A DNA stretch of 64,000 nucleotides, taken from positions 16,405-80,404 of IMG/VR virus record IMGVR_UViG_3300025133_000063; one strand, given 5' to 3'. Positions 1 to 64,000 of the stretch are shown one piece after another. A model generated the notes under the pieces. The model was not told the origin of the DNA. It did no database searches and was given only the letters and a program-made list of their open reading frames with translations. The position numbers were made by a program, and so were the translations under genes. Origin of the DNA: a virus. Within the stretch, counting starts at the first letter, position 1. The number at the start of each line of letters is the position of its first letter.

Positions 1-90
1 TCATTTAGTGGATTTGTTAGTCATTATCACGTTAGTAAAAGGAAAATTGATTGTGCTGGTTTAGATATTGCAAAATTACTTAATGAATAA
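1..90 (+). CDS. 3' end of an unidentified gene (partial)
   Basis: An open frame runs from the window edge to a TAA at 88-90, giving 29 residues that end in LDIAKLLNE. The fragment is too short to assign to a family. Its direction matches the following gene, which starts 50 bases downstream. Confidence 0.45.
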   Translation, partial: SFSGFVSHYHVSKRKIDCAGLDIAKLLNE

Positions 91-140
91 AAGCATAAAA
101 ATGTAATATTTAGAAGTGTTACGTTTATGTCGAGGTCTTT

Positions 141-680
141 ATGAGTGTACGCCTTCAGCGCCTTCGGGCACTTACGGATGAATTAGTCGTTCGTGATCAA
201 AAAAAGCTTAAACAGCTTGATTTATATCATGCGTTTTTTGATAACATTCCTGTAAATACGCTTACGTGGTCTATTGATTCAGAGTGTAATGTTACCATAA
301 AAAGTAAATCAACCTCAAGTGAATTAGGTGGTATTTTACCAAATGGAACAATTTATGATATGTATGCATGTGATAAAACAAACGAAACAAATGTTTATTA
401 TCATAAAAAAGCCCTTACCGGTAATAAGCAGACGTATTTAGTGCAAGAGTGTAATGCTACATTTCTTACAACACTTGTTCCTGTTGAAAGTCAAGTAGAA
501 AATAATATTGTTCATGGTTGTTTGTGGGATGTTACAAATTTAGTAAAACTTATTGAATCATATAAATTAGTTGAGTCAAATGTACCAGAACACAATAAAC
601 AATTATTAGAACCGTTAAAGCAAGCTTTTAGGGAAAACAAACTTTTACAACTTGTAAAGGAAATGTTAAATGGGCGATAA
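141..680 (+). CDS. PAS-like sensor-domain protein
   Basis: 179 residues. From about residue 32 there is a PAS-like pattern: a phrase beginning FFDNIPVNTLTWSID, then a helical section with YHKKALTG, and a final strand pair (FLTTLVPV, then HGCLWDVTNL). This matches the layout of PAS folds that end in W-D-V/I-T. No kinase or output domain is fused; the N-terminus (MSVRLQRLRALTDELVV) and the C-terminal 40 residues look helical. The stop overlaps the start of the next gene, a coiled-coil membrane protein, so the two may act as a sensor plus anchor. The PAS call rests on pattern only; no ligand residue can be named. Confidence 0.5.
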   Translation: MSVRLQRLRALTDELVVRDQKKLKQLDLYHAFFDNIPVNTLTWSIDSECNVTIKSKSTSSELGGILPNGTIYDMYACDKTNETNVYYHKKALTGNKQTYLVQECNATFLTTLVPVESQVENNIVHGCLWDVTNLVKLIESYKLVESNVPEHNKQLLEPLKQAFRENKLLQLVKEMLNGR

Positions 681-1002
681 CGGTTCACAAAATGGTTGGA
701 ATGAATATTCGAGGCTTGTCCTTAAAGAGCTTGAAACCCTTTCTGCGTCAATCGATGATCTCCGAGAAGATCTTCAAGGTGTTAAGCAAGAAATTACGAA
801 AATTCAAGTAAAAGAAGATAATATTAACCAAGTTAGAGAATGGAAAGCAAAAATTGACGAAATTTCGTCACCAACTCAATTAAAAGAATATTTACTAAAG
901 GTAGATGAGCTTATACAATTTAAGACAAAGTCGGTGACCGTATTTATGGTTGTACAATTTATAATGGCTCTGGCAGTTACATTGACAAAGGTGTTTTCAT
1001 AA
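670..1002 (+). CDS. Coiled-coil protein with C-terminal membrane anchor
   Basis: 110 residues. The middle (about 20-85) is charged and heptad-like (ELETLSASIDDLREDL, then VKQEITKIQVKED), predicting a coiled coil. The last 20 residues (VTVFMVVQFIMALAVTLTKV) form a hydrophobic helix. Start ATG 670 lies inside the end of the PAS-like gene and the stop overlaps the next start (TAATG), so this is a translationally coupled unit. The shape fits phage spanin-like or anchor proteins, but no family is assigned. Confidence 0.6.
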   Translation: MGDNGSQNGWNEYSRLVLKELETLSASIDDLREDLQGVKQEITKIQVKEDNINQVREWKAKIDEISSPTQLKEYLLKVDELIQFKTKSVTVFMVVQFIMALAVTLTKVFS

Positions 1003-1334
1003 TGTTAAGTAAAAGATATGTTCGTAATTTAATACATTCGGCAATAATAAAAGAAAATATGCATATGACTATTGATGGTGATGTGGTTCCACATGATTGT
1101 GAAGATTGTATTAACGATTTGGATTTTAGAATTAATGATATGGTGTCAAGTAGAAACAAATGCCCTTCTGGCTCTGCGGCCCGGGCCCATTATAGTGGCG
1201 TTTTAAATGATTTGCGTAAAAAGCGCAGGCGCGCTATCAAGCACAATGTTGCCAAAGCCCCAGTAGATAATCATAATGATGATAATGATGATTTATTAAA
1301 AACTTTTGTTGAACATATTTTAAGCGTAAAATAA
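1002..1334 (+). CDS. Hypothetical protein with tag-like N-terminus
   Basis: 110 residues with start ATG overlapping the previous stop. The N-terminus MLSKRYVRNLIHSAIIKEN is amphipathic and ends in I-K-E, loosely resembling the capsid-targeting-like tags abundant at 34-51 kb. Two cysteines (DCEDC) lie near residue 35, followed by a basic stretch (RKKRRRAIK) and an acidic His/Asn/Asp-rich segment. No family is recognised. Confidence 0.5.
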   Translation: MLSKRYVRNLIHSAIIKENMHMTIDGDVVPHDCEDCINDLDFRINDMVSSRNKCPSGSAARAHYSGVLNDLRKKRRRAIKHNVAKAPVDNHNDDNDDLLKTFVEHILSVK

Positions 1335-1359
1335 ACTTATCATAATTGAGAGTTTAGAC

Positions 1360-2148
1360 ATTATACTTGAAGGTCCACAATATCGACATATAGCGCATAA
1401 ACTAGCTAAAATTGTCTCTGGTAAAACGCTTGTATCAATTGATATACTGTCAGGTCGTTATAAAAAAAATGAATTAAGCGGACTGAAGAGGTTACGATCG
1501 GATTTACCGTTAACTATAGCCGGTGCCGGCGTTCATGGTAGATTTATATACATAATATGTGATAATGAATTTGTGATTTGGAATACACTTGGTACAGCAG
1601 GTACATGGGTTACAGAAAAAACAGATACCTCGCGTTGTAAATTTACGTTTTCAGACAATTCAAGTTTATTTTTTACAGATTCAAGAAATTTTGGCACATT
1701 AAAAATTGTTACTGGGCGCCATCAGACAATTGAAAAATTACAATCTTTAGGTATGGATTTACTTGCTAATGATCCAGGTGCTGGTTTGTTTTTAACACGT
1801 ATTAGAAAGAAAAATTCTAGCAATATCTGTAAAGTACTAACAGATCAAAAAATAATTGCCGGAATTGGAAATTGTATAAAATCAGAAGTGTTGTGGCATG
1901 CAAAAATATATCCTTTTGCGATGGTTTCTGATTTATCTGATGCAGATATTGCTGAACTTTATAAAAGTATACGCGAAATCATGCATATAGGTTTTGAAAC
2001 TAAAAATCAAAAAAATGATTACTTAGACAGTCTTTTTGTTTATAATAAGCAAGTGGATAAAACAGGAAATAATGTTATAAAAGGTATGACGCCTGACAAC
2101 AAAAACACCTATTGGGTTGAAAAGAAACAAATTCGAGGAAAAAAATGA
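1360..2148 (+). CDS. Formamidopyrimidine/endonuclease VIII-type DNA glycosylase, non-canonical start
   Basis: Base-excision DNA glycosylase of the Fpg/Nei family. The frame is open from 1330 to the TGA at 2148 and encodes the diagnostic N-terminus LEGPQYR followed by AHKLAKIVSGK, then the helix-two-turn-helix region (KVLTDQKIIAGIGN, then EVLWHAKIYP) and a zincless-finger-like C-terminus (FVYNK, then NTYWVEKKQ). No ATG, GTG or TTG is in frame before GTG 1573, which would remove the catalytic N-terminus. Initiation is therefore probably at ATT 1360 or ATA 1363, the latter giving M-L-E-G-P, like human NEIL3 (M-V-E-G-P), where the usual Pro nucleophile is replaced. The exact start is unresolved. 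Loss of function by decay of the start codon is the alternative. Confidence 0.7.
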   Translation: MILEGPQYRHIAHKLAKIVSGKTLVSIDILSGRYKKNELSGLKRLRSDLPLTIAGAGVHGRFIYIICDNEFVIWNTLGTAGTWVTEKTDTSRCKFTFSDNSSLFFTDSRNFGTLKIVTGRHQTIEKLQSLGMDLLANDPGAGLFLTRIRKKNSSNICKVLTDQKIIAGIGNCIKSEVLWHAKIYPFAMVSDLSDADIAELYKSIREIMHIGFETKNQKNDYLDSLFVYNKQVDKTGNNVIKGMTPDNKNTYWVEKKQIRGKK

Positions 2149-2345
2149 AACTAGACGATTCGGCTATTGCACAGATTGCCAAAAGCTTGCAGGTTGCAAT
2201 GTTAACAGGAACAGATATTGTTGATAACTTACGGCAACTTGAGTTTATTTGTGAAGATAACACTTTACATGTAGATCCAGATTATGCTACCCGCTTTGAA
2301 GAAAATGTTGAAAAAATGTTGAGTGAAGTAAATCAAACCGTTTAA
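2145..2345 (+). CDS. Small conserved phage protein, unknown function
   Basis: 66 residues, start ATG overlapping the glycosylase stop (ATGA). Contains a phrase beginning LQVAMLTGTDIVDNLR and ends with an acidic helix (FEENVEKMLSEV). From memory, similar small acidic proteins occur in other T4-like aquatic phages. No function can be given. Confidence 0.6.
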   Translation: MKLDDSAIAQIAKSLQVAMLTGTDIVDNLRQLEFICEDNTLHVDPDYATRFEENVEKMLSEVNQTV

Positions 2346-2372
2346 TATCTTCATATTTAGATGAGGGGTTAA

Positions 2373-3176
2373 ATGACACCAAGAAGCGCGCGATCAAAAA
2401 GTATTGGTGTTGCGACCCTAAAGGCACTGGGTACGCAATATTCGATGTTTGATAATATGTTTGAGCAGGTAATGGTGCTTCACGTTGAATTTGAACTTGA
2501 ATTGATGGAGGTATTACAACTTGTAAGTACTAAAAGTCAAGAGTCTAAAAATTCAAATGCATCAACTGAAACAACTTTACAATCAGATATTAATAGTGAT
2601 TCTAATTCTAAATCACAGGTTAATGGTTCTATCGATGAAGATTCTATAAGTAACGATCTATCTTTAGATGATCAACTTTCTACTAAAAATACCTGGATGA
2701 GAAAATTGTTTAAACGTATAGCATTACAATGTCATCCTGATAAAGTGCTTACTAGCACTGACAACACTGAGATTAAACATCAAAAGCTTGTAATGTACAA
2801 TAAGGCCCGCAGGGCGCTTGATGATTCAAATGAGTCGTCAATGATTTCTATTGGCTTAAAATATGATGAAATACCTACAATTGGCATAAAAAAATCAAAA
2901 ACTATTTTAGCCTCCGGGGTTAAAGAACTTGAAGTCGCAATAGCAACAAAACAAAAGAGCATTGCCTGGTTTTGGGGTATGTCAGAAGACGATTTTTCTA
3001 CAAAGGCAAAATTGTTAATACAGGCTGTTGAACAGGTATATAATAAAAAAATAACCGATGATGAAGCGTTAAAAATTATTAAAACATTTTTTAATGTACA
3101 TGAAAAAAAGAAACGGCGCAAGGTAGGTGAACACCCTGGGCCAAGATTAAGAGCATGCAAGAATAATGTTGATTGA
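2373..3176 (+). CDS. J-domain (DnaJ-like) protein
   Basis: 267 residues. A Ser/Asn/Asp-rich linker (about 50-100) is followed by a J-domain core with the HPD motif at residues 121-123 (LFKRIALQCHPDK) and helix III (YNKARRALDD). J-domains stimulate the ATPase of Hsp70 (DnaK). No Gly/Phe or zinc region is present, and the C-terminal 100 residues are unique (WFWGMSEDDF, then a basic KKKRRKV tail). The protein may recruit host DnaK for phage replication or assembly; that role is inferred. Its last 11 bases overlap the next gene. Confidence 0.75.
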   Translation: MTPRSARSKSIGVATLKALGTQYSMFDNMFEQVMVLHVEFELELMEVLQLVSTKSQESKNSNASTETTLQSDINSDSNSKSQVNGSIDEDSISNDLSLDDQLSTKNTWMRKLFKRIALQCHPDKVLTSTDNTEIKHQKLVMYNKARRALDDSNESSMISIGLKYDEIPTIGIKKSKTILASGVKELEVAIATKQKSIAWFWGMSEDDFSTKAKLLIQAVEQVYNKKITDDEALKIIKTFFNVHEKKKRRKVGEHPGPRLRACKNNVD

Positions 3177-3369
3177 ATTTATAGATGACTGCTATGTATA
3201 TAAATACGACAAAAATCCTCAACGGCCCTTATTTTTAAAACCACTTAAAATTTCTTCTGGTAATGTTGGCTTAATTATTTCGGAAACATCTCATGACGTT
3301 ATGTTTTTGCTAGGCAATGTTTTATTATTTGTTAACAAGCAAGACTCATGTCATGCGTATGTAGCTTAA
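3166..3369 (+). CDS. Small SH3/KOW-like hypothetical protein
   Basis: 67 residues, start overlapping the J-domain gene. Alternating strands (GNVGLIISET, DVMFLLGNVLLFV) and length resemble the small beta-barrel proteins common in these phages; compare the entries at 59726, 60657 and 61476. Its end overlaps the converging HAD gene by 4 bases, so no terminator separates them. Confidence 0.5.
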   Translation: MLIEFIDDCYVYKYDKNPQRPLFLKPLKISSGNVGLIISETSHDVMFLLGNVLLFVNKQDSCHAYVA

Positions 3370-4055
3370 CATTCTTTCATTTCACCTGGAAAACCTTGAC
3401 TGACCTTATATGTTATAATATTTGGTCCACCTTTATATTCGTCACACAGTTGATGAATGGCTTCAACATTTAAATCATTGTCGTCATAAAAATATACTGT
3501 TTTCGGATTTAGCGCGTCGATATATCGCCGAACAATTCTTGCTTTAGCAGCAGGATCACTATCACCAACAGGAAAAACTTGGCTTCCATCTATTTTGGCA
3601 CCCGCAGATTTTAAAAAATCCGATATGTCATCCCTATTTGTTGGTGTAACTTTTCCAAAAGGCGATGTAAATTCACTATTACCTCTAGCGGTTACAACAA
3701 TTACTCGTGTGTTTTTAGTACTTTCGGCCTGTTTTAGAATTTTAATAATTTCTGGATTTTCTTTCGACGTCGATTGATTTACACCAGATGTATCTGAAAA
3801 GTCAAAATACTCAACTGTCTCATCACTTATTTCATCTGACGCAAATTTTTGGTATTTTGCGAAATCTTCCGACGTTAGATAATAATAAATTAAGTCATCT
3901 GCTTTTTCTTCACTTACTGGAAATAAATCATGCTCAATTAGCCACTGTCGAAACAAAGTATCGTTTTGGTCTTTATGTGTTCTAGCTACACCAATTGTTG
4001 CAATTGTTTCAGCCAATGTATCGTCGAAATCAAAGACGAATAAGTAATCAGTCAT
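3366..4055 (-). CDS. HAD-superfamily hydrolase/phosphatase
   Basis: 229 residues on the minus strand. HAD motif I is FDFDDTLAET (nucleophile and acid Asp near residues 9-11), motif II is VVTARG, and motif IV is YFYDDNDLNVEA with the paired Asp that bind Mg. A cap-like insertion lies between I and II. Families with this layout include phage nucleotide or polynucleotide phosphatases; the substrate cannot be told. One of only two minus-strand genes here. It converges on the gene ending at 3369. Confidence 0.75.
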   Translation of the reverse strand: MTDYLFVFDFDDTLAETIATIGVARTHKDQNDTLFRQWLIEHDLFPVSEEKADDLIYYYLTSEDFAKYQKFASDEISDETVEYFDFSDTSGVNQSTSKENPEIIKILKQAESTKNTRVIVVTARGNSEFTSPFGKVTPTNRDDISDFLKSAGAKIDGSQVFPVGDSDPAAKARIVRRYIDALNPKTVYFYDDNDLNVEAIHQLCDEYKGGPNIITYKVSQGFPGEMKEC

Positions 4056-4100
4056 ATGTACACCTTTTAATTACTAAATATATTATTCAAAGGAGATATT

Positions 4101-4475
4101 ATGGATAACAAATTAGAAAATATGTTTATAACTCGTGAAGCTTTTATGCGAGCTATTTGTGATAAATACCCAAGCAGCTACCCTGATTGGCCTGTTGATG
4201 TAACAAAAAAGAGAAGCCAGAAGGCTCTGCGTGAAACTGCGCTAAAGGGCGTTGAAGAAATGTTTGAGGCATTACAGGAACTTAAAAACTGGAAAACGCA
4301 TAAAAAGAAAGGTTCATCAGATTTTAATCGCGATGATTTTTTAGAAGAGATGGTTGATGCGTTTAATTATTTTTTTGCGATGTTTATTATGCTTGGTGTA
4401 ACACCTGACGAATTGTATGATGCTTATATGAATAAAAATAAGAAAATTCATTCAAGACTTATTGACGGTTATTAG
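4101..4475 (+). CDS. All-alpha NTP pyrophosphatase (dUTPase/dCTPase type)
   Basis: 124 residues with the all-alpha NTP pyrophosphatase metal motif: ExxE-like GVEEMFEALQE near residues 50-60 and ExxxD-like EEMVDAFNYFF near 83-93. Dimeric dUTPases and T4 gp56 (dCTPase-dUTPase) belong to this superfamily. With the dCMP-hydroxymethylase-like gene and dCMP deaminase nearby, a role in removing dUTP and/or dCTP before DNA synthesis is plausible. Substrate choice is inference. A GGAG Shine-Dalgarno lies 7-10 bases before the ATG. Confidence 0.7.
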   Translation: MDNKLENMFITREAFMRAICDKYPSSYPDWPVDVTKKRSQKALRETALKGVEEMFEALQELKNWKTHKKKGSSDFNRDDFLEEMVDAFNYFFAMFIMLGVTPDELYDAYMNKNKKIHSRLIDGY

Positions 4476-4483
4476 TAGATAAA

Positions 4484-4514
4484 TTGTGAAAATACGTCAT
4501 ATACATGATATAAT
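4484..4514 (+). promoter_or_regulatory. Promoter upstream of dnaE
   Basis: GTGAAA at 4486-4491 and TATAAT at 4509-4514 are 17 bp apart; the -10 is preceded by TGA (extended -10). It matches the pattern shared with sites near 21680, 28359, 60895 and 63676. It lies 38 bases before the polymerase start. Confidence 0.7.
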
Positions 4515-4551
4515 ATAAACATTGATAAACATAGTAGCTTAAAGGATATTC

Positions 4552-7500
4552 ATGGATATTAAGCCAGTCAAATTTGTAGGTCTTCATTCTCATTCGGGTT
4601 TTTCTACTTTCGATGGAATGGATCTACCTCAAAAGCATATTGATTTTGTTCGTTCAAATGGTATGAATGCCTGGGCGTTAACAGATCATGGTAACATGAA
4701 TGGTTATTGTCATGCGTACTTACATATGCAAAAAATTAATGCAGAAGATCCAGAGAATCAATTTAAGTTTATTCCTGGTTGTGAAATGTATGTTCATCCA
4801 GATCTTGATGTTTGGAAACTTGATTACGAAATTCAACGTGCTATCAAGGCAAATGACGAAGAAAAACGCTTGCAATTAGTTTCTCAACGAGCCGAGATTG
4901 CTGGTCCAGTTTTCGAAATTCAACGTGAGCATAAACAAGAACATGAAGTAAATGATGAAGATGCTTCAATGACTGTTGAAAATGAAGATGAAACAAAGTC
5001 ATCAAAATTTTATAATCCGATTAAGCGCCGTCATCATATGGTTGTTTTACCCAAGACATCTGTCGGTCTTAAGAGACTTTTTGGACTTGTTTCAAAAGGC
5101 TATCTTGAAGGCTTTTATCGTTTTCCTCGTGTAGATTATAAAATGATAAAGGAAGCTGCCAAAGGTGGTCATATTATTGTGACATCTGCTTGTATTGGCG
5201 GCCCGTTGGCATATGAAATATTTAAACACTTTCAAGGTGTTGAATTTGAAGATTTAAAACCAGAGCTTTTAGATGATAGCGACGTTTTTAAGCGGGTGCT
5301 TCATAGTGTTGGTCTTGGATATTCTGCAATAGCAAATACTGTTGGTGAGGAAAATTTTTATCTTGAGCTACAATTTAATAAGTTAAACGCACAACACTTA
5401 GTCAACCGCGTTCTTTTGGCATTTGCTGAACAGGAGGGTTTACAGAGTAAGCTAATTGTTACTACTGATTCTCATTATTCTCAACCAGAATTATGGCGTG
5501 AAAGAGAATTATATAAGAAGCTTGGGTGGCTAAATTATAAGGACTTTGATCCGGATAAATTGCCAAAATCAAAAGATGAACTTAAGTGTGAATTGTTTCC
5601 AAAAAATGCACAACAAGTTTGGAATACTTATCTTGACACAAAACAAACCCGATCTTTTTATAATGATCAAATTATTTGTGATGCAATTGAAAGAACATAT
5701 GATATTGCACATGATGTAATTCAAGATATTAGGCCAGACACAACGATGAAGTTGCCATCGTATGTTTGTCCAGAGGGTAAAACAGACAATCAGGCGTTAT
5801 TGGAATTATGCGTTAAAGGTCTTCATAGAAAAGGTTTGCTTAAAGATAAAGAATATGTCGATCGCCTAAAGTATGAATTAAAGGTAATTGCTGATAAGGA
5901 TTTTTCTCGTTATTTCTTGACAATGTTTGCAGTTGTAGAAGTGGCTCGAAGAAAGATGACTGTTGGGGCCGGCCGTGGATCTGCTGCCGGTTCATTAGTT
6001 GCGTTTGTTCTTCGATTAACAAATATTGATCCACTAAAGTATGATTTAATGTTTGAGCGGTTTTTGAATCCGTCACGTAAAGGAGCACCAGATATCGATA
6101 CTGACATTGCTGATCGTGATCTTCTGATAACAATGCTTAAAGAAGAATTTGGCGACTTAAATGTTATTCCAATTTCCAACTATAATACATTTAAATTGAA
6201 GAGCTTGGTTAAAGATGTATCTCGTTTTTATGGAATCGACTACTCTGAGGTTAACGCTTCGTTAAAGACAGTTGAGAATGATGTTAAACGAAAGGTTATG
6301 AATCGAGGGCAAGATAAAAACCTGTTTGTACTAAAGTATTCTGACGCTATAAAACATAGTCCAACATTCAAAAAGTTTATCGATAAATATCCAGATGTTG
6401 GTCAATCTATTGAAGGTTTGTTTCAGCAAAATAAAGCTCTTGGTAGACATGCTGGTGGTGTTATTGTCGCGGAAGATATTCCGGAACAAATGCCTGTTAT
6501 TATGGCCCGTGGCGAGCCACAGACTCCTTGGGTCGAAGGTATGCAATATAAACATCTTGAAAGCTTTGGGTGGATCAAGCTTGATCTACTTGGTCTTGAG
6601 ACACTCCGATTAATTGAACGAACTGCTGAATTGATCCTCAGGCGTCATCATGGAATTGAAAACCCGACATTTCCAGAAATTAGAGACTGGATTGAAGAAA
6701 ATTTAGATCCAAGTATTCTTGATCTTGACGATCAAAAAGTATACAAGTATGTTTATGAAGACGGTCACTTTGCTGGTGTGTTTCAATTAACTTCTGGCGG
6801 TGCACAAAAATTGTTTAAAAAAGCAAAACCAAAGAGCATTATTGATATTGCAACATTGACATCAATTTATAGACCAGGTCCTTTAAGTGCAAAAGTTGAT
6901 AAATTGTACGTTGAGGCAAAAAATAATCCTGAAGATATCGACTATGGTCATCCGCTAATAGAAAGCGTGTTAAAAGAAACATATGGTCTAATAGTATTTC
7001 AGGAATCTATTATGAAATTATGCAGTGTTGTAGGTGGTTTTCCAGAAAAGGAAACCGATTCAATACGTCGTAATATTATGAAAAGAACCGGTGCAAAACA
7101 AGCCGAGACTTTGGCCGCGGCCGTCGCTGCTAAGAAAAGTTTCGTTGCTGGTGCCATGAAAAATGGTGTTGATAGACAATTGGCTGATGATCTTTATGAA
7201 AAGGTCTTGTTCTTCTCTGGTTATGGCTTTAATAAGAGCCATGCGGTGTCATATGCCGTTGATTCATATCAATGTGCATGGTTACATACCTATTATGAAG
7301 AAGAGTGGCTCTGCGCCTATCTTGAAGCTATGTCAAGTAATGATAAGAAGCGTGCCCGGGCTTTTGCCGACGTTAAAAAAATGGGATATACAATTGTTCC
7401 CTTAGACATAAATTACGCTGAGAAAACGTGGACAATTTTGCCAGGTAAAAAGTTTATGCCTTCGTTTTTATCGTGTAAAGGAATTGGTGAAGCCGCTATT

Positions 7501-8211
7501 GATGAGCTAATTAAAATTAGAAAAACAGCAGGAGCACCATTTAACACTATACAAGATATGCTTTGGAATGAAGATGGTGAATGGAGATTTTCAAAGTTTA
7601 ATAAACGAGCTATAGAGGGATTAATATCTATTAAGGCATTTGCTTCGATGGACGTAGTTGGGCAAGATAAAACTTTTGCATCATACAAGCATATGCATAA
7701 TGTCTTGGTTGAAAATAATACACTCATTAAACGCCGCTTAAAGTCAAAGCCAAAAATTGGTCAACAAAATTTTCAAGAGTTATGTCAAGCAAAAATGCTT
7801 ATTGACGATGCCGATTCTATAACCCAACACGAATGGGACGAATGGACTCCTCGCGAAGTTGCTGAGCGTAGTGTTAAGTGTCTCGGATCATTTTCTGCAC
7901 AACAACTACTTGATAGTAGTGAAATTGAATTTTTGGAAAAATCAGGTTATACACCTCTAGATGAAGTAAAAAAGAAAAGTAAATACTGGTTTATTGTTTG
8001 TGATACCGTGCCTAAGCTTACAAAGAATGGAAAACCTTATCTTATCGTCACGGCTACAGGCCTTTCCGGAGCTCGTCATCGAATGTTTTGCTGGGGTTGG
8101 AATGGTAGACAAAAAATAGAACCATATTCATTATGTGTTTCAAAGGTTGGTCCAAGTGATTTTGGGCTACAAACCTCAATGCGCGATTTTGAAAATTTAA
8201 GTGAACAATAG
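4552..8211 (+). CDS. dnaE: DNA polymerase III alpha subunit
   Basis: 1219-residue C-family replicative polymerase. The N-terminal PHP domain keeps metal-ligand-like motifs (LHSHSGFSTFDG, LTDHGN, TTDSHYS), so it may have phosphoesterase or proofreading activity. The palm has PDIDTDIADRD with Asp514/516/518, and the finger region includes GRHAGGVIV, YRPGPL, FQESIMK and GYGFNKSHAVSYA. Length is near that of bacterial DnaE (about 1160). A phage using DnaE instead of a family A or B polymerase is uncommon. Separate DnaQ-like exonucleases are encoded at 50007 and 55703. The gene starts a long coupled unit with nucleotide-modification genes. Confidence 0.95.
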   Translation: MDIKPVKFVGLHSHSGFSTFDGMDLPQKHIDFVRSNGMNAWALTDHGNMNGYCHAYLHMQKINAEDPENQFKFIPGCEMYVHPDLDVWKLDYEIQRAIKANDEEKRLQLVSQRAEIAGPVFEIQREHKQEHEVNDEDASMTVENEDETKSSKFYNPIKRRHHMVVLPKTSVGLKRLFGLVSKGYLEGFYRFPRVDYKMIKEAAKGGHIIVTSACIGGPLAYEIFKHFQGVEFEDLKPELLDDSDVFKRVLHSVGLGYSAIANTVGEENFYLELQFNKLNAQHLVNRVLLAFAEQEGLQSKLIVTTDSHYSQPELWRERELYKKLGWLNYKDFDPDKLPKSKDELKCELFPKNAQQVWNTYLDTKQTRSFYNDQIICDAIERTYDIAHDVIQDIRPDTTMKLPSYVCPEGKTDNQALLELCVKGLHRKGLLKDKEYVDRLKYELKVIADKDFSRYFLTMFAVVEVARRKMTVGAGRGSAAGSLVAFVLRLTNIDPLKYDLMFERFLNPSRKGAPDIDTDIADRDLLITMLKEEFGDLNVIPISNYNTFKLKSLVKDVSRFYGIDYSEVNASLKTVENDVKRKVMNRGQDKNLFVLKYSDAIKHSPTFKKFIDKYPDVGQSIEGLFQQNKALGRHAGGVIVAEDIPEQMPVIMARGEPQTPWVEGMQYKHLESFGWIKLDLLGLETLRLIERTAELILRRHHGIENPTFPEIRDWIEENLDPSILDLDDQKVYKYVYEDGHFAGVFQLTSGGAQKLFKKAKPKSIIDIATLTSIYRPGPLSAKVDKLYVEAKNNPEDIDYGHPLIESVLKETYGLIVFQESIMKLCSVVGGFPEKETDSIRRNIMKRTGAKQAETLAAAVAAKKSFVAGAMKNGVDRQLADDLYEKVLFFSGYGFNKSHAVSYAVDSYQCAWLHTYYEEEWLCAYLEAMSSNDKKRARAFADVKKMGYTIVPLDINYAEKTWTILPGKKFMPSFLSCKGIGEAAIDELIKIRKTAGAPFNTIQDMLWNEDGEWRFSKFNKRAIEGLISIKAFASMDVVGQDKTFASYKHMHNVLVENNTLIKRRLKSKPKIGQQNFQELCQAKMLIDDADSITQHEWDEWTPREVAERSVKCLGSFSAQQLLDSSEIEFLEKSGYTPLDEVKKKSKYWFIVCDTVPKLTKNGKPYLIVTATGLSGARHRMFCWGWNGRQKIEPYSLCVSKVGPSDFGLQTSMRDFENLSEQ

Positions 8212-8223
8212 GAAAAGTATTAA

Positions 8224-9252
8224 ATGCATATTGGAACATTTACAGATTTTACGACTTGTTACTTGTCGTTAATTAAAAGTGTATATAACAACCCACAATA
8301 TATTTCAGCACCTCGTGGTCAAAAAATTAAAGAGGTGTTAGGTGCAACGTTTACAATTAGTGATGCAAGACAACGGTTACCATATGTTGTTGGTAGAAAA
8401 TTTTCATTAACGTATTTAATTGCTGAATTAACATGGTATCTATCAGGTAATGATAAAACTGAATGGATATCGAAATACTCATCATTTTGGAAAAGCATAT
8501 CTGATGATGGTGTAACAGCAAATTCAGCATATGGTGCAAGACTATTTCAGCCCCATGATTCAATTGCAGAATCAAGGTTTACACAATGGGATTATGTTGT
8601 TGAAGAATTGCGCAAGGATCCTGATTCACGAAGAGCAATTATGCATCTTAGGGTACCAGCAGATAGTATTGATGCCAGATTAGACGTACCTTGTACGTTA
8701 GCGCTTCAATTTTTTATTCGTGATAATAAATTACATCAAATTGCAACAATGCGCAGTTCGGACGTTATTTTTGGTATAGCGTATGACGTTCCAGCATTTA
8801 CAATGTTTCAAGAGATACTGGCTGCCGAAGTTGGGGTCGACGTTGGTAGTTATACACACGTAAGCAATTCGCTTCATATCTATGAACGTCATTTTGATAT
8901 GGCTGCCAGAATATTAAAGAGAGAGAATGTTGAAAGTTCAATGGCTTGGTCATATCGTCATTTACCCAATAAGGGTTTACGTTGTATGACAAATGCTACA
9001 AATTCTTTAAGTGGTTTACGAAATACAATTATTAATGATTTAATTGAATTTGAGACAATAATAACTAGTGAGATTAATTGTGACAAAATATTAGAGGCCA
9101 CATACAATTTCCAGGCCCCAGGTTTTTGGAGGGATTATGCAATTATATTTGCGGCTAAAAGACTTAAAGAACTTAATTTACCAACACAATATAAGAATTT
9201 AATGAAAAATTTAAGTAATAGTGATTATGATTTTTATGTAAGGAGACTTTAA
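8224..9252 (+). CDS. Thymidylate-synthase-family deoxycytidylate hydroxymethylase-like enzyme
   Basis: 342 residues. Catalytic Cys157 sits in VPCTLALQF, the phosphate-binding RSSD at 177-180, and the C-terminal His/Tyr of SNSLHIY at 218/220. At the position of the pyrimidine-binding Asn of thymidylate synthase (GLPFN in E. coli) this protein has GIAYD, with Asp188. In T4 gp42 the Asn-to-Asp change switches specificity from dUMP to dCMP and goes with hydroxymethylation. I therefore favour dCMP hydroxymethylase over ThyA. The neighbouring kinase, glycosyltransferase and dCTPase-like genes fit this. Ordinary thymidylate synthase remains possible. Confidence 0.75.
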   Translation: MHIGTFTDFTTCYLSLIKSVYNNPQYISAPRGQKIKEVLGATFTISDARQRLPYVVGRKFSLTYLIAELTWYLSGNDKTEWISKYSSFWKSISDDGVTANSAYGARLFQPHDSIAESRFTQWDYVVEELRKDPDSRRAIMHLRVPADSIDARLDVPCTLALQFFIRDNKLHQIATMRSSDVIFGIAYDVPAFTMFQEILAAEVGVDVGSYTHVSNSLHIYERHFDMAARILKRENVESSMAWSYRHLPNKGLRCMTNATNSLSGLRNTIINDLIEFETIITSEINCDKILEATYNFQAPGFWRDYAIIFAAKRLKELNLPTQYKNLMKNLSNSDYDFYVRRL

Positions 9253-9758
9253 TGCAAAATTTAATTATTTGGGAAGGTTGTGACGGCTGTGGCAAAACCA
9301 ATATAGCAGCAGCTGTTTCTGAAAAATTGGGTATTCCGGTTTACAAAAGTGGGCTTGAAGATCAAATGTTTTACGACAAGGATTCGCAATATTTGGTTCT
9401 TAAGCACGGGAATTATGAAATGATTAAATTACTTGATGTGGCAAACTCAAATATAATGTTTGATAGGTTCTTCCCTTCAGAATGGGTTTATTCACAGGTT
9501 TTTAATCGTCAACAGGGACTAGACATAGTTTTAGCCCTTGACGAATATTGGTCACGATTAGGTGGAAAAATTATTTGGCTTGATAAACCAAATATTGAAG
9601 AAAGTGATGAACTAGTTCCTAAAAGCAAATATAATGAAATACGTCAGAAATATAAAGAATATATGAATTTAACAAAATGTGACGTATTATATCTTGATAC
9701 AACTGATCGTAACTTAGAAAAGCAAGTTAATTTAATTAGCAAATTTATTATGGAGTAA
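9252..9758 (+). CDS. Deoxynucleoside monophosphate / thymidylate kinase-like
   Basis: 168 residues with a P-loop IIWEGCDGCGKT near the N-terminus, then MFDRFFPSEWVYSQ (the Asp-Arg substrate loop of thymidylate kinases) and a C-terminal adenine region with LYLDTT. It phosphorylates a dNMP. By context it could act on hydroxymethyl-dCMP as T4 gp1 does; this is inferred. Start ATG overlaps the previous stop (TAATG) behind an AGGAG site. Confidence 0.75.
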   Translation: MQNLIIWEGCDGCGKTNIAAAVSEKLGIPVYKSGLEDQMFYDKDSQYLVLKHGNYEMIKLLDVANSNIMFDRFFPSEWVYSQVFNRQQGLDIVLALDEYWSRLGGKIIWLDKPNIEESDELVPKSKYNEIRQKYKEYMNLTKCDVLYLDTTDRNLEKQVNLISKFIME

Positions 9759-9761
9759 AAA

Positions 9762-10904
9762 ATGAATAGAATTTATTATTATGGTGTCGGTTCACTACAC
9801 AACAACGAGAGTTCCGTCGACGGCGGAAAGCACATTCGGTTACCTTTGGTTGAGGCGTTTAAGAAAAATGGTTTCGATGTTACATGGCTTGGGTTTGAAA
9901 CTTCTGGTAATGTAAAAAACCACTATCTTGATCTTATCGGTCTTTATGCAGATGATTTTAATCATGATGTACGAGATCAAGTTGACAATCATTCAAGTCA
10001 ATTTATGAATAGCGAAAAGACAGGTATTACAGACAGCGCTAAAAATCATATTAAAAATAACCCCGGAGTACTATTGGTTGAATTACGACCAAAACTTGAT
10101 AAGCCAGGTTATAATTTTATGAACGAATACAATGTACAAATGGAATACGTGTATGAATTTCTAAATAATAATCTTCCAGTATTTATTTGGGATCAAGATG
10201 GCTGGTGTGATATGCTTCCAGACGACATTAAAGATGACGTTGTACTACTGAAGCCTTATACGGAGATGCTTGATTCAAGCTTTCCAAAGCAAGAAGATTT
10301 TTTGTTTGGTTGGTTTAAACCACAATTTGATAATAAGTTAGCAACATTGGCAAAAAACAAAAAGTTTGATGTTGGCTATTGTGGTAATGTTTATGGCCGT
10401 CGTGATGATTTTTATGAATATTTTGGCCGTTTTGCAAAGACAGATAGAGCCGTAAATATTCAAGGGAATTGGCTTCGCAAGAAGTATGGTGATAGAGACT
10501 TTTCGTTAGATAATTTTCCAAACTTCATGTTTTTTGGTAGAACACCACACTGGTCAACACTACCAACTATTGCAATGAGTAAATCTGTTTTTCATTTTTC
10601 AAATCCACACCAGCAAAATATTGGTATGCCAACCGCTCGAGTCTTTGAGGCACTGATGGGTAAATCAACGTTGTTTTGTTCATCAAAGATTAAAAATATT
10701 GATAGGTTTGTACCAGAAGAATTAATTGTCGAAACCGGTGATGAATTGTTTGAAAAATGGAATGCTATTGAATGCGATGGAAATTGGGAGCACTATCGAC
10801 AATTATTCGTTGATAAGCTAGCTGTTTATGAACATACATATGATTATAGGGCAAAGCAGTTTATCTCATATATTAATAAATATTTTGGTGGTAGACAACA
10901 ATGA
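9762..10904 (+). CDS. GT-B fold glycosyltransferase
   Basis: 380 residues. The N-terminal Rossmann half has a phrase starting GGKHIRLPLVEAF and then GFDVTWLGFE; the C-terminal half has FDVGYCGN, NIQGNWLRKKYG and the nucleotide-sugar signature GMPTARVFEALMGKSTLFCSS. This resembles CgeB-like and other GT-B transferases. Being coupled to the hydroxymethylase-like gene and followed by an epimerase and a cupin, it is the best candidate for attaching a sugar to hydroxymethylated DNA bases. Glycosylation of a surface or virion protein is the alternative. Confidence 0.7.
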   Translation: MNRIYYYGVGSLHNNESSVDGGKHIRLPLVEAFKKNGFDVTWLGFETSGNVKNHYLDLIGLYADDFNHDVRDQVDNHSSQFMNSEKTGITDSAKNHIKNNPGVLLVELRPKLDKPGYNFMNEYNVQMEYVYEFLNNNLPVFIWDQDGWCDMLPDDIKDDVVLLKPYTEMLDSSFPKQEDFLFGWFKPQFDNKLATLAKNKKFDVGYCGNVYGRRDDFYEYFGRFAKTDRAVNIQGNWLRKKYGDRDFSLDNFPNFMFFGRTPHWSTLPTIAMSKSVFHFSNPHQQNIGMPTARVFEALMGKSTLFCSSKIKNIDRFVPEELIVETGDELFEKWNAIECDGNWEHYRQLFVDKLAVYEHTYDYRAKQFISYINKYFGGRQQ

Positions 10905-11905
10905 TTGCTGCGCCAACAATACCTCAGCGTGTATTAGTTACAGGTTGCTGTGGTTTCATCGGCGCGCATGTAGTAACAGCCCTTCTTGATAAAGGGTATA
11001 TTGTTGATGGCATTGATAATATGTCAACAGCAAATTATGACTTTTTTGTTACAGAGCATACTAAAAGGTCAATTAGGGTGTTACCTACTGAGATGGGTTT
11101 TATTTGGGAAACCACGGCTGAGGAGCATGATAAATCTGATATTATTGTATTTGAAGGTGATTTTGTAGATCCATTTATTTTAAGGCGTATTATAAGCGAT
11201 AAGTACGATGCCGTAATTCACTTGGCTGCCGAACCTCGAATAGAATATTCAATTAAATATCCAGTTAGTACTTACGAAAATAATTGTCAAAAGACAACAG
11301 AGCTATTTCATGTTTGTGCAAATACAAACACAAGGGTTGTGTTTGCCTCCTCTGCTGCGGTCTATGGTAATACACCAACACCGTCGTTAGAGGCAGGCCT
11401 GTTAAAACCAGCATCACCTTATGCCATTCAGAAAAAACATTCTGAAGAGATTGGATTACTTTTTTCCGATTTATATGATTTACAGTTTGTAGCACTTAGG
11501 TTTTTTAACGTATATGGTCGTGGACAACTTGGTAATTCTTCATATTCGACAGTTATTGCTTCATGGCTTGATAAGCTAAAAAATAAATCTCCTCTGCGAT
11601 TAGATGGTGATGGAGAACAAACAAGGGATTATATTAATGTACTAGATGTAGCACAAGCTTGTCTGACTGCAGTACAATATGAGAAATCAGACATATTTAA
11701 TATTGCATCTGGTGTATCAATATCAAACAATGACGTGCTTAATATATTGGCAACATATGTTGATATTGTTACTAAAAATGCACCGCCACGAATAGGTGAT
11801 ATTAAACATAGTCTTGCCAACATAGAAAAAGCCAATAAATGTCTTAAATTTAATTCACGAATAGATATTAATGCTGGTTTAAAAGAGCTAATATTAGCAA
11901 AATAG
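10901..11905 (+). CDS. NAD-dependent sugar-nucleotide epimerase/dehydratase (extended SDR)
   Basis: 334 residues. Has the glycine motif TGCCGFIG (about 14-21), an Asp ending the second strand (GIDNMST), the catalytic Ser in FASSAAVYG and the YxxxK in SPYAIQKKH; it also has RFFNVYGRGQ and REEQT-like GDGEQTRDYINV. Family members interconvert UDP- or dTDP-sugars (UDP-glucose 4-epimerase, dTDP-glucose dehydratase). It overlaps the glycosyltransferase by 4 bases, so it probably makes the donor sugar. The exact sugar is unknown. Confidence 0.8.
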   Translation: MIAAPTIPQRVLVTGCCGFIGAHVVTALLDKGYIVDGIDNMSTANYDFFVTEHTKRSIRVLPTEMGFIWETTAEEHDKSDIIVFEGDFVDPFILRRIISDKYDAVIHLAAEPRIEYSIKYPVSTYENNCQKTTELFHVCANTNTRVVFASSAAVYGNTPTPSLEAGLLKPASPYAIQKKHSEEIGLLFSDLYDLQFVALRFFNVYGRGQLGNSSYSTVIASWLDKLKNKSPLRLDGDGEQTRDYINVLDVAQACLTAVQYEKSDIFNIASGVSISNNDVLNILATYVDIVTKNAPPRIGDIKHSLANIEKANKCLKFNSRIDINAGLKELILAK

Positions 11906-11913
11906 GAATTTAA

Positions 11914-12303
11914 ATGGGTGATGGGTATAAAACGGTTTGGAGTACTACCTCAGACAATGTAACTAAAGACTGGGGTTCTGAAACCACAATAGGAACATTA
12001 AATACCATTAGGGCTAAAGTAATTTATATTGATTCTGGAAAGCAAACATCGCTGAAGTATTATACGAATAAAGATGAAATACTTTTTGTTCGAACCGGTA
12101 AAATTCTTGTTGAATTTGATTCTGAAAAATATCATTTTCAAGATAGATCTAAGCAATTAAAGACAACAACATTAGTTGCAGGTGATGTTTTATATGTTCA
12201 ATCAATGTGCCCATATAGAATCAGCGCAGTAGAATATTCCGAAATTATTGAAATAGGCTCTGGTGGAAATTCTGAGGCAATAAGGATTACAAGGGAATTT
12301 TAA
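11914..12303 (+). CDS. Cupin protein, mannose-6-phosphate isomerase/sugar-enzyme-like
   Basis: 129 residues forming one cupin barrel: the KDWGSE opening, a strand set with DSGKQTSLKYYTNKDEILFV, GKILVEFD and VAGDVLYVQ. In type II mannose-6-phosphate isomerases the first metal motif normally has His where this protein has Tyr (SLKYY), so metal binding or catalysis may be altered. It sits with a glycosyltransferase and epimerase in the same operon, suggesting nucleotide-sugar work or sugar binding. Confidence 0.6.
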   Translation: MGDGYKTVWSTTSDNVTKDWGSETTIGTLNTIRAKVIYIDSGKQTSLKYYTNKDEILFVRTGKILVEFDSEKYHFQDRSKQLKTTTLVAGDVLYVQSMCPYRISAVEYSEIIEIGSGGNSEAIRITREF

Positions 12304-13292
12304 TGGGAAGACCTAATCCGAATGAAGTCGAAATAGTTTTATATCATGCAAACTGTAGTGATGGCTTCGGCGCAGCCTGGGCTGCATGGAAACTTCTTGG
12401 CTCAAAGGCAAAATATATTGCATGTAAGCATGGTACCTCACCACCAGATGTAACTGGAAAAAATGTAGCAATATGTGATTTTAGTTTTGATAATGTAACA
12501 ACAAAACAAATGATTGAAGATGCAAACTCGCTTGTTATACTTGATCATCATAAATCTGCAGTTGTAGAATTGCATGATATATCAGAAGCTATATTCGACA
12601 TGAATCATTCAGGTGCTGTAATTACTTGGAAATTTTTCCACCCTGGAAAAGAACCTCCAAGACTTTTGAATCTAATTGAAGATCGAGATCTTTGGAAATG
12701 GAAGATCTCTTATTCAAAAGAGTTTAGTGCGTATTTCGACATGGTTCCGTTTGAATTCGAAGAGTTTTCAAAATTTGAAGATGAATCAGTAATAGAAGCT
12801 GCAATGAAACAGGGCGCAATTATTTTGGCCTATTCTAAGACGGTTGTCAAAAAAATCGCAGATAAAGCAAAAAAGAGAGTGTTTAAAGGCAAAAACGCGT
12901 ATGTTGTAAACTCATCTCACTGGATGTCTGAAATCGGCTCACGACTTGCACCTGATTGCGATGTAGCCGTTATATGGTATTATGATCACGAGCAGCGAAA
13001 TATTAAGGTAAGCCTAAGGGCTCATCATGACAATATAGACGTTTCAGAATTTGCAAAAGAATTTGGCGGTGGTGGCCATCCTAAGGCTGCTGGTTTTACT
13101 TTACCTGGTGATACTGTTGTCGATGATTTATTTGATGTTGTAGAAGAAAAAGTAGACACATCTGCCGCAAAAGAAGAACTTGAAAAGATTAAGGCACAAC
13201 TCGAAGAAGCTGGAGATGTCGAAAAAGCCGCAGCTATTGAAGCGGCAACTGTACTGCTGACAGGCGTATCAACCACTGATAAAGAAGATTAA
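12303..13292 (+). CDS. DHH/DHHA1 phosphoesterase (NrnB/RecJ-like)
   Basis: 329 residues. Motifs: HANCSDGFGAAWA (Asp), CDFSFD, the DHH signature LDHHKSA, and the DHHA1 motif FGGGGHPKAAGF near residues 255-266. The C-terminal 60 residues are a charged helical tail. Family members hydrolyse short oligonucleotides, pAp or cyclic dinucleotides; here degradation of nanoRNA or recycling of host nucleotides, or removal of a signalling dinucleotide, are possible. Start overlaps the previous stop (TAATG). Confidence 0.8.
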   Translation: MGRPNPNEVEIVLYHANCSDGFGAAWAAWKLLGSKAKYIACKHGTSPPDVTGKNVAICDFSFDNVTTKQMIEDANSLVILDHHKSAVVELHDISEAIFDMNHSGAVITWKFFHPGKEPPRLLNLIEDRDLWKWKISYSKEFSAYFDMVPFEFEEFSKFEDESVIEAAMKQGAIILAYSKTVVKKIADKAKKRVFKGKNAYVVNSSHWMSEIGSRLAPDCDVAVIWYYDHEQRNIKVSLRAHHDNIDVSEFAKEFGGGGHPKAAGFTLPGDTVVDDLFDVVEEKVDTSAAKEELEKIKAQLEEAGDVEKAAAIEAATVLLTGVSTTDKED

Positions 13293-13310
13293 TTGTAAGA
13301 AAGATATAAA

Positions 13311-13760
13311 ATGTTGGACCTAAATAATATCACTGACCGTGAACGACAAAAAATAAATGTTTTTAAGAATGTTTGCGTTGAAATATCAACATTGTCACAT
13401 GATCCAAAACTTAAAGTTGGTACAATTATTATTACCGATGATTTTAGAGATGTCTGCGCAATTGGGTTGAACGGAAATTATACCGGCGGCCCAAATTCTC
13501 GTGATTCTAATGAGGTAGGAATGTCTGGTTTTTTACATTCTGAGGAAAATGCTCTTTTTCACTTAAGCAAGCCATATGAGCTTCGTGATAATTTAATAAT
13601 GATTTGCACACATAAGCCATGCCCAATGTGTGCAAAAAGAATAGTAAATTCAGGTATAAAACGAATACTATATATAAATGAATATAACGCTCTTGGAACA
13701 GCAACCGATATTATATTCAAGCACAGCAACGTTTTTTGTTCAAGTATACACGATATCTGA
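13311..13760 (+). CDS. Deoxycytidylate (dCMP) deaminase-like zinc enzyme
   Basis: 149 residues. Zinc ligands are His76 in HSEEN with catalytic Glu78, and Cys104/Cys107 in HKPCPMCAKR. The HSE version replaces the usual HAE. It would convert dCMP to dUMP for thymidylate synthesis or deplete dCMP. With the hydroxymethylase-like enzyme and pyrophosphatase, it fits a pathway controlling cytosine nucleotides. It ends the modification operon. Confidence 0.8.
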   Translation: MLDLNNITDRERQKINVFKNVCVEISTLSHDPKLKVGTIIITDDFRDVCAIGLNGNYTGGPNSRDSNEVGMSGFLHSEENALFHLSKPYELRDNLIMICTHKPCPMCAKRIVNSGIKRILYINEYNALGTATDIIFKHSNVFCSSIHDI

Positions 13761-13767
13761 ATATAAT
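13739..13767 (+). promoter_or_regulatory. Possible promoter before the structural block
   Basis: TTCAAG at 13739-13744 and TATAAT at 13762-13767 are spaced by 17 bp, 57 bases before the large structural gene. The -35 half matches the shared (T/G)TGAA pattern poorly, so this call is weak. Confidence 0.3.
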
Positions 13768-13823
13768 AAGGTTATTAAACCAATAATCATTATAATTAAG
13801 ATTGTTATTTTTTTTGGAGTTGA

Positions 13824-15917
13824 ATGATGTCAAACAAGTCTGCCCTTTTATTATATGAAGGACTGTTGGAAATATACGAACTTGCTTACGAAGCAAAAGC
13901 TGAAAAACCAATGTTGTATGAAGGTGTTGGATATTCACCTTTGCAAATTGTATTACAAGAAGCAGGTGCCGAAGCGAAAAGTAAAGGTAAGAAGAAAAAA
14001 GGTAAAGGTGGAAATTTTCTAGCTAGAACAACTGCAGCAGTAAAAAAAATAACTGCCGCCGGAGAGGCGGGTGTAAAAGAGCTTACTACTTTACGTGATA
14101 GTCTTCAAGCTACAGATCCACCAATGATAAATTCAGTTACTGCAGCAACTAAGGCAATAGACAAATTAAAAAAATCAATGCCTGGCTCTGGTTTTCTTGG
14201 AAAAATTTCTACATTAGGTTCTGCAATTTTTGGTAATGAAGATGATCCAATTGAGGCAATAACTGAAATTGTTGCAGATTCTGCAGCGTTCCAAACAATG
14301 ATATCAAATATAGTTAAGGCAGTGTTGGAAAAGCTGGACGAAATTAAACCAGAAGAGATTGTTGAGCAAGAAGCTGAAGATAACGAAGATGCTGCTCCAA
14401 TTGATGATTCTCAAAAAAATGAATATATTAAACAAATAAAAGAAAAAATGCTTTCTGGAACCATTAATGATATATTAAGTTCTGATGATGAAATGTATGT
14501 GGCAGTTAGGGAAGCAACAGGTTTTAATAGCGGCATAATTAAAAAGGCAATTAAGACATCTGCGAAACCAGCAAAATGGTTTTCAGGTTTAAAGAGCCTT
14601 GGAGGTGCCTTAGGTATTGGCCTTGGCGGCGATTTACCATTTAAGAAATTTGGATTAAAGATCGGAGGCTTGGAGCAAGATATTATACTTGTAAAAATAT
14701 CATCACTACGTGAATTAGCAGGTGGAGTAAAACCAGATAAAAAAGATGCAGCAGTAATAAAAACAACGACTGCTGCAATTGGTGATCTGGCTGATATTAA
14801 GAACGATCAGCAAAACCAGCCAGAGGCACAGCCTGATGAAGGTACTACAACTCCTGGTTCTACTAGTGAAGACCCATCCGGAGATGTAGCCGACGAGCCC
14901 ACCCCGGAGCAAGCAGAGGACAAAAGTAAGTACCTTAAAATTGTTAAGACCGTTCCAGGCCTTAATGATCCTGAAGGTGCTGCTACTAAATTGGCATCGC
15001 TTCTAGCCGCTGATATTTCATTTTCTAGGGTGTCACTTCTTGATATATTGTCTGAGAAGGTATTGAGATATGACGACGTTGTTGCATCGATGAAAGATCA
15101 TTTACCAGAAAATGAAACAGAAATTCCAGCAGTTGTAAAGAAGCTTGCTGATGAAGTAAAAGTCGAGCTTGGTGCTGATTTTGATATAGTTGGAATACCG
15201 TCTGCATCGGAACAGCTTGAAAAATTACGTGCAGAGTTAGCTGCTTTACGTGATGAAATAAAATCTGCACCTGAAGATGATAGAGAAGCACTTGAAACAG
15301 AGTTATCTTCTAGGCTTGAAGACGACGGGTTAGATTCAGCTGTTGCTGAAGACTTAGTTGATGTTAATACAGATCTTGATTCTGCCATTGAAGATTCAAC
15401 AGCCGGTCTAGATGTTGAAGAGGAAGAGGACAAATTAGCACAAATGATAGATTTTATTCAGAAATTAAAATCATCATACGACAAAATCTATTCTGACACA
15501 ATTGAAGATACACCTGCAGTAGAAGATGAAGGCGAAGAATCTAAGGCTACAAAAACTACTAGAGAACCAGGCTCATATTGGAAAGTATCAGATGAAGCTT
15601 TGGCAAAGGATAGTAAAAAACGTCCATGGGCAGCAAAGGGTAAAGGGCCAAAGTCAAAGAAGCAACAGCGGTTTAAGAGTGAAGAATCTGCAAAAAAATA
15701 CTCCCTTAAGACAGAGCGGATTGTACTTGCAAATATGCGTGCTTATATTTTAAATGAAACAAACAATTTTAGAAAAGTATCAAATATGCCTCCACGTGAA
15801 GTTATTGTTGAATATTATAGACTTGGTGGAACAAACAACAGAATAAAACAAGTGCTGACTGAATCTTCATTTGATTCTTCACGCTTAAGTCTTCTTGCTG
15901 GAATTACAAATGAATAA
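13824..15917 (+). CDS. Large acidic virion/head-internal protein
   Basis: 697 residues without a recognised domain. It is rich in Ala, Asp, Glu and Lys, with Pro/Thr/Glu linkers (about 315-365) and long helices. Several (L/I/V)-x-E sites occur near the N-terminus (IVLQEAGAEA), like prohead-protease cleavage sites. The C-terminus has a conserved-looking phrase (KTERIVLANMRAYIL; PPREVIVEYY). It opens a coupled block of putative structural genes. Start is ATG 13824 or 13827 behind a GGAG. A role as scaffold or internal head protein is inferred. Confidence 0.55.
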   Translation: MMSNKSALLLYEGLLEIYELAYEAKAEKPMLYEGVGYSPLQIVLQEAGAEAKSKGKKKKGKGGNFLARTTAAVKKITAAGEAGVKELTTLRDSLQATDPPMINSVTAATKAIDKLKKSMPGSGFLGKISTLGSAIFGNEDDPIEAITEIVADSAAFQTMISNIVKAVLEKLDEIKPEEIVEQEAEDNEDAAPIDDSQKNEYIKQIKEKMLSGTINDILSSDDEMYVAVREATGFNSGIIKKAIKTSAKPAKWFSGLKSLGGALGIGLGGDLPFKKFGLKIGGLEQDIILVKISSLRELAGGVKPDKKDAAVIKTTTAAIGDLADIKNDQQNQPEAQPDEGTTTPGSTSEDPSGDVADEPTPEQAEDKSKYLKIVKTVPGLNDPEGAATKLASLLAADISFSRVSLLDILSEKVLRYDDVVASMKDHLPENETEIPAVVKKLADEVKVELGADFDIVGIPSASEQLEKLRAELAALRDEIKSAPEDDREALETELSSRLEDDGLDSAVAEDLVDVNTDLDSAIEDSTAGLDVEEEEDKLAQMIDFIQKLKSSYDKIYSDTIEDTPAVEDEGEESKATKTTREPGSYWKVSDEALAKDSKKRPWAAKGKGPKSKKQQRFKSEESAKKYSLKTERIVLANMRAYILNETNNFRKVSNMPPREVIVEYYRLGGTNNRIKQVLTESSFDSSRLSLLAGITNE

Positions 15918-16299
15918 AATTTTATCTGAACAATTACGCAAAGAATATGTTTCAAAATTACTTGAAGCCCTTAAAGAAGTTGACATTCTTGATAAAGAAG
16001 GAAACATTTTAATATCAAAAGATCTAAAGGTTTTTCATAAAAAGTCTGGATATGAATATACAGTTCATGATGTTGTTAATACACCAGAAGGTATTAAGGT
16101 TATGTTGCGGCTACCAGATTCACCACGTCCTATCCAGGGCAAAGCAACAAGACCGTTGGATGAAATATCCACCGATAACTTAGAAGTCCCAGAAACAACT
16201 CATAATGATACTAATCCTTCAGCACTTTCTGATTTGGTCGATGATGACATATTTATTGTTGATGAAGAATTATTTGAAAAGGAATACGAGGTAAAATGA
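15910..16299 (+). CDS. Structural-block protein with tag-like N-terminus
   Basis: 130 residues from ATG 15910, overlapping the preceding stop. The N-terminus NKILSEQLRKEYVSKLLEAL is amphipathic with an L-L-E|A site, followed by a compact beta region (VFHKKSGYEYTVHDV, KVMLRLPD) and an acidic tail. I recall similar proteins in aquatic phage head gene clusters but cannot assign a function. Confidence 0.55.
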   Translation: MNKILSEQLRKEYVSKLLEALKEVDILDKEGNILISKDLKVFHKKSGYEYTVHDVVNTPEGIKVMLRLPDSPRPIQGKATRPLDEISTDNLEVPETTHNDTNPSALSDLVDDDIFIVDEELFEKEYEVK

Positions 16300-16982
16300 A
16301 AATCACAGAAAAAGATATCGTTTCTGGAATTATTAACGATTTAAAAATAGATAAATTACGTAAAGTAAATGAAGCGTATGTAGTATCATCACAGAAATTT
16401 GATTATAATGTTGATATTGTAGGTGATAAGACAAAGCTTGCACATCAAAAGTTACTTAACGATTACGTTGATTCACTAAATAAAATTGCCGCTGAACTTG
16501 ATACTGTAAATAGAGATGATGCAAATTCCACGAATTCTATTTATCGTTCATTTAAAATTGATGAAGTATATAATTTAAATGCTGCTTTTCTTCATGGAAT
16601 GTTTTTTGAAAATATTACTGAAAGTTCGACTATTACAGTCGACTCTCTGGCATTTTTACGCTTAGAACGTGATTTTGGAAGTTTTGATAGCTGGCAAAAA
16701 GATTTTATAGCCACGGCTCAATCCGCTAGAAGCGGTTGGGCTGTTACTGTTTACAATACATTTTTGCGAAGATATATTAATGTTGTTGTTGATTCACACG
16801 CAAATAATGTTCCATTTAGTTCTTATCCAGTTATAGTAATTGATATGTGGGAGCATGCATATTTTGATGATTATCTTAATGATAAAAAGAAATATATATA
16901 TGCAGTAATGAAACAGCTTGATTGGCAAAAAATCAATGAAAGATTTCAACGTGCCGAAGATATTGCCGAGGTTTTTAAATGA
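16296..16982 (+). CDS. Fe/Mn superoxide dismutase-family protein in the virion block
   Basis: 228 residues. All four metal-ligand positions of Fe/Mn-SOD are present: His50 (KLAHQKLLNDY), His100 (AAFLHGMFFENI), Asp183 and His187 (VIDMWEHAYFDDY). Family phrases DFGSFDSWQKDF, ARSGWAVTVYN and LDWQKINERF also match. An N-terminal extension of about 35 residues precedes the SOD core. It overlaps structural-type genes on both sides, so it may be a virion component that detoxifies superoxide or has been reused structurally. Lack of usual second-shell residues (Gln/Gly choice) leaves activity open. Confidence 0.8.
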   Translation: MKITEKDIVSGIINDLKIDKLRKVNEAYVVSSQKFDYNVDIVGDKTKLAHQKLLNDYVDSLNKIAAELDTVNRDDANSTNSIYRSFKIDEVYNLNAAFLHGMFFENITESSTITVDSLAFLRLERDFGSFDSWQKDFIATAQSARSGWAVTVYNTFLRRYINVVVDSHANNVPFSSYPVIVIDMWEHAYFDDYLNDKKKYIYAVMKQLDWQKINERFQRAEDIAEVFK

Positions 16983-17563
16983 TTAAAACAGACAAACTAA
17001 GTCTTAAAATGCTTTTAGAAGAAGAAGAACCTGTTGAAGATGATGCTGAAGTTGTTGATTCCGATGACGAGGATCTACTTGATACAGACGACGAATCCAC
17101 CGATACAGATACTGACACGGATACATCTACGGACGCTACTGAGGAAGAGGTTGATGTTTCTGCTGATGAGGAGGTGGAATTAAAGAAGCCGTTAGAAGCA
17201 CAGGTTGATATGGTTTTAGGTGACTTTGAGATGGATGCCCTTAAGAGTGCAAAAGTTAATGAACATCTAACGTTTCGATCTATTCTAAATGAAGATACAA
17301 ACAATTTCGATGTCCAGCATTTTGCCAATAATGTTGCAAGATTAATTGACAATTACACAACCTTGCTAGATATAGAGTCGGCAATTTATTATCGAGCTAT
17401 AGCGATGTTGGAAAAAAATTATGGAGCGGACGTTGTTGATGCCTTCCGTGAAACATTACATAGCCGTCATGGTTTTGACTTTGGCGATGTTAGGATCGAT
17501 CCTATAGAAAATTCTGCTCCATTGGCACTTGGTTCCGGAGGCGAAGGCGGCGCCGGCGCATGA
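16979..17563 (+). CDS. Acidic head/core-type structural protein
   Basis: 194 residues. After MIKTDKLSLKMLLEEEE comes a very acidic, Thr/Asp-repetitive region (DTDTDTDTSTD around residue 45), then a helical domain with a phrase beginning FANNVARLIDNYTTLLDIES and FRETLHSRHGFDF. The C-terminus is Gly/Ala-rich. The helical part resembles proteins often next to capsid genes in aquatic phages. Scaffold or core role is inferred. Confidence 0.5.
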   Translation: MIKTDKLSLKMLLEEEEPVEDDAEVVDSDDEDLLDTDDESTDTDTDTDTSTDATEEEVDVSADEEVELKKPLEAQVDMVLGDFEMDALKSAKVNEHLTFRSILNEDTNNFDVQHFANNVARLIDNYTTLLDIESAIYYRAIAMLEKNYGADVVDAFRETLHSRHGFDFGDVRIDPIENSAPLALGSGGEGGAGA

Positions 17564-17841
17564 GTCAATTTCAAACCCACAAGTCGGTCCATATTAAACT
17601 TACAACAAGTACTCACTATAATTTAAGAATGGAATTGTTTAGGCGAGGATTGTCAATGCAAGAGGTATTAGAAGCACTATCATGTGAGTTTGTCAATGGA
17701 AATAAACATATTTGTAAAATTATAGACGAACTAGAATATAATAAAAAACACAAAATTAAGGTTAAGAAAGTTGCTAAAACGGATAATGAATCTATTTTTG
17801 ATGCCATTGCGGTCGATGGGCCTTTTACGAAAGAAGGATGA
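17560..17841 (+). CDS. Ribbon-helix-helix-like small DNA-binding protein
   Basis: 93 residues. HIKLTTSTHYNLRMELFRRG followed by LSMQEVLEALSCEF has the strand-helix-helix spacing of Arc/MetJ-type regulators, ending in a basic tail. It could regulate the structural block or bind packaged DNA. Starts with ATGA overlap to the upstream gene. Confidence 0.5.
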   Translation: MSQFQTHKSVHIKLTTSTHYNLRMELFRRGLSMQEVLEALSCEFVNGNKHICKIIDELEYNKKHKIKVKKVAKTDNESIFDAIAVDGPFTKEG

Positions 17842-17842
17842 T

Positions 17843-18088
17843 ATGCTAGAAATAAATAGCACTATTTTACGTATTGAAACAAGCATCGCAAAGCTTAGCA
17901 ACGATAATCGTATTATAAAGAAAAATATTGAATTAATTAACAAAAAGACGAAAGAACTTGGTGTTGTTAACGATATACTTTTAAGTGTTCAGCAAAGTAT
18001 GCTTGATGAGTTTGTTGTTGAAAATCCTTCAAAACAAATAACGGTATTTCCATTGACATCAGATAATGATGATGATTTACCAAATTAA
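17843..18088 (+). CDS. Small coiled-coil protein
   Basis: 81 residues from ATG 17843, chosen because an AAGGA site lies just before it at 17835-17839 (AAGGATG). Residues 1-45 form a heptad-like helix (LEINSTILRIETSIAKL). The C-terminus is acidic. No family recognised; position between structural and lysis-like genes. Confidence 0.55.
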   Translation: MLEINSTILRIETSIAKLSNDNRIIKKNIELINKKTKELGVVNDILLSVQQSMLDEFVVENPSKQITVFPLTSDNDDDLPN

Positions 18089-18108
18089 AAACAGCAGGAG
18101 AAAATAAT

Positions 18109-18297
18109 ATGGCAAAAGCACTTTTAGATAAGATTATTGAGAAATTTATTTCTAGAAAATTTTTAGTATTTGCAACCGCAACTGGTTTGATGGCTTATTC
18201 AAATTTAGATTCAGAGACCTGGGGCCTCATTGCAATTACATATATAGGTACTCAAGGTGCCGTTGACGCTATGAAAACTTGGAGACATGGAGGCTAA
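18109..18297 (+). CDS. Small holin-like membrane protein
   Basis: 62 residues. A basic amphipathic N-terminus (KIIEKFISRKF) is followed by hydrophobic spans (LVFATATGLMAY and WGLIAITYIGTQGAV). Length, topology and position before spanin-like genes suggest a holin. No endolysin is identified in the window, so this is inference. Confidence 0.45.
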   Translation: MAKALLDKIIEKFISRKFLVFATATGLMAYSNLDSETWGLIAITYIGTQGAVDAMKTWRHGG

Positions 18298-18710
18298 TGT
18301 TAAATTCTGCCCTTGCAAAAGCCTTATTTTCATTTGCTAAAACAAATTGGAAAGAAATTCTTTTAGTTGGGTTTCTTATTGCTGCGTTGGGTAAAACCCG
18401 CGCTGACTATATGAGGTTAAAAGAAGCATATGCAACGACAGAGACGTCTTTAAGAAATCAACTGGATAGTCTTTCTGAACTACATGAAGAAGAATTACGC
18501 CTTCGCGACGAAGCAATTGAAAATTATCAAAGAGATTTAGTTGCGTTGCAAAAACAGTATGATGACAATTTAAGACAGGCCGATACTGATCGAGCCGAGC
18601 ATCATGAAGAAATTGTTAACGAGATAATAGACAATGATCAATTTTTTGAAAACAAGGATGAATTAGCGGAACGAATTAGTGATGCATTTGGATTTGAATA
18701 TGTTCATTAA
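18297..18710 (+). CDS. Inner-membrane spanin-like protein (TM plus coiled coil)
   Basis: 137 residues from ATG 18297, preceded by GGAGG. One N-terminal membrane helix (EILLVGFLIAALGK) is followed by a long charged coiled coil (LRNQLDSLSELHEEEL, then DLVALQKQYDDNLRQ). This is the Rz/i-spanin layout. It overlaps the next gene, which has a signal peptide, as Rz/Rz1 pairs do. Confidence 0.5.
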   Translation: MLNSALAKALFSFAKTNWKEILLVGFLIAALGKTRADYMRLKEAYATTETSLRNQLDSLSELHEEELRLRDEAIENYQRDLVALQKQYDDNLRQADTDRAEHHEEIVNEIIDNDQFFENKDELAERISDAFGFEYVH

Positions 18711-19134
18711 ATTTTTAATTTTATTGTTATTATCACCGGCCCATGCTCAAGATACGCCTTTTGAACCTGGCTCTTTTACAATTTTGAGTCAAAGGCAGTG
18801 TGCACCATTTAATGGGGTCTTATTTGATATTAATGCCACAGCAACATTATTAACCTTACCTGATTATTATGTATCACAATGTAAAGCAAAAATTGATTTT
18901 CAACTTGGTGAACAAGCTGCAGAACATCAACTTGAAATTACAAACCTGAATATTAGGCTTAATGCTTTAAGCGAACAATATACGACAACTATAACTCAAA
19001 AAGATTTTGAAATTGATGCACTTCAAGCAGCACTTACAAAAAATTCGTTTAGAAATCATTGGCTTTGGGCTCTTGGTGGTGTTGCTGTAGGGTCTGCGGC
19101 AACAATTGCTATAGTTGAAACGGTTAATAGATGA
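18700..19134 (+). CDS. Exported coiled-coil protein with C-terminal membrane helix
   Basis: 144 residues from ATG 18700. Signal peptide MFIKFLILLLLSPAHA with a cleavage-like AHA|Q, two cysteines (QRQC and SQCK), a coiled-coil segment (LEITNLNIRLNALSEQ) and a C-terminal hydrophobic helix (WALGGVAVGSAATIAIV). It may partner the upstream spanin-like protein in host envelope disruption. It has no lipobox, so it is not a classical o-spanin. Confidence 0.5.
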   Translation: MFIKFLILLLLSPAHAQDTPFEPGSFTILSQRQCAPFNGVLFDINATATLLTLPDYYVSQCKAKIDFQLGEQAAEHQLEITNLNIRLNALSEQYTTTITQKDFEIDALQAALTKNSFRNHWLWALGGVAVGSAATIAIVETVNR

Positions 19135-19158
19135 TATTTAAAACGTGAGGAATGAATA

Positions 19159-20163
19159 ATGTCACTTACTAAAAAAATTAAAAGTATTTTATTTGAAGAT
19201 TCATACAATATGTATGGTTCTGAATATATGTCACACCCTGTAGCAGAAAAAGATCAATTAACGATTCATGCTGAACTACCGATAGCACCTTCTGCCCATG
19301 CAAATATGCAGCTAACAGATTCTGCCCCCCCTATAGATGATGAGGCATATGTTCCAGTAAACAATAAAGAATTGGGTTCGGCTTTAGCCGCTTTAGCATT
19401 AAAGGTTCCAGATAATTTTGTTGGCAATGTATATAGACAAATTAAAGCAGTAGTTTTATCCGCAGAACAATCCGATGCCACCATGGTTTCTCCCGACGAC
19501 GCAGAGTCGAAGCCTTCCACTCCTCCGGAAGAAGAAATGTCTGAACGTTTAAACAGGCTAGTCTCTAAAATGTCTAATAACGCTAACCTAACTGAGTCTG
19601 ATTGGTCACAAATTAAATTTGGCGCTCAAGATGATGTTGAAGAGGAAGAGGAAGAGGAAATAGTTGATCGACCTCCTGATGTTGTGAAAGGTAAATACTT
19701 GGCACAATATTATAGAGACCGCCCTGGAAAAGATCCTTCAAAACATAAAGGTTCTGGTGAATCTACTATGGTTACTGGTACAGGTCGTTTATTACAGAAT
19801 GTCGTAAGACCATTACTTGATGTTCCCAAAGATCAACTTCAAGATGCAGTTGAATATTTAAGATTACAATTCAGAATGCTTACACGTGACGTTGAGACCC
19901 TACCTAAAGAAGCGCCAAAAACATTTTCTGGTATGTATTTAAAAAAATTAGTACCAAAATTAGACGATAATCAATTAGGTGCCAATTTTCTGACAACGGT
20001 CGTTAGAGATTTTAAAGATAGGAACGATAAGTGGTTAAACGATTTAGCTCAAAAAGCACTTGCTGAAACAGAATCAGAAAGAAAAGCGTTTCAACGTCTC
20101 AAAGATACACTTGCAAAAGAAGATCCAGCCCAGGCTGAATTGGTAGACAATTTAATTAATTAA
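19159..20163 (+). CDS. Putative virion protein with processing-site N-terminus
   Basis: 334 residues. The N-terminus MSLTKKIKSILFED is a basic amphipathic helix ending in L-F-E|D, similar to phage head-targeting peptides. A low-complexity linker with an EEEEEEE run (about 160) separates it from a helical C-terminal region (LQNVVRPLLDVPKDQL, then FLTTVVRDFKDRNDKW). No family recognised. Confidence 0.5.
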   Translation: MSLTKKIKSILFEDSYNMYGSEYMSHPVAEKDQLTIHAELPIAPSAHANMQLTDSAPPIDDEAYVPVNNKELGSALAALALKVPDNFVGNVYRQIKAVVLSAEQSDATMVSPDDAESKPSTPPEEEMSERLNRLVSKMSNNANLTESDWSQIKFGAQDDVEEEEEEEIVDRPPDVVKGKYLAQYYRDRPGKDPSKHKGSGESTMVTGTGRLLQNVVRPLLDVPKDQLQDAVEYLRLQFRMLTRDVETLPKEAPKTFSGMYLKKLVPKLDDNQLGANFLTTVVRDFKDRNDKWLNDLAQKALAETESERKAFQRLKDTLAKEDPAQAELVDNLIN

Positions 20164-20177
20164 GCCGGATAGTATAA

Positions 20178-20519
20178 GTGCAGATAACAACATTAATGGA
20201 GGGTTACTTTAGAGATCGCCAGCCACACTTATCTCTAACAACTGAAAATATTTCCAAATTTTCCAATTGGGAAATAATAGAATCACCCCAACGCTTAATA
20301 AAGGATTTTCAATTTGCTAATAGATCTTTGGCTTATGAATTTTTAAGACAAATTATGTTGTACGAAAACGAAGTATTACATTACGGTAAATTAACGCTTG
20401 AAGAACTAAATGTCAGAATTGAAGTATACACGTCAGATATTGACAGTATTACGAATCTTGATTATGAGTACGCGGAATTTATAGAACAAATATTTGTTGA
20501 TGTGTGTGAATATGCCTGA
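20178..20519 (+). CDS. Pterin-4a-carbinolamine dehydratase-like fold protein
   Basis: 113 residues from GTG 20178, or ATG 20196. NWEIIESPQRLIKDFQFAN, then YEFLRQIMLYENEVLHYG and VRIEVYTSDIDSITNLDYEYA reproduce the helix-strand order of pterin carbinolamine dehydratases (W-x, F-x-F, A-E-x-x-H, V-x-V-x-L-x-T, G-L-T-x-x-D). The catalytic His-His is reduced to one His and the Thr-His pair is lost, so enzymatic activity is doubtful. In its structural setting, a fold reuse is likely. Confidence 0.5.
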   Translation: MQITTLMEGYFRDRQPHLSLTTENISKFSNWEIIESPQRLIKDFQFANRSLAYEFLRQIMLYENEVLHYGKLTLEELNVRIEVYTSDIDSITNLDYEYAEFIEQIFVDVCEYA

Positions 20520-20868
20520 TAACGAATATTTAGCGCACCTGGAATCATCTTCGGCTTTTATGAGTGAAAATCTTAGACCACGTATTAATTCTGATCGACA
20601 AACATTATCAATAAATATGTTAATTACAAATACGACTGGTCTAAAATTACAAATACAAGATATTAAAAAGATAAAGTGTAGTGCTGATAATTTTGAGGTG
20701 TGTGCCCTTTTACCGCCATCTGCAATAGATAAAGTATTGCGGGTGTATCAAGAAACAAACAACATAGTGTATGGTTCAATAAGACATAATGATATTTTGT
20801 GTGATGAATACTCGATTGAATATTCATCATCTAATGCTATGATTGTAACATTACTGTTTTCTAAATAA
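20512..20868 (+). CDS. Hypothetical protein, structural block
   Basis: 118 residues from ATG 20512, overlapping the previous stop. Beta-rich pattern (LSINMLITNT, LKLQIQDIKKIKC, NAMIVTLLFSK). No domain recognised; short virion accessory protein is possible by position. Confidence 0.45.
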   Translation: MPDNEYLAHLESSSAFMSENLRPRINSDRQTLSINMLITNTTGLKLQIQDIKKIKCSADNFEVCALLPPSAIDKVLRVYQETNNIVYGSIRHNDILCDEYSIEYSSSNAMIVTLLFSK

Positions 20869-20891
20869 TTAAAGTACACGGGAGGATTAAT

Positions 20892-21086
20892 ATGTCTAAT
20901 AAAGCAAATAAAACAAAGAATTACTTTGACAAATTTATTGATGATCAAATACAGCGAGAGACAACAACTACACAGCGTAAAAGGCAACGAATTGTGCCAA
21001 ATGACTTAGATGTAAAAAGAACACTACTTCGTCGATATAGGGAAAGTGTTTCACATTTAATAAAGCGAAATAAGAAAAATGCCTAA
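20892..21086 (+). CDS. Small basic protein
   Basis: 64 residues, strongly basic in the second half (RKRQRIVP, LLRRYRESV, IKRNKKNA). Good GGAGG site before the ATG. Nucleic-acid binding is possible from charge only. Confidence 0.45.
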   Translation: MSNKANKTKNYFDKFIDDQIQRETTTTQRKRQRIVPNDLDVKRTLLRRYRESVSHLIKRNKKNA

Positions 21087-21672
21087 TTTATTATCACAAA
21101 TTGAAGAAATGATGAATAAAACAATCGAGGCCGCTCTATTAGAGGCGGCGGATGAGAAAGGTATTCAGTCAACACTTGTAAAGCGCATAAAGGCTGATGG
21201 CAGAAAGCTTAAGGCAACTAATAATGATAAGAACGTCGACGAAGTTGAAGATACAGACACTCCCTCTGGAGAGGATAGTAAATCTTCAAAGTCAGGTGGC
21301 GATATGTCGAAACGTGATGTTATTGTTCCAGATGAGCTTCCTGCATCTATAACTGTAGATATGGTAATCGATTCTATCGACGCAATTAGATCTGCTAGAT
21401 CACTTAAAAAACCTGAGGTTCGAGAAGAATTTGAAGAATACTTCAATTCACTAGATTCAGCTGAAAAAATAGCATTATTGGCATTTATGCATGGTGTTGC
21501 CCAAACACTCATTGGAAGTGATGAAGGCACTGAAGTTGATCCAGCATCAGCTCCATACAATGTTGATATGAAGGCTCGACCAGAACAATCGACCTCCCCA
21601 TCAAAAACGTCACAGGCCAATGATTCAATTGAGAAACAAGATGCAAGTATGCCAATTGTTGTTGGTGGTTAA
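21079..21672 (+). CDS. Putative head-internal protein with targeting-like N-terminus
   Basis: 197 residues. The N-terminus (PNLLSQIEEMMNK, then AALLEAADE) contains I-E-E and L-L-E|A sites like prohead-protease targets. A charged Ser/Asp linker follows, then a helical domain (VDMVIDSIDAIRSARSLKK; FEEYFNSLDSAEKIAL). The C-terminus is disordered. No enzyme motif seen. Confidence 0.5.
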   Translation: MPNLLSQIEEMMNKTIEAALLEAADEKGIQSTLVKRIKADGRKLKATNNDKNVDEVEDTDTPSGEDSKSSKSGGDMSKRDVIVPDELPASITVDMVIDSIDAIRSARSLKKPEVREEFEEYFNSLDSAEKIALLAFMHGVAQTLIGSDEGTEVDPASAPYNVDMKARPEQSTSPSKTSQANDSIEKQDASMPIVVGG

Positions 21673-21679
21673 TAAAAAA

Positions 21680-21709
21680 TGTGAAGATCCTTCTATTATG
21701 TGTTATAAT
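21680..21709 (+). promoter_or_regulatory. Promoter upstream of ligase-like gene
   Basis: GTGAAG at 21681-21686 and TATAAT at 21704-21709 with a 17 bp spacer and a TGT immediately before the -10. Same pattern as the dnaE promoter. Lies about 40 bases before ATG 21751. Confidence 0.65.
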
Positions 21710-21750
21710 ATATCTATAAAACGTTAATAATAACATAGGAGAGAATAGTC

Positions 21751-23007
21751 ATGGGAGGAAATGCTAAGCATATGCAGCATATTTGGGAACGTTACGACGC
21801 AACGTTTTCTGATGTATTTAAGCTGCTTAATGATTTAACAACTGGATCGATTCAGGTAACTGAAAAATTTGATGGTGCAAATATTCACTTTCGAGTTGAT
21901 AATGCTGGTACAGTTAAGTTTTCTAGAAATAAGGCTACGCTTACATCTGGTGGTTTTACGTTTCAAGATGCATTAACAATTTATCAAAATCATCCTGCAA
22001 GAGATTTGTTTGTCGAAGGTTGCCGCGTTTATGACGAGGTGTATACCGATAAGTGGTGGCCTTTCGGATATTCCGGCCGTGATTGGATTAATGCAGAAAT
22101 TGTTTTTAAGGCACAGCCACAGTTGCTAAATTATTCTGAGAGTGCAATTGTATTACATCAGGTTGCAACATTTTTACCAAGCGGTGAGAAGTTTATTGAC
22201 CATGAAAAACAAGCTAAAATTGCTAACTTAACTGAAGCATCTCAATTTACTAGTAATACCGGTCATACATGGAAATTATTTGGCCCACAAGTTATAGAAT
22301 TAACGAATGATTCTGGCACTGGATATTTAACTGAAGCGATAAGTAGGTTACGGCAATGCATGTACGCAGCTGGTCTTAGTGAACATAATACATTACAAGA
22401 TTTTCTACGTCATTCTATTTATGAAGGATTTGTGTCAAAAATTAGAACATCCCAACACGTTAAGTCAAAGCTTGCTGATAAAATTAGTGGTGTAGATACA
22501 TCTATTAGACTAGTTGATTTAAAACGTAATCAACCACCTGGAGTTATTAAGCAGATTAGTGAATATGGCCAGCGTAAAAATGAAGCTAAGTTACAAAAAG
22601 CTGCCATGCGCCCAATTATTAGTACATTGGACACCTTTGCGTCTGCTCGTCTTTCAAATGTAACCTCGGTACTAATCGATGATCCTATTTTTGAACGTAA
22701 TAGAATTATGCGAGAAATTACAGAGCTTGGTGTACTTGTTGATACATACCAAGATGCGTTTTCTGTAGAAAGAAAAGCCTTATTCAACGACTTGTTCAAT
22801 GAATGGAACACCGTTGAAAGGCGCCCAGCTGCTATTGAAGGTGTTACATTTAACTTTCTTGGTACAACGACAAAAATAACAGGTGGCTTCGCAAGCTTAA
22901 ACCAACTTCTTGGCTTAAGGAAATATGGACGAGGTAAAATTCCAGGTATGATAGAGCCAAGCTCTAAGCAAAATATTAACTTAACTGACTTTTTTGCGCT
23001 GGAGTGA
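21751..23007 (+). CDS. KxDG nucleotidyltransferase (RNA/DNA-ligase-like) protein
   Basis: 418 residues. Motif I of covalent nucleotidyltransferases is VTEKFDGANIHF with Lys39. Downstream RNKATLTSGG (RxN/RNK), WINAEIVF (motif III-like Glu) and EGFVSKIR (motif IV/V-like) follow in the expected order. Members of the ligase/capping superfamily adenylylate the Lys. The C-terminal 150 residues are family-specific. From memory, ligase-like proteins of this type recur near phage structural genes with unknown targets. It has its own promoter. Confidence 0.65.
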   Translation: MGGNAKHMQHIWERYDATFSDVFKLLNDLTTGSIQVTEKFDGANIHFRVDNAGTVKFSRNKATLTSGGFTFQDALTIYQNHPARDLFVEGCRVYDEVYTDKWWPFGYSGRDWINAEIVFKAQPQLLNYSESAIVLHQVATFLPSGEKFIDHEKQAKIANLTEASQFTSNTGHTWKLFGPQVIELTNDSGTGYLTEAISRLRQCMYAAGLSEHNTLQDFLRHSIYEGFVSKIRTSQHVKSKLADKISGVDTSIRLVDLKRNQPPGVIKQISEYGQRKNEAKLQKAAMRPIISTLDTFASARLSNVTSVLIDDPIFERNRIMREITELGVLVDTYQDAFSVERKALFNDLFNEWNTVERRPAAIEGVTFNFLGTTTKITGGFASLNQLLGLRKYGRGKIPGMIEPSSKQNINLTDFFALE

Positions 23008-23037
23008 CATAGTTATATGATACGATAGGTGTTTAAT

Positions 23038-24252
23038 ATGAGTAAAGAAACGGAGGTTTTCCTTCGAGCCGAAATTAAGGATTGTCTTTATACAAAATAT
23101 TTTTATAAAAAGCAATTACACGAAAATTATGCTATAAATATGAGTTCAGATGAATTTGCAAAAATATTCATTAATCCATGGAAGAATGCAGTTAAAAATG
23201 CATTTAATGAATTAAAGAAAATTGCAAGTCAAGCAGTTACAACTGTTCGTCTCGCATTTACATTGAATCAGAAAAAAGCAGAAGAAATAGTAGCTCGTCA
23301 AAAAGATAGAATGAAGCATCTTGATGCAAAAACAAAAGATTTAATGGGTAAATTGGATGCTGACAATACGGATTTAAATATTTTATTTTTTGCAGCTTCT
23401 CCTGGTGCATTTGCAGCAAAGGCATTATTTCAAGGTGCCGAAGCAGTTGGCAAAGGGACTATTGATTTTGCAAAAGAGGTTGGTTTAAGCGACAAGTCAA
23501 TTAAAACATTTAAGGGTGAGGAGACTGAGGAGGATGCTCTCGTCCGCCGGCGGAAAGAAGACGGTCCAGTAAAGAAAGCCCTCCGCGGATTGGAACAAAT
23601 ATTTTTTTTAGCCCATGCAGCACCATCTGGTAATTTAATTGTAGAGTCAGCCTTGAGTCAAGAGGCAATCGAGAAGGAAATCATGGCCGGTCCTTATGGT
23701 GATACTATAAGGGAATATCGGGAAGGTTTTGAGAGTGACATGAATACCTTTATGACACTTGTAAAGCAGGTTGCTGCCCAAAATGCATTTCTTTCATCGA
23801 TTGCTCGTATAGAAACAGCCGAAAATCCCTCAAAGGGACTTGCTCAAATGGATCTTGCTTTAAACGAACTTGCCAAAAATGATCCAGAAGCAGCTGCTAA
23901 GTTTAAAATATTGCCAGCAGAGATAAAGAAAGAAGCCCTTGCATTAGCAGACAGTAAGAAATTTCAAGATGAAGTAAAATCACAAAGTTCTGAAGACGAA
24001 GAGCTTAGCAAAGAACAAATATCTGATAAGGCCCTCTTAGCTGTTATGGGCGCAACGTTTAAAGACAACATAAAGGAATACATTTCTGCAATTAATGAAA
24101 ATAATGGTCTTATTGACAAAACATTACAGAGTATGTTAAACGCTACAGAAATTAATAAAGATCTTGTCGCAAGTATTGATTTAATGATGCCTGGTTTTAA
24201 AAAATCAATAATGATTGCTGAAAAATTATTACAACGAAGAATTATTGTATAG
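23038..24252 (+). CDS. Putative virion/internal helical protein
   Basis: 404 residues from ATG 23038, preceded by AGGTG. Mostly helical, Ala/Lys/Glu-rich (KNAFNELKKIASQAVTTV; FAASPGAFAAKALFQGAEAV). A charged loop near 165-180 and several L-x-E sites occur. No domain recognised. Grouped with virion proteins by composition and place. Confidence 0.45.
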   Translation: MSKETEVFLRAEIKDCLYTKYFYKKQLHENYAINMSSDEFAKIFINPWKNAVKNAFNELKKIASQAVTTVRLAFTLNQKKAEEIVARQKDRMKHLDAKTKDLMGKLDADNTDLNILFFAASPGAFAAKALFQGAEAVGKGTIDFAKEVGLSDKSIKTFKGEETEEDALVRRRKEDGPVKKALRGLEQIFFLAHAAPSGNLIVESALSQEAIEKEIMAGPYGDTIREYREGFESDMNTFMTLVKQVAAQNAFLSSIARIETAENPSKGLAQMDLALNELAKNDPEAAAKFKILPAEIKKEALALADSKKFQDEVKSQSSEDEELSKEQISDKALLAVMGATFKDNIKEYISAINENNGLIDKTLQSMLNATEINKDLVASIDLMMPGFKKSIMIAEKLLQRRIIV

Positions 24253-24309
24253 TTTACATTTAAATTGTGAGCGTTATGTTTAATCATAAAAATATTAACG
24301 AGGTTTTTT

Positions 24310-24642
24310 ATGTCTAATAACAATTGGTATCCAGAAATTATGTACGAAGAAGATTCAAAAATCCCATTCGTTCCAGTCCCTGAGGGTGAAAAAATGCCCG
24401 ATCTTTTATTTATGTTCGAAAGTCGTGAGACTGGAGAGTTTGAGCCAGATCAGGATGGAAATCCTTTACCAATAATTCAAATGGATTTGTATCAATATGC
24501 AAATATGTCAATTCTTAAAAGTGCTTTGACACCAAAGGCGTTTGATAAAGTTAGATCTGCTCTTGGTCTTGAATCATTACTAGAGGCTGCAGAGAAAGGA
24601 AATAAAATAACAAATAATATCAAAAATACATTAGAAAAATGA
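24310..24642 (+). CDS. Hypothetical protein
   Basis: 110 residues, acidic, with YEEDSKIPFVPVPEGEKMP and a helical C-terminus (AFDKVRSALGLESLLEAAE). Start has a GAGG site. No family recognised. Confidence 0.45.
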   Translation: MSNNNWYPEIMYEEDSKIPFVPVPEGEKMPDLLFMFESRETGEFEPDQDGNPLPIIQMDLYQYANMSILKSALTPKAFDKVRSALGLESLLEAAEKGNKITNNIKNTLEK

Positions 24643-24667
24643 ACTCTTAACACAAACCTGTTATAAT
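24640..24667 (+). promoter_or_regulatory. Promoter upstream of PD-(D/E)XK nuclease gene
   Basis: ATGAAC at 24639-24644 and TATAAT at 24662-24667, spacer 17 bp. The -35 half deviates by one base from the shared (T/G)TGAA pattern. Followed by a GGAGG site and a TTG start. Confidence 0.5.
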
Positions 24668-24690
24668 AAAAACAGCTTGGAGGAAGTATT

Positions 24691-25344
24691 TTGAATTGTT
24701 ACGTTACAAAAGAAATGACCGCAACTGCATTGGAAAATATGCAAAAATTTTATGGAGATCTTGTATCTCTTTATAAACAATATGGTATTAATGTCGAATC
24801 AGATTTAGGTCGCCGCAATATGCTTATGTCGTCTTTACAAGAAAAGATGTTTGCAGAGCAAATAAAGTTAACATATCCGAGTGCATACTCAGATGGTAAA
24901 ACAGGTGAGCCAGATATTGTTATTCCAGAAATTGATTCTGAACTTGAATGTAAATTAACAAGTAAGGGAAAATCTGGTAGTTGGCAATTACAAACCGACT
25001 ATGGCACTTTAAAAGTGAAAGGTTCGCTTGATTATCTGTATGTTTTGGCATCAAATGATTTTTCTGAATTTGCGGTATTATTTTTTAAACAATTGACAAA
25101 CGATGATTTTTATCCTCCCGCCCCCGGGAGTAGAGGTAAATCAAGAATGCGCCTATCTACTGCACTAAAGAAATGTACTATTCTTTGTGGAGATTATACA
25201 GATAAGAGCCTTGCTTATTTAGCCGCTGCCCATGAAGTAATTGATAATAAAACAAGTTCAAATTACGAATTAAAAAAGGCGCTATCAAGAATCGAACATT
25301 GGACAAACACGTCAAAGATTTCATTCGCGCTTGAGGCAGTATGA
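24691..25344 (+). CDS. PD-(D/E)XK superfamily nuclease, TTG start
   Basis: 217 residues. The nuclease core is GEPDIVIPEIDSELECKLTS near residues 72-91, with Asp in PDIV and the Glu-Cys-Lys (ExK) pair, followed by GSWQLQTDYGTL. This is the metal-binding arrangement of restriction-endonuclease-like folds. Start is TTG 24691 because a GGAGG site ends 7 bases before it; ATG 24715 would lose the first 8 residues. Host DNA degradation or DNA processing are possible roles. Confidence 0.65.
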   Translation: MNCYVTKEMTATALENMQKFYGDLVSLYKQYGINVESDLGRRNMLMSSLQEKMFAEQIKLTYPSAYSDGKTGEPDIVIPEIDSELECKLTSKGKSGSWQLQTDYGTLKVKGSLDYLYVLASNDFSEFAVLFFKQLTNDDFYPPAPGSRGKSRMRLSTALKKCTILCGDYTDKSLAYLAAAHEVIDNKTSSNYELKKALSRIEHWTNTSKISFALEAV

Positions 25345-25757
25345 TGGCATTTGGTGTTGGTAAAATTTTATACTTGTTGTCAAACAAAAATCTAAAAATA
25401 GTTGCTGCAAGAGTTGAAGCGGTTACGACAGTTGAAAGTGTTGCTGGCAGTAAAACAACACATCAGGTTTCTGTTCTTGGATATGATGACAATATTGTTT
25501 TAGAGACTTTGGACGTAAAGCCCTTTGTGGATGTTGCGGTATTAAAAGAACATCTCTTAAAAGTAATTAGTGATAAAGTAAATTCAGAAGTGGCAGATGT
25601 CGTTAATTTAGCCAGCACAGAATGGAATCTGACAGATGCTGATAAAGATTTATCAACAATTGGTGAAGTTGTTGGTTCCAGTGTTGATGACACCGTTCAC
25701 GTTGAATTAGGCGATGGTGTACGAGCTCGAGTGCATATTCCAAAGGAACTACTATGA
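25341..25757 (+). CDS. Hypothetical protein
   Basis: 138 residues, ATGA overlaps on both sides. Beta-rich N-terminal half (KILYLLSNKNLKIVAARVEAV), acidic helix, and C-terminal VHVELGDGVRARVHIP. Position between nuclease and flap exonuclease suggests DNA metabolism; no motif supports more. Confidence 0.45.
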   Translation: MMAFGVGKILYLLSNKNLKIVAARVEAVTTVESVAGSKTTHQVSVLGYDDNIVLETLDVKPFVDVAVLKEHLLKVISDKVNSEVADVVNLASTEWNLTDADKDLSTIGEVVGSSVDDTVHVELGDGVRARVHIPKELL

Positions 25758-26590
25758 ACGTTGTTTTTTATGATGCGTACAATTTAATTTATCGTGCAAA
25801 ACATGCTCTTCCTCATCATATGCAGAAATCTAGCTTTGGTATTCTTTTTGCTTTTTTTCGATCATTCGCTGCAGTCAATAGAAAATTGCAGCCAGATCTT
25901 GCGTATTTTGTAACTGAAGGTACACCGGTTGAGCGATTACAATTGTTACCAGAATATAAAGGAAATCGTGTTTATGAAAAAGATGATAATTTTATTTCTC
26001 AGCGTAGAAAGATAATTGAAATAATGGCAAGTGATATGCCTGTTGTTGTTGCAAATCACTTAAATCACGAATGTGATGATATTCTTGCTCACCTTGTAAA
26101 GAAACACGCCAAATTGGGAGATGACGTTACCGTTGTATCAACAGACACTGATTTTTTACAACTTGCAAATACGGTTGATGGTTATAAGCAATATGATCCA
26201 ATTAGAAAAGCGTATAAAATTTTACCAGAACACGACTATATATCATGGAAGGCCCTTGTTGGTGATTCAAGTGATAATATCTCGGGATTCAAAGGGATTG
26301 GTAACAAGCGTGCCTTGGGTTTTTTAGATGATACCAAAAAATTAAACGATTTTTTATTACTCGATAATAACAGCGAGAAGTTTCTACTTAATAAAAAGCT
26401 AATTTCGTTTATCGATGTTACTAATACCGAACACATGATTACACTTAGTAAGTGCAGCCCAAATTGGGATACCTTATTTAAAACATTTTCAGATATGAAT
26501 CTTAAGTCAATTATTTCCAATAAAGGTTGGACAAATTTTATCGATGCTTTTGGAGGGTGTTGTGGAGCAAATGAAAACAGTAGACACTGA
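25754..26590 (+). CDS. 5'-3' flap exonuclease (FEN/T4 RNase H-like)
   Basis: 278 residues. N-terminal FYDAYNLIYRA (Asp), LPEYKGNR, ECDDILAHL and STDTDFLQL carry the acidic metal-binding cluster, followed by GDSSDNISGFKGIGNKRA (Asp plus helix-hairpin-helix). These are the motifs of the 5'-nuclease of Pol I and T4 RNase H. It removes RNA primers on the lagging strand, which a DnaE-type polymerase cannot do itself. Confidence 0.85.
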   Translation: MNVVFYDAYNLIYRAKHALPHHMQKSSFGILFAFFRSFAAVNRKLQPDLAYFVTEGTPVERLQLLPEYKGNRVYEKDDNFISQRRKIIEIMASDMPVVVANHLNHECDDILAHLVKKHAKLGDDVTVVSTDTDFLQLANTVDGYKQYDPIRKAYKILPEHDYISWKALVGDSSDNISGFKGIGNKRALGFLDDTKKLNDFLLLDNNSEKFLLNKKLISFIDVTNTEHMITLSKCSPNWDTLFKTFSDMNLKSIISNKGWTNFIDAFGGCCGANENSRH

Positions 26591-26759
26591 AACTCAGGTA
26601 CTACTTCGTACTAAAGGTTTAATTGGTGAACAAGAAGTTGTTCATATACAAGGTGATTTGCTTGTCGTAGTAAATGTTGTTGAGAATTCTCGACGTATAT
26701 TAGGGCCGGCAGCTAATTTTTTAAACGAGTCCGTAAATAAACGAATATTAAAAGGGTAA
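26562..26759 (+). CDS. Small hypothetical protein upstream of groEL
   Basis: 65 residues from GTG 26562 (GGAGGG at 26552-26557), or ATG 26571. Beta-rich (LIGEQEVVHIQGDLLVVVNVV). It occupies the place of groES in bacterial operons but is too short and lacks a recognisable mobile loop, so I do not call it GroES. Confidence 0.45.
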   Translation: MEQMKTVDTETQVLLRTKGLIGEQEVVHIQGDLLVVVNVVENSRRILGPAANFLNESVNKRILKG

Positions 26760-26764
26760 AGAGT

Positions 26765-28345
26765 ATGGACGTTGCCGCTAAAGAAGTTATATTTAAGGAC
26801 GATTCACAGGAAAAATTGGCCAAAGGTGTTAATGTGCTTGCGGACGCAGTCCGTGTTACAATGGGCCCGGGTGGAGAAAATGTAATTATAGAAACTGAAT
26901 CCGGTCCACCAATTTTAACGAAAGATGGTGTCACAGTTGCTAAAGCAATTGCTCTTTCGCTTCCATTTCAAAACATGGGTGTTCAGGCCGTTAAAGAAGC
27001 CGCGGCTAAAACTGCCGAAACGGCCGGCGATGGTACTACCACTGCAACTGTTTTAACTCAAGTACTTGTTAATAAAGGTCAAAAGCTTGTCGCTGCCGGT
27101 CATAATCCAGTAAAAATTAGAAAAGGTATTAAACTTGCAACAGCTGAGATTCTTAAAGAATTAAAAGAAAACTCATACCCTGTTGAAAGCGATGATGAAA
27201 TTATAAATGTTGGTGCAATTTCTGCGAATGGTGATAAGCAAATAGGTGTATTCCTTGCTGAGGCTATGTCTCATGTTGGTAGAGATGGCGTGATTACCGT
27301 TGATGAAGCCCGAGGGTTTGATACCACACTCGAAATCGTAGATGGTTTTGAGTTAAACAGGGGATTTATATCACCATATTTTATTACCAATCAAGGCCGT
27401 GGTGTTGTTGAGTTTGATAACCCAAAGATTCTTTTAGCGAATAGACGAATATCAGCCGTTCAGGACTTAGTGCCGTTGTTAGAATCTGTCCGTCGCCAAT
27501 CGGAAAATTTGCTTATTATTGCAGACGACGTCGATGGCGACGCACTCAAGGTTTGTGTTCTAAACAACTTAAAGTCAATTATCAAAATTTGTGTAATTCG
27601 ATCTCCTGGATTTGGAAATATGCGTGCTGAATCACTAAATGACTTGTCACTTCTATTTGATACAAAAGTATATACTCAAGGCGAAAATCTACCAGCAGAC
27701 GTTTCAGAACTTGGTACATGTGAGAAGTTTACAAGTTATCGAAATTCGTCAATTTTTGTTGGCACGTCAACTAATAGTACAGATCAGATTGTCAATCGAC
27801 TCGACGCTGTAATAGAAATGTCAAACAATCCTGGAATTACACCACAGGAACATCAATACTTACAACGCCGGCAGGCTGTGCTAAGTGGTGGAATAGCAGT
27901 AATTAGAGTTGGTGGTTCAACTGATTTAGAGCTTCGAGAAAGAAAAGATAGAATTGACGATGCAGTTTGTGCCACCAGGGCAGCAGCAAGAAGCGGAATT
28001 GTTGAAGGTGGTGGTTTTGCATTAATTAGGGCAAGTAATAAAGTTGCTAAGCTTGATAATACTATCCTTGATAAGGATGTTCTGGCTGGTTGGAATCTTC
28101 TATTATCAGCTGTGTCCGCACCAGCCCAGCAAATTGTTTCTAATGCTGGATATGTTCCTGAAATTATAATGGCAAAATTACTTGAAGATCCAACCATTGG
28201 TTTTAATTCTAGAACGGGCGAATGGGTAAACCTTAGAGAGACAGGCGTAATCGATCCACTTCTTGTAGTAGAATCAGCACTAATTCATGCCTCATCTGCA
28301 GCAATGAACTTGTTATCAGTTGGTTGTGCAATTGCAAATGAATAA
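26765..28345 (+). CDS. groEL: GroEL-type chaperonin (Cpn60)
   Basis: 526 residues, near-standard length. Equatorial ATP motifs VRVTMGPGGENV, TKDGVTVAK (Asp54), TAGDGTTTATVL (Asp89) and DDAVCATRAAARSGIVEGGG are intact, including the hydrolysis Asp. The apical domain contains a phrase starting EIVDGFELNRGF. The C-terminus ends GCAIANE without a GGM tail. Phage chaperonins help fold virion proteins. No GroES-like cochaperonin is seen here, so it may use the host's or work without one. Confidence 0.95.
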   Translation: MDVAAKEVIFKDDSQEKLAKGVNVLADAVRVTMGPGGENVIIETESGPPILTKDGVTVAKAIALSLPFQNMGVQAVKEAAAKTAETAGDGTTTATVLTQVLVNKGQKLVAAGHNPVKIRKGIKLATAEILKELKENSYPVESDDEIINVGAISANGDKQIGVFLAEAMSHVGRDGVITVDEARGFDTTLEIVDGFELNRGFISPYFITNQGRGVVEFDNPKILLANRRISAVQDLVPLLESVRRQSENLLIIADDVDGDALKVCVLNNLKSIIKICVIRSPGFGNMRAESLNDLSLLFDTKVYTQGENLPADVSELGTCEKFTSYRNSSIFVGTSTNSTDQIVNRLDAVIEMSNNPGITPQEHQYLQRRQAVLSGGIAVIRVGGSTDLELRERKDRIDDAVCATRAAARSGIVEGGGFALIRASNKVAKLDNTILDKDVLAGWNLLLSAVSAPAQQIVSNAGYVPEIIMAKLLEDPTIGFNSRTGEWVNLRETGVIDPLLVVESALIHASSAAMNLLSVGCAIANE

Positions 28346-28358
28346 AAGTGAATGAAAT

Positions 28359-28388
28359 TGTGAAAGTTTCCTTTACATGTGGTATAAT
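28359..28388 (+). promoter_or_regulatory. Promoter upstream of sigma-factor unit
   Basis: GTGAAA at 28360-28365, TATAAT at 28383-28388, spacer 17 bp, TGG before the -10 (extended). Located between groEL and the small gene preceding the sigma factor. Confidence 0.7.
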
Positions 28389-28418
28389 ATAAACATAACA
28401 AATGAGGCATGGTGATAA

Positions 28419-28610
28419 ATGTCTAAAGAGTTAACTGTTGATATGACTACATATGTAGAAATACAACGACTACGAAAACGAATAAGAATATTGTTACAAC
28501 TAATAAAAGACGGAAATTTGTCAAAGGAGAAAGAACTTGAATTGCAGTTAGAACATTGTTATTTACAACGTGAATTAGAAATTTTTGAAAAGGATTATAG
28601 AAAAAAATGA
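28419..28610 (+). CDS. Small coiled-coil protein coupled to sigma factor
   Basis: 63 residues, mostly helical and charged (IQRLRKRIRILLQLIKD; EKELELQLEHCYLQREL). It overlaps the sigma factor start by ATGA. Could be an anti-sigma or sigma partner by position only. Confidence 0.5.
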   Translation: MSKELTVDMTTYVEIQRLRKRIRILLQLIKDGNLSKEKELELQLEHCYLQRELEIFEKDYRKK

Positions 28611-29374
28611 ATTTAGACGCTTTCTTTAAAGAAGTAGGTCAACACAAATTGTTGACAAGAGAACAAGAGGTACAATTGGCACAAGCTATTGAGGGTGGTG
28701 ATAAACTAGCTCGTGATAGAATGATTCAAAGCAATTTGCGCTTAGCCATTAGTATTGCAAAGCAGTATAATAAAAGTGGTTGTGCACTTGAAGATTTGAT
28801 TCAAGAATCAACTGTTGGGTTGATGGAGGCTGTCGATCGATTTGATTGGCGTCGAGGCTTTAAGTTTTCCACCTATGCATGTTGGTGGATTAAACAGGCT
28901 GTGCGTAAGCATGTAACATCTCATTCATCAATGATTCGTCTACCTAATCATGCTAGAACAGTTTTGTGGCAAGCAGGACAGCTTAAGAAAGACTACGTTA
29001 AATCTTTTGGTAAGGAGCCAACATTAGACGAGATCGCAGAGGCCCTTGGTCTTCCAACTAAATCTTTACGCTCATTATATCAAAGCGCTGGTACAATGAT
29101 GTCTTTAGATGCAACAGTTGGCTCAAAGGATGAGGGATCTCGAAAACTATATGAAGTGATTCCAGATGAAGGTGCAACAATTGTTGAAAAAATGGTTCGT
29201 CAAGATACACAAGATGTTATTCGTAAAGCGCTGGTGTCTTTATCTGCTCGCGAAGAAAAAGTTATTAGGCTTCGTTTTGGTATAACGGCCGATAGAAATG
29301 ATTCAGATAATTTCCCAATTACTCAAAATGAGCTCAAAGAGCTTGAAGGAAGAATTAAAAATGCCAATGCCTAA
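28607..29374 (+). CDS. RpoD-family sigma factor lacking the region 4.2 helix-turn-helix
   Basis: 255 residues. Region 1.2/2.1 (LTREQEVQLAQAIEGGD, NLRLAISIAKQY), region 2.2-2.4 (LEDLIQESTVGLMEAVDRFD, KFSTYACWWIKQAV) and region 3 (IRLPNHARTV; PTLDEIAEALG) are clear. Region 4.1 (ALVSLSAREEKVIRLRFGI) is present, but the protein ends before the 4.2 recognition helix. The next, overlapping gene encodes an HTH that looks like the missing piece. It probably directs RNA polymerase to phage promoters. Confidence 0.85.
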   Translation: MNLDAFFKEVGQHKLLTREQEVQLAQAIEGGDKLARDRMIQSNLRLAISIAKQYNKSGCALEDLIQESTVGLMEAVDRFDWRRGFKFSTYACWWIKQAVRKHVTSHSSMIRLPNHARTVLWQAGQLKKDYVKSFGKEPTLDEIAEALGLPTKSLRSLYQSAGTMMSLDATVGSKDEGSRKLYEVIPDEGATIVEKMVRQDTQDVIRKALVSLSAREEKVIRLRFGITADRNDSDNFPITQNELKELEGRIKNANA

Positions 29375-29639
29375 AGGATATACTAGTAAATTTGGTTATG
29401 CTTCAGTAGCATCAGATGATGATTGTTTGACCTACCGTGAAATCGCAGAAATTATGACCGCTGATGGTGATAAGATTAATCACAGTACTGCACGTAACAT
29501 TTTTCTTCGTGCAATGCGTAAAATTGCAAGCGAAGTTACATCGAGTTATGCAGTTGAAGATAGCTGTAATAGCAATGACATTGCGGAGGATCCACGGTTT
29601 CAGGCAGCAATTCAAGAGTTGGCAACTGAATTTTTGTAA
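29361..29639 (+). CDS. Helix-turn-helix protein resembling split sigma region 4.2
   Basis: 92 residues from ATG 29361, overlapping the sigma gene. LTYREIAEIMTADGDKIN followed by HSTARNIFLRAMRKIASEV aligns in layout with sigma70 region 4.2 (TLEEIG, then VTRERIRQIEAKALRKLR). Either a regulator or the detached -35-binding piece of the preceding sigma. Frameshift in a single ancestral gene is possible, but the tight start overlap looks like a stable split. Confidence 0.65.
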   Translation: MPMPKGYTSKFGYASVASDDDCLTYREIAEIMTADGDKINHSTARNIFLRAMRKIASEVTSSYAVEDSCNSNDIAEDPRFQAAIQELATEFL

Positions 29640-29666
29640 TATTTATAAACATCAAGGAGATAAAAG

Positions 29667-29963
29667 ATGTCAATTTCATGGAATTTTTACGTTAAACGTC
29701 GAAAGATAAATGTTGAAGAATTTGTTAGATCTAAAAAATGTAAGACTTATAATGAGTTTTGTAATGCCCTCAATCAGCATGATGTAATACCACCGCTTGA
29801 AAAAGAAGTGTCAGCGTATTTTGTTAAGTCTCCGCCCAAACCTCGGGTCCGGCCACCACAAAAAGCAAAACCATTAAAGAAGCCTTCGCCTAAAGAGCAG
29901 GTTAAAGATAGTGAATCTAAGCCTGAGCCTAAAGTGAAAAAAAGTTCAAAAAGCGCAACATAA
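29667..29963 (+). CDS. Small protein with Pro/Lys-rich tail
   Basis: 98 residues: a compact N-terminal half (WNFYVKRRKINVEEFV; YNEFCNALNQHDVIPP) and a disordered, basic Pro/Lys-rich C-terminus (PKPRVRPPQKAKPLKKP). Nucleic-acid or RNA polymerase binding is conceivable. AAGGAG site before the ATG. Confidence 0.5.
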   Translation: MSISWNFYVKRRKINVEEFVRSKKCKTYNEFCNALNQHDVIPPLEKEVSAYFVKSPPKPRVRPPQKAKPLKKPSPKEQVKDSESKPEPKVKKSSKSAT

Positions 29964-29964
29964 A

Positions 29965-30210
29965 GTGTCTATTGTAGAACTTGCTCATGGTGCAACAATA
30001 GATATAGACTCAGGTTTGATTAATTTGCCAATTGGTAATGTAACACTTAATTTTTCGCTTGAAGAATGGTTGGTGTTTGCAGGCGTTATTGACGATATAA
30101 ATACGGTAATTCAAGTTAATACATTGGAGAATGTAATGAAATGTTCGACATGCAATACAATTACTTCGTATGTTCATTATGAGGAACCAGATGAAAACGA
30201 AATTAATTAA
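29965..30210 (+). CDS. Small hypothetical protein with CxxC
   Basis: 81 residues, GTG start. FSLEEWLVFAGVIDDINTVI and a C-terminal CSTC pair. Two cysteines alone do not define a zinc site. Coupled to the next gene by ATGA. Confidence 0.4.
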   Translation: MSIVELAHGATIDIDSGLINLPIGNVTLNFSLEEWLVFAGVIDDINTVIQVNTLENVMKCSTCNTITSYVHYEEPDENEIN

Positions 30211-30400
30211 AAATAGTTTAATAAATTTAAAGCCTGGTGAATATATTTGTTCTGCTGAAGGTGCTAATGCATTATTAAAAATACAGACAAGTACACAAGG
30301 GTTGATTGTCGACATTGTTGGAGATTCTCATAGATGTGATAAGTTATTAACGGTTTTGGTCAATGGCAAATTAATTAATGTGTGGTCTGAGAAAGTGTGA
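30191..30400 (+). CDS. Small hypothetical beta-rich protein
   Basis: 69 residues from ATG 30191. INLKPGEYICSAEGANALL and TVLVNGKLINVWSEKV suggest a small beta barrel. No family recognised. Confidence 0.4.
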   Translation: MKTKLIKNSLINLKPGEYICSAEGANALLKIQTSTQGLIVDIVGDSHRCDKLLTVLVNGKLINVWSEKV

Positions 30401-30564
30401 AGCGTTTAATATTACCAAGCTGGTTTTGGTTGGCGCTAATTATAGTAAATGTATTTGTGTTTACGGTTGGCTTCTTTGTCGCCGATAGAGGTTTGATGGC
30501 CACAGCATTATTTAGTGGCTTATCATGTTATTGTGTTTTAAAATTAAATGGAGAAAAAAATGAA
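30397..30564 (+). CDS. Small two-helix membrane protein
   Basis: 55 residues from GTG 30397 (overlapping the previous stop) to TGA 30564 (overlapping the next ATG). Hydrophobic runs FWLALIIVNVFVFTVGFFVA and MATALFSGLSCYCVL are two membrane helices. Both junctions are 4-base overlaps, which supports a real coupled gene. Function unknown; host membrane modification or lysis control possible. Confidence 0.55.
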
Positions 30565-30796
30565 TAATAATAAGACGTTACTGGTTGAGTTTGTTGAAAA
30601 GTATACCAATATTGAGAATGAGCGCAAGCTTCTTGGTGAAGATAGAAAACTATTAATTTCGGATTATAAAGATAAGCTAGACGTTAAAGCAGTTCAAGCT
30701 GCGATGCGAATTGTAAAGATGCGTGCTAGTTTAGACATATCCGACACCGAATTTGACAATATGCTTCTTGCACTTGATCGTATTACAACGGTTTAA
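30560..30796 (+). CDS. GapR/DUF2312-like small protein
   Basis: 78 residues from ATG 30560. A helix with FVEKYTNIENERKLLGEDRK then DYKDKLDVKAVQAAMRIVKMR resembles the GapR (DUF2312) pattern of a coiled-coil hairpin ending in D-x-K-A-hydrophobic-x-x-hydrophobic-x-R/K. GapR binds overtwisted DNA ahead of replication forks. The match is by pattern only. Confidence 0.45.
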   Translation: MNNNKTLLVEFVEKYTNIENERKLLGEDRKLLISDYKDKLDVKAVQAAMRIVKMRASLDISDTEFDNMLLALDRITTV

Positions 30797-30799
30797 TAA

Positions 30800-31402
30800 A
30801 TGGCTTTTCGGAAAATTTTAAAATTTCCACATCAAGATTTATTAAAAAAGTCAGAATTGGTTTGTGATATAGATGACTCAATCGTTGCACTAATCAATGA
30901 TTTACGTGATACAGTTAATGTCGCTGGTGGGGTTGGATTATCTGCTCCACAGGTTGGTGTATTAAAACGAGTTATATATGTCGCATGTGATACTTTTTCT
31001 GATATATTAATAAATCCTGTTATTAAAGAAACCTATGATTTTGCTGGTGTACAAGAACAATGCCTTTCATTTCCAGGTGTATCAGAAATAGTTCCAAGAT
31101 ATTCTAGAATTACAGTAGAATATATAGATGAATTAGGTCAAAGTCAAATCTCAGATTTTGATGGTCTTGTATCACAAGTAATCCAACATGAAATTGATCA
31201 TTTAGATGGAAGGCTTATTATCCATCATCTTAGTAGATTAAAGCAGAGGATGATAAGAAAACGTGTCGAAAAGGTAAAGAATAAGGTAAAAAAAATATTG
31301 AAATCTTCAGATAATTCTAACATAGGTCGTAGTAAAAAAAATAATCATTTAAGTAGAAAAGAAGTAAAATTGCGTCGTAAACGCCGTAAACAAAGTCTTT
31401 AA
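30800..31402 (+). CDS. def: Peptide deformylase with basic C-terminal extension
   Basis: 200 residues. The three PDF motifs are present: GGVGLSAPQVG, EQCLSFPG (EGCLS with Gly changed to Gln) and QHEIDHLDG, giving the Cys-His-His metal site. It removes formyl from nascent N-termini. After the normal end (about 150) comes a 45-residue highly basic tail (KNKVKKILK, KKNNHLSRKEVKLRRKRRK) that may bind the ribosome or RNA. Phage PDFs are known; this tail is unusual. Confidence 0.9.
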   Translation: MAFRKILKFPHQDLLKKSELVCDIDDSIVALINDLRDTVNVAGGVGLSAPQVGVLKRVIYVACDTFSDILINPVIKETYDFAGVQEQCLSFPGVSEIVPRYSRITVEYIDELGQSQISDFDGLVSQVIQHEIDHLDGRLIIHHLSRLKQRMIRKRVEKVKNKVKKILKSSDNSNIGRSKKNNHLSRKEVKLRRKRRKQSL

Positions 31403-31434
31403 ATTGAATATTTAAAGATATGGAGGTACTTAAT

Positions 31435-31671
31435 ATGACTGACATCGAGCGCGCCCGAATTCGTCAATACTCGTTTAGAAAATATAATCTAATGGGACCA
31501 AAATCTTTAATGGTTGCAAGAAAAAAATTGTGCCAAAAGATAACAAATATGACAAATATTGATGAAGATGCATTAAACGAGATAATTAATGATACCATTA
31601 CAGAAAATGACTGGTCTGAACCAGAAGCACTAGCATACTTTGAATGTACAAGCATTGAGGATAGAATTTAG
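31435..31671 (+). CDS. Small hypothetical protein
   Basis: 78 residues from ATG 31435, 8 bases after GGAGG. Basic N-terminal half, acidic C-terminal half (EIINDTITENDWSEPEALAYF). No family recognised. Confidence 0.45.
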   Translation: MTDIERARIRQYSFRKYNLMGPKSLMVARKKLCQKITNMTNIDEDALNEIINDTITENDWSEPEALAYFECTSIEDRI

Positions 31672-31893
31672 ATGGAAATTGAAATAGATGAATTGTTAGG
31701 TATTGCAACAACATCGGAACTTGTCTCCGCAGATATTGCACAAGAAATATTAAGCTTAGGAATGTCAGAATTTTTAAGCCATGGCATAAGCTATGATGAG
31801 GCTATTAACTTGATTACAAAGGCACAATTATCTGTTGCACATCAAGCACACCAAAAGTCATTACTTGTTGTCGACACCAGTGATAGTGAATAA
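31672..31893 (+). CDS. Small acidic hypothetical protein
   Basis: 73 residues, immediately following the previous stop. MEIEIDELLGIATTSELV then helical EAINLITKAQLSVAHQAHQ. Unknown. Confidence 0.4.
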   Translation: MEIEIDELLGIATTSELVSADIAQEILSLGMSEFLSHGISYDEAINLITKAQLSVAHQAHQKSLLVVDTSDSE

Positions 31894-31906
31894 GCGGTTG
31901 TTATAA

Positions 31907-32236
31907 ATGTCTGATTTATTACAAATTCGTGTCGACTTGTTACTTGAGTCATTAACAAAGACAGACAAGAAAGATATTGAAAAAATGATTAAAAAGATTG
32001 TTGCTGACAACGACAAAACAAAAAAACAAGATTTTCAAGATTTTTTTAGTAAAGAAGTAAAAACTCAGAAATTTAAAAAAGCGTTAAATACAATGATTCA
32101 AGATGAACTTAGCAAAGGTTTAAAGTCAAAACAGTCTAAAGATATTACTGTTGATATAGTAAAACGTGTAATGGTTAAGTTGTATCGAGAATTGGCATAT
32201 AATTATTCACCTGTTATTGATAGAATCAAAATTTAA
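31907..32236 (+). CDS. Small helical protein with L-x-E N-terminus
   Basis: 109 residues, lysine-rich helices (KDIEKMIKKIVADND; VKTQKFKKALNTMI) with LLQIRVDLLLES at the start, resembling a head-targeting peptide with an L-L-E|S site. From memory, similar small proteins are frequent in aquatic phages. Function unknown. Confidence 0.5.
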   Translation: MSDLLQIRVDLLLESLTKTDKKDIEKMIKKIVADNDKTKKQDFQDFFSKEVKTQKFKKALNTMIQDELSKGLKSKQSKDITVDIVKRVMVKLYRELAYNYSPVIDRIKI

Positions 32237-32250
32237 ATACGAGAATTATT

Positions 32251-32493
32251 ATGGTTACTTTTTTTAAAATTATTTTAACATTGTCTTTTTTCTTTGTTAT
32301 TACTTTACTTTTAATGGGTTCCAGTGATGAAAAAAGACAATCACAACCCGCGCTGGAACCAGCAATAGAAAATATGCGGTTTGAACATGTACCTGGTACG
32401 GTAAGAAGAGGAGTTAACAGTGAGAAAAAATTCAGTTGGAACATTGAGGCGCGACGTAGACGATATATGCAAAACCCAAGCCAGGCTAGATAG
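32251..32493 (+). CDS. Small single-span membrane protein
   Basis: 80 residues: N-terminal membrane helix (FFKIILTLSFFFVITLLLMG) and a soluble basic tail ending in ARRRRYMQNPSQAR. Another small gene with its own ribosome site begins inside it at 32420. Confidence 0.45.
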   Translation: MVTFFKIILTLSFFFVITLLLMGSSDEKRQSQPALEPAIENMRFEHVPGTVRRGVNSEKKFSWNIEARRRRYMQNPSQAR

Positions 32494-32560
32494 AAGACTA
32501 AAGTACATAAGCTGGGTAGTTGCTCTACTGTCGATATTAACAATATATAACATGTTGTAG
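32420..32560 (+). CDS. Nested small membrane protein
   Basis: 46 residues from GTG 32420, preceded by GAGGAG with 6-7 bases spacing. Basic N-terminal half (VGTLRRDVDDICKTQARLDR) then a hydrophobic helix (YISWVVALLSILTIYNML). It overlaps the preceding gene by 74 bases in another frame. The strong ribosome site argues that it is translated. Confidence 0.45.
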   Translation: MRKNSVGTLRRDVDDICKTQARLDRRLKYISWVVALLSILTIYNML

Positions 32561-32565
32561 TCTAT

Positions 32566-32778
32566 ATGCGCGAAGGTCAGCTTGTCAATATTAAGGTAGA
32601 TACAAAGCTTCAAGGTGAAGGCCCTTATATAATTCTTAGAGGCCCATATGAATTTGCAAAGATCCTAAACATCGCCGGTAATAAAATTACCGAAATTACA
32701 ACGTGTGTTGATCTTCTATCATCAACTGGTGATATTTTTGAAGCAATTAAGTGCAAAACACTGGAAAGAATTAAATAA
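32566..32778 (+). CDS. Small hypothetical protein
   Basis: 70 residues; beta-rich start (GQLVNIKVDTKLQGEGPYIILRG split across strands) and helical end. Coupled to the next gene by TAATG. Possibly an SH3-like barrel. Confidence 0.4.
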   Translation: MREGQLVNIKVDTKLQGEGPYIILRGPYEFAKILNIAGNKITEITTCVDLLSSTGDIFEAIKCKTLERIK

Positions 32779-33122
32779 TGTCACAATTGATTACGGGCGT
32801 TTTTATGTTTGCTGTAATGCATTTTGGCATATGGTGGTCAGCAAACGCACAATTTATTGATGGTTGGGATAAGAAAACTGCTCTTACATTATCTATATTA
32901 ATGTCTATTCCAATTACACTTTTGGCATTTTTTGCATCACGATATACATATTATGCGCTTGATGAAAAAATGTGGACTGTTCGCTTTTTAGCATTTGGAA
33001 TGTCATACCTTATTTTTCCAGTATTAACATGGCTTTTTCTTAATGAAACACCATTTACGGCAAAAACAATTGTCTGTACAATATTATCCGTATTAATTAT
33101 TTTTGTACAATTGAGATATTAA
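32778..33122 (+). CDS. Four-helix integral membrane protein
   Basis: 114 residues with four hydrophobic spans (ITGVFMFAVMHFGIWW, ALTLSILMSIPITLLAFF, FLAFGMSYLIFPVLTWLFL, IVCTILSVLIIFVQL). Size and topology resemble small multidrug-type or EamA half transporters. From memory, similar proteins recur in aquatic phages. Substrate unknown. Confidence 0.55.
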   Translation: MSQLITGVFMFAVMHFGIWWSANAQFIDGWDKKTALTLSILMSIPITLLAFFASRYTYYALDEKMWTVRFLAFGMSYLIFPVLTWLFLNETPFTAKTIVCTILSVLIIFVQLRY

Positions 33123-33934
33123 TGCCTTCCCGTATTCCAGACAAGTTTTATCGCCCTCTTAATATGGCTATACTTGAGTCAAATTTTTGGTTGGAGACGA
33201 ACGATCCAGATTCTGCAGATTATAATACGATTGAAGGTGAAAATGTAGATCAAACTCCAGCAGCTGAGGTTTTAGGTCATGCGCTTACTACATTTTTTAA
33301 AGAGTCCGGTTATTTAACGAATGTTCTTGTTCGATCGCCAGATCCAGAAAATAACCCAAATTCGACATTTGATAAAAGTCACACCAACTATCCAGATAAG
33401 ATTGTTATTGGTGGTGAGATGGGTTTATCCTCTAGAGGAAGAAGAATGCTTTACCTCAATCTTGCAACATATGCAGAAGATTTTGATGTTAATGATATTA
33501 CACCACAAATTCTTGCAGCCGAGGCTGCTGAAACCATACGCCATGAGCTAATCCATTCAGGACAATACGATAAAAGATCGCAAGCTCAAAAAGTTTCTAG
33601 AGTAGCAGCTAAAGAAAGCTATTATGATGAAGGTCAAATATCAACGTCGAACAATCGCGAACAGTACCTTTCTGCATATATTGAAATAGATGCATATGCT
33701 CATGAATTTGCCGAATACTTGTTACGAAATTACGGTAAGCAAAAGGCACTAAGCATTATTAAGAAACCTAAAGGTCTAAATAACGTCAAGCTGCCCGATC
33801 AAATGAAAGAGTATCTAGATGGTGTTTCAAGTAAAAAGGCGTATATAAACCTGTTGAAGAAGATATATTTTCATATTAACGATCTCTTTGACAGGAAATT
33901 AATAGAAAACGTGCTTAAGCGTCTAATATCTTAG
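33122..33934 (+). CDS. HExxH zinc peptidase-like protein
   Basis: 270 residues. The zincin motif is TIRHELIHSGQYD near residues 140-152, and a downstream EIDAYAHEFAEYL supplies a likely third ligand Glu or His. The N-terminus PSRIPDKFYRPLNMAILES has an I-L-E|S site like the neighbouring tagged proteins. Its target could be virion maturation or a host protein. TAATG coupling to the membrane protein upstream. Confidence 0.6.
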   Translation: MPSRIPDKFYRPLNMAILESNFWLETNDPDSADYNTIEGENVDQTPAAEVLGHALTTFFKESGYLTNVLVRSPDPENNPNSTFDKSHTNYPDKIVIGGEMGLSSRGRRMLYLNLATYAEDFDVNDITPQILAAEAAETIRHELIHSGQYDKRSQAQKVSRVAAKESYYDEGQISTSNNREQYLSAYIEIDAYAHEFAEYLLRNYGKQKALSIIKKPKGLNNVKLPDQMKEYLDGVSSKKAYINLLKKIYFHINDLFDRKLIENVLKRLIS

Positions 33935-33973
33935 TGCCAATATAATATTTAAAGCAGTATAAAGGAACCAACA

Positions 33974-34261
33974 GTGAAAATTACAAAAACACAAATCAGA
34001 AGAATTATTAGTGAGAGTAGAATACTCCCCGGTGAGCGAGCCTTGGACTTATACGCAGATATGTCTTTGACCGCAGATATTAAATCGAATATGCTTAAGC
34101 TTATTGAACAAGTAGCAGACAACGCAAACCTTGATGGCTTGAATGACGATGAGGCTCTAGAATCTGCCCATGACGCATTTTGTTCACTAGTGTCGGAGAT
34201 AGCCGACGCTGTTGGTTATCATCATGTCGCAAATCAAATGGACACATTTCAACGAAAGTAA
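33974..34261 (+). CDS. KIT-tag protein, unknown cargo
   Basis: 95 residues, GTG start. N-terminal tag KITKTQIRRIISES (class A, basic, ends I-S-E|S) is shared with the genes at 36993, 37385, 37783 and 48560. The cargo is helical and acidic (ALDLYADMSLTADIKSNML; LVSEIADAVGYHHVA), with no known domain. First clear member of the tagged cluster. Confidence 0.6.
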   Translation: MKITKTQIRRIISESRILPGERALDLYADMSLTADIKSNMLKLIEQVADNANLDGLNDDEALESAHDAFCSLVSEIADAVGYHHVANQMDTFQRK

Positions 34262-34277
34262 GCTTTAGGGCTAATTT

Positions 34278-35111
34278 ATGTCATATGGTAATACACCTCT
34301 TATAAAAATTTCTGATGGGATTTATGGAAAACTTGAAGCATATAATCCAACAGGTTCAGTTAAAGATAGACTGATCAAGTTTCTTATTGAAAAAGAAGTT
34401 TCTAATAAGAAAATAAATTCTGACACGGTGTTCTGTGAGGCTACATCTGGAAATACTGGAATAGCCCTTGCTTCGGCTGCTGCCTCCTTTGGTGTTATTT
34501 GTAGGATATATATGCCTGCAAACATGTCAAAGGAACGTGTGGATATGATGAGTGCCTTCGGTGCTAAAATTATAAAGGTTCCTGATAATGATTTTGAAGA
34601 AGCCATACGACAACGCGATATATTTTTAAATAAAAACAAAAATTCTTGGTCGCCAATGCAGTTTAGCAATCCAAATAATATTGATTGTCATTTTTCTACT
34701 ACTGCTCCAGAAATTCATAAACAAGTCGCTAAGAAATGGTCGGCATTTATTCATGGTTCTGGTACCGGTGGAACAATCGCCGGCGTTAAGAAATATATTG
34801 ATAGCTTATCACTACCAACAAAGGTCTGTCTAGTTGTTCCTGCCGAGGAAAAACATGGAATTCAAGGAATTGGCGATGGTCAAGATTTTTTAGCAACACC
34901 AAGTGAGTATGACGACATTTATATTATAAGAACTGAAGATGCAATTACACGATCAAAACAATTTGCAAAATCCAGCGGCTATTTAGTAGGCATCAGTTCA
35001 GGGGCAAATATACTTGCTGCTGAATTGTGGAAGAAAAAAAATAAACCTGATGGAGATATTATTACTATATTGGCCGATAGAGGTGAACGTTATATGTCAA
35101 TTTATAGTTAA
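34278..35111 (+). CDS. PLP-dependent cysteine synthase-family enzyme
   Basis: 277 residues. The PLP lysine is in NPTGSVKDR (about 26-34), the phosphate/substrate loop is EATSGNTGIALA, the glycine loop is GSGTGGTIAGV, and VGISSGANILAA lies near the end. This is the CysK/CysM layout, about 30 residues shorter than bacterial enzymes. It would make cysteine from (acetyl-)serine and sulfide. It is untagged though inside the tagged cluster. Probably an auxiliary metabolic gene. Confidence 0.85.
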   Translation: MSYGNTPLIKISDGIYGKLEAYNPTGSVKDRLIKFLIEKEVSNKKINSDTVFCEATSGNTGIALASAAASFGVICRIYMPANMSKERVDMMSAFGAKIIKVPDNDFEEAIRQRDIFLNKNKNSWSPMQFSNPNNIDCHFSTTAPEIHKQVAKKWSAFIHGSGTGGTIAGVKKYIDSLSLPTKVCLVVPAEEKHGIQGIGDGQDFLATPSEYDDIYIIRTEDAITRSKQFAKSSGYLVGISSGANILAAELWKKKNKPDGDIITILADRGERYMSIYS

Positions 35112-35137
35112 ATGAATATTTAAATACAGAGGTTTTT

Positions 35138-35506
35138 GTGTTAGAATATTCTATGCCATTTTTTTATGAAGACAGTAATGTTCCAGCCGTGCTGTCAAAA
35201 ATCTCCCCAATTGAAATCGGCGCCATTACATTGGGGCCATTTGTTTTTTCTAGAGGGAAAATAAGTGAATCAACACGTATACACGAAACAATACACTGGC
35301 AACAATATATTGAGACAGGGATAATTGGTTTTCTTGTCTTATATTTATTGTTTTGGATAATAGGTTTATTCAAATATCGGAGTGGTGTATTGGCTTATCG
35401 TAATATGCCATTTGAGCATGAAGCATATAAACACCAAGATGATGTATCATATTTGTTTAACAGATCACGTTATGAGTGGTGTCGATTAGGATATTACAAT
35501 GAATGA
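35138..35506 (+). CDS. Membrane-associated HExxH protein
   Basis: 122 residues, GTG start. RIHETIHWQQYIETG has a HExxH-like HETIH, followed by a hydrophobic span (IIGFLVLYLLFWIIGLF) and FEHEAY, a possible third ligand. Small membrane zinc peptidase is plausible; no substrate known. Overlaps the next gene by 8 bases. Confidence 0.5.
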   Translation: MLEYSMPFFYEDSNVPAVLSKISPIEIGAITLGPFVFSRGKISESTRIHETIHWQQYIETGIIGFLVLYLLFWIIGLFKYRSGVLAYRNMPFEHEAYKHQDDVSYLFNRSRYEWCRLGYYNE

Positions 35507-36950
35507 ATTAACGTTAAGACACTATATTAGAGAAGCTCTTGTATTAGATGCCGGTGCCGCTGGAACAGCCAGCTTAGACATACCAGATGGTATTAAAAAT
35601 ATAGATATAATGGATATAGTCACCGCAGAAATAGCCAAAGGTGATCCTACCGGTAAGAGAATGCAGCAAATTTTAGCATTTAATGAAATGGTTTACAATA
35701 TTGCTATGGAAGGTGGAAATAAAAATGCATGGCAAGCAATTGCCGAAAAAATGTTGGCTTATTGGGGTTATAATGTTGAAGACCAAACAGGCGCCGATGC
35801 AACAGGAATAACTGTTTTTTACGATGTTGAGAAAGACAATATATACTATTCAGTAAAATCATCGTTTAAATCAGGTGCTAACAGCTATAGGGCTGCTACA
35901 TCAAGCTCCAATGTTAAAATTCAGTCTATTTGTGCACTTATTATTAAGGAGCCTGAAAAGAACGTATTGGGTAATATTGGGTGTTTTTGTAACAAGAAGA
36001 ACCCTATCATAGGGTGGGGACAAGTTACTGCTCCAATATCAAGAGAAGCAGTGATAAAGAATATTTTGTCTATTGTTTCTAGTGATAATGATTTAGCAAA
36101 AAGATTTATCGATGCAACAGAAAACAAACCATCTTCTTCCATTGCTGATAAAATTATTAGTGATATTAAAAATTATTTTGCCTCGGCCGGCTTAACACCA
36201 GCAGATGGTCGTATGGGCTTAAGCCCTATGGCTGCAGTTCTTGGTGATATAAATGAAAAAGAAATAGGATCTCTTACCCTTGTAGATCCAGTTGAGCTTT
36301 TTGAAAAAACATTGGGTTCAGGTATAAAAGATGGTGTTCGTTCAGATGGCACTAAGGTTGCTCCTGAAGAGGATAGATCTGACTTTTTAAGAAGAATGAG
36401 ATCTGTCGCTAGAACGTTAAGTAGCGTTGAGATGGAAGATGTTATAGCGGCGGCTATAGGAATGTTGACATCTGCTAAGCCTGATGCACCATTGGAGGAA
36501 ACCTTAAGACAATTTACTCCTTCTACACAAGCTTATCTTAGAGAGCATTTTAAAATAAATGAATCAAGATTATTAAAAAAATATATCCGAAGTTTACTTG
36601 AATGTGGTGAAGAACCAGGGCAAACTTTACAACCTCTTATGGATCCCTTATTTAATCTTCGCGAAATAGTAAAAGAGCTAACTCTTCTAGAAGATCATAT
36701 GAATAATCCGTCAAAACAATGTCCGGATTGTATTAACAAACATTTAATGAAGTGTGAGGCCTTGTCTGAAGAGGCTATTTCTTTAGATGGTGATAACCAG
36801 TACCCATTTATTTCCAGTGTACCACAGGTTATTAGAGGGTGGCATAAGGCCGTATTAGATAACGATGTTATACCTCCAGCTGTTCCAGCTGAGATGAGAA
36901 GATTTAGAAAAATGATTATGCCACATGTGGCCAATAAATTTGAGGTTTAG
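35499..36950 (+). CDS. Tagged large protein with a second internal tag
   Basis: 483 residues. The N-terminus NELTLRHYIREALVLD is a class B tag variant. Residues 60-150 (WQAIAEKMLAYWGYNVEDQ, GADATGITVFYD, YYSVKSS) have a possible PD-(D/E)XK-like order of Glu, Asp and V-K, but this is weak. A second tag NESRLLKKYIRSLLEC starts at residue 354, followed by a separate C-terminal domain with CPDC and HLMKC cysteines. It looks like two tagged proteins fused in frame. Confidence 0.55.
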   Translation: MNELTLRHYIREALVLDAGAAGTASLDIPDGIKNIDIMDIVTAEIAKGDPTGKRMQQILAFNEMVYNIAMEGGNKNAWQAIAEKMLAYWGYNVEDQTGADATGITVFYDVEKDNIYYSVKSSFKSGANSYRAATSSSNVKIQSICALIIKEPEKNVLGNIGCFCNKKNPIIGWGQVTAPISREAVIKNILSIVSSDNDLAKRFIDATENKPSSSIADKIISDIKNYFASAGLTPADGRMGLSPMAAVLGDINEKEIGSLTLVDPVELFEKTLGSGIKDGVRSDGTKVAPEEDRSDFLRRMRSVARTLSSVEMEDVIAAAIGMLTSAKPDAPLEETLRQFTPSTQAYLREHFKINESRLLKKYIRSLLECGEEPGQTLQPLMDPLFNLREIVKELTLLEDHMNNPSKQCPDCINKHLMKCEALSEEAISLDGDNQYPFISSVPQVIRGWHKAVLDNDVIPPAVPAEMRRFRKMIMPHVANKFEV

Positions 36951-36957
36951 TATAGCA

Positions 36958-36996
36958 ATGAAAATTACTAAAACAAAAAAGAGGATTTTAAAATGA
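36958..36996 (+). pseudogene. Tag-only mini-ORF (class A tag remnant)
   Basis: Twelve codons from ATG 36958 to TGA 36996 read MKITKTKKRILK, the start of a class A tag, and stop exactly where the next tagged gene begins (ATGA). It appears to be a decayed tag whose cargo was lost, or a leader peptide coupling translation. Confidence 0.5.
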
Positions 36997-37385
36997 AAAT
37001 CACAAAGAGACAGCTACGAAGAATTATTAGAGAAGCTTTTACAACGGTGTCTGATGAAGAATTTGACAGGGACACCTTTGCAGACTATAGGGGTGGACTA
37101 CGAGATTTAGTTCCATCAGATCCAAAGCGCCCATGGGGATCATATGCTGGTGTTGGTGATGAGACATATTCTGATACTATTGTGATGAGTCCAAATGGAG
37201 ACTCAGTCTTGGTTGATGGTCTAGAAACTTATATACAAGATGTACCCTCACAATTACACCATACTTCAGGTTTTGAAATGAGTAAGACCGATGCAGATAA
37301 TTTAATATTCGCCCTTGAAACTCAGGAACAAGATGGTTATATAGAGCTTGGTGTCGAATACAAAAATGGAAAATGGAGTTGGTAA
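36993..37385 (+). CDS. KIT-tag protein, unknown cargo
   Basis: 130 residues. Perfect class A tag MKITKRQLRRIIREAF with I-R-E|A processing-like end. Cargo is a small mixed alpha/beta domain (TIVMSPNGDSVLVDGLETYI; DADNLIFALETQEQDGYIEL). No known family. Coupled to the next tagged gene by TAATG. Confidence 0.6.
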   Translation: MKITKRQLRRIIREAFTTVSDEEFDRDTFADYRGGLRDLVPSDPKRPWGSYAGVGDETYSDTIVMSPNGDSVLVDGLETYIQDVPSQLHHTSGFEMSKTDADNLIFALETQEQDGYIELGVEYKNGKWSW

Positions 37386-37762
37386 TGAGAATTACAAAGA
37401 GACAACTACGAAAAATTATTAGAGAAGTTAGCGACTGGTATGATGACGAAAACGAGACGCTTGCCGACAAAAAATTTCGTGACTCCTATGAGAGTGAAAA
37501 ACGGCCCCGCGATGATTTACGAAATCGAGTACATCAATACTTGATTGATAAAAAGTTTTTCAAAGGACGTAATCTCAATGGCCGGCCACAGATCGAGATA
37601 TTCTGGGGACCACCTGAAGGACCAGATGTCCCAAAAGGTGCAGGATATACAAATCCCGCCCATGATTTTCTAAAATCAGCAGTTGAATCCGGTGACATTG
37701 ACTGGGCCACATGGGAAGAAATTGAGCCTATCTGGCGAGAAATTGACAGATCAATTAACTGA
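37385..37762 (+). CDS. KIT-tag protein, unknown cargo
   Basis: 125 residues from ATG 37385, chosen because it begins the class A tag MRITKRQLRKIIREVS. Cargo is charged, with HQYLIDKKFFKGRNLNGRPQ then IEIFWGPPEGPDVP. Unknown function. Confidence 0.6.
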   Translation: MRITKRQLRKIIREVSDWYDDENETLADKKFRDSYESEKRPRDDLRNRVHQYLIDKKFFKGRNLNGRPQIEIFWGPPEGPDVPKGAGYTNPAHDFLKSAVESGDIDWATWEEIEPIWREIDRSIN

Positions 37763-37782
37763 CATTTAAAAAGGAGATAACA

Positions 37783-38739
37783 ATGAAAATTACAAAAAGA
37801 CAACTTAGAAGAATCATTAGAGAAACTGGCCGGCCCGAACACGATGCCGAAGCCCGCGGCATGGTGGCTTCATACCGTCAAGGTTACAATGATGCCTATC
37901 GCGGACCAGGATATAAAAAACGTGGCAATCGCGAATATCTTCGAGGGTACCAACAGGGTGTTGCTGACGTCGAACAAGGTAAGCCCCCACCGGACGGCTT
38001 CCGGCCAGCCCGGCGCATTAGGGAAGCCGAAGGCTCTACCAAGAAATACGATGATGACTCTGCGCTTAAGGGCGGGCAAAGCAAACTTCCTGATGCCCTT
38101 CAAAAAGGGATCATTGATAAGACAGTTGATGACCGTGAAGAGCGTGAAGAAGAAGAGAGAGAAGAGAAGAATGAATCCGTACAAATTATAAAGCGACAGC
38201 TTAGAAGAACTATTCGCGAAATGATGAGGGGTCCAGCTGCTGAGATGGCTGCAGCCGCTGCAGAGACCGGTGCAGCCGGTATGGCACATCGCCGTGATGG
38301 CCTCGGTAAAAATATCACCGACGTTGACTTTCCAATTATCGTAGGTTACGAAGGTAAGTCGGAGATTGCATATAATCAGGATGAGCTGGACGACATATTG
38401 GATTATGTTGCTCCTACCCATGGCAGTTCTGGAATTCCATACAGCTTAGATTCTATTTCTGATTTAGAACCACACTCTGTTCCTGTAGGTGTTGGAATAG
38501 AGCAATTGTCTGCTGGAAAGAAAATAAAGATTACAAAAAGTCATTTAAAAAGAATTATTCAAGAAACAGTATTACGTGAAAATTTAAACAGTGCTATTGA
38601 AAAAGCACTAACAATGTCAGACACTAAATCTATTAATGTTGTAATAGAAAAAGTAAAAGAGATTGTTGGTGATCAATATAATGATGAACAAATTGCAATT
38701 GCTGTTGAAGATAGCTTTGATAACGCCATGGGAATATAA
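37783..38739 (+). CDS. Polyprotein-like ORF with three class A tags
   Basis: 318 residues containing three tag copies: residues 1-14 (MKITKRQLRRIIRE), 133-147 (VQIIKRQLRRTIREM) and 249-262 (KITKSHLKRIIQET). Between them lie an Arg/Gly/Tyr-rich segment (GYNDAYRGPGYKKRG), an Ala-rich plus acidic domain, and a helical C-terminal domain (NVVIEKVKEIVGDQY). If each tag is cut at (I/L)-x-E, three small proteins would result. Fusion of once-separate tagged genes is the likely origin. AAGGAG ribosome site. Confidence 0.6.
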   Translation: MKITKRQLRRIIRETGRPEHDAEARGMVASYRQGYNDAYRGPGYKKRGNREYLRGYQQGVADVEQGKPPPDGFRPARRIREAEGSTKKYDDDSALKGGQSKLPDALQKGIIDKTVDDREEREEEEREEKNESVQIIKRQLRRTIREMMRGPAAEMAAAAAETGAAGMAHRRDGLGKNITDVDFPIIVGYEGKSEIAYNQDELDDILDYVAPTHGSSGIPYSLDSISDLEPHSVPVGVGIEQLSAGKKIKITKSHLKRIIQETVLRENLNSAIEKALTMSDTKSINVVIEKVKEIVGDQYNDEQIAIAVEDSFDNAMGI

Positions 38740-38775
38740 AAAGTAAGATATATTTTGAACCTAACGGAAACTAAA

Positions 38776-39339
38776 GTGAACATTATTCGTGAATATATAA
38801 GAGAGCTTCTTGTTGAAGATTTAGCTAAGCGTCAAACTATGGTTATAGAACTGATAACTGAAGAAGACAATTCAGCAGGTCCAGGGTTTAAATACATTCA
38901 CCGTGGAATGAAGATTGATATAGGTAGTGCACCTCTCGCCTCACAGATAAGAAAAGTAGCACAAAAGAAATCAGCCGGTATAAGTGAGCGCGAAGCTGGT
39001 GCTTTTATTATGGCCAAGTTGAAAAACGAAGAAATCGGTGAATCTTGGACAACAAATAGAGATGTAGCTTCAAACTTTGCAGATGTTTGGGAGGCAACCA
39101 ATCGAGGCAGCACTCTTCACGTGATGTTTACTGGCAAGATTCCAAATAATTTTGGTTATGATCCAACAATAACTGGTGAAGAGCCTGCGATGTTTGACGA
39201 TGAAAGTGAGGTTCGAATTCCAAAAGGCGAAGAAATAGAAATCTCTTCTGTTTCTGTTTTTATTGCTAGTAAGGCCAGCGGCAAAAATTGGATGAAATTT
39301 CGCCCAGTCGCATTTAGCTTAGGCAAGGTAAGAGCATGA
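38776..39339 (+). CDS. Tagged ADP-ribosyltransferase-like protein
   Basis: 187 residues from GTG 38776, chosen because it begins the class B tag NIIREYIRELLVED (TTG 38755 would add seven residues). The cargo shows the R-S-E layout of mono-ADP-ribosyltransferases: YIHRGM (Arg, NAD binding), SWTTNRDVASNFAD (Ser-Thr strand), and DESEVRIPKGEEIEI (Glu-x-Glu catalytic). T4 Alt is a head-packaged ART that modifies host RNA polymerase; by tag and fold this is a candidate analogue. Target unknown. Confidence 0.65.
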   Translation: MNIIREYIRELLVEDLAKRQTMVIELITEEDNSAGPGFKYIHRGMKIDIGSAPLASQIRKVAQKKSAGISEREAGAFIMAKLKNEEIGESWTTNRDVASNFADVWEATNRGSTLHVMFTGKIPNNFGYDPTITGEEPAMFDDESEVRIPKGEEIEISSVSVFIASKASGKNWMKFRPVAFSLGKVRA

Positions 39340-40127
39340 ACCTACTCCGCGAATACATAAGAGAGCTGCTAGCAGAAGACGCCATGGGCTTTGTCCACGA
39401 TCTTGCAGCTACATCAGAAGAGTTTGGTGAAGAAGGCGAAATGTTCTTTGGTGGTAATCCCGGAAAAGGCGGAGGCAAGGCAATTAAGCGCGCATTCAAT
39501 GCAAATGCTGATCACCAATGGTTGGCAACACTAGACACTGTCCATTGGACCGGTGAGATTTACAATATGGAAGGGCTTGTTGGAAAAGGAAAGGACGAAC
39601 TTTCTGCAACAATGACGCTTCCAGGCGAAGATTTTGATTGGCAGCTTTATTATGGATTATGGATAAAGGGCCGCATAACCTTAGCAGCAAATGATCAAGA
39701 CGCGTTATATACAGGTCACTATTCGACAGGTACTCCAGACGAGAAACAAGCACATATAGATAAATCTTCTGGAAGAAACAAGCTGCCATCCGTCTCAAAA
39801 GATTATAGTCGTTACGGACAACTTAAACGTGGGAACGAATATGCCGAAAGGACGGCGAAGAAAATTCCATATCTTTTAGACCAGTCTATGTGGAATCCTT
39901 CTGGGAATAATAACGAAGCACTGGTCGACAATTGGAAACCTGTTGGAATAATCCTAACGAAATTCGACGAGATAGATATCGTTTCAGGATTGGGGTATGT
40001 TGAGGGCACCAAAGAAGATATTGAAGAATTTACGCTTGGTGTGACGAAACAAATTCTATTAACGGCCCTTGCGTTTGGTGTACCAGTTTATGATACAGAG
40101 CGAGAGTTATTATGGAGCCCGGAATGA
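39336..40127 (+). CDS. Tagged protein, unknown cargo
   Basis: 263 residues. Class B tag MNLLREYIRELLAED. Cargo includes LYYGLWIKGRITLAANDQ, DKSSGRNKLPSV and VDNWKPVGIILTKFDEIDI, and from memory resembles uncharacterised phage proteins of similar length. No catalytic motif is certain. Coupled by ATGA both sides; codon use is more GC-rich than outside the cluster. Confidence 0.6.
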   Translation: MNLLREYIRELLAEDAMGFVHDLAATSEEFGEEGEMFFGGNPGKGGGKAIKRAFNANADHQWLATLDTVHWTGEIYNMEGLVGKGKDELSATMTLPGEDFDWQLYYGLWIKGRITLAANDQDALYTGHYSTGTPDEKQAHIDKSSGRNKLPSVSKDYSRYGQLKRGNEYAERTAKKIPYLLDQSMWNPSGNNNEALVDNWKPVGIILTKFDEIDIVSGLGYVEGTKEDIEEFTLGVTKQILLTALAFGVPVYDTERELLWSPE

Positions 40128-40633
40128 AATTCATGTCATTTCAGAGCTGGCTGGCACAAACAATAGCAGATGATGGTTGTTGTCAATCTGAAAACATATC
40201 ATATCTTTGGGCTGATCCGAATCAGGAAGATGTGCTGGATTATTTCGCCACTCAATATGATTTAAACACTATACGGATGGAAGACATTCAAGCTGCTGCC
40301 GATGAAATGTATCAGAAAACTCAGTCTGCCATAGCCTCTGATTTTCCAGATGAGATTCAAGTTTGGCGGTGTGGTGGATTAGCCGGTGATGTAACATCGG
40401 TGACGACTAACAAGAGAGTTGCTGATGGTGGGTGTAGCGGTGGTTATTATGGTGGCAAGGATGCCACCGTCACATCATATATGGTAAATCGTTCTGATGT
40501 TCTAGCTTCGGTTGAGCATCTCTGGCCCGCGGGCGATTTTGTGGAGGACGAACTCTTGGTCCGCCCCGGAGCACTCCGGCCAATGAAAGAATCTTTACTC
40601 CGTGAATACATAAGAGGGCTCCTAGAGGTTTAG
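40124..40633 (+). CDS. ADP-ribosyltransferase-like protein with C-terminal tag
   Basis: 169 residues from ATG 40124 (ATGA overlap, GGAG site). ART-like R-S-E elements: EIQVWRCGG (Arg), SVTTNKRVADGG (Thr-Thr-Asn), and EDELLVRPGAL (Glu-x-Glu with following Pro-Gly). Unlike its neighbours the class B tag lies at the C-terminus (residues 154-169, KESLLREYIRGLLEV). Either C-terminal targeting works too, or a tag from a lost downstream gene has been captured. Confidence 0.6.
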   Translation: MKFMSFQSWLAQTIADDGCCQSENISYLWADPNQEDVLDYFATQYDLNTIRMEDIQAAADEMYQKTQSAIASDFPDEIQVWRCGGLAGDVTSVTTNKRVADGGCSGGYYGGKDATVTSYMVNRSDVLASVEHLWPAGDFVEDELLVRPGALRPMKESLLREYIRGLLEV

Positions 40634-40634
40634 A

Positions 40635-41252
40635 ATGAAATTACTTAGAAAATATATAAAGCAACTTTTAAAAGAAGAATATAACATTGAAAAAAACAAG
40701 TGGACACTTTTAGGACCTGACGATTTAAGACGTGATGACGTAATGCAACAATTATATGATATGACGTGTGAAACTTATGGTCCAATTGGTGGTCACCCAA
40801 AAATATCATGTCCTTTAGCATTAAATAAATACATGTATTGGATTGTCGCAGATATCGATGATGATCCAGAAATTGATGTTGGAATGTATGGAAAGCCAAC
40901 TGCTGCCGGCCATAAAATGGGTGGTGCAGCAAATGATGGTACTCCTCAAGCCGCACAGGCATATAAAGAAAAGTCCGCAGAATTACGTTCTGGTGGATCA
41001 ATAGATGGTGTTGGTAATTGGTATGGTGAAGTTTCCGGAAAGCCAGCGTACGCAATGTTATCAAGAGGGGCTCCGGCTATAGTAAATGAACAACAGGTCA
41101 AGGCACTATTAAAAGGCAAAGGTGTAATTTGGCATGGAATGCATCCTGATCCAGCTGCACCAGCTGTTTTTAAAAATAGCCCTGGATGGTATTCTAGAAA
41201 CTTAGGTGGTGTTCTTCATACAAAAATAATTGTTGGCTCACCAAAGGTTTAA
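40635..41252 (+). CDS. Tagged protein, possible GNAT-like cargo
   Basis: 205 residues. Tag MKLLRKYIKQLLKEEY. Cargo: DLRRDDVMQQLYDMTCETYG, YWIVADIDDDPEIDVGMYGK, and the end WYSRNLGGVLHTKIIVG. The helix then strand start and the W-H-G-M-H-P-D phrase recall GNAT-like phage proteins, but the acetyl-CoA loop is not clear. Unknown target. Confidence 0.5.
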   Translation: MKLLRKYIKQLLKEEYNIEKNKWTLLGPDDLRRDDVMQQLYDMTCETYGPIGGHPKISCPLALNKYMYWIVADIDDDPEIDVGMYGKPTAAGHKMGGAANDGTPQAAQAYKEKSAELRSGGSIDGVGNWYGEVSGKPAYAMLSRGAPAIVNEQQVKALLKGKGVIWHGMHPDPAAPAVFKNSPGWYSRNLGGVLHTKIIVGSPKV

Positions 41253-41254
41253 CA

Positions 41255-42256
41255 GTGCACTCCATTCTTTTAAAAAGTTATATTAATGAAGTAGCACTCA
41301 TAGATTATAACCATAAACAGATCAATGAAGCTCTTGAAATTAAAGAGCTCTTGCGTGATGTGGTTCGTACCGCTCTTGACGCTGGTGCTATAACATTGTC
41401 TGGAGGAATGGGTGGTGACACAGTTGTAGATATAATATTTGCCGTGGAGTCATCTAAAGAAATACTAAAGGCTGTTAATGATGCTATTAATTCGGCTAAT
41501 GAAATTGCCCAAGCACTGAAAGCGGCCATGGCGGCAAATATAAGCTCTGGCCCCGATTCGATTTATGCAGCAGTGGAGAACGTTATAGAAACAATTGTTG
41601 AAAATTCTGATTCTGCTACTGATACCATAGAAAATATGTCTTCTAAGGTTGAAGATCTTTTAAGCCGTTTGGCTGCATCTGTTGGCGATTGGGTCGCGAC
41701 TGTGTTACCTGATGATGCTGGACTTGGTGGTATATTAGTTCGCGAGACGCTTCAAGAAATTATAACAAAACTTGGTCAAAATGTTTTTGATTTTGCCAAA
41801 GGTGCATTTTCAAAATTACCTACACAAGCACAAAATTTTATAGCAAGTCCAGAAGCCATGGCTAATTTTCTTAATGAAATAGCAAATAAGATCGTTGTAC
41901 ATTTAAGTCCTGATGGTGAAAATAACGAGGCCAATGGTGGTTTTTTAGGAATGGCGTCAACAGCAACAAATATAGTTCAGGGTGATTATAGTAAGCTTGC
42001 AAAAGATAAAGCTGTATCATTTTTAAATGGTGATTTTAGAAAAATGATTCCTGTTGCAACACAAATTTTAAATAAACTTATTACGGCATTTTTTGGTGGT
42101 GTTGCCGTAGCACAAATATTGGCAAACTGGAATGAACGGGATGAAGATGAAGAGCAAAATGAAGAGCAAGAGAGCCAAGAAGAATCGCTAGTTCGTGACT
42201 GTATTAAACATATGCTTTATGAAAATGCAACATTAATAAATGGACATGTAAAGTGA
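41255..42256 (+). CDS. Tagged amphipathic helical protein, possible membrane-active
   Basis: 333 residues, GTG start. N-terminal HSILLKSYINEVAL is a weak class B tag; EESLVRDCIKHMLYEN near residue 309-324 is a second one at the C-terminus. Between lie Ala/Gly-rich amphipathic helices (AGAITLSGGMGGDTVVDIIF; AITAFFGG-like stretch LITAFFGGVAVAQILANW). Similar in character to the protein at 48560. Pore-forming or structural internal protein are possible. Confidence 0.5.
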   Translation: MHSILLKSYINEVALIDYNHKQINEALEIKELLRDVVRTALDAGAITLSGGMGGDTVVDIIFAVESSKEILKAVNDAINSANEIAQALKAAMAANISSGPDSIYAAVENVIETIVENSDSATDTIENMSSKVEDLLSRLAASVGDWVATVLPDDAGLGGILVRETLQEIITKLGQNVFDFAKGAFSKLPTQAQNFIASPEAMANFLNEIANKIVVHLSPDGENNEANGGFLGMASTATNIVQGDYSKLAKDKAVSFLNGDFRKMIPVATQILNKLITAFFGGVAVAQILANWNERDEDEEQNEEQESQEESLVRDCIKHMLYENATLINGHVK

Positions 42257-43116
42257 AGATATTATTTTTACATGGTTTAGAATCTCAGCCTGGAGGTTCA
42301 AAAGTTAAATATCTTCAAGGCTTAGGGCATACTGTTTTAAATCCTCTTTTACCAAAACATGATTTCGATGAGTCAGTTAAAATTGCACAAGCGCTTATAG
42401 ATAGCGAACATCCTGAAATTGTTGTTGGTTCTAGTCGAGGCGGCGCTGTAGCCATGAACATCAATGCTCAAGGTGCTAGACTAATCTTAATAGCTCCTGC
42501 ATGGAAGCGTTTTGGAAATTCTTCATCTATTCCGGTAAATACAACAATATTACATTGTAGAGACGATAAAATTGTACCATATAAAGATAGCGCTGAATTA
42601 GGTGTTAATTTAATGAGTTGTGGTGATGATCATAGAATGTCTGACAAATTGGCTTTGACGGCTCTTGGACAAGCAGTTGGCTTACAAAAAGATAAAAATA
42701 TGAAAACAGAAAATTTTCTTCGTAAATATATAAGAGAAACGTTGTGTGAATTTATAAATCAGCCGATTGGAACAGTGGATGGCGACGACCCTCGTCCCAC
42801 ACCATCAGAAGAAGAATTTGTTACTGGGCAGGATATTTTGGCTGGTTATATTGTTGTAAGTGATTCTCACGATAATATCATAGTAGGATACGCTCCAATA
42901 ACCCGTACTGATGGTCCTGATAGACCCTTCCTTGTAAGGACGACTGACACCAAATGGCTTATTCCCTTTGGTATGGTGAGGGCCTTATATCCTCAAGTGG
43001 AGGACACATTTAACTGGGTCGATTCAAAGGAAGACTGGCGAGATCTCGGTGTTGGATCTCGTGGAACGGTTGGAAATTTTTCATGGGAGTGGTTAGAAAA
43101 TGAACCTACTCCATGA
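42253..43116 (+). CDS. YqiA-like alpha/beta hydrolase fused to an internally tagged domain
   Basis: 287 residues. The first 145 form a small alpha/beta hydrolase: LFLHGLESQPGGSK, nucleophile elbow VVGSSRGGAVAM (Ser), ILHCRDDKIVPY (Asp) and DDHRMSD (His). An internal class B tag (MKTENFLRKYIRETLCEF) starts at residue 150, followed by a separate beta-rich domain (ILAGYIVVSDSHDNIIVGY). Either a fusion of two genes or a precursor to be cut at the tag. Overlaps the next tagged gene by 17 bases. Confidence 0.65.
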   Translation: MKILFLHGLESQPGGSKVKYLQGLGHTVLNPLLPKHDFDESVKIAQALIDSEHPEIVVGSSRGGAVAMNINAQGARLILIAPAWKRFGNSSSIPVNTTILHCRDDKIVPYKDSAELGVNLMSCGDDHRMSDKLALTALGQAVGLQKDKNMKTENFLRKYIRETLCEFINQPIGTVDGDDPRPTPSEEEFVTGQDILAGYIVVSDSHDNIIVGYAPITRTDGPDRPFLVRTTDTKWLIPFGMVRALYPQVEDTFNWVDSKEDWRDLGVGSRGTVGNFSWEWLENEPTP

Positions 43117-44239
43117 ATACATAAGAGTTTTACTCGAGCAAGAGCAAGGATCGAAAGGCAGTCTTATTGTTGTCGACATTCAACCAGAGTACGAGAGCGG
43201 CACACTGTTCGATGTCGGTGATATGTTAAGAGCTGCAGCAGAAGATTATTCCAGAGTGTTATTCTTATTCAACGGTGAAGACACTCTTGGTATGGTTTCA
43301 GAATCTGCACTAAAGAACTTCTATTTTGAAAAGCTTGACTACGATGAAGAAGTGTTTGATGAATTACTATCTAAGTCAGAGTTTTTTGACAAAGGCTACG
43401 GCTTCTTTAGGGACGTCATGGATTCCGATGCTTGCTTTGACCGCAACCAGGTTGTGAAAATCGTCAAATATATGATCGATAAAGACATTCAAGATATTCG
43501 TGATCTTGAAGAAGAAGACATTGAAGTTATTGGGGTTAGTGAGCTGTTATTTGATGATCTTGAAGACTACGGATTCTGGGTTCCTGAACTATCTGATGAG
43601 TTGCCTAATTGGAACGGATCAGATCTTGTAGGTGGCGCCAGAAACGAATGTATGGCTGAAGTTGAGATACTCGGCGTAGCACAAGGGTTAAGCTTTAATC
43701 ACGTTGACAAGTTCATATATGAGGGCGACAATAGATATATAGAAACCTTGACAGAGGCTGCTACGTTTAAGCATAAGGGATCTACGGTTTATGGACACAA
43801 GATAGAAGACTTGCTCCGTAATCTTAAGAGGGGCGAAGGCATATATGAAGACGAAGGACTTGAAATGATAGAATTCCAGAAAGATTATCTGGAAGGCATG
43901 TCGAAGAAGCCGTCAGTCGAACTATACAGAGTAGTGTTTGCAAAGTCGATTGATGATGTCGATAGAAGTAATCTCGGGCATCACTATACAGACGACTATG
44001 ATTCGTTCACTTTGCAGATGATGGAATCTTTGTTATCTCAGGCGAGGCAGGAAAACCCTTCGCTTGAGCTGGAGGACGCTCGGATAGTAAAAGTAAGCGC
44101 CCCGGCAAATGCGATAGATTACGAAGAAGTTATGAGGACATGGTCATTATTCCCATATGAATATGAGATCACTCTAGGCGACACTAGCGGCGTAGAGATA
44201 CTTGACATAGACGATGCTTACGAAAGTAGCGAGAGATAA
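43100..44239 (+). CDS. Tagged two-domain protein: cysteine-hydrolase-like plus ART-like
   Basis: 379 residues. Tag MNLLHEYIRVLLEQE. First domain begins LIVVDIQPEYESG, with VLFLFNGEDT and GARNECMAEVEILGVAQG: this has the D-x-Q and N-x-C layout of isochorismatase-like hydrolases (Asp near 26 and a Cys in NEC). The second domain (VELYRVVFAKS, HHYTDDYDSF, FPYEYEITLG) has ART-like Arg, Tyr-Thr and Glu-x-Glu positions. Both calls are pattern-based. Confidence 0.5.
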   Translation: MNLLHEYIRVLLEQEQGSKGSLIVVDIQPEYESGTLFDVGDMLRAAAEDYSRVLFLFNGEDTLGMVSESALKNFYFEKLDYDEEVFDELLSKSEFFDKGYGFFRDVMDSDACFDRNQVVKIVKYMIDKDIQDIRDLEEEDIEVIGVSELLFDDLEDYGFWVPELSDELPNWNGSDLVGGARNECMAEVEILGVAQGLSFNHVDKFIYEGDNRYIETLTEAATFKHKGSTVYGHKIEDLLRNLKRGEGIYEDEGLEMIEFQKDYLEGMSKKPSVELYRVVFAKSIDDVDRSNLGHHYTDDYDSFTLQMMESLLSQARQENPSLELEDARIVKVSAPANAIDYEEVMRTWSLFPYEYEITLGDTSGVEILDIDDAYESSER

Positions 44240-44241
44240 AT

Positions 44242-44820
44242 ATGAACCTACTCCGTGAATACATAAGAGAACTCCTCACTGAATCTGTCGATCCCAAAAT
44301 CATGTCAATGATTGATAAACTCGAGGAACTAGAAGGTTTTGTTGAGATCATGCCAGACAGAGCAGTGATTATGATTAACAAAGTTGTTGGGGAAGATCGC
44401 TATCCGGTTCCACTCGGCCATGTGGCGTGGGGAGAAGGAAGGCTCGATGGTCCATGCCTTGGAGCAAAAATAGTATCTTCATCCACTATGAAAATGGGTT
44501 TTGGTCCGCTTGCTTACGATGTTGCGATTGAGGTAACCGGCGGACTAACATCAGATCGAGATTCAGTTACGAAATATGCAAATGCTGTCTGGGATCGATA
44601 TATGAATGGTCGTCCTGATGTCCAAGTGCTACAAATGGATAATGATCGAAATCACCTAACTCCTGAAGACGAAGATAATTGTGAACAACGTTCCGCCAGA
44701 GTCGATTCAGGAGGATGGTCACCACCAGGCAGCTTTTGGGATTCTTCTTTGAGTAAGGTTTACAAAAAATCAGGCACTCCAGTCATGGATGAGTTGCGCC
44801 GAAGAGGGATGTTAGACTAA
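44242..44820 (+). CDS. Tagged protein, uncharacterised cargo
   Basis: 192 residues. Tag MNLLREYIRELLTES (L-T-E|S). Cargo: GHVAWGEGRLDGPCLGAKIV, KMGFGPLAYDVAIEVTGGL, and DSVTKYANAVWDRYMNGRPD. I recall related proteins in other phages without known function; a GNAT-like fold is possible but its signature loop is not evident. Confidence 0.55.
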   Translation: MNLLREYIRELLTESVDPKIMSMIDKLEELEGFVEIMPDRAVIMINKVVGEDRYPVPLGHVAWGEGRLDGPCLGAKIVSSSTMKMGFGPLAYDVAIEVTGGLTSDRDSVTKYANAVWDRYMNGRPDVQVLQMDNDRNHLTPEDEDNCEQRSARVDSGGWSPPGSFWDSSLSKVYKKSGTPVMDELRRRGMLD

Positions 44821-45179
44821 TGGAACTCATCCGCGAATACATAAGAGATTTGATAAAAGAATCGATAGCTATCGGCCAATGTTATCCTCACGCTGTTAAT
44901 ATGGCAAAAGATTCAAAAGTGTCAGATAGAAATGATCTGTCGAAATTCAAGGTAGTGCACGGTCGAGTTACAAACAAATGGAATGATAAGTCATTTGAAC
45001 ATGCATGGGTTGAAAAGGGTGATATGATATTTGATTGGCAAACCCATTCAACAAAACCAGACGGTGTTCCTCATGATGTATACTACGATATGTATCAGCC
45101 TGAGATCTACAAAGAATACACCGGTGCAGAAACAATAATGAACTGTGTCAATTCAGGACATGCAGGACCTTGGCGATGA
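44820..45179 (+). CDS. Tagged papain/transglutaminase-like small protein
   Basis: 119 residues. Tag MELIREYIRDLIKES. Cargo has a possible Cys in GQCYPHAVNMA, a His in SFEHAWVEKGDMIFD and an Asp in FDWQTH, in the Cys-His-Asp order of papain-like folds. Small phage papain-like proteins of this type are known to me only as uncharacterised. Catalysis unproven. Starts by TAATG overlap. Confidence 0.5.
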   Translation: MELIREYIRDLIKESIAIGQCYPHAVNMAKDSKVSDRNDLSKFKVVHGRVTNKWNDKSFEHAWVEKGDMIFDWQTHSTKPDGVPHDVYYDMYQPEIYKEYTGAETIMNCVNSGHAGPWR

Positions 45180-45490
45180 AACTGTTACGTGAATACATAA
45201 GAGAGATGCTTAATGAACAAATAGACCTGCAGGCTGTTATAAATGATTTGGATAATCTTACTGCAGATGAGATCATGAAGCTGTGGCGTGCTGTCGCTAC
45301 TGCCAGTAGGAAGAAAGAAAAGGAGATAAAAGCCGACTTTAACAAAGGCGACAAAGTCGAATTCGACCACGATGGCGAGACAATCACTGGCACTGTCGCC
45401 CGGCGAGGTGGAAAGTTTGTGAGTGTTAATGTTCACGGGTACGGCTCGCCGTGGAAAAGAAATCCATCTAGCCTGAGAAAAATATCATGA
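45176..45490 (+). CDS. Tagged small protein with KOW/SH3-like C-terminus
   Basis: 104 residues from ATG 45176 (tag start MKLLREYIREMLNE). A helix (AVINDLDNLTADEIMKLWR) leads to a beta barrel-like GDKVEFDHDGETITGTVARR. Could bind nucleic acid or the ribosome; unknown. Confidence 0.55.
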   Translation: MKLLREYIREMLNEQIDLQAVINDLDNLTADEIMKLWRAVATASRKKEKEIKADFNKGDKVEFDHDGETITGTVARRGGKFVSVNVHGYGSPWKRNPSSLRKIS

Positions 45491-45993
45491 ACATTCTCCG
45501 CGAGTACATAAGAGAGCTATTGAGAGAAAAACGAAATACCGCCGGCACCTTTTATCACTTTAGTAATGAAAAGTTTGATGAATTTAGTCTCTCCAACGCG
45601 TCGGATAGCGCAATATGGGGGAAGGGAATTTATCTTTCTGACGACCCTGACGATTTGAGCGGCTGGGGGAAAGAAGACAGAAACCGAGGCTTCTTGTACA
45701 CAGTGGAGATAAAATCCGATCAGAAAAATATTATAGATATGACACAACCGATCCCTCCAGAAATATATGAAAGGATTGAGGCGCATCTTGAAAGACCTCT
45801 GTCAGACATAACCAAAGAGGATGGGATATTCCCTTTTAATACTTTAGATCGAAAATCTGGATCTGTGGCAAACGCAATGCGAGAAATGGGCTTTGAAGTT
45901 TTAAAGCACCCACCACCGGGTAGCCATAAGGGAAGCCATTATTTAGTCACCGAACCATCAGTTATAGGCGTTTTAGAGGTTCAACAACAATGA
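45487..45993 (+). CDS. Tagged ART-like protein
   Basis: 168 residues. Tag MNILREYIRELLREK. Cargo TFYHFSNEKFDEF then WGKGIYLSDDPDDL and FLYTVEIKSDQKNI has the H-x-S, G-x-x-Y-L-S and strand layout of PARP/ART-like toxins (H-Y-[EDQ] class). The third catalytic position may lie near the end (VTEPSVIGVLEV). Candidate effector modifying host protein or nucleic acid. Confidence 0.6.
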   Translation: MNILREYIRELLREKRNTAGTFYHFSNEKFDEFSLSNASDSAIWGKGIYLSDDPDDLSGWGKEDRNRGFLYTVEIKSDQKNIIDMTQPIPPEIYERIEAHLERPLSDITKEDGIFPFNTLDRKSGSVANAMREMGFEVLKHPPPGSHKGSHYLVTEPSVIGVLEVQQQ

Positions 45994-46529
45994 ACCTCCT
46001 ACGCGAATACATAAGAGAGCTGCTAGCTGAGGCTCCCACCCTTAACCACAAGGGGGATGAGAATTATTTCCGAGTTGAACTGGGAAGAATTGGATATGCC
46101 CAAGGTGCCCGACATCTTAGGTTCCAAGACTGTCAAGCTGACGTCGATAAAATCATGCAAACACCTGAGTACCTGGTTGCTAAAGAAAAATACGAAACCA
46201 CCAACACGACGAAGGACATGGTTGAAGATCCGGATTCTCCGAATGGGTTCAGGATGCAGAAAAAACCAGCAACATTCCGGCCACCGTTCTACGATGTAGC
46301 AAATGCATGGATCCACGATGAAGATAATCGTGGCAAAGGTCATGGTAAAGAAATCTATAAAGCATTCATAGACAAAGCCAGTGAGTATGCAAAAAGAAGC
46401 GGTGGTGTCTTTATCGGAGCACATCACTGCACAATAGGTTCAGGCACATCAGAAGCGGCAAAGCGGGTTTGGAAATCTATAACTAAAAACTACACATCAT
46501 CTGGTGATGTTATCTTTATAGGATTATGA
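45990..46529 (+). CDS. Tagged GNAT acetyltransferase-like protein
   Basis: 179 residues. Tag MNLLREYIRELLAEA. The GNAT acetyl-CoA motif is DEDNRGKGHGKEIYKAFID (R-x-x-G-x-G), preceded by the beta4 strand (VANAWIHDE) and followed by SEAAKRVWKSI. It would acetylate an unknown host target after injection; the target is inferred only from the tag. Confidence 0.65.
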   Translation: MNLLREYIRELLAEAPTLNHKGDENYFRVELGRIGYAQGARHLRFQDCQADVDKIMQTPEYLVAKEKYETTNTTKDMVEDPDSPNGFRMQKKPATFRPPFYDVANAWIHDEDNRGKGHGKEIYKAFIDKASEYAKRSGGVFIGAHHCTIGSGTSEAAKRVWKSITKNYTSSGDVIFIGL

Positions 46530-46530
46530 A

Positions 46531-47892
46531 ATGAGCTTACTTCGTGAATACATAAGGTTGTTAAGTGAAAAACAAGTTCGTGATCAAAAAAAGAAACGTG
46601 TTCTTTATCACATTGGTCCACGCCCTGCAAAGCCTATGCCAATGTCTCGCCCTTATGCACAGTCCTGGCGCCGGTACTGGCTCGATCAAGGTGTGGAATC
46701 TGGAGTATTTTTCTCACCCAACCCAATTGACATAGCCCAGTATCATGGAATTAGTGGTGATGTTTATGCCTACAAAATTCCAGAGTGGGTAATTGCAAAA
46801 GCAGGCGGAGTCCACAGATATGATCATGGCTCTGAAGTGTTGATTTCTGCCGATGTATGGCAAGAAGCTGGAGATGAAATAGAGTTTCTTGGAAAGAGCA
46901 TGCCGGAAAAAGAGCTTTGGGAGAAGATTGAATCTCTTGGAGCTGAACCATTAAGAAGATCTGCCGGAAGCCGACCAGGCTGGATGAGTGATGACGAATG
47001 GGAAAAAGCAAGTATGAACAAAACCACACAGAGTCATATATCTGGACTAAGATCTACTAAGCATCTAAAAAACGCCATCCGCATGATGAAGCCCAATGAG
47101 CGTGACGAAGCTCTTACCGCGTTTGAGACTATTGATGTCCTTAGAAAAAAAGATTATGAGATAATAGATATGATCAAGAGCTATATGAATGAGTCATCTC
47201 TTCGGGGTTACATAAAAGAGGTGTTGGAAAGTCAACCTGAAGAGCCAGATATGACTCAATACGTTGACGATCTAGAAAATGAGATTTTTACGATGCTTTT
47301 TCAAAAGAGCACATATGACTATCTTCAGTCTCAGGATGAAGGTATAGAATCGACGATGATCATGAATACATCTCTGTTTGATGAATATAATAATATAAAC
47401 GAAGTACATTTAGGTATCCTGGTGAACGATTCAGAGTCCGCGGACGTCGAAGCTGCATATGTTTGTGCCCCAGAGGAGAGGAATAAGTCGAACCTTGTGT
47501 TGAGTATCAATATTCCTAGAAACTATCCCCAGGTTGAGGGTTTCCAAGATTGGCTCAGTGCGGAGCTAGCCGATAGTTTATCTCACGAAATCCAGCACAG
47601 TTGTGATACATCCGAAATGTTGGCTGCCGATATTCCGGAAGGTGAGGCGAAATGGGAGAGTTTGGAAAACATAGAAAAGTACTATGCTTCCGAAGCCGAA
47701 ACAAGAGGTCACATCGCCGGTATGATGGGAAGAGCTCGGAGGACTGAACAAGATCCTGAGAAGCTTTTGCAACATGACGTTGAAACTGTGATGATGAATG
47801 CTCTCGACAAAGGGTATACAAAACAGGAGATGATTCCCGTCGTTCAAAGAATATATGATAAGTGGTCTGAGAGATTGGGGGATCGAAAATGA
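46531..47892 (+). CDS. Tagged ART-like domain fused to internally tagged zinc peptidase
   Basis: 453 residues. N-terminal tag SLLREYIRLLSEKQ and an ART-like domain (RVLYHIGPRP, GVFFSPNPIDIAQYHG, YAYKIPEWV). A second class B tag NESSLRGYIKEVLES starts near residue 220. After it comes a peptidase-like region with the zinc motif LSHEIQHSCDT near residue 352 and ASEAETRGHIAGM downstream. Two tagged cargos appear joined in one frame, which may be cut apart at the inner tag. Confidence 0.6.
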   Translation: MSLLREYIRLLSEKQVRDQKKKRVLYHIGPRPAKPMPMSRPYAQSWRRYWLDQGVESGVFFSPNPIDIAQYHGISGDVYAYKIPEWVIAKAGGVHRYDHGSEVLISADVWQEAGDEIEFLGKSMPEKELWEKIESLGAEPLRRSAGSRPGWMSDDEWEKASMNKTTQSHISGLRSTKHLKNAIRMMKPNERDEALTAFETIDVLRKKDYEIIDMIKSYMNESSLRGYIKEVLESQPEEPDMTQYVDDLENEIFTMLFQKSTYDYLQSQDEGIESTMIMNTSLFDEYNNINEVHLGILVNDSESADVEAAYVCAPEERNKSNLVLSINIPRNYPQVEGFQDWLSAELADSLSHEIQHSCDTSEMLAADIPEGEAKWESLENIEKYYASEAETRGHIAGMMGRARRTEQDPEKLLQHDVETVMMNALDKGYTKQEMIPVVQRIYDKWSERLGDRK

Positions 47893-48563
47893 AATACTTA
47901 CGACAATACATAAGAGAAGTATTAGAAACTTCATTACCGGTGCAGCCTAATTCACAGATATTTTGTGACATGGATGGAGTATTAGTAGATTTTGAAACAT
48001 CAGTTGTTACTTTTATAAATCACTTACTAGATGGTGGTAGTATTCCAAATGTTAAAAGAAGCAAAGGGCATTTTTACCGTCTTAATTTAATACATAAAGA
48101 AATGGGAAAAGATTGGAGGCTACAGACTGGATCCGACTTAAATCTTCCGGTAATACGATCATTTATGTTTATTAGCATCGCCGCAAATCCCGGTGCAATA
48201 TTTGCTTCAATGAAACCACTTCAAGATGGTGTAGATCAACTTTGGCCGGCTTTAAATTCTACAGATTTAACAGTGAATATTTTATCTGCTCCAATCAATG
48301 GAAACAAAAGCGCACCAATGTCCGCTGCCGAGGGAAAAACAAGCTGGGTAGAGCACTGGTTAAAACCACAACCAAACAATATTATTATTACTCCAGCTCG
48401 CCAAAAGCCAGAATACGCCAACACTAATGGTACGCCAAATATACTTATAGATGATAAAGCATCAACTATTGATTCGTGGAACGCTGCTGGTGGAATTGGA
48501 ATTCTTCATACACCTGGAAATAGTACAAAAACGATAACGGTTTTAAAAGAATTACTGAAATGA
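47889..48563 (+). CDS. Tagged HAD-family 5'-nucleotidase-like protein
   Basis: 224 residues. Tag MKYLRQYIREVLET. HAD motif I is IFCDMDGVLVDFE; motif II is NILSAP; the Lys is in EGKTSWVEHWL; motif IV is PNILIDDKASTIDSWN. This matches phage 5'(3')-deoxyribonucleotidase-like proteins. The tag suggests it travels with the virion, unlike the HAD gene at 3366. Confidence 0.7.
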   Translation: MKYLRQYIREVLETSLPVQPNSQIFCDMDGVLVDFETSVVTFINHLLDGGSIPNVKRSKGHFYRLNLIHKEMGKDWRLQTGSDLNLPVIRSFMFISIAANPGAIFASMKPLQDGVDQLWPALNSTDLTVNILSAPINGNKSAPMSAAEGKTSWVEHWLKPQPNNIIITPARQKPEYANTNGTPNILIDDKASTIDSWNAAGGIGILHTPGNSTKTITVLKELLK

Positions 48564-49963
48564 AAATTACAAGAAGACAACTAAGAAGAATTATTAAGGA
48601 AGAATTATACCACAATTCTTTTAGTAATTTAGATCTTTCTAGAAATCACCTATCTTTTCGAGGAGATTCACGGCTTTTTGAAAGATCATATATTACTGGA
48701 ACATTAGGTCTTTCTATTCCTCTTCAGGAATCTTATCCATATTCACCATCGTTTGAAAAGCGCATTATTCATGAGCAGACACTCTACGAAAACTGGTGGG
48801 GAGACGATTGGTATCTTTTTGAGGGTGCTTATGGAGAATTATTAAAAACACATTCGGCAGAAGCTCTATTGGAGAAATTGCATGAAGGACCCATTCTTGA
48901 TTGGGGAAAAGGTCTTTTATCTACTGCGGTTCAGAAAGGAAAAGAGGTAGTTAAGAAAGGTATTGAAGCTGGTAAAGAAGCCCTTATGAGTGCAGAAGAG
49001 GGCATCAAAAAATTTGGTAAGGATGCATGGAATATTTTAAGTGCAATGTGGTTAACCATGAAAGGTGGCGCAAGTGAAATTGGATCATGGGTTAAGTCTG
49101 TAGTTCGATTAGGAATCGGCTCTATGTTGGAAAGCATTGAGAAAGCACTCAAGTTTCTAGCAACAAAATTACCAGAATGGAAGATGCCCACGTTCGGTGA
49201 ATATGCTCAAAAGGGTCTTGACTTTATAAATTCTTTAAAAGGCAAACTAGAGAACCTCGATGGATGGAAGGGTGTTATTACAGTCTCGGGGATTGCGATT
49301 GGATTGAAGTGGCTTTGGAATAAGGTAGGCAAATGGATAGACGAATTAAAAGAGAAGGTGGGTGGTAAATTCACTGAGACATCGGAAATTGCATCAAACG
49401 TAGCAGGTGGTATCGATGCTGCTAAAGAATGGATAAAAGAAACTGCAAAAGAAAAGCTTGCGGCTATAGGCGGCAACGCCTTTAAGAAAATTATGGGAGT
49501 GTTGGCTTCCGTATCATCAGGTGTAAAGCCGTGGTGGGATGCAGCTGTAAAAGTAGCCGGCGGAGTAGAATTAATTATTTCTTCCCTTGGAGATGCAGCC
49601 AGTCGCTTTATGCGAATAAACAAACCAAAAGAAGTTCAGACGGAAAATATAAAAATTACAAGAAAACAACTTAGAAAAATTATTAGAGAAGTTTCAACTC
49701 CAACACTTCAACAATGGGCAAATCAACATAATTTACCTATAGACTTAGATCCGATTACTGGAGAAGAAGTTATACTCATTGATGATGAATTTGCAATGAG
49801 ACAAGGAATTCCGGACGGTGCCCAATGGAGTGTTGAGCGATCATATGATGATGATGGTTGGGTTGTATCAATCCCAAATTCTGATACACTAGGGTTTGAG
49901 GAAATTTCATATGGTGGCTTAGACGATATGGATGATATAGAAATGCAGGTTAGAGGTTATTAA
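48560..49963 (+). CDS. Class A tagged amphipathic protein with internal second tag
   Basis: 467 residues. N-terminal tag MKITRRQLRRIIKEEL. Residues 110-350 are amphipathic, Lys/Ala/Gly/Trp-rich helices (KGKEVVKKGIEAGKEALM; SIEKALKFLATKLPEW) suggesting a membrane-active or DNA-condensing internal protein. A second class A tag (KITRKQLRKIIREV) begins at residue 365, followed by a short acidic C-terminal domain (HNLPIDLDPITGEEVILID). Fusion of two tagged genes. Confidence 0.6.
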   Translation: MKITRRQLRRIIKEELYHNSFSNLDLSRNHLSFRGDSRLFERSYITGTLGLSIPLQESYPYSPSFEKRIIHEQTLYENWWGDDWYLFEGAYGELLKTHSAEALLEKLHEGPILDWGKGLLSTAVQKGKEVVKKGIEAGKEALMSAEEGIKKFGKDAWNILSAMWLTMKGGASEIGSWVKSVVRLGIGSMLESIEKALKFLATKLPEWKMPTFGEYAQKGLDFINSLKGKLENLDGWKGVITVSGIAIGLKWLWNKVGKWIDELKEKVGGKFTETSEIASNVAGGIDAAKEWIKETAKEKLAAIGGNAFKKIMGVLASVSSGVKPWWDAAVKVAGGVELIISSLGDAASRFMRINKPKEVQTENIKITRKQLRKIIREVSTPTLQQWANQHNLPIDLDPITGEEVILIDDEFAMRQGIPDGAQWSVERSYDDDGWVVSIPNSDTLGFEEISYGGLDDMDDIEMQVRGY

Positions 49964-50006
49964 TAAAATGAAGAAATGTACCTTTTACCTTATAGGATTA
50001 AGATAA

Positions 50007-50915
50007 ATGAGTAATTTATTAAGAACATATGTCCGTACTGTTTTGACTGAATCATCTAAATGGTTAGGTATGACACCTGCAGATATTCTTGTTGATTTAA
50101 AGCGATTAGAAGGTAAGAACATTATATTTTTCGACACCGAAACAACTGGGTTAGGCCCTAAGAAATCGCAAATTACAGAAGTAGCAGCGATGGTTGTACC
50201 ATTGACAGGGTGGCAAGATAAATTTGTTATAACACAATCATTTCATGAAAAAGCAAACCTTACACCTGAAACTGTTGATAGAGCGAATGCCCACGATGCT
50301 GAGAGAATTCAGAAACTTGCTGACGATCCAAACTACAAGCCATCAGCAAAATCAGAGCGTGAATTACTGAGTATGACAAACTATGGTAGTCATTCTAAAG
50401 ATTATATGGATGAGCATAATCTTTTAGTTACATATAGCGAATGGTGTGATTCAATTCCCAATAAAGTATATGCTGCTCATAATGCTCCATTTGACATGAG
50501 GATGTTAAATGGTAGGTTAAGAAAGTATGGTGAGAAGCCAATACCAAAAGCCGAGGTTTTAGATACCTTAACACTAGTGCAACTATTCCTTCAACCGGTA
50601 ATAAAAGCTGCTACACCAGATGGAAGAACGGCTGATATGGCTTCTAAGCTAGATACAGGTCGAAGGGGTTTATACAAATATTCGTCTAGACTGGGAACTC
50701 TTGCAAAAGCTGCTGGTGTATCCATTGATAATTGGCACAGTGCTGATGCAGACGTAATAATGATGATGAGTGTTGTCGCTGCCGTAATAGACGAAATTGA
50801 AAATGGCGAATATGATTCAGAAAAAGCTGCTGAAGGATCTAAGTTTGCTCAAAAAAGATATTTTAGAAAGCGTGAGAAAAAATATAGAAAAGAAAAAGCA
50901 GCAAAGAAGAAATAA
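50007..50915 (+). CDS. Tagged DEDDh 3'-5' exonuclease (DnaQ-like)
   Basis: 302 residues. N-terminal tag-like SNLLRTYVRTVLTES. Exonuclease motifs: IIFFDTETTGLG (Asp-x-Glu), AHNAPFDMRML (Asp), and NWHSADADVIMM (His, Asp). The C-terminus is Lys/Arg-rich (FRKREKKYRKEKAAKKK). It could be a proofreading or host-DNA-degrading exonuclease delivered with the genome. ATG follows a GATTAAG stretch with weak ribosome site. Confidence 0.75.
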   Translation: MSNLLRTYVRTVLTESSKWLGMTPADILVDLKRLEGKNIIFFDTETTGLGPKKSQITEVAAMVVPLTGWQDKFVITQSFHEKANLTPETVDRANAHDAERIQKLADDPNYKPSAKSERELLSMTNYGSHSKDYMDEHNLLVTYSEWCDSIPNKVYAAHNAPFDMRMLNGRLRKYGEKPIPKAEVLDTLTLVQLFLQPVIKAATPDGRTADMASKLDTGRRGLYKYSSRLGTLAKAAGVSIDNWHSADADVIMMMSVVAAVIDEIENGEYDSEKAAEGSKFAQKRYFRKREKKYRKEKAAKKK

Positions 50916-50918
50916 GGA

Positions 50919-51662
50919 ATGAAACACTTGTCTGAAAAATCAATTCTTAGAGAATATATTAGAAATTTGTTATTAGAATCTGCTTCTGCCCCAAAAGTTA
51001 TTTTCCTTGCAGGGGCTCCTGGATCTGGAAAGTCTACAGTAATTCAACGTTTAGGATTAGCCAATAAATTTGAGATAGTAAATCCTGATGATGCATATGA
51101 AGAAGCAAAAAGAAGGGACAATCTTCCATTTGACAAGACAGATATATTAGATAAATACAAGCCAATAAAAGATGAATACTTGGCCGCCATCGCAATAGAT
51201 GATCAAGAAACCATTAATAGATTAGAACCTGAATATTTGCGTTTGAAAGCACCTCTTTCTGCTGATGCAAAGGCGTTTAGTGCAGCAAGATCAGGGGCAA
51301 GTAAAAGAAAAAAGCAATTAGCGGTAGAAAATAAAGATTTTTTGGTTGATGGTACAGGTGGTAACTTTAACGAAATTAATTCTCAAATAAAAAAGTTACG
51401 CAACATTGGGTATAAAACGGCAATGATTTATATCGATATTGATTTGGAAACATCAATTGCCAGGAATATTGATAGAGGTAAAAGGGGTGGCAGAAGATTG
51501 ACCGACAGTGCTGTTGAAAGATCTCATTCAGGTGTCACCGCAAATAAAGAATTATATAAAGATTTGTTTGGAAAAAACTTTTTTTATATTGATGCTTCAC
51601 CGGCAGGTTATGAGAAAAGCATCAACAATGTAGCACAAGAAATAAAAGAATTTTTGAGATAA
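50919..51662 (+). CDS. Tagged zeta-toxin-like P-loop kinase
   Basis: 247 residues. Tag SILREYIRNLLLES starts near residue 8. Walker A is FLAGAPGSGKSTVIQRL, followed by NPDDAYEEAKRR (substrate Asp), FLVDGTGGN (Walker B-like) and RNIDRGKRGGRR (lid Arg). Zeta toxins phosphorylate UDP-GlcNAc and polynucleotide kinases have a similar fold. Role as injected effector is inferred. Confidence 0.65.
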   Translation: MKHLSEKSILREYIRNLLLESASAPKVIFLAGAPGSGKSTVIQRLGLANKFEIVNPDDAYEEAKRRDNLPFDKTDILDKYKPIKDEYLAAIAIDDQETINRLEPEYLRLKAPLSADAKAFSAARSGASKRKKQLAVENKDFLVDGTGGNFNEINSQIKKLRNIGYKTAMIYIDIDLETSIARNIDRGKRGGRRLTDSAVERSHSGVTANKELYKDLFGKNFFYIDASPAGYEKSINNVAQEIKEFLR

Positions 51663-51668
51663 GCTAAT

Positions 51669-51851
51669 ATGATAAAAAATTATAATACAACATTCGACGG
51701 CCCAGCAAACAAAATTAGTAACGGTCAATTTCAGTGGTTTTCGTTTTCACTTGAATCAGGTTATAAGAACAAAAAAATTCAATTTATATCTAGTCACCTA
51801 TGGCTTTTCGGATTTCAAATATTTGAGATCTGCTTTAAAAGAATAAATTAG
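51669..51851 (+). CDS. Small hypothetical protein
   Basis: 60 residues, beta-rich with aromatic residues (FQWFSFSLESGYKNKKIQF). Overlaps the convergent protease gene by 4 bases. Marks the end of the tagged cluster. Confidence 0.35.
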   Translation: MIKNYNTTFDGPANKISNGQFQWFSFSLESGYKNKKIQFISSHLWLFGFQIFEICFKRIN

Positions 51852-52555
51852 CGATTTTCTTTTAATTCAGTAATAACAGCATCAATTTGTTCAATGTGTT
51901 GTTCTGTTAATGGTGCACCATATACTAGTGTTTCTAAAACTTGAGGGTGCCCATAAAAGCTTTCTACACTCACAGCACTCAATACACCTATTACCCTTCC
52001 GCGGGAATTTATAAAGCCAGATCCTGAAGCACCGAACCATGCATATCCTTGAATTGCTAGTTGACCATTATAATTTGGATTAGCTATTGTACATGCAAAT
52101 GTTAACATTTCGTGAGAGCTTGGATAGCCACTATAAATAACGGTGTTTCCAGCTTCAATTTGTGGATAAGCATCCATACGTAAAGAATTAAGACCTGCTA
52201 TTTCTCCTGTAATTAAAAACGCAATATCGGCATCGTCGTCTTTCCATAATAAAGCACCAATGTTTTGTTGTCCACCACCCTCGATTAAAAAAACTTGCCC
52301 TTGTGTCACAACATGAGCCGCAGTAAGTATTCCATGAATACCATTATGTCGTACATAGGTTCCTGTACCATGCCCTCCCGATGGTGTTGTTATTTTAACT
52401 GTTGCTTCTCGGCTTCTTTCATAATGTCGACTATAATGTACATTGTTACTATCAATAATTTGAGAAGCCGCATCGTCTGATGCGGCAGCCGGTGATAAAA
52501 ATAATAAAAAAGTACTAAATATAGATATTATTAAATTGTTTAGTTTCATATTCAC
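51848..52555 (-). CDS. Secreted trypsin-like serine protease
   Basis: 235 residues on the minus strand with signal peptide (hydrophobic IISIFSTFLLFLSPAAA before SDDA). The catalytic triad is readable: His in LTAAHVV, Asp in DDADIAFL and Ser in WFGASGSGFI. Such proteases act in the periplasm or outside. In a phage it may process envelope or competing proteins, or be a transferred host gene. Lies alone against the + strand flow. Confidence 0.85.
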   Translation of the reverse strand: MNMKLNNLIISIFSTFLLFLSPAAASDDAASQIIDSNNVHYSRHYERSREATVKITTPSGGHGTGTYVRHNGIHGILTAAHVVTQGQVFLIEGGGQQNIGALLWKDDDADIAFLITGEIAGLNSLRMDAYPQIEAGNTVIYSGYPSSHEMLTFACTIANPNYNGQLAIQGYAWFGASGSGFINSRGRVIGVLSAVSVESFYGHPQVLETLVYGAPLTEQHIEQIDAVITELKENR

Positions 52556-52590
52556 TCCGTTGACTATATTTAACTATACAAGAGATTACT

Positions 52591-53385
52591 ATGAGTCATA
52601 AAGTTTTAGGTTATATTAAAGACAGCTCTGATTTTCGAACAATTGCAGAATGGCAAAATATTGCCAGGCAAATATTGAAATTTCAAAAGGCTGGTTACGA
52701 CACTCGATCTGGTAAATTTCGGTGCATCGACATGTTAAGTTGTAGCATTGATGATTTTGAAAAATTTAAAAATATTATAAACAAAACATTTGGTTATCTT
52801 TTTCATGATGTTGATCGTTTTGAAAATGTTAACATGAAAAATTTCTTTAATTTTATTGAAGATTTCGTTAATTATCGTGTTTGGTCAATTCATAATGAAT
52901 TTGAATCATACTTTAATAATTTGTCAAAATTAAAAATAGCATTTTTTTATACACGCGATGATATTGAACCATATGTTATGATTGACGATGAATTTACTAT
53001 ACAAGCATATGGTAAACTTTATAATCCTAAAGTTTTATACCACTATACGACACCTGATGGTGCAAAAAACATTACAGCCGCCATAAAGAATAAACAAGAA
53101 TTTGACATATCATGCTTTACTGTAATTCGTAGACCGTTTTTTAGAAAGCAGTCTACAACGCTATTGACCCTTCTTGGAAGTGTTAGGGCTGGTTTTAAGA
53201 GTGATATTAAATCATATGCAATAAATAATGGCCGCCGAGCTTGTAATCTTTATCGACTTGGTCATCCTGGCACCGGCAACAATTTGTGCTATGATATTGA
53301 TGCTTGTGGCGAAGACGCAGAAACGTCATTGTGGAACGAATATATTACGACACCACTAAAGATAATAAGTTCTCAAGAAATTTAA
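52591..53385 (+). CDS. ART-like protein, untagged
   Basis: 264 residues. C-terminal half: LYHYTTPDGAKNITAAI (H-Y), FRKQSTTLLTLLG, DIKSYAINNGRRACNLYRL and TSLWNEYI. This order of His-Tyr, Ser and acidic residues fits the PARP-like/RNA 2'-phosphotransferase side of the ART superfamily. N-terminal half is helical. No capsid-type tag, so it may be made inside the host. Moderately sure of fold. Confidence 0.45.
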   Translation: MSHKVLGYIKDSSDFRTIAEWQNIARQILKFQKAGYDTRSGKFRCIDMLSCSIDDFEKFKNIINKTFGYLFHDVDRFENVNMKNFFNFIEDFVNYRVWSIHNEFESYFNNLSKLKIAFFYTRDDIEPYVMIDDEFTIQAYGKLYNPKVLYHYTTPDGAKNITAAIKNKQEFDISCFTVIRRPFFRKQSTTLLTLLGSVRAGFKSDIKSYAINNGRRACNLYRLGHPGTGNNLCYDIDACGEDAETSLWNEYITTPLKIISSQEI

Positions 53386-53389
53386 TCAC

Positions 53390-53632
53390 GTGTGGAGTGT
53401 TTATATTGTAGAGTGTATTGATCGTTCTTATTATTGTGGTATTACAACAAACATTACAAGACGATTAAGGCAACATAATTCAGGCAAAGGTGCAAAGTAT
53501 ACCCGCGGCCGCGGGCCTGTAGTATTAAAGGCTATAACATATGTAGATACTAAAAGTAAAGCCTTGAAACTTGAAGCAAAAATAAAAAAACAAAAGAAAA
53601 AAGATAAATTAGCTTATTTATTGAGTCATTAA
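53390..53632 (+). CDS. GIY-YIG nuclease-domain protein (UPF0213-like)
   Basis: 80 residues, GTG start. VYIVECIDRSYYCGITTNI with the G-I-T and Y-x-G-I motif, RRLRQHNSGKGAKYTRGRGP, and a Glu in KLEAKIKKQ. This is the size and motif set of bacterial YhbQ/UPF0213 proteins. A 14-bp palindrome CCCGCGGCCGCGGG lies inside it at 53502-53515. Confidence 0.85.
   Translation: MWSVYIVECIDRSYYCGITTNITRRLRQHNSGKGAKYTRGRGPVVLKAITYVDTKSKALKLEAKIKKQKKKDKLAYLLSH
53502..53515. repeat. 14-bp GC-only palindrome
   Basis: CCCGCGGCCGCGGG, a perfect palindrome inside the GIY-YIG gene in a strongly AT-rich genome. Similar 10-12 bp GC palindromes occur at 1178, 7113, 17550, 23543, 40525 and 63600. Confidence 0.8.
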
Positions 53633-53659
53633 AACATTTTTTTGTAGATATTTAAGAAT

Positions 53660-55261
53660 GTGATACTACAAAATAAAGCGCTAAGTGTTATTTTTATGTT
53701 TCTAATATGTCTCATATCTTTATCATGTTCCGATTATAAACTACGTACTATTCCTGATGATCCAGCACCTGAAATTTCTGTAACACCAACAGTAATTGAT
53801 TATGGTCCAGTTTTTGCAGGCGTTGATAAAGCTGTAGCAGATATTACAATAAGCAATCTTGGCACCGCGGTGCTTCACATTTCGTCAATTGAATTGGTCG
53901 TCGGAGATACTACGTTTTCTGGAACAATAAGTCATAGTATAGATGTTAACCCTGGTAATAGCATAATAGTTCCAGTTGAATATGAACCATTTACATATTC
54001 AACAAATATTGACAAAATACGTATATATTCAAATGATTCTGATGAACCGACTGTTGATGTAGATGTTTCTGGTACTGGCGATGCTCCAGTTATTTATGTA
54101 GAACCAGATTATTATTCGTTTTTTGATATATACGTTGGTTGTGGTACTTCAATTCCAATAAATATAAGCAATACTGGAAATATAGATCTTGTAATTGATT
54201 CATTAAATCATTTTGCAAGCCTACCAGCAGATTTTAGTTTGTATGATTATGAGCCATTTTATGGTATGGTTCCAATAGTAGTCCCCCCCGCTACTACAAT
54301 AACACTTGAAATAGCTTATTTACCAACTGATGCTTTTGACGATCTTGGGTATTTAGAAATACATTCAAATGATCCAATGACACCAATAGCATATGCTGAT
54401 CATGATGGCGATGGTGACTATGAAACGTGGGTAACTGATACATTCGAACAGAATGAAACAACTGATGTTGATATATTGTTTGTTGTTGATAATTCTGGCT
54501 CAATGGGATCAAATCAAACAAATTTTAAAAATAATTTCGCTTCCTTCATGGCGGTATTTTCATCATCAGGTGTTGATTATAGAATTGCATTTATTACAAC
54601 TGATTCTGAACAATTTGTTGGCTCTGTTATTACGCCAGCAGATAGTGATCCTGTTGGTCTTGCTGATAGTATAATTGATACGATTGGAACCAGTGGAAGT
54701 CCATTAGAATCAGGTCTGTATTATTCTTATTTGTCCACAACATCAGGATATCCAGCATCAATTGGTGCCGGATTTCTACGTGATGACGCAAAACTTGTTT
54801 TGATTTATATATCAGACGAACCTGATCATTCTAGTAGAAATAGCACAATGACTGAGTCTGATTATGCGTCATGGTTTTATTCACTTAAAACTGCTGTCAA
54901 TAAAATTGTAGCGCATGCTGTTGCAGGTGACTATCCAGCTGGATGCACTAGTAATGGCGGCGCGCAATTTGGCGATGGATATTATGATTTAGTTGGTTTG
55001 CTGGGTGGTTCGTTTATGTCAATATGTGATTCAAATTGGGGTACTGCTATGGATACCTTAGCTCGTGAATCTATTGCTCAAACAACATTTTCCTTAACAG
55101 AACATGCAATTGATGGTACTATTGAAATTGAAGTTGATGGTGTCCCATCAACCGGTTGGTATTATGATGAAGCTACGAATTCTGTACAATTTACAGTTAT
55201 TCCAGCTGAAGGCAGCATAATCGAAATTACATACGCAGTTTGGTCGTGCGAAGATGAGTAA
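53660..55261 (+). CDS. Putative lipoprotein with choice-of-anchor (HYDIN-like) and VWA-like domains
   Basis: 533 residues, GTG start. N-terminal signal ending LISLSC (Cys23 as lipidation site; the box is not ideal). Two immunoglobulin-like repeats follow (ISVTPTVIDYGPVFAGVDK; IYVEPDYYSFFDIYVGC), then a VWA-like domain with MIDAS DNSGSMGSN near residue 275. The C-terminus has IDGTIEIEVDGVP and TGWYYDE. Such combinations are common in surface lipoproteins of Myxococcota and Bdellovibrionota. In a phage it could alter the host surface (superinfection exclusion) or be a virion adhesin. Confidence 0.75.
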   Translation: MILQNKALSVIFMFLICLISLSCSDYKLRTIPDDPAPEISVTPTVIDYGPVFAGVDKAVADITISNLGTAVLHISSIELVVGDTTFSGTISHSIDVNPGNSIIVPVEYEPFTYSTNIDKIRIYSNDSDEPTVDVDVSGTGDAPVIYVEPDYYSFFDIYVGCGTSIPINISNTGNIDLVIDSLNHFASLPADFSLYDYEPFYGMVPIVVPPATTITLEIAYLPTDAFDDLGYLEIHSNDPMTPIAYADHDGDGDYETWVTDTFEQNETTDVDILFVVDNSGSMGSNQTNFKNNFASFMAVFSSSGVDYRIAFITTDSEQFVGSVITPADSDPVGLADSIIDTIGTSGSPLESGLYYSYLSTTSGYPASIGAGFLRDDAKLVLIYISDEPDHSSRNSTMTESDYASWFYSLKTAVNKIVAHAVAGDYPAGCTSNGGAQFGDGYYDLVGLLGGSFMSICDSNWGTAMDTLARESIAQTTFSLTEHAIDGTIEIEVDGVPSTGWYYDEATNSVQFTVIPAEGSIIEITYAVWSCEDE

Positions 55262-55264
55262 ATA

Positions 55265-55462
55265 ATGTTTAATATTGGTGATAAAGTAGAGTATTGGTAT
55301 AGAATGGGTCGGATTGGTGAAATTGTCGGCACCGAAATCCGCGGAAACAATACAATGCTTGAAGGCGGTACATTTTCAAATATCGTTGACATACTGGTAA
55401 AATTTGAAGATGGTAAAGTTGAAAAATACCCTATTAGTGATTTGCGGTTAGCAAATGAGTGA
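55265..55462 (+). CDS. Small SH3-like hypothetical protein
   Basis: 65 residues: FNIGDKVEYWYRMGRIGEIV and VDILVKFEDGKVEKYPISDL suggest a small barrel. Overlaps the next gene. Unknown. Confidence 0.45.
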   Translation: MFNIGDKVEYWYRMGRIGEIVGTEIRGNNTMLEGGTFSNIVDILVKFEDGKVEKYPISDLRLANE

Positions 55463-55697
55463 ATTTGACGCTGTCTATTCATCACTATCTTTAAAAACAT
55501 CACTTGAGGAATTACTTGATTGGAATGAAGATCTTGTTGATTATTTGACAGGTGCTTGGAGTACGCTGCCAGCGTGCAAAACTCAAAGCGCAACAATTGC
55601 ACTATATGTAGGGCAGTTACCACCAAAAGAATACAAAAAATATTCAGAAAAATTAGAAAAATGGCTACTAACCAATTATAATAAAATTGTGAGGTAG
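55455..55697 (+). CDS. Small hypothetical protein
   Basis: 80 residues, helical (SLKTSLEELLDWNEDLVDYL; KYSEKLEKWLLTNYNKI). It precedes the exonuclease gene. No family recognised. Confidence 0.4.
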   Translation: MSEFDAVYSSLSLKTSLEELLDWNEDLVDYLTGAWSTLPACKTQSATIALYVGQLPPKEYKKYSEKLEKWLLTNYNKIVR

Positions 55698-55702
55698 GAA
55701 AT

Positions 55703-56545
55703 TTGTTACTTATAGATAATAATAGAAGTGGTGATATAACCATTTCTCAATTTACGAATGAAAAATTAAATGATGTTATAGTAGAATCAACATCAAACGA
55801 TGTATTTACATTATTTATTGATGTTGAAACTACAGGTTTGTCATACGACAACGATAAAATCATACAATTAGCATGTAGGCCAGTGCTGTTTGACAAAACG
55901 ACTGGTAAAATTACTAGATTGGCTGGAAGCCGGACGTTTTATAACGATCCGGGTTTTGAAATTTCTAGTGAAATTACTGCTTTAACAGGTGTCTCAAATA
56001 CACAAGTAAAAGAGCAGAGTGTTGATTGGGAATGGCTTGCAAAGATTATGGCGAAAGTTGATTTTGTTATTGCACACAATGTTAGATTTGATAGACATTT
56101 TGTAAAGAAACATATGATTGATGCTGACATTGTTATACCTGATACTATTTGGGCATGCTCAATGTCACAAATAGATTGGCGGCAAACGTGTACTGCTGGT
56201 AGATCATTGGAAACACTAGCTGTATTTCATGGTTTTTATTATGCTGCTCATGATGCAACAGCTGATATTAATGCGTTAATATATTTGCTTGCTATATCTA
56301 ATAGAGCCTCCGAATTATTTTCAGTGGCTGCAAAATCAGAGTACAGGGTTTTTGCGGTAAAGATTCCTTATGGACATAATGACGAATTAAAGTCTAGATC
56401 ATATAAGTGGGATCCGGATGTTAAGATGTGGTGGTGTGGATTTAATAGCGAAGAGGACGCAGAAACTGAGAATAAGTGGATGCAGGAGAGATTTAAAATA
56501 GAACCTCAGATCTTTGAGGTTAAACCTTGCCATTTATTTGATTGA
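55703..56545 (+). CDS. DnaQ-like exonuclease with C-terminal accessory domain
   Basis: 280 residues, TTG start. DEDDh motifs: FIDVETTGLSYD, IAHNVRFDRHF and AAHDATADINALIYLL. The C-terminal domain (IPYGHNDELKSRSYKWDPD followed by VKMWWCGF) resembles the small DUF5710-like module fused to some bacterial DnaQ proteins. Likely proofreading partner of the phage DnaE. Confidence 0.85.
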   Translation: MLLIDNNRSGDITISQFTNEKLNDVIVESTSNDVFTLFIDVETTGLSYDNDKIIQLACRPVLFDKTTGKITRLAGSRTFYNDPGFEISSEITALTGVSNTQVKEQSVDWEWLAKIMAKVDFVIAHNVRFDRHFVKKHMIDADIVIPDTIWACSMSQIDWRQTCTAGRSLETLAVFHGFYYAAHDATADINALIYLLAISNRASELFSVAAKSEYRVFAVKIPYGHNDELKSRSYKWDPDVKMWWCGFNSEEDAETENKWMQERFKIEPQIFEVKPCHLFD

Positions 56546-56581
56546 GCTGTAATATTTATTTAATAATATAGTGAGGTTCCA

Positions 56582-57046
56582 ATGTCATCATCGATAACTA
56601 AAAAAACACTGACGATATCAATTAATGAAACAATTGATATTGGTCCAACAGGCGATTATAGCAACAAGACAAAATTCACCATTTCAGGTATTGGTGAGGT
56701 CTCAAAACGAATATTGACTGTTCCAACACATCAAGTATCTGTACTTGCATTATCTTCTTCAGCTGGAGCAGGAACATTTGCTAGTGGTAGTTTGAAATAT
56801 GCTCGAATTACAAATCTAGACAATGAAAATTATGTAAGACTTACGTTTATGAGTTCATCTGCTGGATCGGTTAAAAATAAATCAGTGTTTAAGCTTGATC
56901 CATTAAGATCATTTATTGTAACAAATGATGCATATTCAGGTTCTGGTGTTGGAACAACTTTTGACACGTTTCAAAGCTTTACCGATATAAAAGCAAAGTC
57001 CAACTCTTCGTCTTGTGACGTTGAAATTTATATAGCATCAAAATAG
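56582..57046 (+). CDS. Putative virion structural protein
   Basis: 154 residues, beta-rich and Ser/Thr/Gly-rich (HQVSVLALSSSAGAGTFAS; VRLTFMSSSAGSV). This composition fits tail or decoration proteins of aquatic phages. No enzyme motif. AGGTTCC before the ATG is a weak ribosome site. Confidence 0.5.
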   Translation: MSSSITKKTLTISINETIDIGPTGDYSNKTKFTISGIGEVSKRILTVPTHQVSVLALSSSAGAGTFASGSLKYARITNLDNENYVRLTFMSSSAGSVKNKSVFKLDPLRSFIVTNDAYSGSGVGTTFDTFQSFTDIKAKSNSSSCDVEIYIASK

Positions 57047-57060
57047 ACCACTTGATTGAA

Positions 57061-57267
57061 ATGGGCGAATTAATTGATCTACAAAAATATCGTGAAGAAT
57101 TACTCATTGCAGAAATTCAAGATCTTAAGCGCCAACTTTTAGAAATTTGTCAAACGTTTAATTGTGAAGATGAACTTTTGCAAAATTATGGCTATTATAA
57201 TAATGTAGGCGATAACGGTTATTTCATGTTGCTCTATCCATTATCAAGCCTACCTTATTTTTACTAA
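57061..57267 (+). CDS. Small coiled-coil protein
   Basis: 68 residues from ATG 57061. GELIDLQKYREELLIAEIQ continues as a helix with KRQLLEIC; Tyr/Asn-rich C-terminus. Unknown. Confidence 0.4.
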   Translation: MGELIDLQKYREELLIAEIQDLKRQLLEICQTFNCEDELLQNYGYYNNVGDNGYFMLLYPLSSLPYFY

Positions 57268-57277
57268 TGGAAGATAC

Positions 57278-58297
57278 ATGAAAATCTCAAAGGCATATTG
57301 CTTTGACGATGTTTTAATTAAACCAAAATATTCTGATATTTCTTCAAGAAAAGAAATCAGTCTTAGCGTTCAATTTGATAAAAACAATACACTTAAAATT
57401 CCAATAATTTCAAGCCCTATGGACACAGTAACTGAAACTGATATGGTTTGCAACTTAAGTTCGCTCGGCGGCTTAGGAATTATTCATCGATACAATTCAA
57501 TTAATGAACAAACACAAATTGTATCGCGGGCAAAGAGTTCAGGTGCCCAAAATATTGGCGCCGCAATTGGTGTTGGTGATGATGCAATTAAAAGAGCCAA
57601 TGCTCTTATAAAGTCAGGCGCTAACGTTATTTGTATTGATATTGCCCACGGCCACCATGCCCTTATGAGACATACACTTGCAACACTCAGAAACACTTTT
57701 GGTTATGATGTTCATATTATGGCTGGAAATGTTGCCACATTAAAAGCGTTTAATGATTTGGCTGATTGGGGGGCGTCCTCAATCCGCGTTGGTGTTGGGG
57801 GAGGAAGTATATGCAGTACCAGAATTCAAACCGGTCATGGTGTTCCAACACTTCAATCTGTTTTTGATTGTACCCGATCAGATCGCGGCGCAATATTAAT
57901 CGCAGACGGTGGAATTAGAAATAGTGGTGATATCGTTAAATGTATCGCTGCCGGTGCAGATGCCGTAATGCTCGGCTCTCTACTTGCTGGAACAGATGAA
58001 GCCCCCGGGGTTGTTAAAAATGTGGGTGGTGAAAATATTAAGACATACAGAGGAATGGCTAGTAAAGATGCTCAATTAAATTGGCGTGGTCATTATGCCT
58101 CAGTTGAGGGTGTTACGTCATTTGTAAAGTGTCAAGGTTCGTTGGAGAATAAGATTGGTGATTTATTGCGTGGAATTAGAAGTGGTTTATCATATAGTGG
58201 TTGTAGAAATATTACAGAATTTCAAGCAAGGGCAGAATTTATTACCCAAACTCCTCTTGGCCAAATAGAAAGTGGGACACATATTTTAAGCAAATAA
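57278..58297 (+). CDS. guaB: IMP dehydrogenase/GMP reductase
   Basis: 339 residues, a barrel without CBS domains. [54 protein letters not shown] (catalytic Cys) and [31 protein letters not shown] are the conserved segments. HGVPTL after the Cys loop is nearer to IMPDH/GMPR general form; GMP reductase is not excluded. Purine supply for phage DNA. Confidence 0.85.
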
Positions 58298-58299
58298 AT

Positions 58300-58328
58300 T
58301 TGAACTTATAGACAATAGTAGTTATAAT
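58300..58328 (+). promoter_or_regulatory. Promoter upstream of nucleotidyltransferase/thymidine kinase unit
   Basis: TTGAAC at 58300-58305, TATAAT at 58323-58328, spacer 17 bp. A TATAAATA at 58334-58341, as in T4 late promoters, lies just downstream; chance is likely. Confidence 0.65.
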
Positions 58329-58360
58329 CAACCTATAAATAAGTATATACAGGAGGAAGT

Positions 58361-58918
58361 ATGAAAATTGGCCTTATTCCAATTTCTGCAAAGCCATATC
58401 ACATTGGACATCATTATCTTATTGAGCGCGCCTCTCTAGAAAATGATTCGGTATTAGTATATGCTTCTATTTCAGACAGAACACGAAAAGATGAGTACCC
58501 TATTCTGGGGAGCATAATGAAAGAAGTGTGGAATAATGAGATTTTAAAGATTCTACCAGAAAATGTTGAAGTTGTGTTTGGTGGTTCGCCAATTAGAAAG
58601 GTTTATGAAGCAATTGGATTAGCATGCGAAACAAATGAAACCTGTAATACATTCACAATTTATTCAGACATCATAGATACTAAAAGCAACTACTCAATTG
58701 AAAATAGACTTAAGTATATGAATCCGTTATGGGAAAATAAATTGGTAGCATTTGCTGCAGAACAAAACCCTTCATCATTTATCCGCGGCTCAGGTGCACC
58801 CGACGTTCGTGGTGAAGATCTTAGAGCATGTTTGACAAATAATGATTTTGCTACATTTATAAAGTATGTACCAAGTCAAATTGATGCATGTAAGTACTGG
58901 GCATATTTTAAACAATGA
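58361..58918 (+). CDS. HxGH nucleotidyltransferase-like protein
   Basis: 185 residues. PYHIGHHYLIERA gives the HxGH ATP motif of cytidylyl/adenylyl transferases; VYASISDRTR and the end FIRGSGAPDVRGEDLR follow. Could be an NMN or nicotinate adenylyltransferase-like enzyme, or another nucleotidyltransferase of small molecules. GGAGGAAG ribosome site. Overlaps thymidine kinase by ATGA. Confidence 0.65.
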   Translation: MKIGLIPISAKPYHIGHHYLIERASLENDSVLVYASISDRTRKDEYPILGSIMKEVWNNEILKILPENVEVVFGGSPIRKVYEAIGLACETNETCNTFTIYSDIIDTKSNYSIENRLKYMNPLWENKLVAFAAEQNPSSFIRGSGAPDVRGEDLRACLTNNDFATFIKYVPSQIDACKYWAYFKQ

Positions 58919-59475
58919 AAAATCCTGAATTCACTGTTTATTGTGGTCCAATGTTTGGTAGTAAGACGTCAAGACTATTAACAAGACTTGATAGGTTGGT
59001 GTATCAAAAGAAAAAGTTTATTGCGTTTAAGCCTGATATGGATATTAGATATAATAAAAATTATATTACCACTCATTTAGGCGCAAAAGTTCAGGCAATT
59101 TGTGTAAAACATGGTAAAGATATTTTGCCGTATATTAATGAGGAACATAGTGTGATTGCTGTTGATGAAGCATTTATGATACCAGATATTTCTTCATCAT
59201 TAATAAAATGTTATCATCAAGGAAAAACAATTCTAGTGTCTTCATTAGATATGTCGGCAACATTACAACCATTTGATGAAATGGAAAAAATGTATAGATG
59301 GGCAACAAGAATTGAGAAGTGTCCGGCTGTTTGTACAAAATGTAATAGAGACGCGTTTTATACATATAAAAAAGTATATACTGGAAATGAAATTGAAGTT
59401 GGTGGCGATGAACTTTATGAGCCAAGATGTTTTAAGCATCATGATCATTTGCGGATTATGAGTGAACGATACTAA
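58915..59475 (+). CDS. tdk: Thymidine kinase (type II)
   Basis: 186 residues. P-loop CGPMFGSKTSRLLTRL, VIAVDEAFMI (Walker B plus substrate Glu), and the zinc pairs CPAVCTKC with CFKHH at the end. Converts thymidine to dTMP. Length fits the bacterial enzyme. Works with the dNMP kinase and dCMP deaminase in nucleotide supply. Confidence 0.9.
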   Translation: MKNPEFTVYCGPMFGSKTSRLLTRLDRLVYQKKKFIAFKPDMDIRYNKNYITTHLGAKVQAICVKHGKDILPYINEEHSVIAVDEAFMIPDISSSLIKCYHQGKTILVSSLDMSATLQPFDEMEKMYRWATRIEKCPAVCTKCNRDAFYTYKKVYTGNEIEVGGDELYEPRCFKHHDHLRIMSERY

Positions 59476-59689
59476 CAAGAAAATAATTCACGAGCATATT
59501 CTTGAAGCCGCTAATGCATTAACTGGATCACTACCTGAACACTGGAAGCATCCTAAAGGTAGAAATCCATATGCACATATTCCAAAGGTAATCAAGTCGG
59601 TTATGGGTTCATCGTATAAAGATTTAGATGATAGCTCATTTGATGCTGTAATGGAAATTATTTTGTACTGTAAAACCAACCCATTTTAA
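59462..59689 (+). CDS. Small conserved hypothetical protein
   Basis: 75 residues, GTG start overlapping tdk by 14 bases. ILEAANALTGSLPEHWKHPKG, then IPKVIKSVMGSSYKDL. From memory this type of protein recurs beside thymidine kinase-like genes in phages; function unknown. Confidence 0.45.
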   Translation: MNDTNKKIIHEHILEAANALTGSLPEHWKHPKGRNPYAHIPKVIKSVMGSSYKDLDDSSFDAVMEIILYCKTNPF

Positions 59690-59725
59690 TTTACTAGGTT
59701 TTAAATATCTCCAATATGTATTTAT

Positions 59726-60163
59726 ATGGGAGATCTTTTAGAAGAGTCAGCAATTTCTGTCGGTGATTTTGTATTTGTTATTGGTACATCAATTTATGAC
59801 AATGGCAAAAAGTCAGTACCAAGTTGCCTCATTGCAATAGTTATTGCAATTGGTAAATATGAAATGTTTTTATCATGTCAAAAAACCTCTCGTGTATTTA
59901 AACGCCCAATTGAAAATTGTCGTAAAATTTCCAGTGATTTTATAAAATTACCTTATAATACAATACAATTACCAGTACTTGGTGATCTAGTATTATCTTA
60001 TTCTAATTCAAGATACACAAAAGAAAAGAAGCTTGTGGGTATTTTAGTTGAAATAATTGATGATCCACCGTTATCATTAAAGGCTACAATATTAACTGGC
60101 AACACACACCATTCAGTGGACTATAGCTCATTAATTACGTTGGAGTCAAATAAGTGCCTGTAA
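59726..60163 (+). CDS. Hypothetical protein with two SH3-like halves
   Basis: 145 residues. VGDFVFVIGTSIYDNG and GDLVLSYSNSRYTKEKKLVG look like two KOW/SH3-like repeats. No enzyme motif. Last 10 bases overlap the next GTG start. Confidence 0.45.
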   Translation: MGDLLEESAISVGDFVFVIGTSIYDNGKKSVPSCLIAIVIAIGKYEMFLSCQKTSRVFKRPIENCRKISSDFIKLPYNTIQLPVLGDLVLSYSNSRYTKEKKLVGILVEIIDDPPLSLKATILTGNTHHSVDYSSLITLESNKCL

Positions 60164-60648
60164 TAAAAGTTGTATTTTACAAAGGTTCAGGTGGCTTGCT
60201 ACATAAAATAGTTAGGTGGTGGACAAAAAGTAAGTACAGCCATGCAGAACTGATTATGCCTGATAATGAAACATGGATTAGTATTAGCCCATTTTTATCT
60301 TCACGTGTAGCATGTCGGAAGATAGAGCATGAAATTAATGAGGACGACTGGGACACATTAACGTTTAATTTAAGTTTTCGTGAACCAGTTAAAGTATATC
60401 AAATAGAACAATTAACCAAGTTTATTAACAAAACAAAAGGGATGAAGTATGACTGGTTTGGCATGATTATATCAAATTTTAGCCCATTTCTTATAAAACA
60501 TCGTTATAAATGGTACTGTTCAGAATGGATTGCTCATGCATTAGTTAATTCAAGGGTTATTATGTGGGATGATATGTGTATATATAGCACACCTAATCTT
60601 TCACCTGGAAAATTATACGATATATTGGAGAAAAAGCAAGACGTATAA
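60154..60648 (+). CDS. Papain-like YiiX/NlpC-P60-type protein
   Basis: 164 residues, GTG start. VRWWTKSKYSHAELIMP (His) and RYKWYCSEWIAHAL (Cys) give the permuted papain-like (YiiX/YaeF) layout with Cys late in the chain. Members are amidases or lipid-modifying thiol enzymes. Candidate cell-envelope or lysis-related hydrolase. Confidence 0.6.
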   Translation: MPVIKVVFYKGSGGLLHKIVRWWTKSKYSHAELIMPDNETWISISPFLSSRVACRKIEHEINEDDWDTLTFNLSFREPVKVYQIEQLTKFINKTKGMKYDWFGMIISNFSPFLIKHRYKWYCSEWIAHALVNSRVIMWDDMCIYSTPNLSPGKLYDILEKKQDV

Positions 60649-60656
60649 TTAGAAAT

Positions 60657-60887
60657 ATGTCTGAATCTATTGTTAAGATCGCTGTTGGTTCGCTTGTTAC
60701 TCAAATTGAAGCAGGGCCAGCAACAGACTGCACTTCAGTGACTCACCCCGGTGAAATTGGAATAATTGTTGAGTTACGAGACACAATAGGGCAAACGGCT
60801 ATATGGTCTCCACTTATGGCAAAAATTTTATGGCCAGATGGTTCTATAGAATCAAACATTGCTATTGCATCATTACAAATAATTTGA
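60657..60887 (+). CDS. Small SH3-like hypothetical protein
   Basis: 76 residues. VKIAVGSLVTQIEA, EIGIIVELRDT and AKILWPDGS fit a small beta barrel. Unknown. Confidence 0.4.
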   Translation: MSESIVKIAVGSLVTQIEAGPATDCTSVTHPGEIGIIVELRDTIGQTAIWSPLMAKILWPDGSIESNIAIASLQII

Positions 60888-60894
60888 AAATAAT

Positions 60895-60923
60895 GTGAAA
60901 GAGGCTACAACGTATGATATAAT
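60895..60923 (+). promoter_or_regulatory. Promoter of small-gene unit
   Basis: GTGAAA at 60895-60900, TATAAT at 60918-60923, spacer 17 bp, TGA before the -10. Followed by a TAGGAGA site and the small membrane gene at 60950. Confidence 0.7.
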
Positions 60924-60949
60924 ATATCTATAGAGTAGGAGATGCAGGT

Positions 60950-61114
60950 ATGCCATTTTTGTTGCTTATTTTATGGATGTTTGACGTCATAACGTTTAAG
61001 TGGTTGCTTATTTTTGGTGGGCTTGCTCTTATTTTAGAGATTATCTCAACGTTAATTGTGTTTAATTTTTGTTTGAGCGCCATGTTTATACTTACTTCAT
61101 TATTTGGATTTTAA
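60950..61114 (+). CDS. Small two-helix membrane protein
   Basis: 54 residues, ATG 60950, TAA 61112-61114; GGAG ribosome site 11-14 bases before. Nearly all hydrophobic: FLLLILWMFDVITF, LLIFGGLALILEII, FNFCLSAMFILTSLFG. Directly behind a strong promoter. Function unknown; holin-like or membrane-modifying roles possible. Confidence 0.6.
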   Translation: MPFLLLILWMFDVITFKWLLIFGGLALILEIISTLIVFNFCLSAMFILTSLFGF

Positions 61115-61115
61115 T

Positions 61116-61244
61116 ATGGCTAATAAAAAGAAAGTAAAGACAAGAAATTGGATTGCAGTGGCTGTGCACTTTAAAACCGGTGCTGGTTTGCATAAATCAA
61201 AAAAGAAGTATACTAGAAAGATAAAGCATAAAGAGAAATATTGA
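61116..61244 (+). CDS. Small basic conserved protein
   Basis: 42 residues from ATG 61116. KKKVKTRNWIAVAVHFKTGAG then HKSKKKYTRKIKHK. From memory, tiny basic proteins of this pattern (T-G-A-G-x-H-K) are common in aquatic phages. Its stop lies in the -35 of the next promoter. Confidence 0.5.
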   Translation: MANKKKVKTRNWIAVAVHFKTGAGLHKSKKKYTRKIKHKEKY

Positions 61245-61268
61245 ACATTTCCAAAACATTGTTAAAAT
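61241..61268 (+). promoter_or_regulatory. Probable promoter
   Basis: TTGAAC at 61241-61246 and TAAAAT at 61263-61268, spacer 16 bp. One mismatch in the -10 compared with the family. Lies 30 bases before the gene at 61298. Confidence 0.5.
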
Positions 61269-61297
61269 ATACTTGAACCTATAAATGTGGTTATTAA

Positions 61298-61474
61298 ATG
61301 AAAGACAAATTTAATATTAAGCCTGAAGATATCAGTACTTCTGATGTTACAAATGCTAAGACACTTGAAGAATTATTTGAACAAACATCTGATTTAAGAG
61401 ATCGTGTTAATTCTATTGAGCGTTTAATGATGCAGATTCTTGACAAAATTGAGTCTGGCGCACCAATTTTTTGA
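61298..61474 (+). CDS. Small coiled-coil protein
   Basis: 58 residues from ATG 61298 to TGA 61474. Acidic helix LEELFEQTSDLRDRVNSIE followed by RLMMQILDKI. No family. Confidence 0.45.
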   Translation: MKDKFNIKPEDISTSDVTNAKTLEELFEQTSDLRDRVNSIERLMMQILDKIESGAPIF

Positions 61475-61475
61475 G

Positions 61476-61658
61476 ATGTATAATAGCGGTGAGTTTATAA
61501 AATGGTATGAATACTACGCATGCGGTACAGTATGCTCTGATGCTGGTTATGGTATTATAATTAAGCAATTCAACGTTAATGGTTATTTGATTTTAAAAAA
61601 TGGTAAGCATAAATTACAATTTTTTGAAGCTTATAATATAGAGAAGATACAACAATGA
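61476..61658 (+). CDS. Small SH3-like hypothetical protein
   Basis: 60 residues from ATG 61476. EFIKWYEYYACGTVCSDAGY then GYLILKNGKHKLQFFEAYN. Small barrel likely; unknown. Confidence 0.4.
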   Translation: MYNSGEFIKWYEYYACGTVCSDAGYGIIIKQFNVNGYLILKNGKHKLQFFEAYNIEKIQQ

Positions 61659-61686
61659 ATGATTTGGTATTTACTAATGATAAAAA

Positions 61687-61715
61687 GTGAACTTATGGAT
61701 TATTTGAGATATAAT
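61687..61715 (+). promoter_or_regulatory. Promoter
   Basis: GTGAAC at 61687-61692 and TATAAT at 61710-61715, spacer 17 bp. Lies 22 bases before ATG 61737, with TTGGAG as ribosome site. Confidence 0.65.
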
Positions 61716-61736
61716 ACAAGTATTGGAGACATTTAG

Positions 61737-61964
61737 ATGCATAAGAAAAATTTGTTTATAAATTCTAATTTATTTGCCACAAGGCTTATTAATTCACTTT
61801 TACAGAGTGTTGCAATAATGGAACTAATGGAATGGAGTGTTGATGTGAATAATGGTCTTCTTGATTCGACACTACCTGACGAAATAAAAGAACAGGTACT
61901 TTTTGACTATAAAGAAATTGAAAAGCAATTTACCCAAATGACAGGATCGATAAATGGCAACTAA
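61737..61964 (+). CDS. Small hypothetical protein
   Basis: 75 residues, helical (NLFATRLINSLLQSVAIMELM), acidic C-terminal half. Overlaps next gene by 11 bases. Unknown. Confidence 0.4.
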   Translation: MHKKNLFINSNLFATRLINSLLQSVAIMELMEWSVDVNNGLLDSTLPDEIKEQVLFDYKEIEKQFTQMTGSINGN

Positions 61965-62220
61965 GAATGTAACCCGGCAACCACGAATTAACCCTGAAAA
62001 GGATTATATTAGAGTTGGAAATTGTCGCCGCTGCGGACGAAATGAAGTAAGCGTTGTAATTCACCATCCAGAAAATAAAAGACCATATTCAGTATGTAAT
62101 TATTGTAATCAAGCTATGTGGTTTGCTGTTGGTGAGGCTAACAAGGTGAATTATCTGAAGTATGGTTCACCAACAGTACCAAGAAAGCGTGAGCGTAGGT
62201 CACGTGATAGTAGAAGTTAG
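61954..62220 (+). CDS. Small zinc-ribbon protein
   Basis: 88 residues. Two CxxC pairs (GNCRRCGRN and SVCNYCNQAM) separated by 30 residues form a likely zinc ribbon; the C-terminus is basic (PRKRERRSRDSRS). Nucleic-acid or RNA polymerase binding is plausible. Confidence 0.55.
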   Translation: MATKNVTRQPRINPEKDYIRVGNCRRCGRNEVSVVIHHPENKRPYSVCNYCNQAMWFAVGEANKVNYLKYGSPTVPRKRERRSRDSRS

Positions 62221-62256
62221 TACTAGCTTAGGGCAATAATGTGAGTGGACATTTAC

Positions 62257-62865
62257 ATGCTTAAGATTATTGGTGATATTCCAAAAACTTGTTGTGTAGC
62301 AGTGTCTGGTGGTCTTGATTCAATGGCTGTTCTTGATTTTTTATCAAATTCTAGAGATGTAATCGCGATTCACTACAATCATGGCACTCCATTTGCGGAT
62401 TTAGCTGAGTCTTTAGTTCGCAAGTATTGCCTTGATAAAGGTATTCCGCTTATTGTAGATAGTCTACAAGAAGAAATGCCAAGAGGTGTTTCAAAAGAAG
62501 CGTGGTGGCGAGAAAAGCGATATGCATTTTTTGATAGCGCTAGTAGAAATAAGACGCTTAAGGTTATTATGGCTCATCATTTAGATGACGCTGTAGAAAA
62601 TTGGATTTTTACGTCGTTAAATGGAAACCCGTTTTTAATTCCACACTCTCGTGAAAATTATATGCGTCCTTTTATTTCTACACGCAAAACTGCTTTAAAG
62701 CAATGGTGCGTTCGAAAGGAAGTTCCTTATATTGACGATCCAAGCAATAAAGATTTTCGTTTTAGAAGAAATTACATTAGGCATAAATTAATGCCACTAG
62801 CATTAGATATTAACCCTGGATTGCACAAGGTTATTAAGAAAAAATATGAAAACATCAAGCATTAA
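62257..62865 (+). CDS. TilS-like PP-loop ATPase
   Basis: 202 residues from ATG 62257 (GTG 62245 is an alternative). PP-loop VAVSGGLDSMAVLDF, IHYNHGTPFADLAE, VIMAHHLDDAVENW and FRRNYIRHKLMPL match the catalytic core of tRNA(Ile)-lysidine synthetase. The C-terminal domains of bacterial TilS are missing. Could modify a tRNA or act on another substrate. A phage tRNA-Leu lies 0.9 kb downstream. Confidence 0.7.
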   Translation: MLKIIGDIPKTCCVAVSGGLDSMAVLDFLSNSRDVIAIHYNHGTPFADLAESLVRKYCLDKGIPLIVDSLQEEMPRGVSKEAWWREKRYAFFDSASRNKTLKVIMAHHLDDAVENWIFTSLNGNPFLIPHSRENYMRPFISTRKTALKQWCVRKEVPYIDDPSNKDFRFRRNYIRHKLMPLALDINPGLHKVIKKKYENIKH

Positions 62866-63082
62866 TACATTATTTTTGACCACCATTTTATTTCTTGGAA
62901 TAATCGATAGTGTACAAGATAATATTGTGACAATAGAATTATCCTCAGCGCACCAAGAAAGTGTTGTAATGGAGGTGGATTCGTTTTTATTTCCATGTGA
63001 AGTAACTGAGGGTGATTATTTCCACATAATAGTTTTGGACGGTGTTACTGAAATTAGATGTGGTGAACCAGAGCCAAATTAA
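62846..63082 (+). CDS. Small exported protein
   Basis: 78 residues. N-terminal hydrophobic helix (LFLTTILFLGIIDSV) then a small beta domain (TIELSSAHQESVVMEVDSF; PCEVTEGDYFHIIVLDG) resembling DUF3006-like folds. Signal or anchor unclear. Confidence 0.4.
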   Translation: MKTSSINTLFLTTILFLGIIDSVQDNIVTIELSSAHQESVVMEVDSFLFPCEVTEGDYFHIIVLDGVTEIRCGEPEPN

Positions 63083-63100
63083 TAAAGCGAAGGACTAAAA

Positions 63101-63337
63101 ATGTTAAAGAAATTATCTGCTGGAACAAGATATTATAAAGGAAAGATGGGTCATAGAAATTTTAATTACCCTACTACCGATTATGATACCCTTATAGATG
63201 ATACAGCATGTGAATATATTCATTTTGTTGGTGGGGGTAATAAGAAGGCTGTAACAGTACCAGAGTATGCAATTAAGCACAATGGCGCAAAAAATAAAAT
63301 GATCGTCATTTGGATCGATCAAGAGGAATTAGTATGA
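63101..63337 (+). CDS. Small hypothetical protein
   Basis: 78 residues. YYKGKMGHRNFNYPTTDYDTL and AVTVPEYAIKHNG. No family. Stop overlaps the next ATG. Confidence 0.4.
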   Translation: MLKKLSAGTRYYKGKMGHRNFNYPTTDYDTLIDDTACEYIHFVGGGNKKAVTVPEYAIKHNGAKNKMIVIWIDQEELV

Positions 63338-63660
63338 AAATAGTAACAATGTTAATGTTATTGGGTGTAAGCACCGCGTGTGTTGCACATTCACCACACA
63401 ATCATAGAAATAATAGTCATGTAAGACCACAGGCAAATCAATGGATTTGGGTGGAAGGTCATATGTCTCATGGAAGATGGGTTAAGCCTCATTGGTTGCA
63501 TCGAACGTATGGTGTTTCATATCAACCTCATACCCATGGCCCGCCTCGAGTTCCAGCTCGGGCACATGCTAATGATATTTGGGTTCCAGGTCATTATGCT
63601 GGCCGCGGCCATCGCAGACATTGGGTACCAGGCAGATGGCATAGTTCAAGAACTCGATAA
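63334..63660 (+). CDS. Exported His/Trp-rich repeat protein (YXWGXW-like)
   Basis: 108 residues from ATG 63334. Signal peptide (KIVTMLMLLGVSTACVA), then tandem Trp/Gly/His phrases: WIWVEGHMSHGRWVKPHW and DIWVPGHYAGRGHRRHWVPG. These resemble YXWGXW repeats of secreted bacterial proteins. Rich in His (metal binding possible). Role in a phage unknown. Confidence 0.6.
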   Translation: MKIVTMLMLLGVSTACVAHSPHNHRNNSHVRPQANQWIWVEGHMSHGRWVKPHWLHRTYGVSYQPHTHGPPRVPARAHANDIWVPGHYAGRGHRRHWVPGRWHSSRTR

Positions 63661-63675
63661 AAGTTTTTCAAAATT

Positions 63676-63704
63676 GTGAAGCAACCACTTTAATATGATA
63701 TAAT
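63676..63704 (+). promoter_or_regulatory. Promoter of tRNA gene
   Basis: GTGAAG at 63676-63681, TATAAT at 63699-63704, spacer 17 bp, TGA before the -10. Lies 47 bases before the tRNA. Confidence 0.7.
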
Positions 63705-63750
63705 ATACGTATTGGTTGGATTGATAGACAAGACAATCAAGCGTAAATAA

Positions 63751-63840
63751 GCCTGAGTGGCGGAATATTGGTAGACGCACGGGACTTAAAATCCCGAGAT
63801 CAATGCGATCGTGAGGGTTCGATTCCCTCCTCAGGTACCA
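63751..63840 (+). tRNA. tRNA-Leu (UAA)
   Basis: 90 bases. Acceptor stem GCCTGAG pairs CTCAGGT (one G-U), discriminator A, encoded CCA at 63838-63840. The anticodon stem cggga/tcccg (63780-63784, 63792-63796) bounds loop CTTAAAA with anticodon TAA at 63787-63789. Long variable arm as in type II tRNAs. TTA is a frequent codon in this AT-rich genome, so the tRNA likely supports phage translation. Confidence 0.95.
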
Positions 63841-63886
63841 TTTATATAATTTAAAAATTAATATTAATACAATAGAGGTGTAGAAA

Positions 63887-64000
63887 ATGGGAAATAAGCC
63901 ACAACGACAAAATCAACATGTACGACGATTGACAATGAAGATCAAGCGCCATAAGGCCAGAGGCTGGGATACTAGCAAGATGGAGAAGGAACTTGGTTAC
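63887..64000 (+). CDS. 5' end of a small basic protein (partial)
   Basis: ATG 63887 with GAGGTG before it; 38 codons reach the window edge. Very basic (QHVRRLTMKIKRHKARGWD), looks nucleic-acid binding. Continues beyond the window. Confidence 0.5.
   Translation, partial: MGNKPQRQNQHVRRLTMKIKRHKARGWDTSKMEKELGY

What the first reader, a model, noticed from the sequence alone, without database searches (positions are those of the whole stretch)
33974..51662. A cluster of about twenty tagged proteins: likely capsid-targeted, co-injected effectors
Seen: adjacent genes with unrelated bodies share one of two short amphipathic leaders (KITKRQLRRIIRE or LLREYIRELLxE). The leaders end in (I/L)-x-E, as in IRE|A, LTE|S and LAE|D. 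Known: T4 internal proteins and the ART Alt carry N-terminal capsid-targeting sequences cut by the gp21 protease at (L/I)-x-E. Inference: these tags send ART-like, GNAT-like, peptidase, nuclease, kinase and phosphatase cargos into the head for delivery with the DNA. Two tag types may mean two sorting routes. Such a dense arsenal is, to my knowledge, unusual.
Basis: partly seen in the sequence, partly recalled or inferred. Interest (0 to 1): 0.92.

Follow-up and report, generated by a model that had tools for sequence, protein, structure and literature searches.

The report
Capsid-tagged protein arsenal of jumbo phage
A fragment of a large uncultured bacterial virus carries about twenty unrelated proteins with the same short, apparently removable address tag, which most likely sends them into the virus head so that they enter the host cell together with the viral DNA.

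Summary
In 33974-51662, 18 ORFs start with one of two leaders and 17 of the 18 end in (I/L)xE; 7 further copies are internal or C-terminal. A strict motif occurs 14 times against 0.025 in shuffles. The two leaders fit one 13-residue pattern. The window's 80-kb record, probably a fragment, shows no gp21 or gp23. Records with the same tags (DnaB 56-66% identical in 24 of 34) carry a T4 gp21-type prohead protease (22 of 35 searched; 21 of 22 of at least 103 kb) and gp23 (21 of 35). There the tag resembles the leaders of small ORFs just after gp21, gp23 keeps L(R/K)E at residues 59-61 in 19 of 19 distinct sequences, and in one genome five tagged ORFs follow gp23. Cargo is very diverse: an ADP-ribosyltransferase-like fold, a possible GNAT, an exonuclease, a kinase. 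Two huge phages show another leader with the same end (26 of 29). Packaging, cutting and injection are inferred, not shown. The 'two routes' idea is weakened. I judge it a new, dense variant of the T4 internal-protein system.

The parts
33974..34261 (+). Tagged ORF (GTG start), tag VKITKTQIRRIISE|S, 95 aa, no family
35499..36950 (+). Two-module ORF; degenerate N-terminal tag (no E at its end), internal tag SRLLKKYIRSLLE|C at 36564-36602; the second module is a stand-alone ORF starting with the tag in L004, and with a variant in L012
36993..37385 (+). Tagged ORF MKITKRQLRRIIRE|A
37373..37762 (+). Tagged ORF, likely start at 37385, MRITKRQLRKIIRE|V
37783..38739 (+). ORF with three tags: N-terminal MKITKRQLRRIIRE|T, internal at 38182-38220 and 38527-38565
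38755..39339 (+). Tagged protein with an ADP-ribosyltransferase-like fold, likely start 38776 (GTG), VNIIREYIRELLVE|D; R43, S90, E143 and E145 invariant in 7 aligned sequences
39336..40127 (+). Tagged ORF MNLLREYIRELLAE|D, unknown
40112..40633 (+). ORF with a C-terminal tag only (SLLREYIRGLLE|V-stop, 40592-40627)
40635..41252 (+). Tagged ORF MKLLRKYIKQLLKE|E; homologue in L002 carries the other tag type
41255..42256 (+). ORF with degenerate tag-like N- and C-termini; membership weak
   Evidence: by eye
42253..43116 (+). Alpha/beta-hydrolase-like domain (UPF0227, E 2.3e-4) fused through an internal tag (42712-42750, NFLRKYIRETLCE|F) to a second module; the hydrolase is a stand-alone ORF without the tag in L066 and L038
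43100..44239 (+). Tagged two-domain ORF MNLLHEYIRVLLE|Q; first module 70-85% identical in three relatives, with a different C-terminal partner in L023
44242..44820 (+). Tagged GNAT-like protein MNLLREYIRELLTE|S, 24 matching ORFs (some partial) in relatives' loci
44820..45179 (+). Tagged ORF MELIREYIRDLIKE|S, unknown
45170..45490 (+). Tagged ORF, likely start 45176, MKLLREYIREMLNE|Q
45487..45993 (+). Tagged ORF MNILREYIRELLRE|K, weak ART-PolyVal hit (E 9.4e-4, below the curated cut-off)
45990..46529 (+). Tagged ORF MNLLREYIRELLAE|A; its body occurs as the C-terminal part of other tagged proteins (L023, L029)
46531..47892 (+). Tagged ORF MSLLREYIRLLSE|K with an internal tag ESSLRGYIKEVLE|S at 47191-47229
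47889..48563 (+). Tagged ORF MKYLRQYIREVLE|T; very weak NT5C nucleotidase hit (E 0.012)
48560..49963 (+). Tagged ORF MKITRRQLRRIIKE|E with an internal tag at 49652-49690
50007..50915 (+). Tagged DnaQ/RNase_T-type exonuclease MSNLLRTYVRTVLTE|S; similar proteins in huge phages LR756502 and LR745206
50919..51662 (+). Tagged zeta-toxin/AAA_33-type P-loop kinase, tag SILREYIRNLLLE|S at residues 8-20

Best explanation
The leaders are capsid-targeting sequences of a T4-superfamily jumbo phage. Each amphipathic leader of 13-15 residues is proposed to bind the prohead core during head assembly, because it resembles the N-termini of small proteins encoded next to the protease. The gp21-type protease then cuts after (I/L)xE, frees the cargo inside the head, and the cargo is injected with the DNA to act early on the host. 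Internal and C-terminal tags mark fused units that may also be cut. Shown by sequence: the tags and their shared end; a protease and gp23 in tagged relatives; the same type of site in gp23; similarity to leaders of ORFs in the head module; shuffling of cargo between fusions and, in at least one case, between tag types. Inferred: binding to the core, cutting, packaging, injection and action on the host.
For: Tags far above chance; 17 of 18 end in (I/L)xE, the gp21 site given as L/I-X-E in PMC9026906 (passages). In relatives position 13 is E in 154 of 183 tags that the fetching patterns did not force. PF03420 in 22 of 35 tagged records, 21 of 22 of at least 103 kb; PF07068 in 21 of 35. DnaB ties the window's record to them (28 of the 34 others match, 24 of these at 56-66%). 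gp23 keeps L(R/K)E at residues 59-61 in 19 of 19 distinct sequences; T4 gp23 loses 65 residues (PMC9958956, passages). With a tag PSSM the small ORFs beside gp21 are the two best-scoring ORFs in L194, L195, L196, L199 and L200 (22-32 ORFs each), although not all pass the 99.9% level of shuffles. In L197 (G025) tagged ORFs follow gp23 directly. Different leader, same end in LR756502 and LR745206: P3, left free in the pattern, is I/L in 26 of 29. The Q-type pattern is rare in bacterial and archaeal genomes: 8 stretches in 5 contigs of 257 Gb. Enzyme-like cargo.
Against: No virion or proteomic data. Neither gp21 nor gp23 was found in the window's own record. S77 proteases are described for jumbo-phage groups 1 and 2 (PMC7824862, passage), so their presence alone is weak evidence; I ran no set of untagged large phages as a control. 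Scores of the ORFs beside gp21 are modest: L195 2.6 for the second, L199 3.5 and -3.5, and the second of L197 scores -22.0; other head-module ORFs also pass 2.8 (L196 5.2, L197 3.7). gp23 N-termini hold 2 to 5 further (I/L)xE sites, so the site at 59-61 is not unique. E often follows the tag in relatives (P1' E in 215 of 387); cutting there, or at a second site downstream, is unproven. In LR756502 and LR745206 the protease match is below the curated cut-off and gp23 was not searched for. Two tag-bearing MAGs (G036, G037) gave no gp21 match.
Confidence: 0.83

Rival explanations
1. The tags recruit proteins to the prohead core, but the proteins are minor core or head components that act in assembly or are degraded, and are not injected effectors.
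For: Tag-like leaders also occur on small ORFs beside gp21; T4 gp22, gp67 and gp68 are cut to peptides (PMC9958956, passages). 41255 and 48560 look helical (by eye).
Against: ART-like and GNAT-like folds, exonuclease and kinase bodies and 220 singletons among 274 body families fit a changing arsenal better than assembly parts.
Confidence: 0.09
2. The leaders address proteins to another place (replication compartment, membrane, a protease such as the ClpP-like protein of this phage) and the (I/L)xE ending is part of an amphipathic helix, not a cut site.
For: A ClpP-like protein is encoded in the same record (L001:13565-14167). The leaders are predicted as helices, at low to moderate confidence.
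Against: A different leader in other huge phages keeps the same end (26 of 29); gp23 has the same type of site; tagged ORFs lie next to gp23 in one relative.
Confidence: 0.06
3. The shared leaders are only recombination cassettes: conserved DNA at gene starts that helps gene shuffling, with no role for the peptide.
For: Position-specific synonymous codons: in Y-type tags Ile-7 is ATA in 0.90 (background 0.30), Arg-4 is mostly CGC/CGT, Arg-8 mostly AGA/AGG.
Against: Q- and Y-type tags differ in DNA yet keep one residue pattern; codons vary at the Ile pair of Q-type tags. Cassette exchange and targeting can both be true.
Confidence: 0.03

Closest known systems
T4 internal proteins IPI-III and Alt with capsid-targeting sequences cut by gp21 (PMC9026906, PMC9958956, PMC12373910; passages seen)
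   Same: Short N-terminal propeptide shared by unrelated bodies, ending in L/I-x-E; gp21-type S77 protease and gp23 in tagged relatives; an ART among the cargo; C-terminal processing of Alt is a precedent for the C-terminal tag of 40112
   Different: About 20 tagged ORFs in 18 kb, against IPI, IPII, IPIII and Alt in T4 (at least 10 Ip proteins reported over related phages, PMC12373910); internal tags; further enzyme types as cargo; virion presence unproven here. The tag sequence looks different from T4's (recalled, not tested)
Inner-body and ejection proteins of phiKZ/SPN3US-type giant phages (PMC13282480 passages; PMC5694885 listing and start of abstract)
   Same: Jumbo phages with many packaged head proteins, some injected
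   Different: Here a short tag shared by unrelated small proteins, and gp23-type capsids in the tagged relatives; no sequence comparison was made
Virion-packaged ARTs, MuF fusions and polyvalent proteins (PMC9503650, passages)
   Same: Enzymatic effectors, ARTs foremost, predicted to be packaged into heads and injected; ARTs near head genes; phage G with at least 10 ARTs
   Different: Those are fused to MuF, part of large multidomain proteins, or near head genes; here a short leader is proposed to do the sorting

Membership tests
T4-type capsid-targeted internal proteins | Short N-terminal propeptide shared by otherwise unrelated proteins | tested here: met
   18 ORFs, tag of 13-15 residues; 274 body families from 394 bodies
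T4-type capsid-targeted internal proteins | Propeptide ends in the gp21 site L/I-x-E | tested here: met
   17 of 18 N-terminal, 6 of 7 internal or C-terminal
T4-type capsid-targeted internal proteins | gp21-type (S77) prohead protease in the phage | tested here: inconclusive
   Not found in the own 80-kb record; present in 22 of 35 tagged records in all, 21 of 22 of at least 103 kb
T4-type capsid-targeted internal proteins | Sequence similarity of the tag to T4's own CTS | not tested
   T4 sequences were not fetched
T4-type capsid-targeted internal proteins | Present in the head, cut at the site, injected | not testable with these tools
   Needs virions
T4 superfamily (gp23 capsid lineage) | gp23-type capsid protein | tested here: inconclusive
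   Not found in the own record; 21 of 35 tagged records; DnaB of the own record 56-66% identical to that of 24 of the 34 others
ADP-ribosyltransferase (38755-39339) | ART fold | tested here: met
   AlphaFold model pLDDT 78.4; VIA-align best Z 7.3, rmsd 3.2, 100 aligned; nearly all of the 49 rows shown are ART entries by title or recall. Caveats: Z stays under 8, the tool's own level of caution, and the best Foldseek E is 0.03
ADP-ribosyltransferase (38755-39339) | R-S-ExE catalytic motif (recalled) | tested here: met
   R43, S90, E143 and E145 invariant in 7 sequences, two of which are identical over the aligned part
GNAT acetyltransferase (44242-44820) | GNAT fold | tested here: inconclusive
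   Most of the 50 VIA-align rows shown are acetyltransferases, but the top rows are isocitrate lyase 2 (Z 6.8) and the first clear acetyltransferase has Z 6.2 (rmsd 3.5, 108 aligned); no Foldseek match with E <= 0.001

The most novel reading that the evidence does not exclude
Lineages of large gp23/gp21-type phages each have their own short capsid 'address code', derived from or imitating the N-termini of their prohead core proteins and ending in the protease site. Cargo genes are exchanged between phages and take the local code. Reading the code from DNA alone would then list the injected proteins of uncultured phages, tens per genome, including huge phages of over 600 kb.
Probability: 0.48. 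Interest if true: 0.88.

Novelty: new variant of a known kind. Interest (0 to 1): 0.78.

Why it matters
Most proteins that phages inject with their DNA are unknown, because virions of uncultured phages cannot be analysed. If the tag is the packaging signal, it turns a long-standing question (what do large phages carry into the cell?) into a sequence search: up to 24 Q-type and 7 Y-type exact pattern hits per record here, 310 selected tagged ORFs in the relatives' loci, and only 13 Pfam families at E <= 0.001 among the 120 of them that were scanned, each matched by one protein. These are candidates for new host-takeover and counter-defence functions.

Tried and rejected
Pattern search with an over-specific codon choice found nothing in the own record. 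The search for related loci for 38776-39336 and 44242-44817 gave no confirmed relative; homologues were taken from loci already held. PDB sequence searches with A2 and A3 gave nothing meaningful (three chains with E 0.15 to 0.89; none). Other suspected ARTs (40112, the C-terminal part of 43100, 45487, the first part of 46531) were compared with the ART profile: essentially the tag aligned, or nothing of note, so I do not call them ARTs on that basis; L204:14733-15473 likewise. The profile of 44242 against 45990 gave a short match (probability 96%, 50 columns) that I did not use. T4-type late promoter octamers (TATAAATA) are not concentrated at the cluster or at gp23, so no promoter argument is made; sigma-70-like and terminator-like sites do not clearly exceed shuffles (51 against 58.2, 14 against 12.6). 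The ClpP-like protein in L001 matches 'head maturation protease' (phrog_94, 1.4e-22) and ATP-dependent protease profiles; since it lies among replication and metabolism genes I do not take it for the prohead protease. L001:26-3124 has a weak 'major head protein' hit (phrog_10, 5.9e-5) that I did not follow. PHROGs gave no family for the two small ORFs after gp21 in L194 and for the ORF that I call gp22, which is named by position only. Six records of the phages collection (W01-W06) have no Q or Y pattern hits, apart from one reversed-control hit in W04, although W04 has looser Q-like leaders by eye. The proteins 44242 and 38776-39336 and the small ORF of L194 have no match in 50,697 phage records at the limits used.

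Literature: six searches were answered. Several lists were capped (20 of 105 papers, 20 of 1,982, 10 of 11), and I saw listings and starts of abstracts; none of what was shown described these tags. This covers only the held open-access library. Papers seen as passages: PMC9958956, PMC9026906 (plus its section 2.6), PMC12373910 (plus outline), PMC7824862, PMC13282480, PMC9503650, PMC9123017. PMC5694885 was seen only as listing and start of abstract.

Selection caveats: 35 records (34 plus the own one) were searched for protease and capsid, chosen mostly for size from those behind 152 pattern loci. 120 of 282 distinct bodies, the longest, were given to Pfam. The PSSM left out one leader as core-like; another (KLTSNLLKRIIMQ type) may be in its training set, which would favour the second small ORF of L198.
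Full report
What was found. The window is bases 16405-80404 of an 80,404-base IMG/VR virus record. Relatives with the same tags reach 293 kb, so I take it for a fragment; its completeness is not given. The 16.4 kb before the window were read separately. Of 20 ORFs scanned with PHROGs, the record encodes a DnaE-like polymerase, thymidylate synthase, DHH phosphoesterase and GroEL and, in the first part, a PolA-like protein, SSB, UvsX-like recombinase, exonuclease, DnaB, ribonucleotide reductase and a ClpP-like protein.

The tags. In 33974-51662, 18 ORFs begin with a leader of one of two kinds, such as MKITKRQLRRIIRE or MNLLREYIRELLTE, and 17 of the 18 end in (I/L)xE; seven more copies lie inside or at the end of ORFs, 6 of 7 with that end. 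A strict motif occurs 14 times in 134 plus-strand ORFs, against 0.025 on average in shuffles, none in reversed proteins and none in 97 minus-strand ORFs. The typical leaders of both kinds have the same length from Met to Glu and the same hydrophobic positions, so I read them as one tag class. A PSSM trained on 386 tags of relatives scores 18 of 231 ORFs of the own record above 3.9, 17 of them in the cluster and one outside (1002-1334, 9.7); 46531 scores only 1.1; shuffled N-termini reach 2.8 at the 99.9% level and 10.4 at most. The ORFs from 38755 to 49963 overlap or abut (gaps -17 to +2), as in one operon, and the stretch 38-48 kb is richer in G+C (0.39-0.43) than the rest of the window (0.32-0.38, apart from 0.394 at 36-38 kb).

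Where else. Pattern scans of viral contigs gave 34 stretches for LREYIRELLxE and at least 119 for MKIT..QL..II.E, many in records of 100-293 kb. The second pattern occurs in 8 stretches of 5 contigs among 257 Gb of bacterial and archaeal genomes. Looser patterns gave up to 24 Q-type and 7 Y-type hits per record, on one strand in every tagged record but G025 (10 and 1); the reversed patterns gave none in 41 records for Q and one for Y. In 387 distinct N-terminal tags of relatives position 13 is E in 358; of the 183 not matched by the fetching patterns, 154.

Kinship and head genes. DnaB of the own record matches 28 of the 34 other records searched: 24 at 56-66% (best G011 and G003, 66%; one match partial) and 4 at 39-42%. 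T4 gp21 (PF03420) is found in 22 of 35 records, 21 of the 22 of at least 103 kb; gp23 (PF07068) in 21 of 35, again 21 of those 22; the own record has neither. PHROGs confirms terminase, portal, head maturation protease (phrog_207, 6.6e-49) and gp23 in L194, but gives no family for the small ORFs after gp21 or for the ORF at the place of gp22. S77 proteases are usual in jumbo-phage groups 1 and 2 (PMC7824862), so this alone is not decisive, and no untagged control set was run.

Links between tag and head. (1) gp23 of relatives keeps L(R/K)E at residues 59-61 in 19 of 19 distinct sequences, close to where T4 gp23 loses 65 residues (PMC9958956); each N-terminus also holds 2 to 5 other (I/L)xE sites. 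(2) Beside gp21, on its downstream side, the relatives encode small ORFs with leaders such as KMTRNDLKSLVKECLFEILLE. By PSSM they are first and second of 22-27 ORFs in L194 (8.3, 6.7), L195 (8.7, 2.6) and L196 (15.9, 8.8), and of 23-32 in L199 (3.5, -3.5) and L200 (7.2, 7.0). In L197 one comes fifth (12.9) after four cargo ORFs and the other sixteenth (-22.0); in L198 they are second and fourth (18.6, 6.4). Two other ORFs without a known link pass 2.8: L196:1987-3582 (5.2) and L197:17831-18475 (3.7). (3) In L197 (G025) five tagged ORFs follow gp23 directly, four by PSSM; in the fifth the tag lies too far inside the longest frame for that scan. (4) PMC9026906 (section 2.6) gives CTS propeptides of 10-19 residues, targeting mainly by residues 4 and 7, processing by residues 8 and 10; Asp at the end allows targeting but blocks cutting.

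Modules and shuffling. The second module of 35499 is a separate ORF starting with the tag in L004 (60% identical) and with a variant in L012 (52%). The module of 43100 lies inside a 688-aa protein of L035, from residue 190, and in L023 is joined to a relative of 45990. The cargo of 40635 (Y-type tag) has a Q-type tag in L002 (59% over 186 residues); 4 of 54 multi-member families have mixed tags by my rule. Synonymous codons are conserved by position, for example ATA for Ile-7 in 90% of Y-type tags against 30% background, which suggests that tag DNA also serves, or served, as a recombination point.

Cargo. Pfam finds little in the 22 cluster ORFs: RNase_T exonuclease (50007, 1.5e-13), zeta/AAA_33 kinase (50919, 1.3e-12), UPF0227 (42253, 2.3e-4), weak ART-PolyVal (45487, 9.4e-4), and weaker sub-threshold hits. 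Of 120 distinct tagged proteins of relatives, 13 families match one protein each at E <= 0.001, among them PS decarboxylase, AAA_33, RNase_T, HD and IrrE-type peptidase. The model of 38755 (pLDDT 78.4) has an ART-like fold by VIA-align (best Z 7.3; nearly all rows shown are ART entries), though Foldseek's best E is only 0.03; R43, S90, E143 and E145 are invariant in 7 sequences. The model of 44242 (pLDDT 81.5) resembles GNATs weakly. In both models the tag is a helix of low to moderate confidence ahead of a better-predicted body.

Beyond this lineage. In huge phages LR756502 (642 kb) and LR745206 (635 kb) ORFs start MKYL..Y.(I/L)FE (15 and 14 exact pattern hits, reversed control 0). The P3 codon was left free in that pattern, and 26 of 29 are I or L. 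The homologue of exonuclease 50007 in LR756502 has SIKRFGQLNE|N near its start. In LR756508 (484 kb), beyond two ORFs after gp23, a row of ORFs starts like MRLKEILLE|N and MKLKGILKE|A. The protease match is above the cut-off in LR756508 but below it in LR756502 and LR745206, where gp23 was not searched. This suggests lineage-specific leaders with one end rule; it is a small, hand-found sample.

Known and new. Packaged and injected T4 proteins, their CTS and gp21 site are known (PMC9026906, PMC12373910), as are predictions that ARTs are packaged in phage heads (PMC9503650). Not seen in six searches of the held library (capped listings) are this tag class, its density, its internal copies and its spread in uncultured large phages. 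Not shown here: packaging, cutting, injection, and any action on a host.

Noticed in passing
L216, L215, L206 (LR756502, LR745206): Huge phages of 635-642 kb have ORFs starting MKYL..Y.(I/L)FE, 15 and 14 exact pattern hits, with the reversed control 0: a different leader with the same end.
   Followed up: partly
L217 (LR756508) 12697-17387 and 22189-30317: A row of ORFs with leaders such as MRLKEILLE, MKLKGILKE, MIKFKKLLFE, and further on Q-like leaders such as MRLSERKLRRIVKEE.
   Followed up: partly
L001:4964-6331: 455-aa ORF with a tag-like stretch in its C-terminal part (SKIRALVVQILNEE), outside the cluster.
   Followed up: no
window 1002-1334: ORF scoring 9.7 with the tag PSSM (MLSKRYVRNLIHSAI), outside the cluster and without the final E.
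   Followed up: no
window 34278-35111: Untagged PALP (pyridoxal-phosphate) enzyme inside the tagged cluster (E 3.6e-52).
   Followed up: no
window 51848-52555, minus strand: Trypsin-like peptidase (PF13365, 6.2e-14) on the opposite strand just after the cluster.
   Followed up: no
window 4552-8211 and L001:3158-4369: A DnaE-like and a PolA-like DNA polymerase in one phage record.
   Followed up: no
window 26765-28345: Phage-encoded GroEL (phrog_5725, 1.2e-136).
   Followed up: no
G013 and G021: Two gp23 copies in tandem.
   Followed up: no
L026 (IMGVR_UViG_3300008050_000431, 20,268 bases): Tagged proteins 100% identical to window ORFs 45990, 46531 and 47889: probably the same phage in another record.
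   Followed up: no
L208, L212, L213 (NHDW01000006.1, 305,838 bases) and L209, L211 (PBIO01000025.1, 101,404 bases): Contigs filed as bacterial MAGs carry the tag; the second has the same length as IMG/VR record 2788500220_000014. Probably phage contigs binned with bacteria; sequence identity was not tested.
   Followed up: partly
alignment A1, relatives' tagged proteins: One tagged protein matches phosphatidylserine decarboxylase (9.6e-17), others HD, IrrE-type peptidase and EF-hand families.
   Followed up: no
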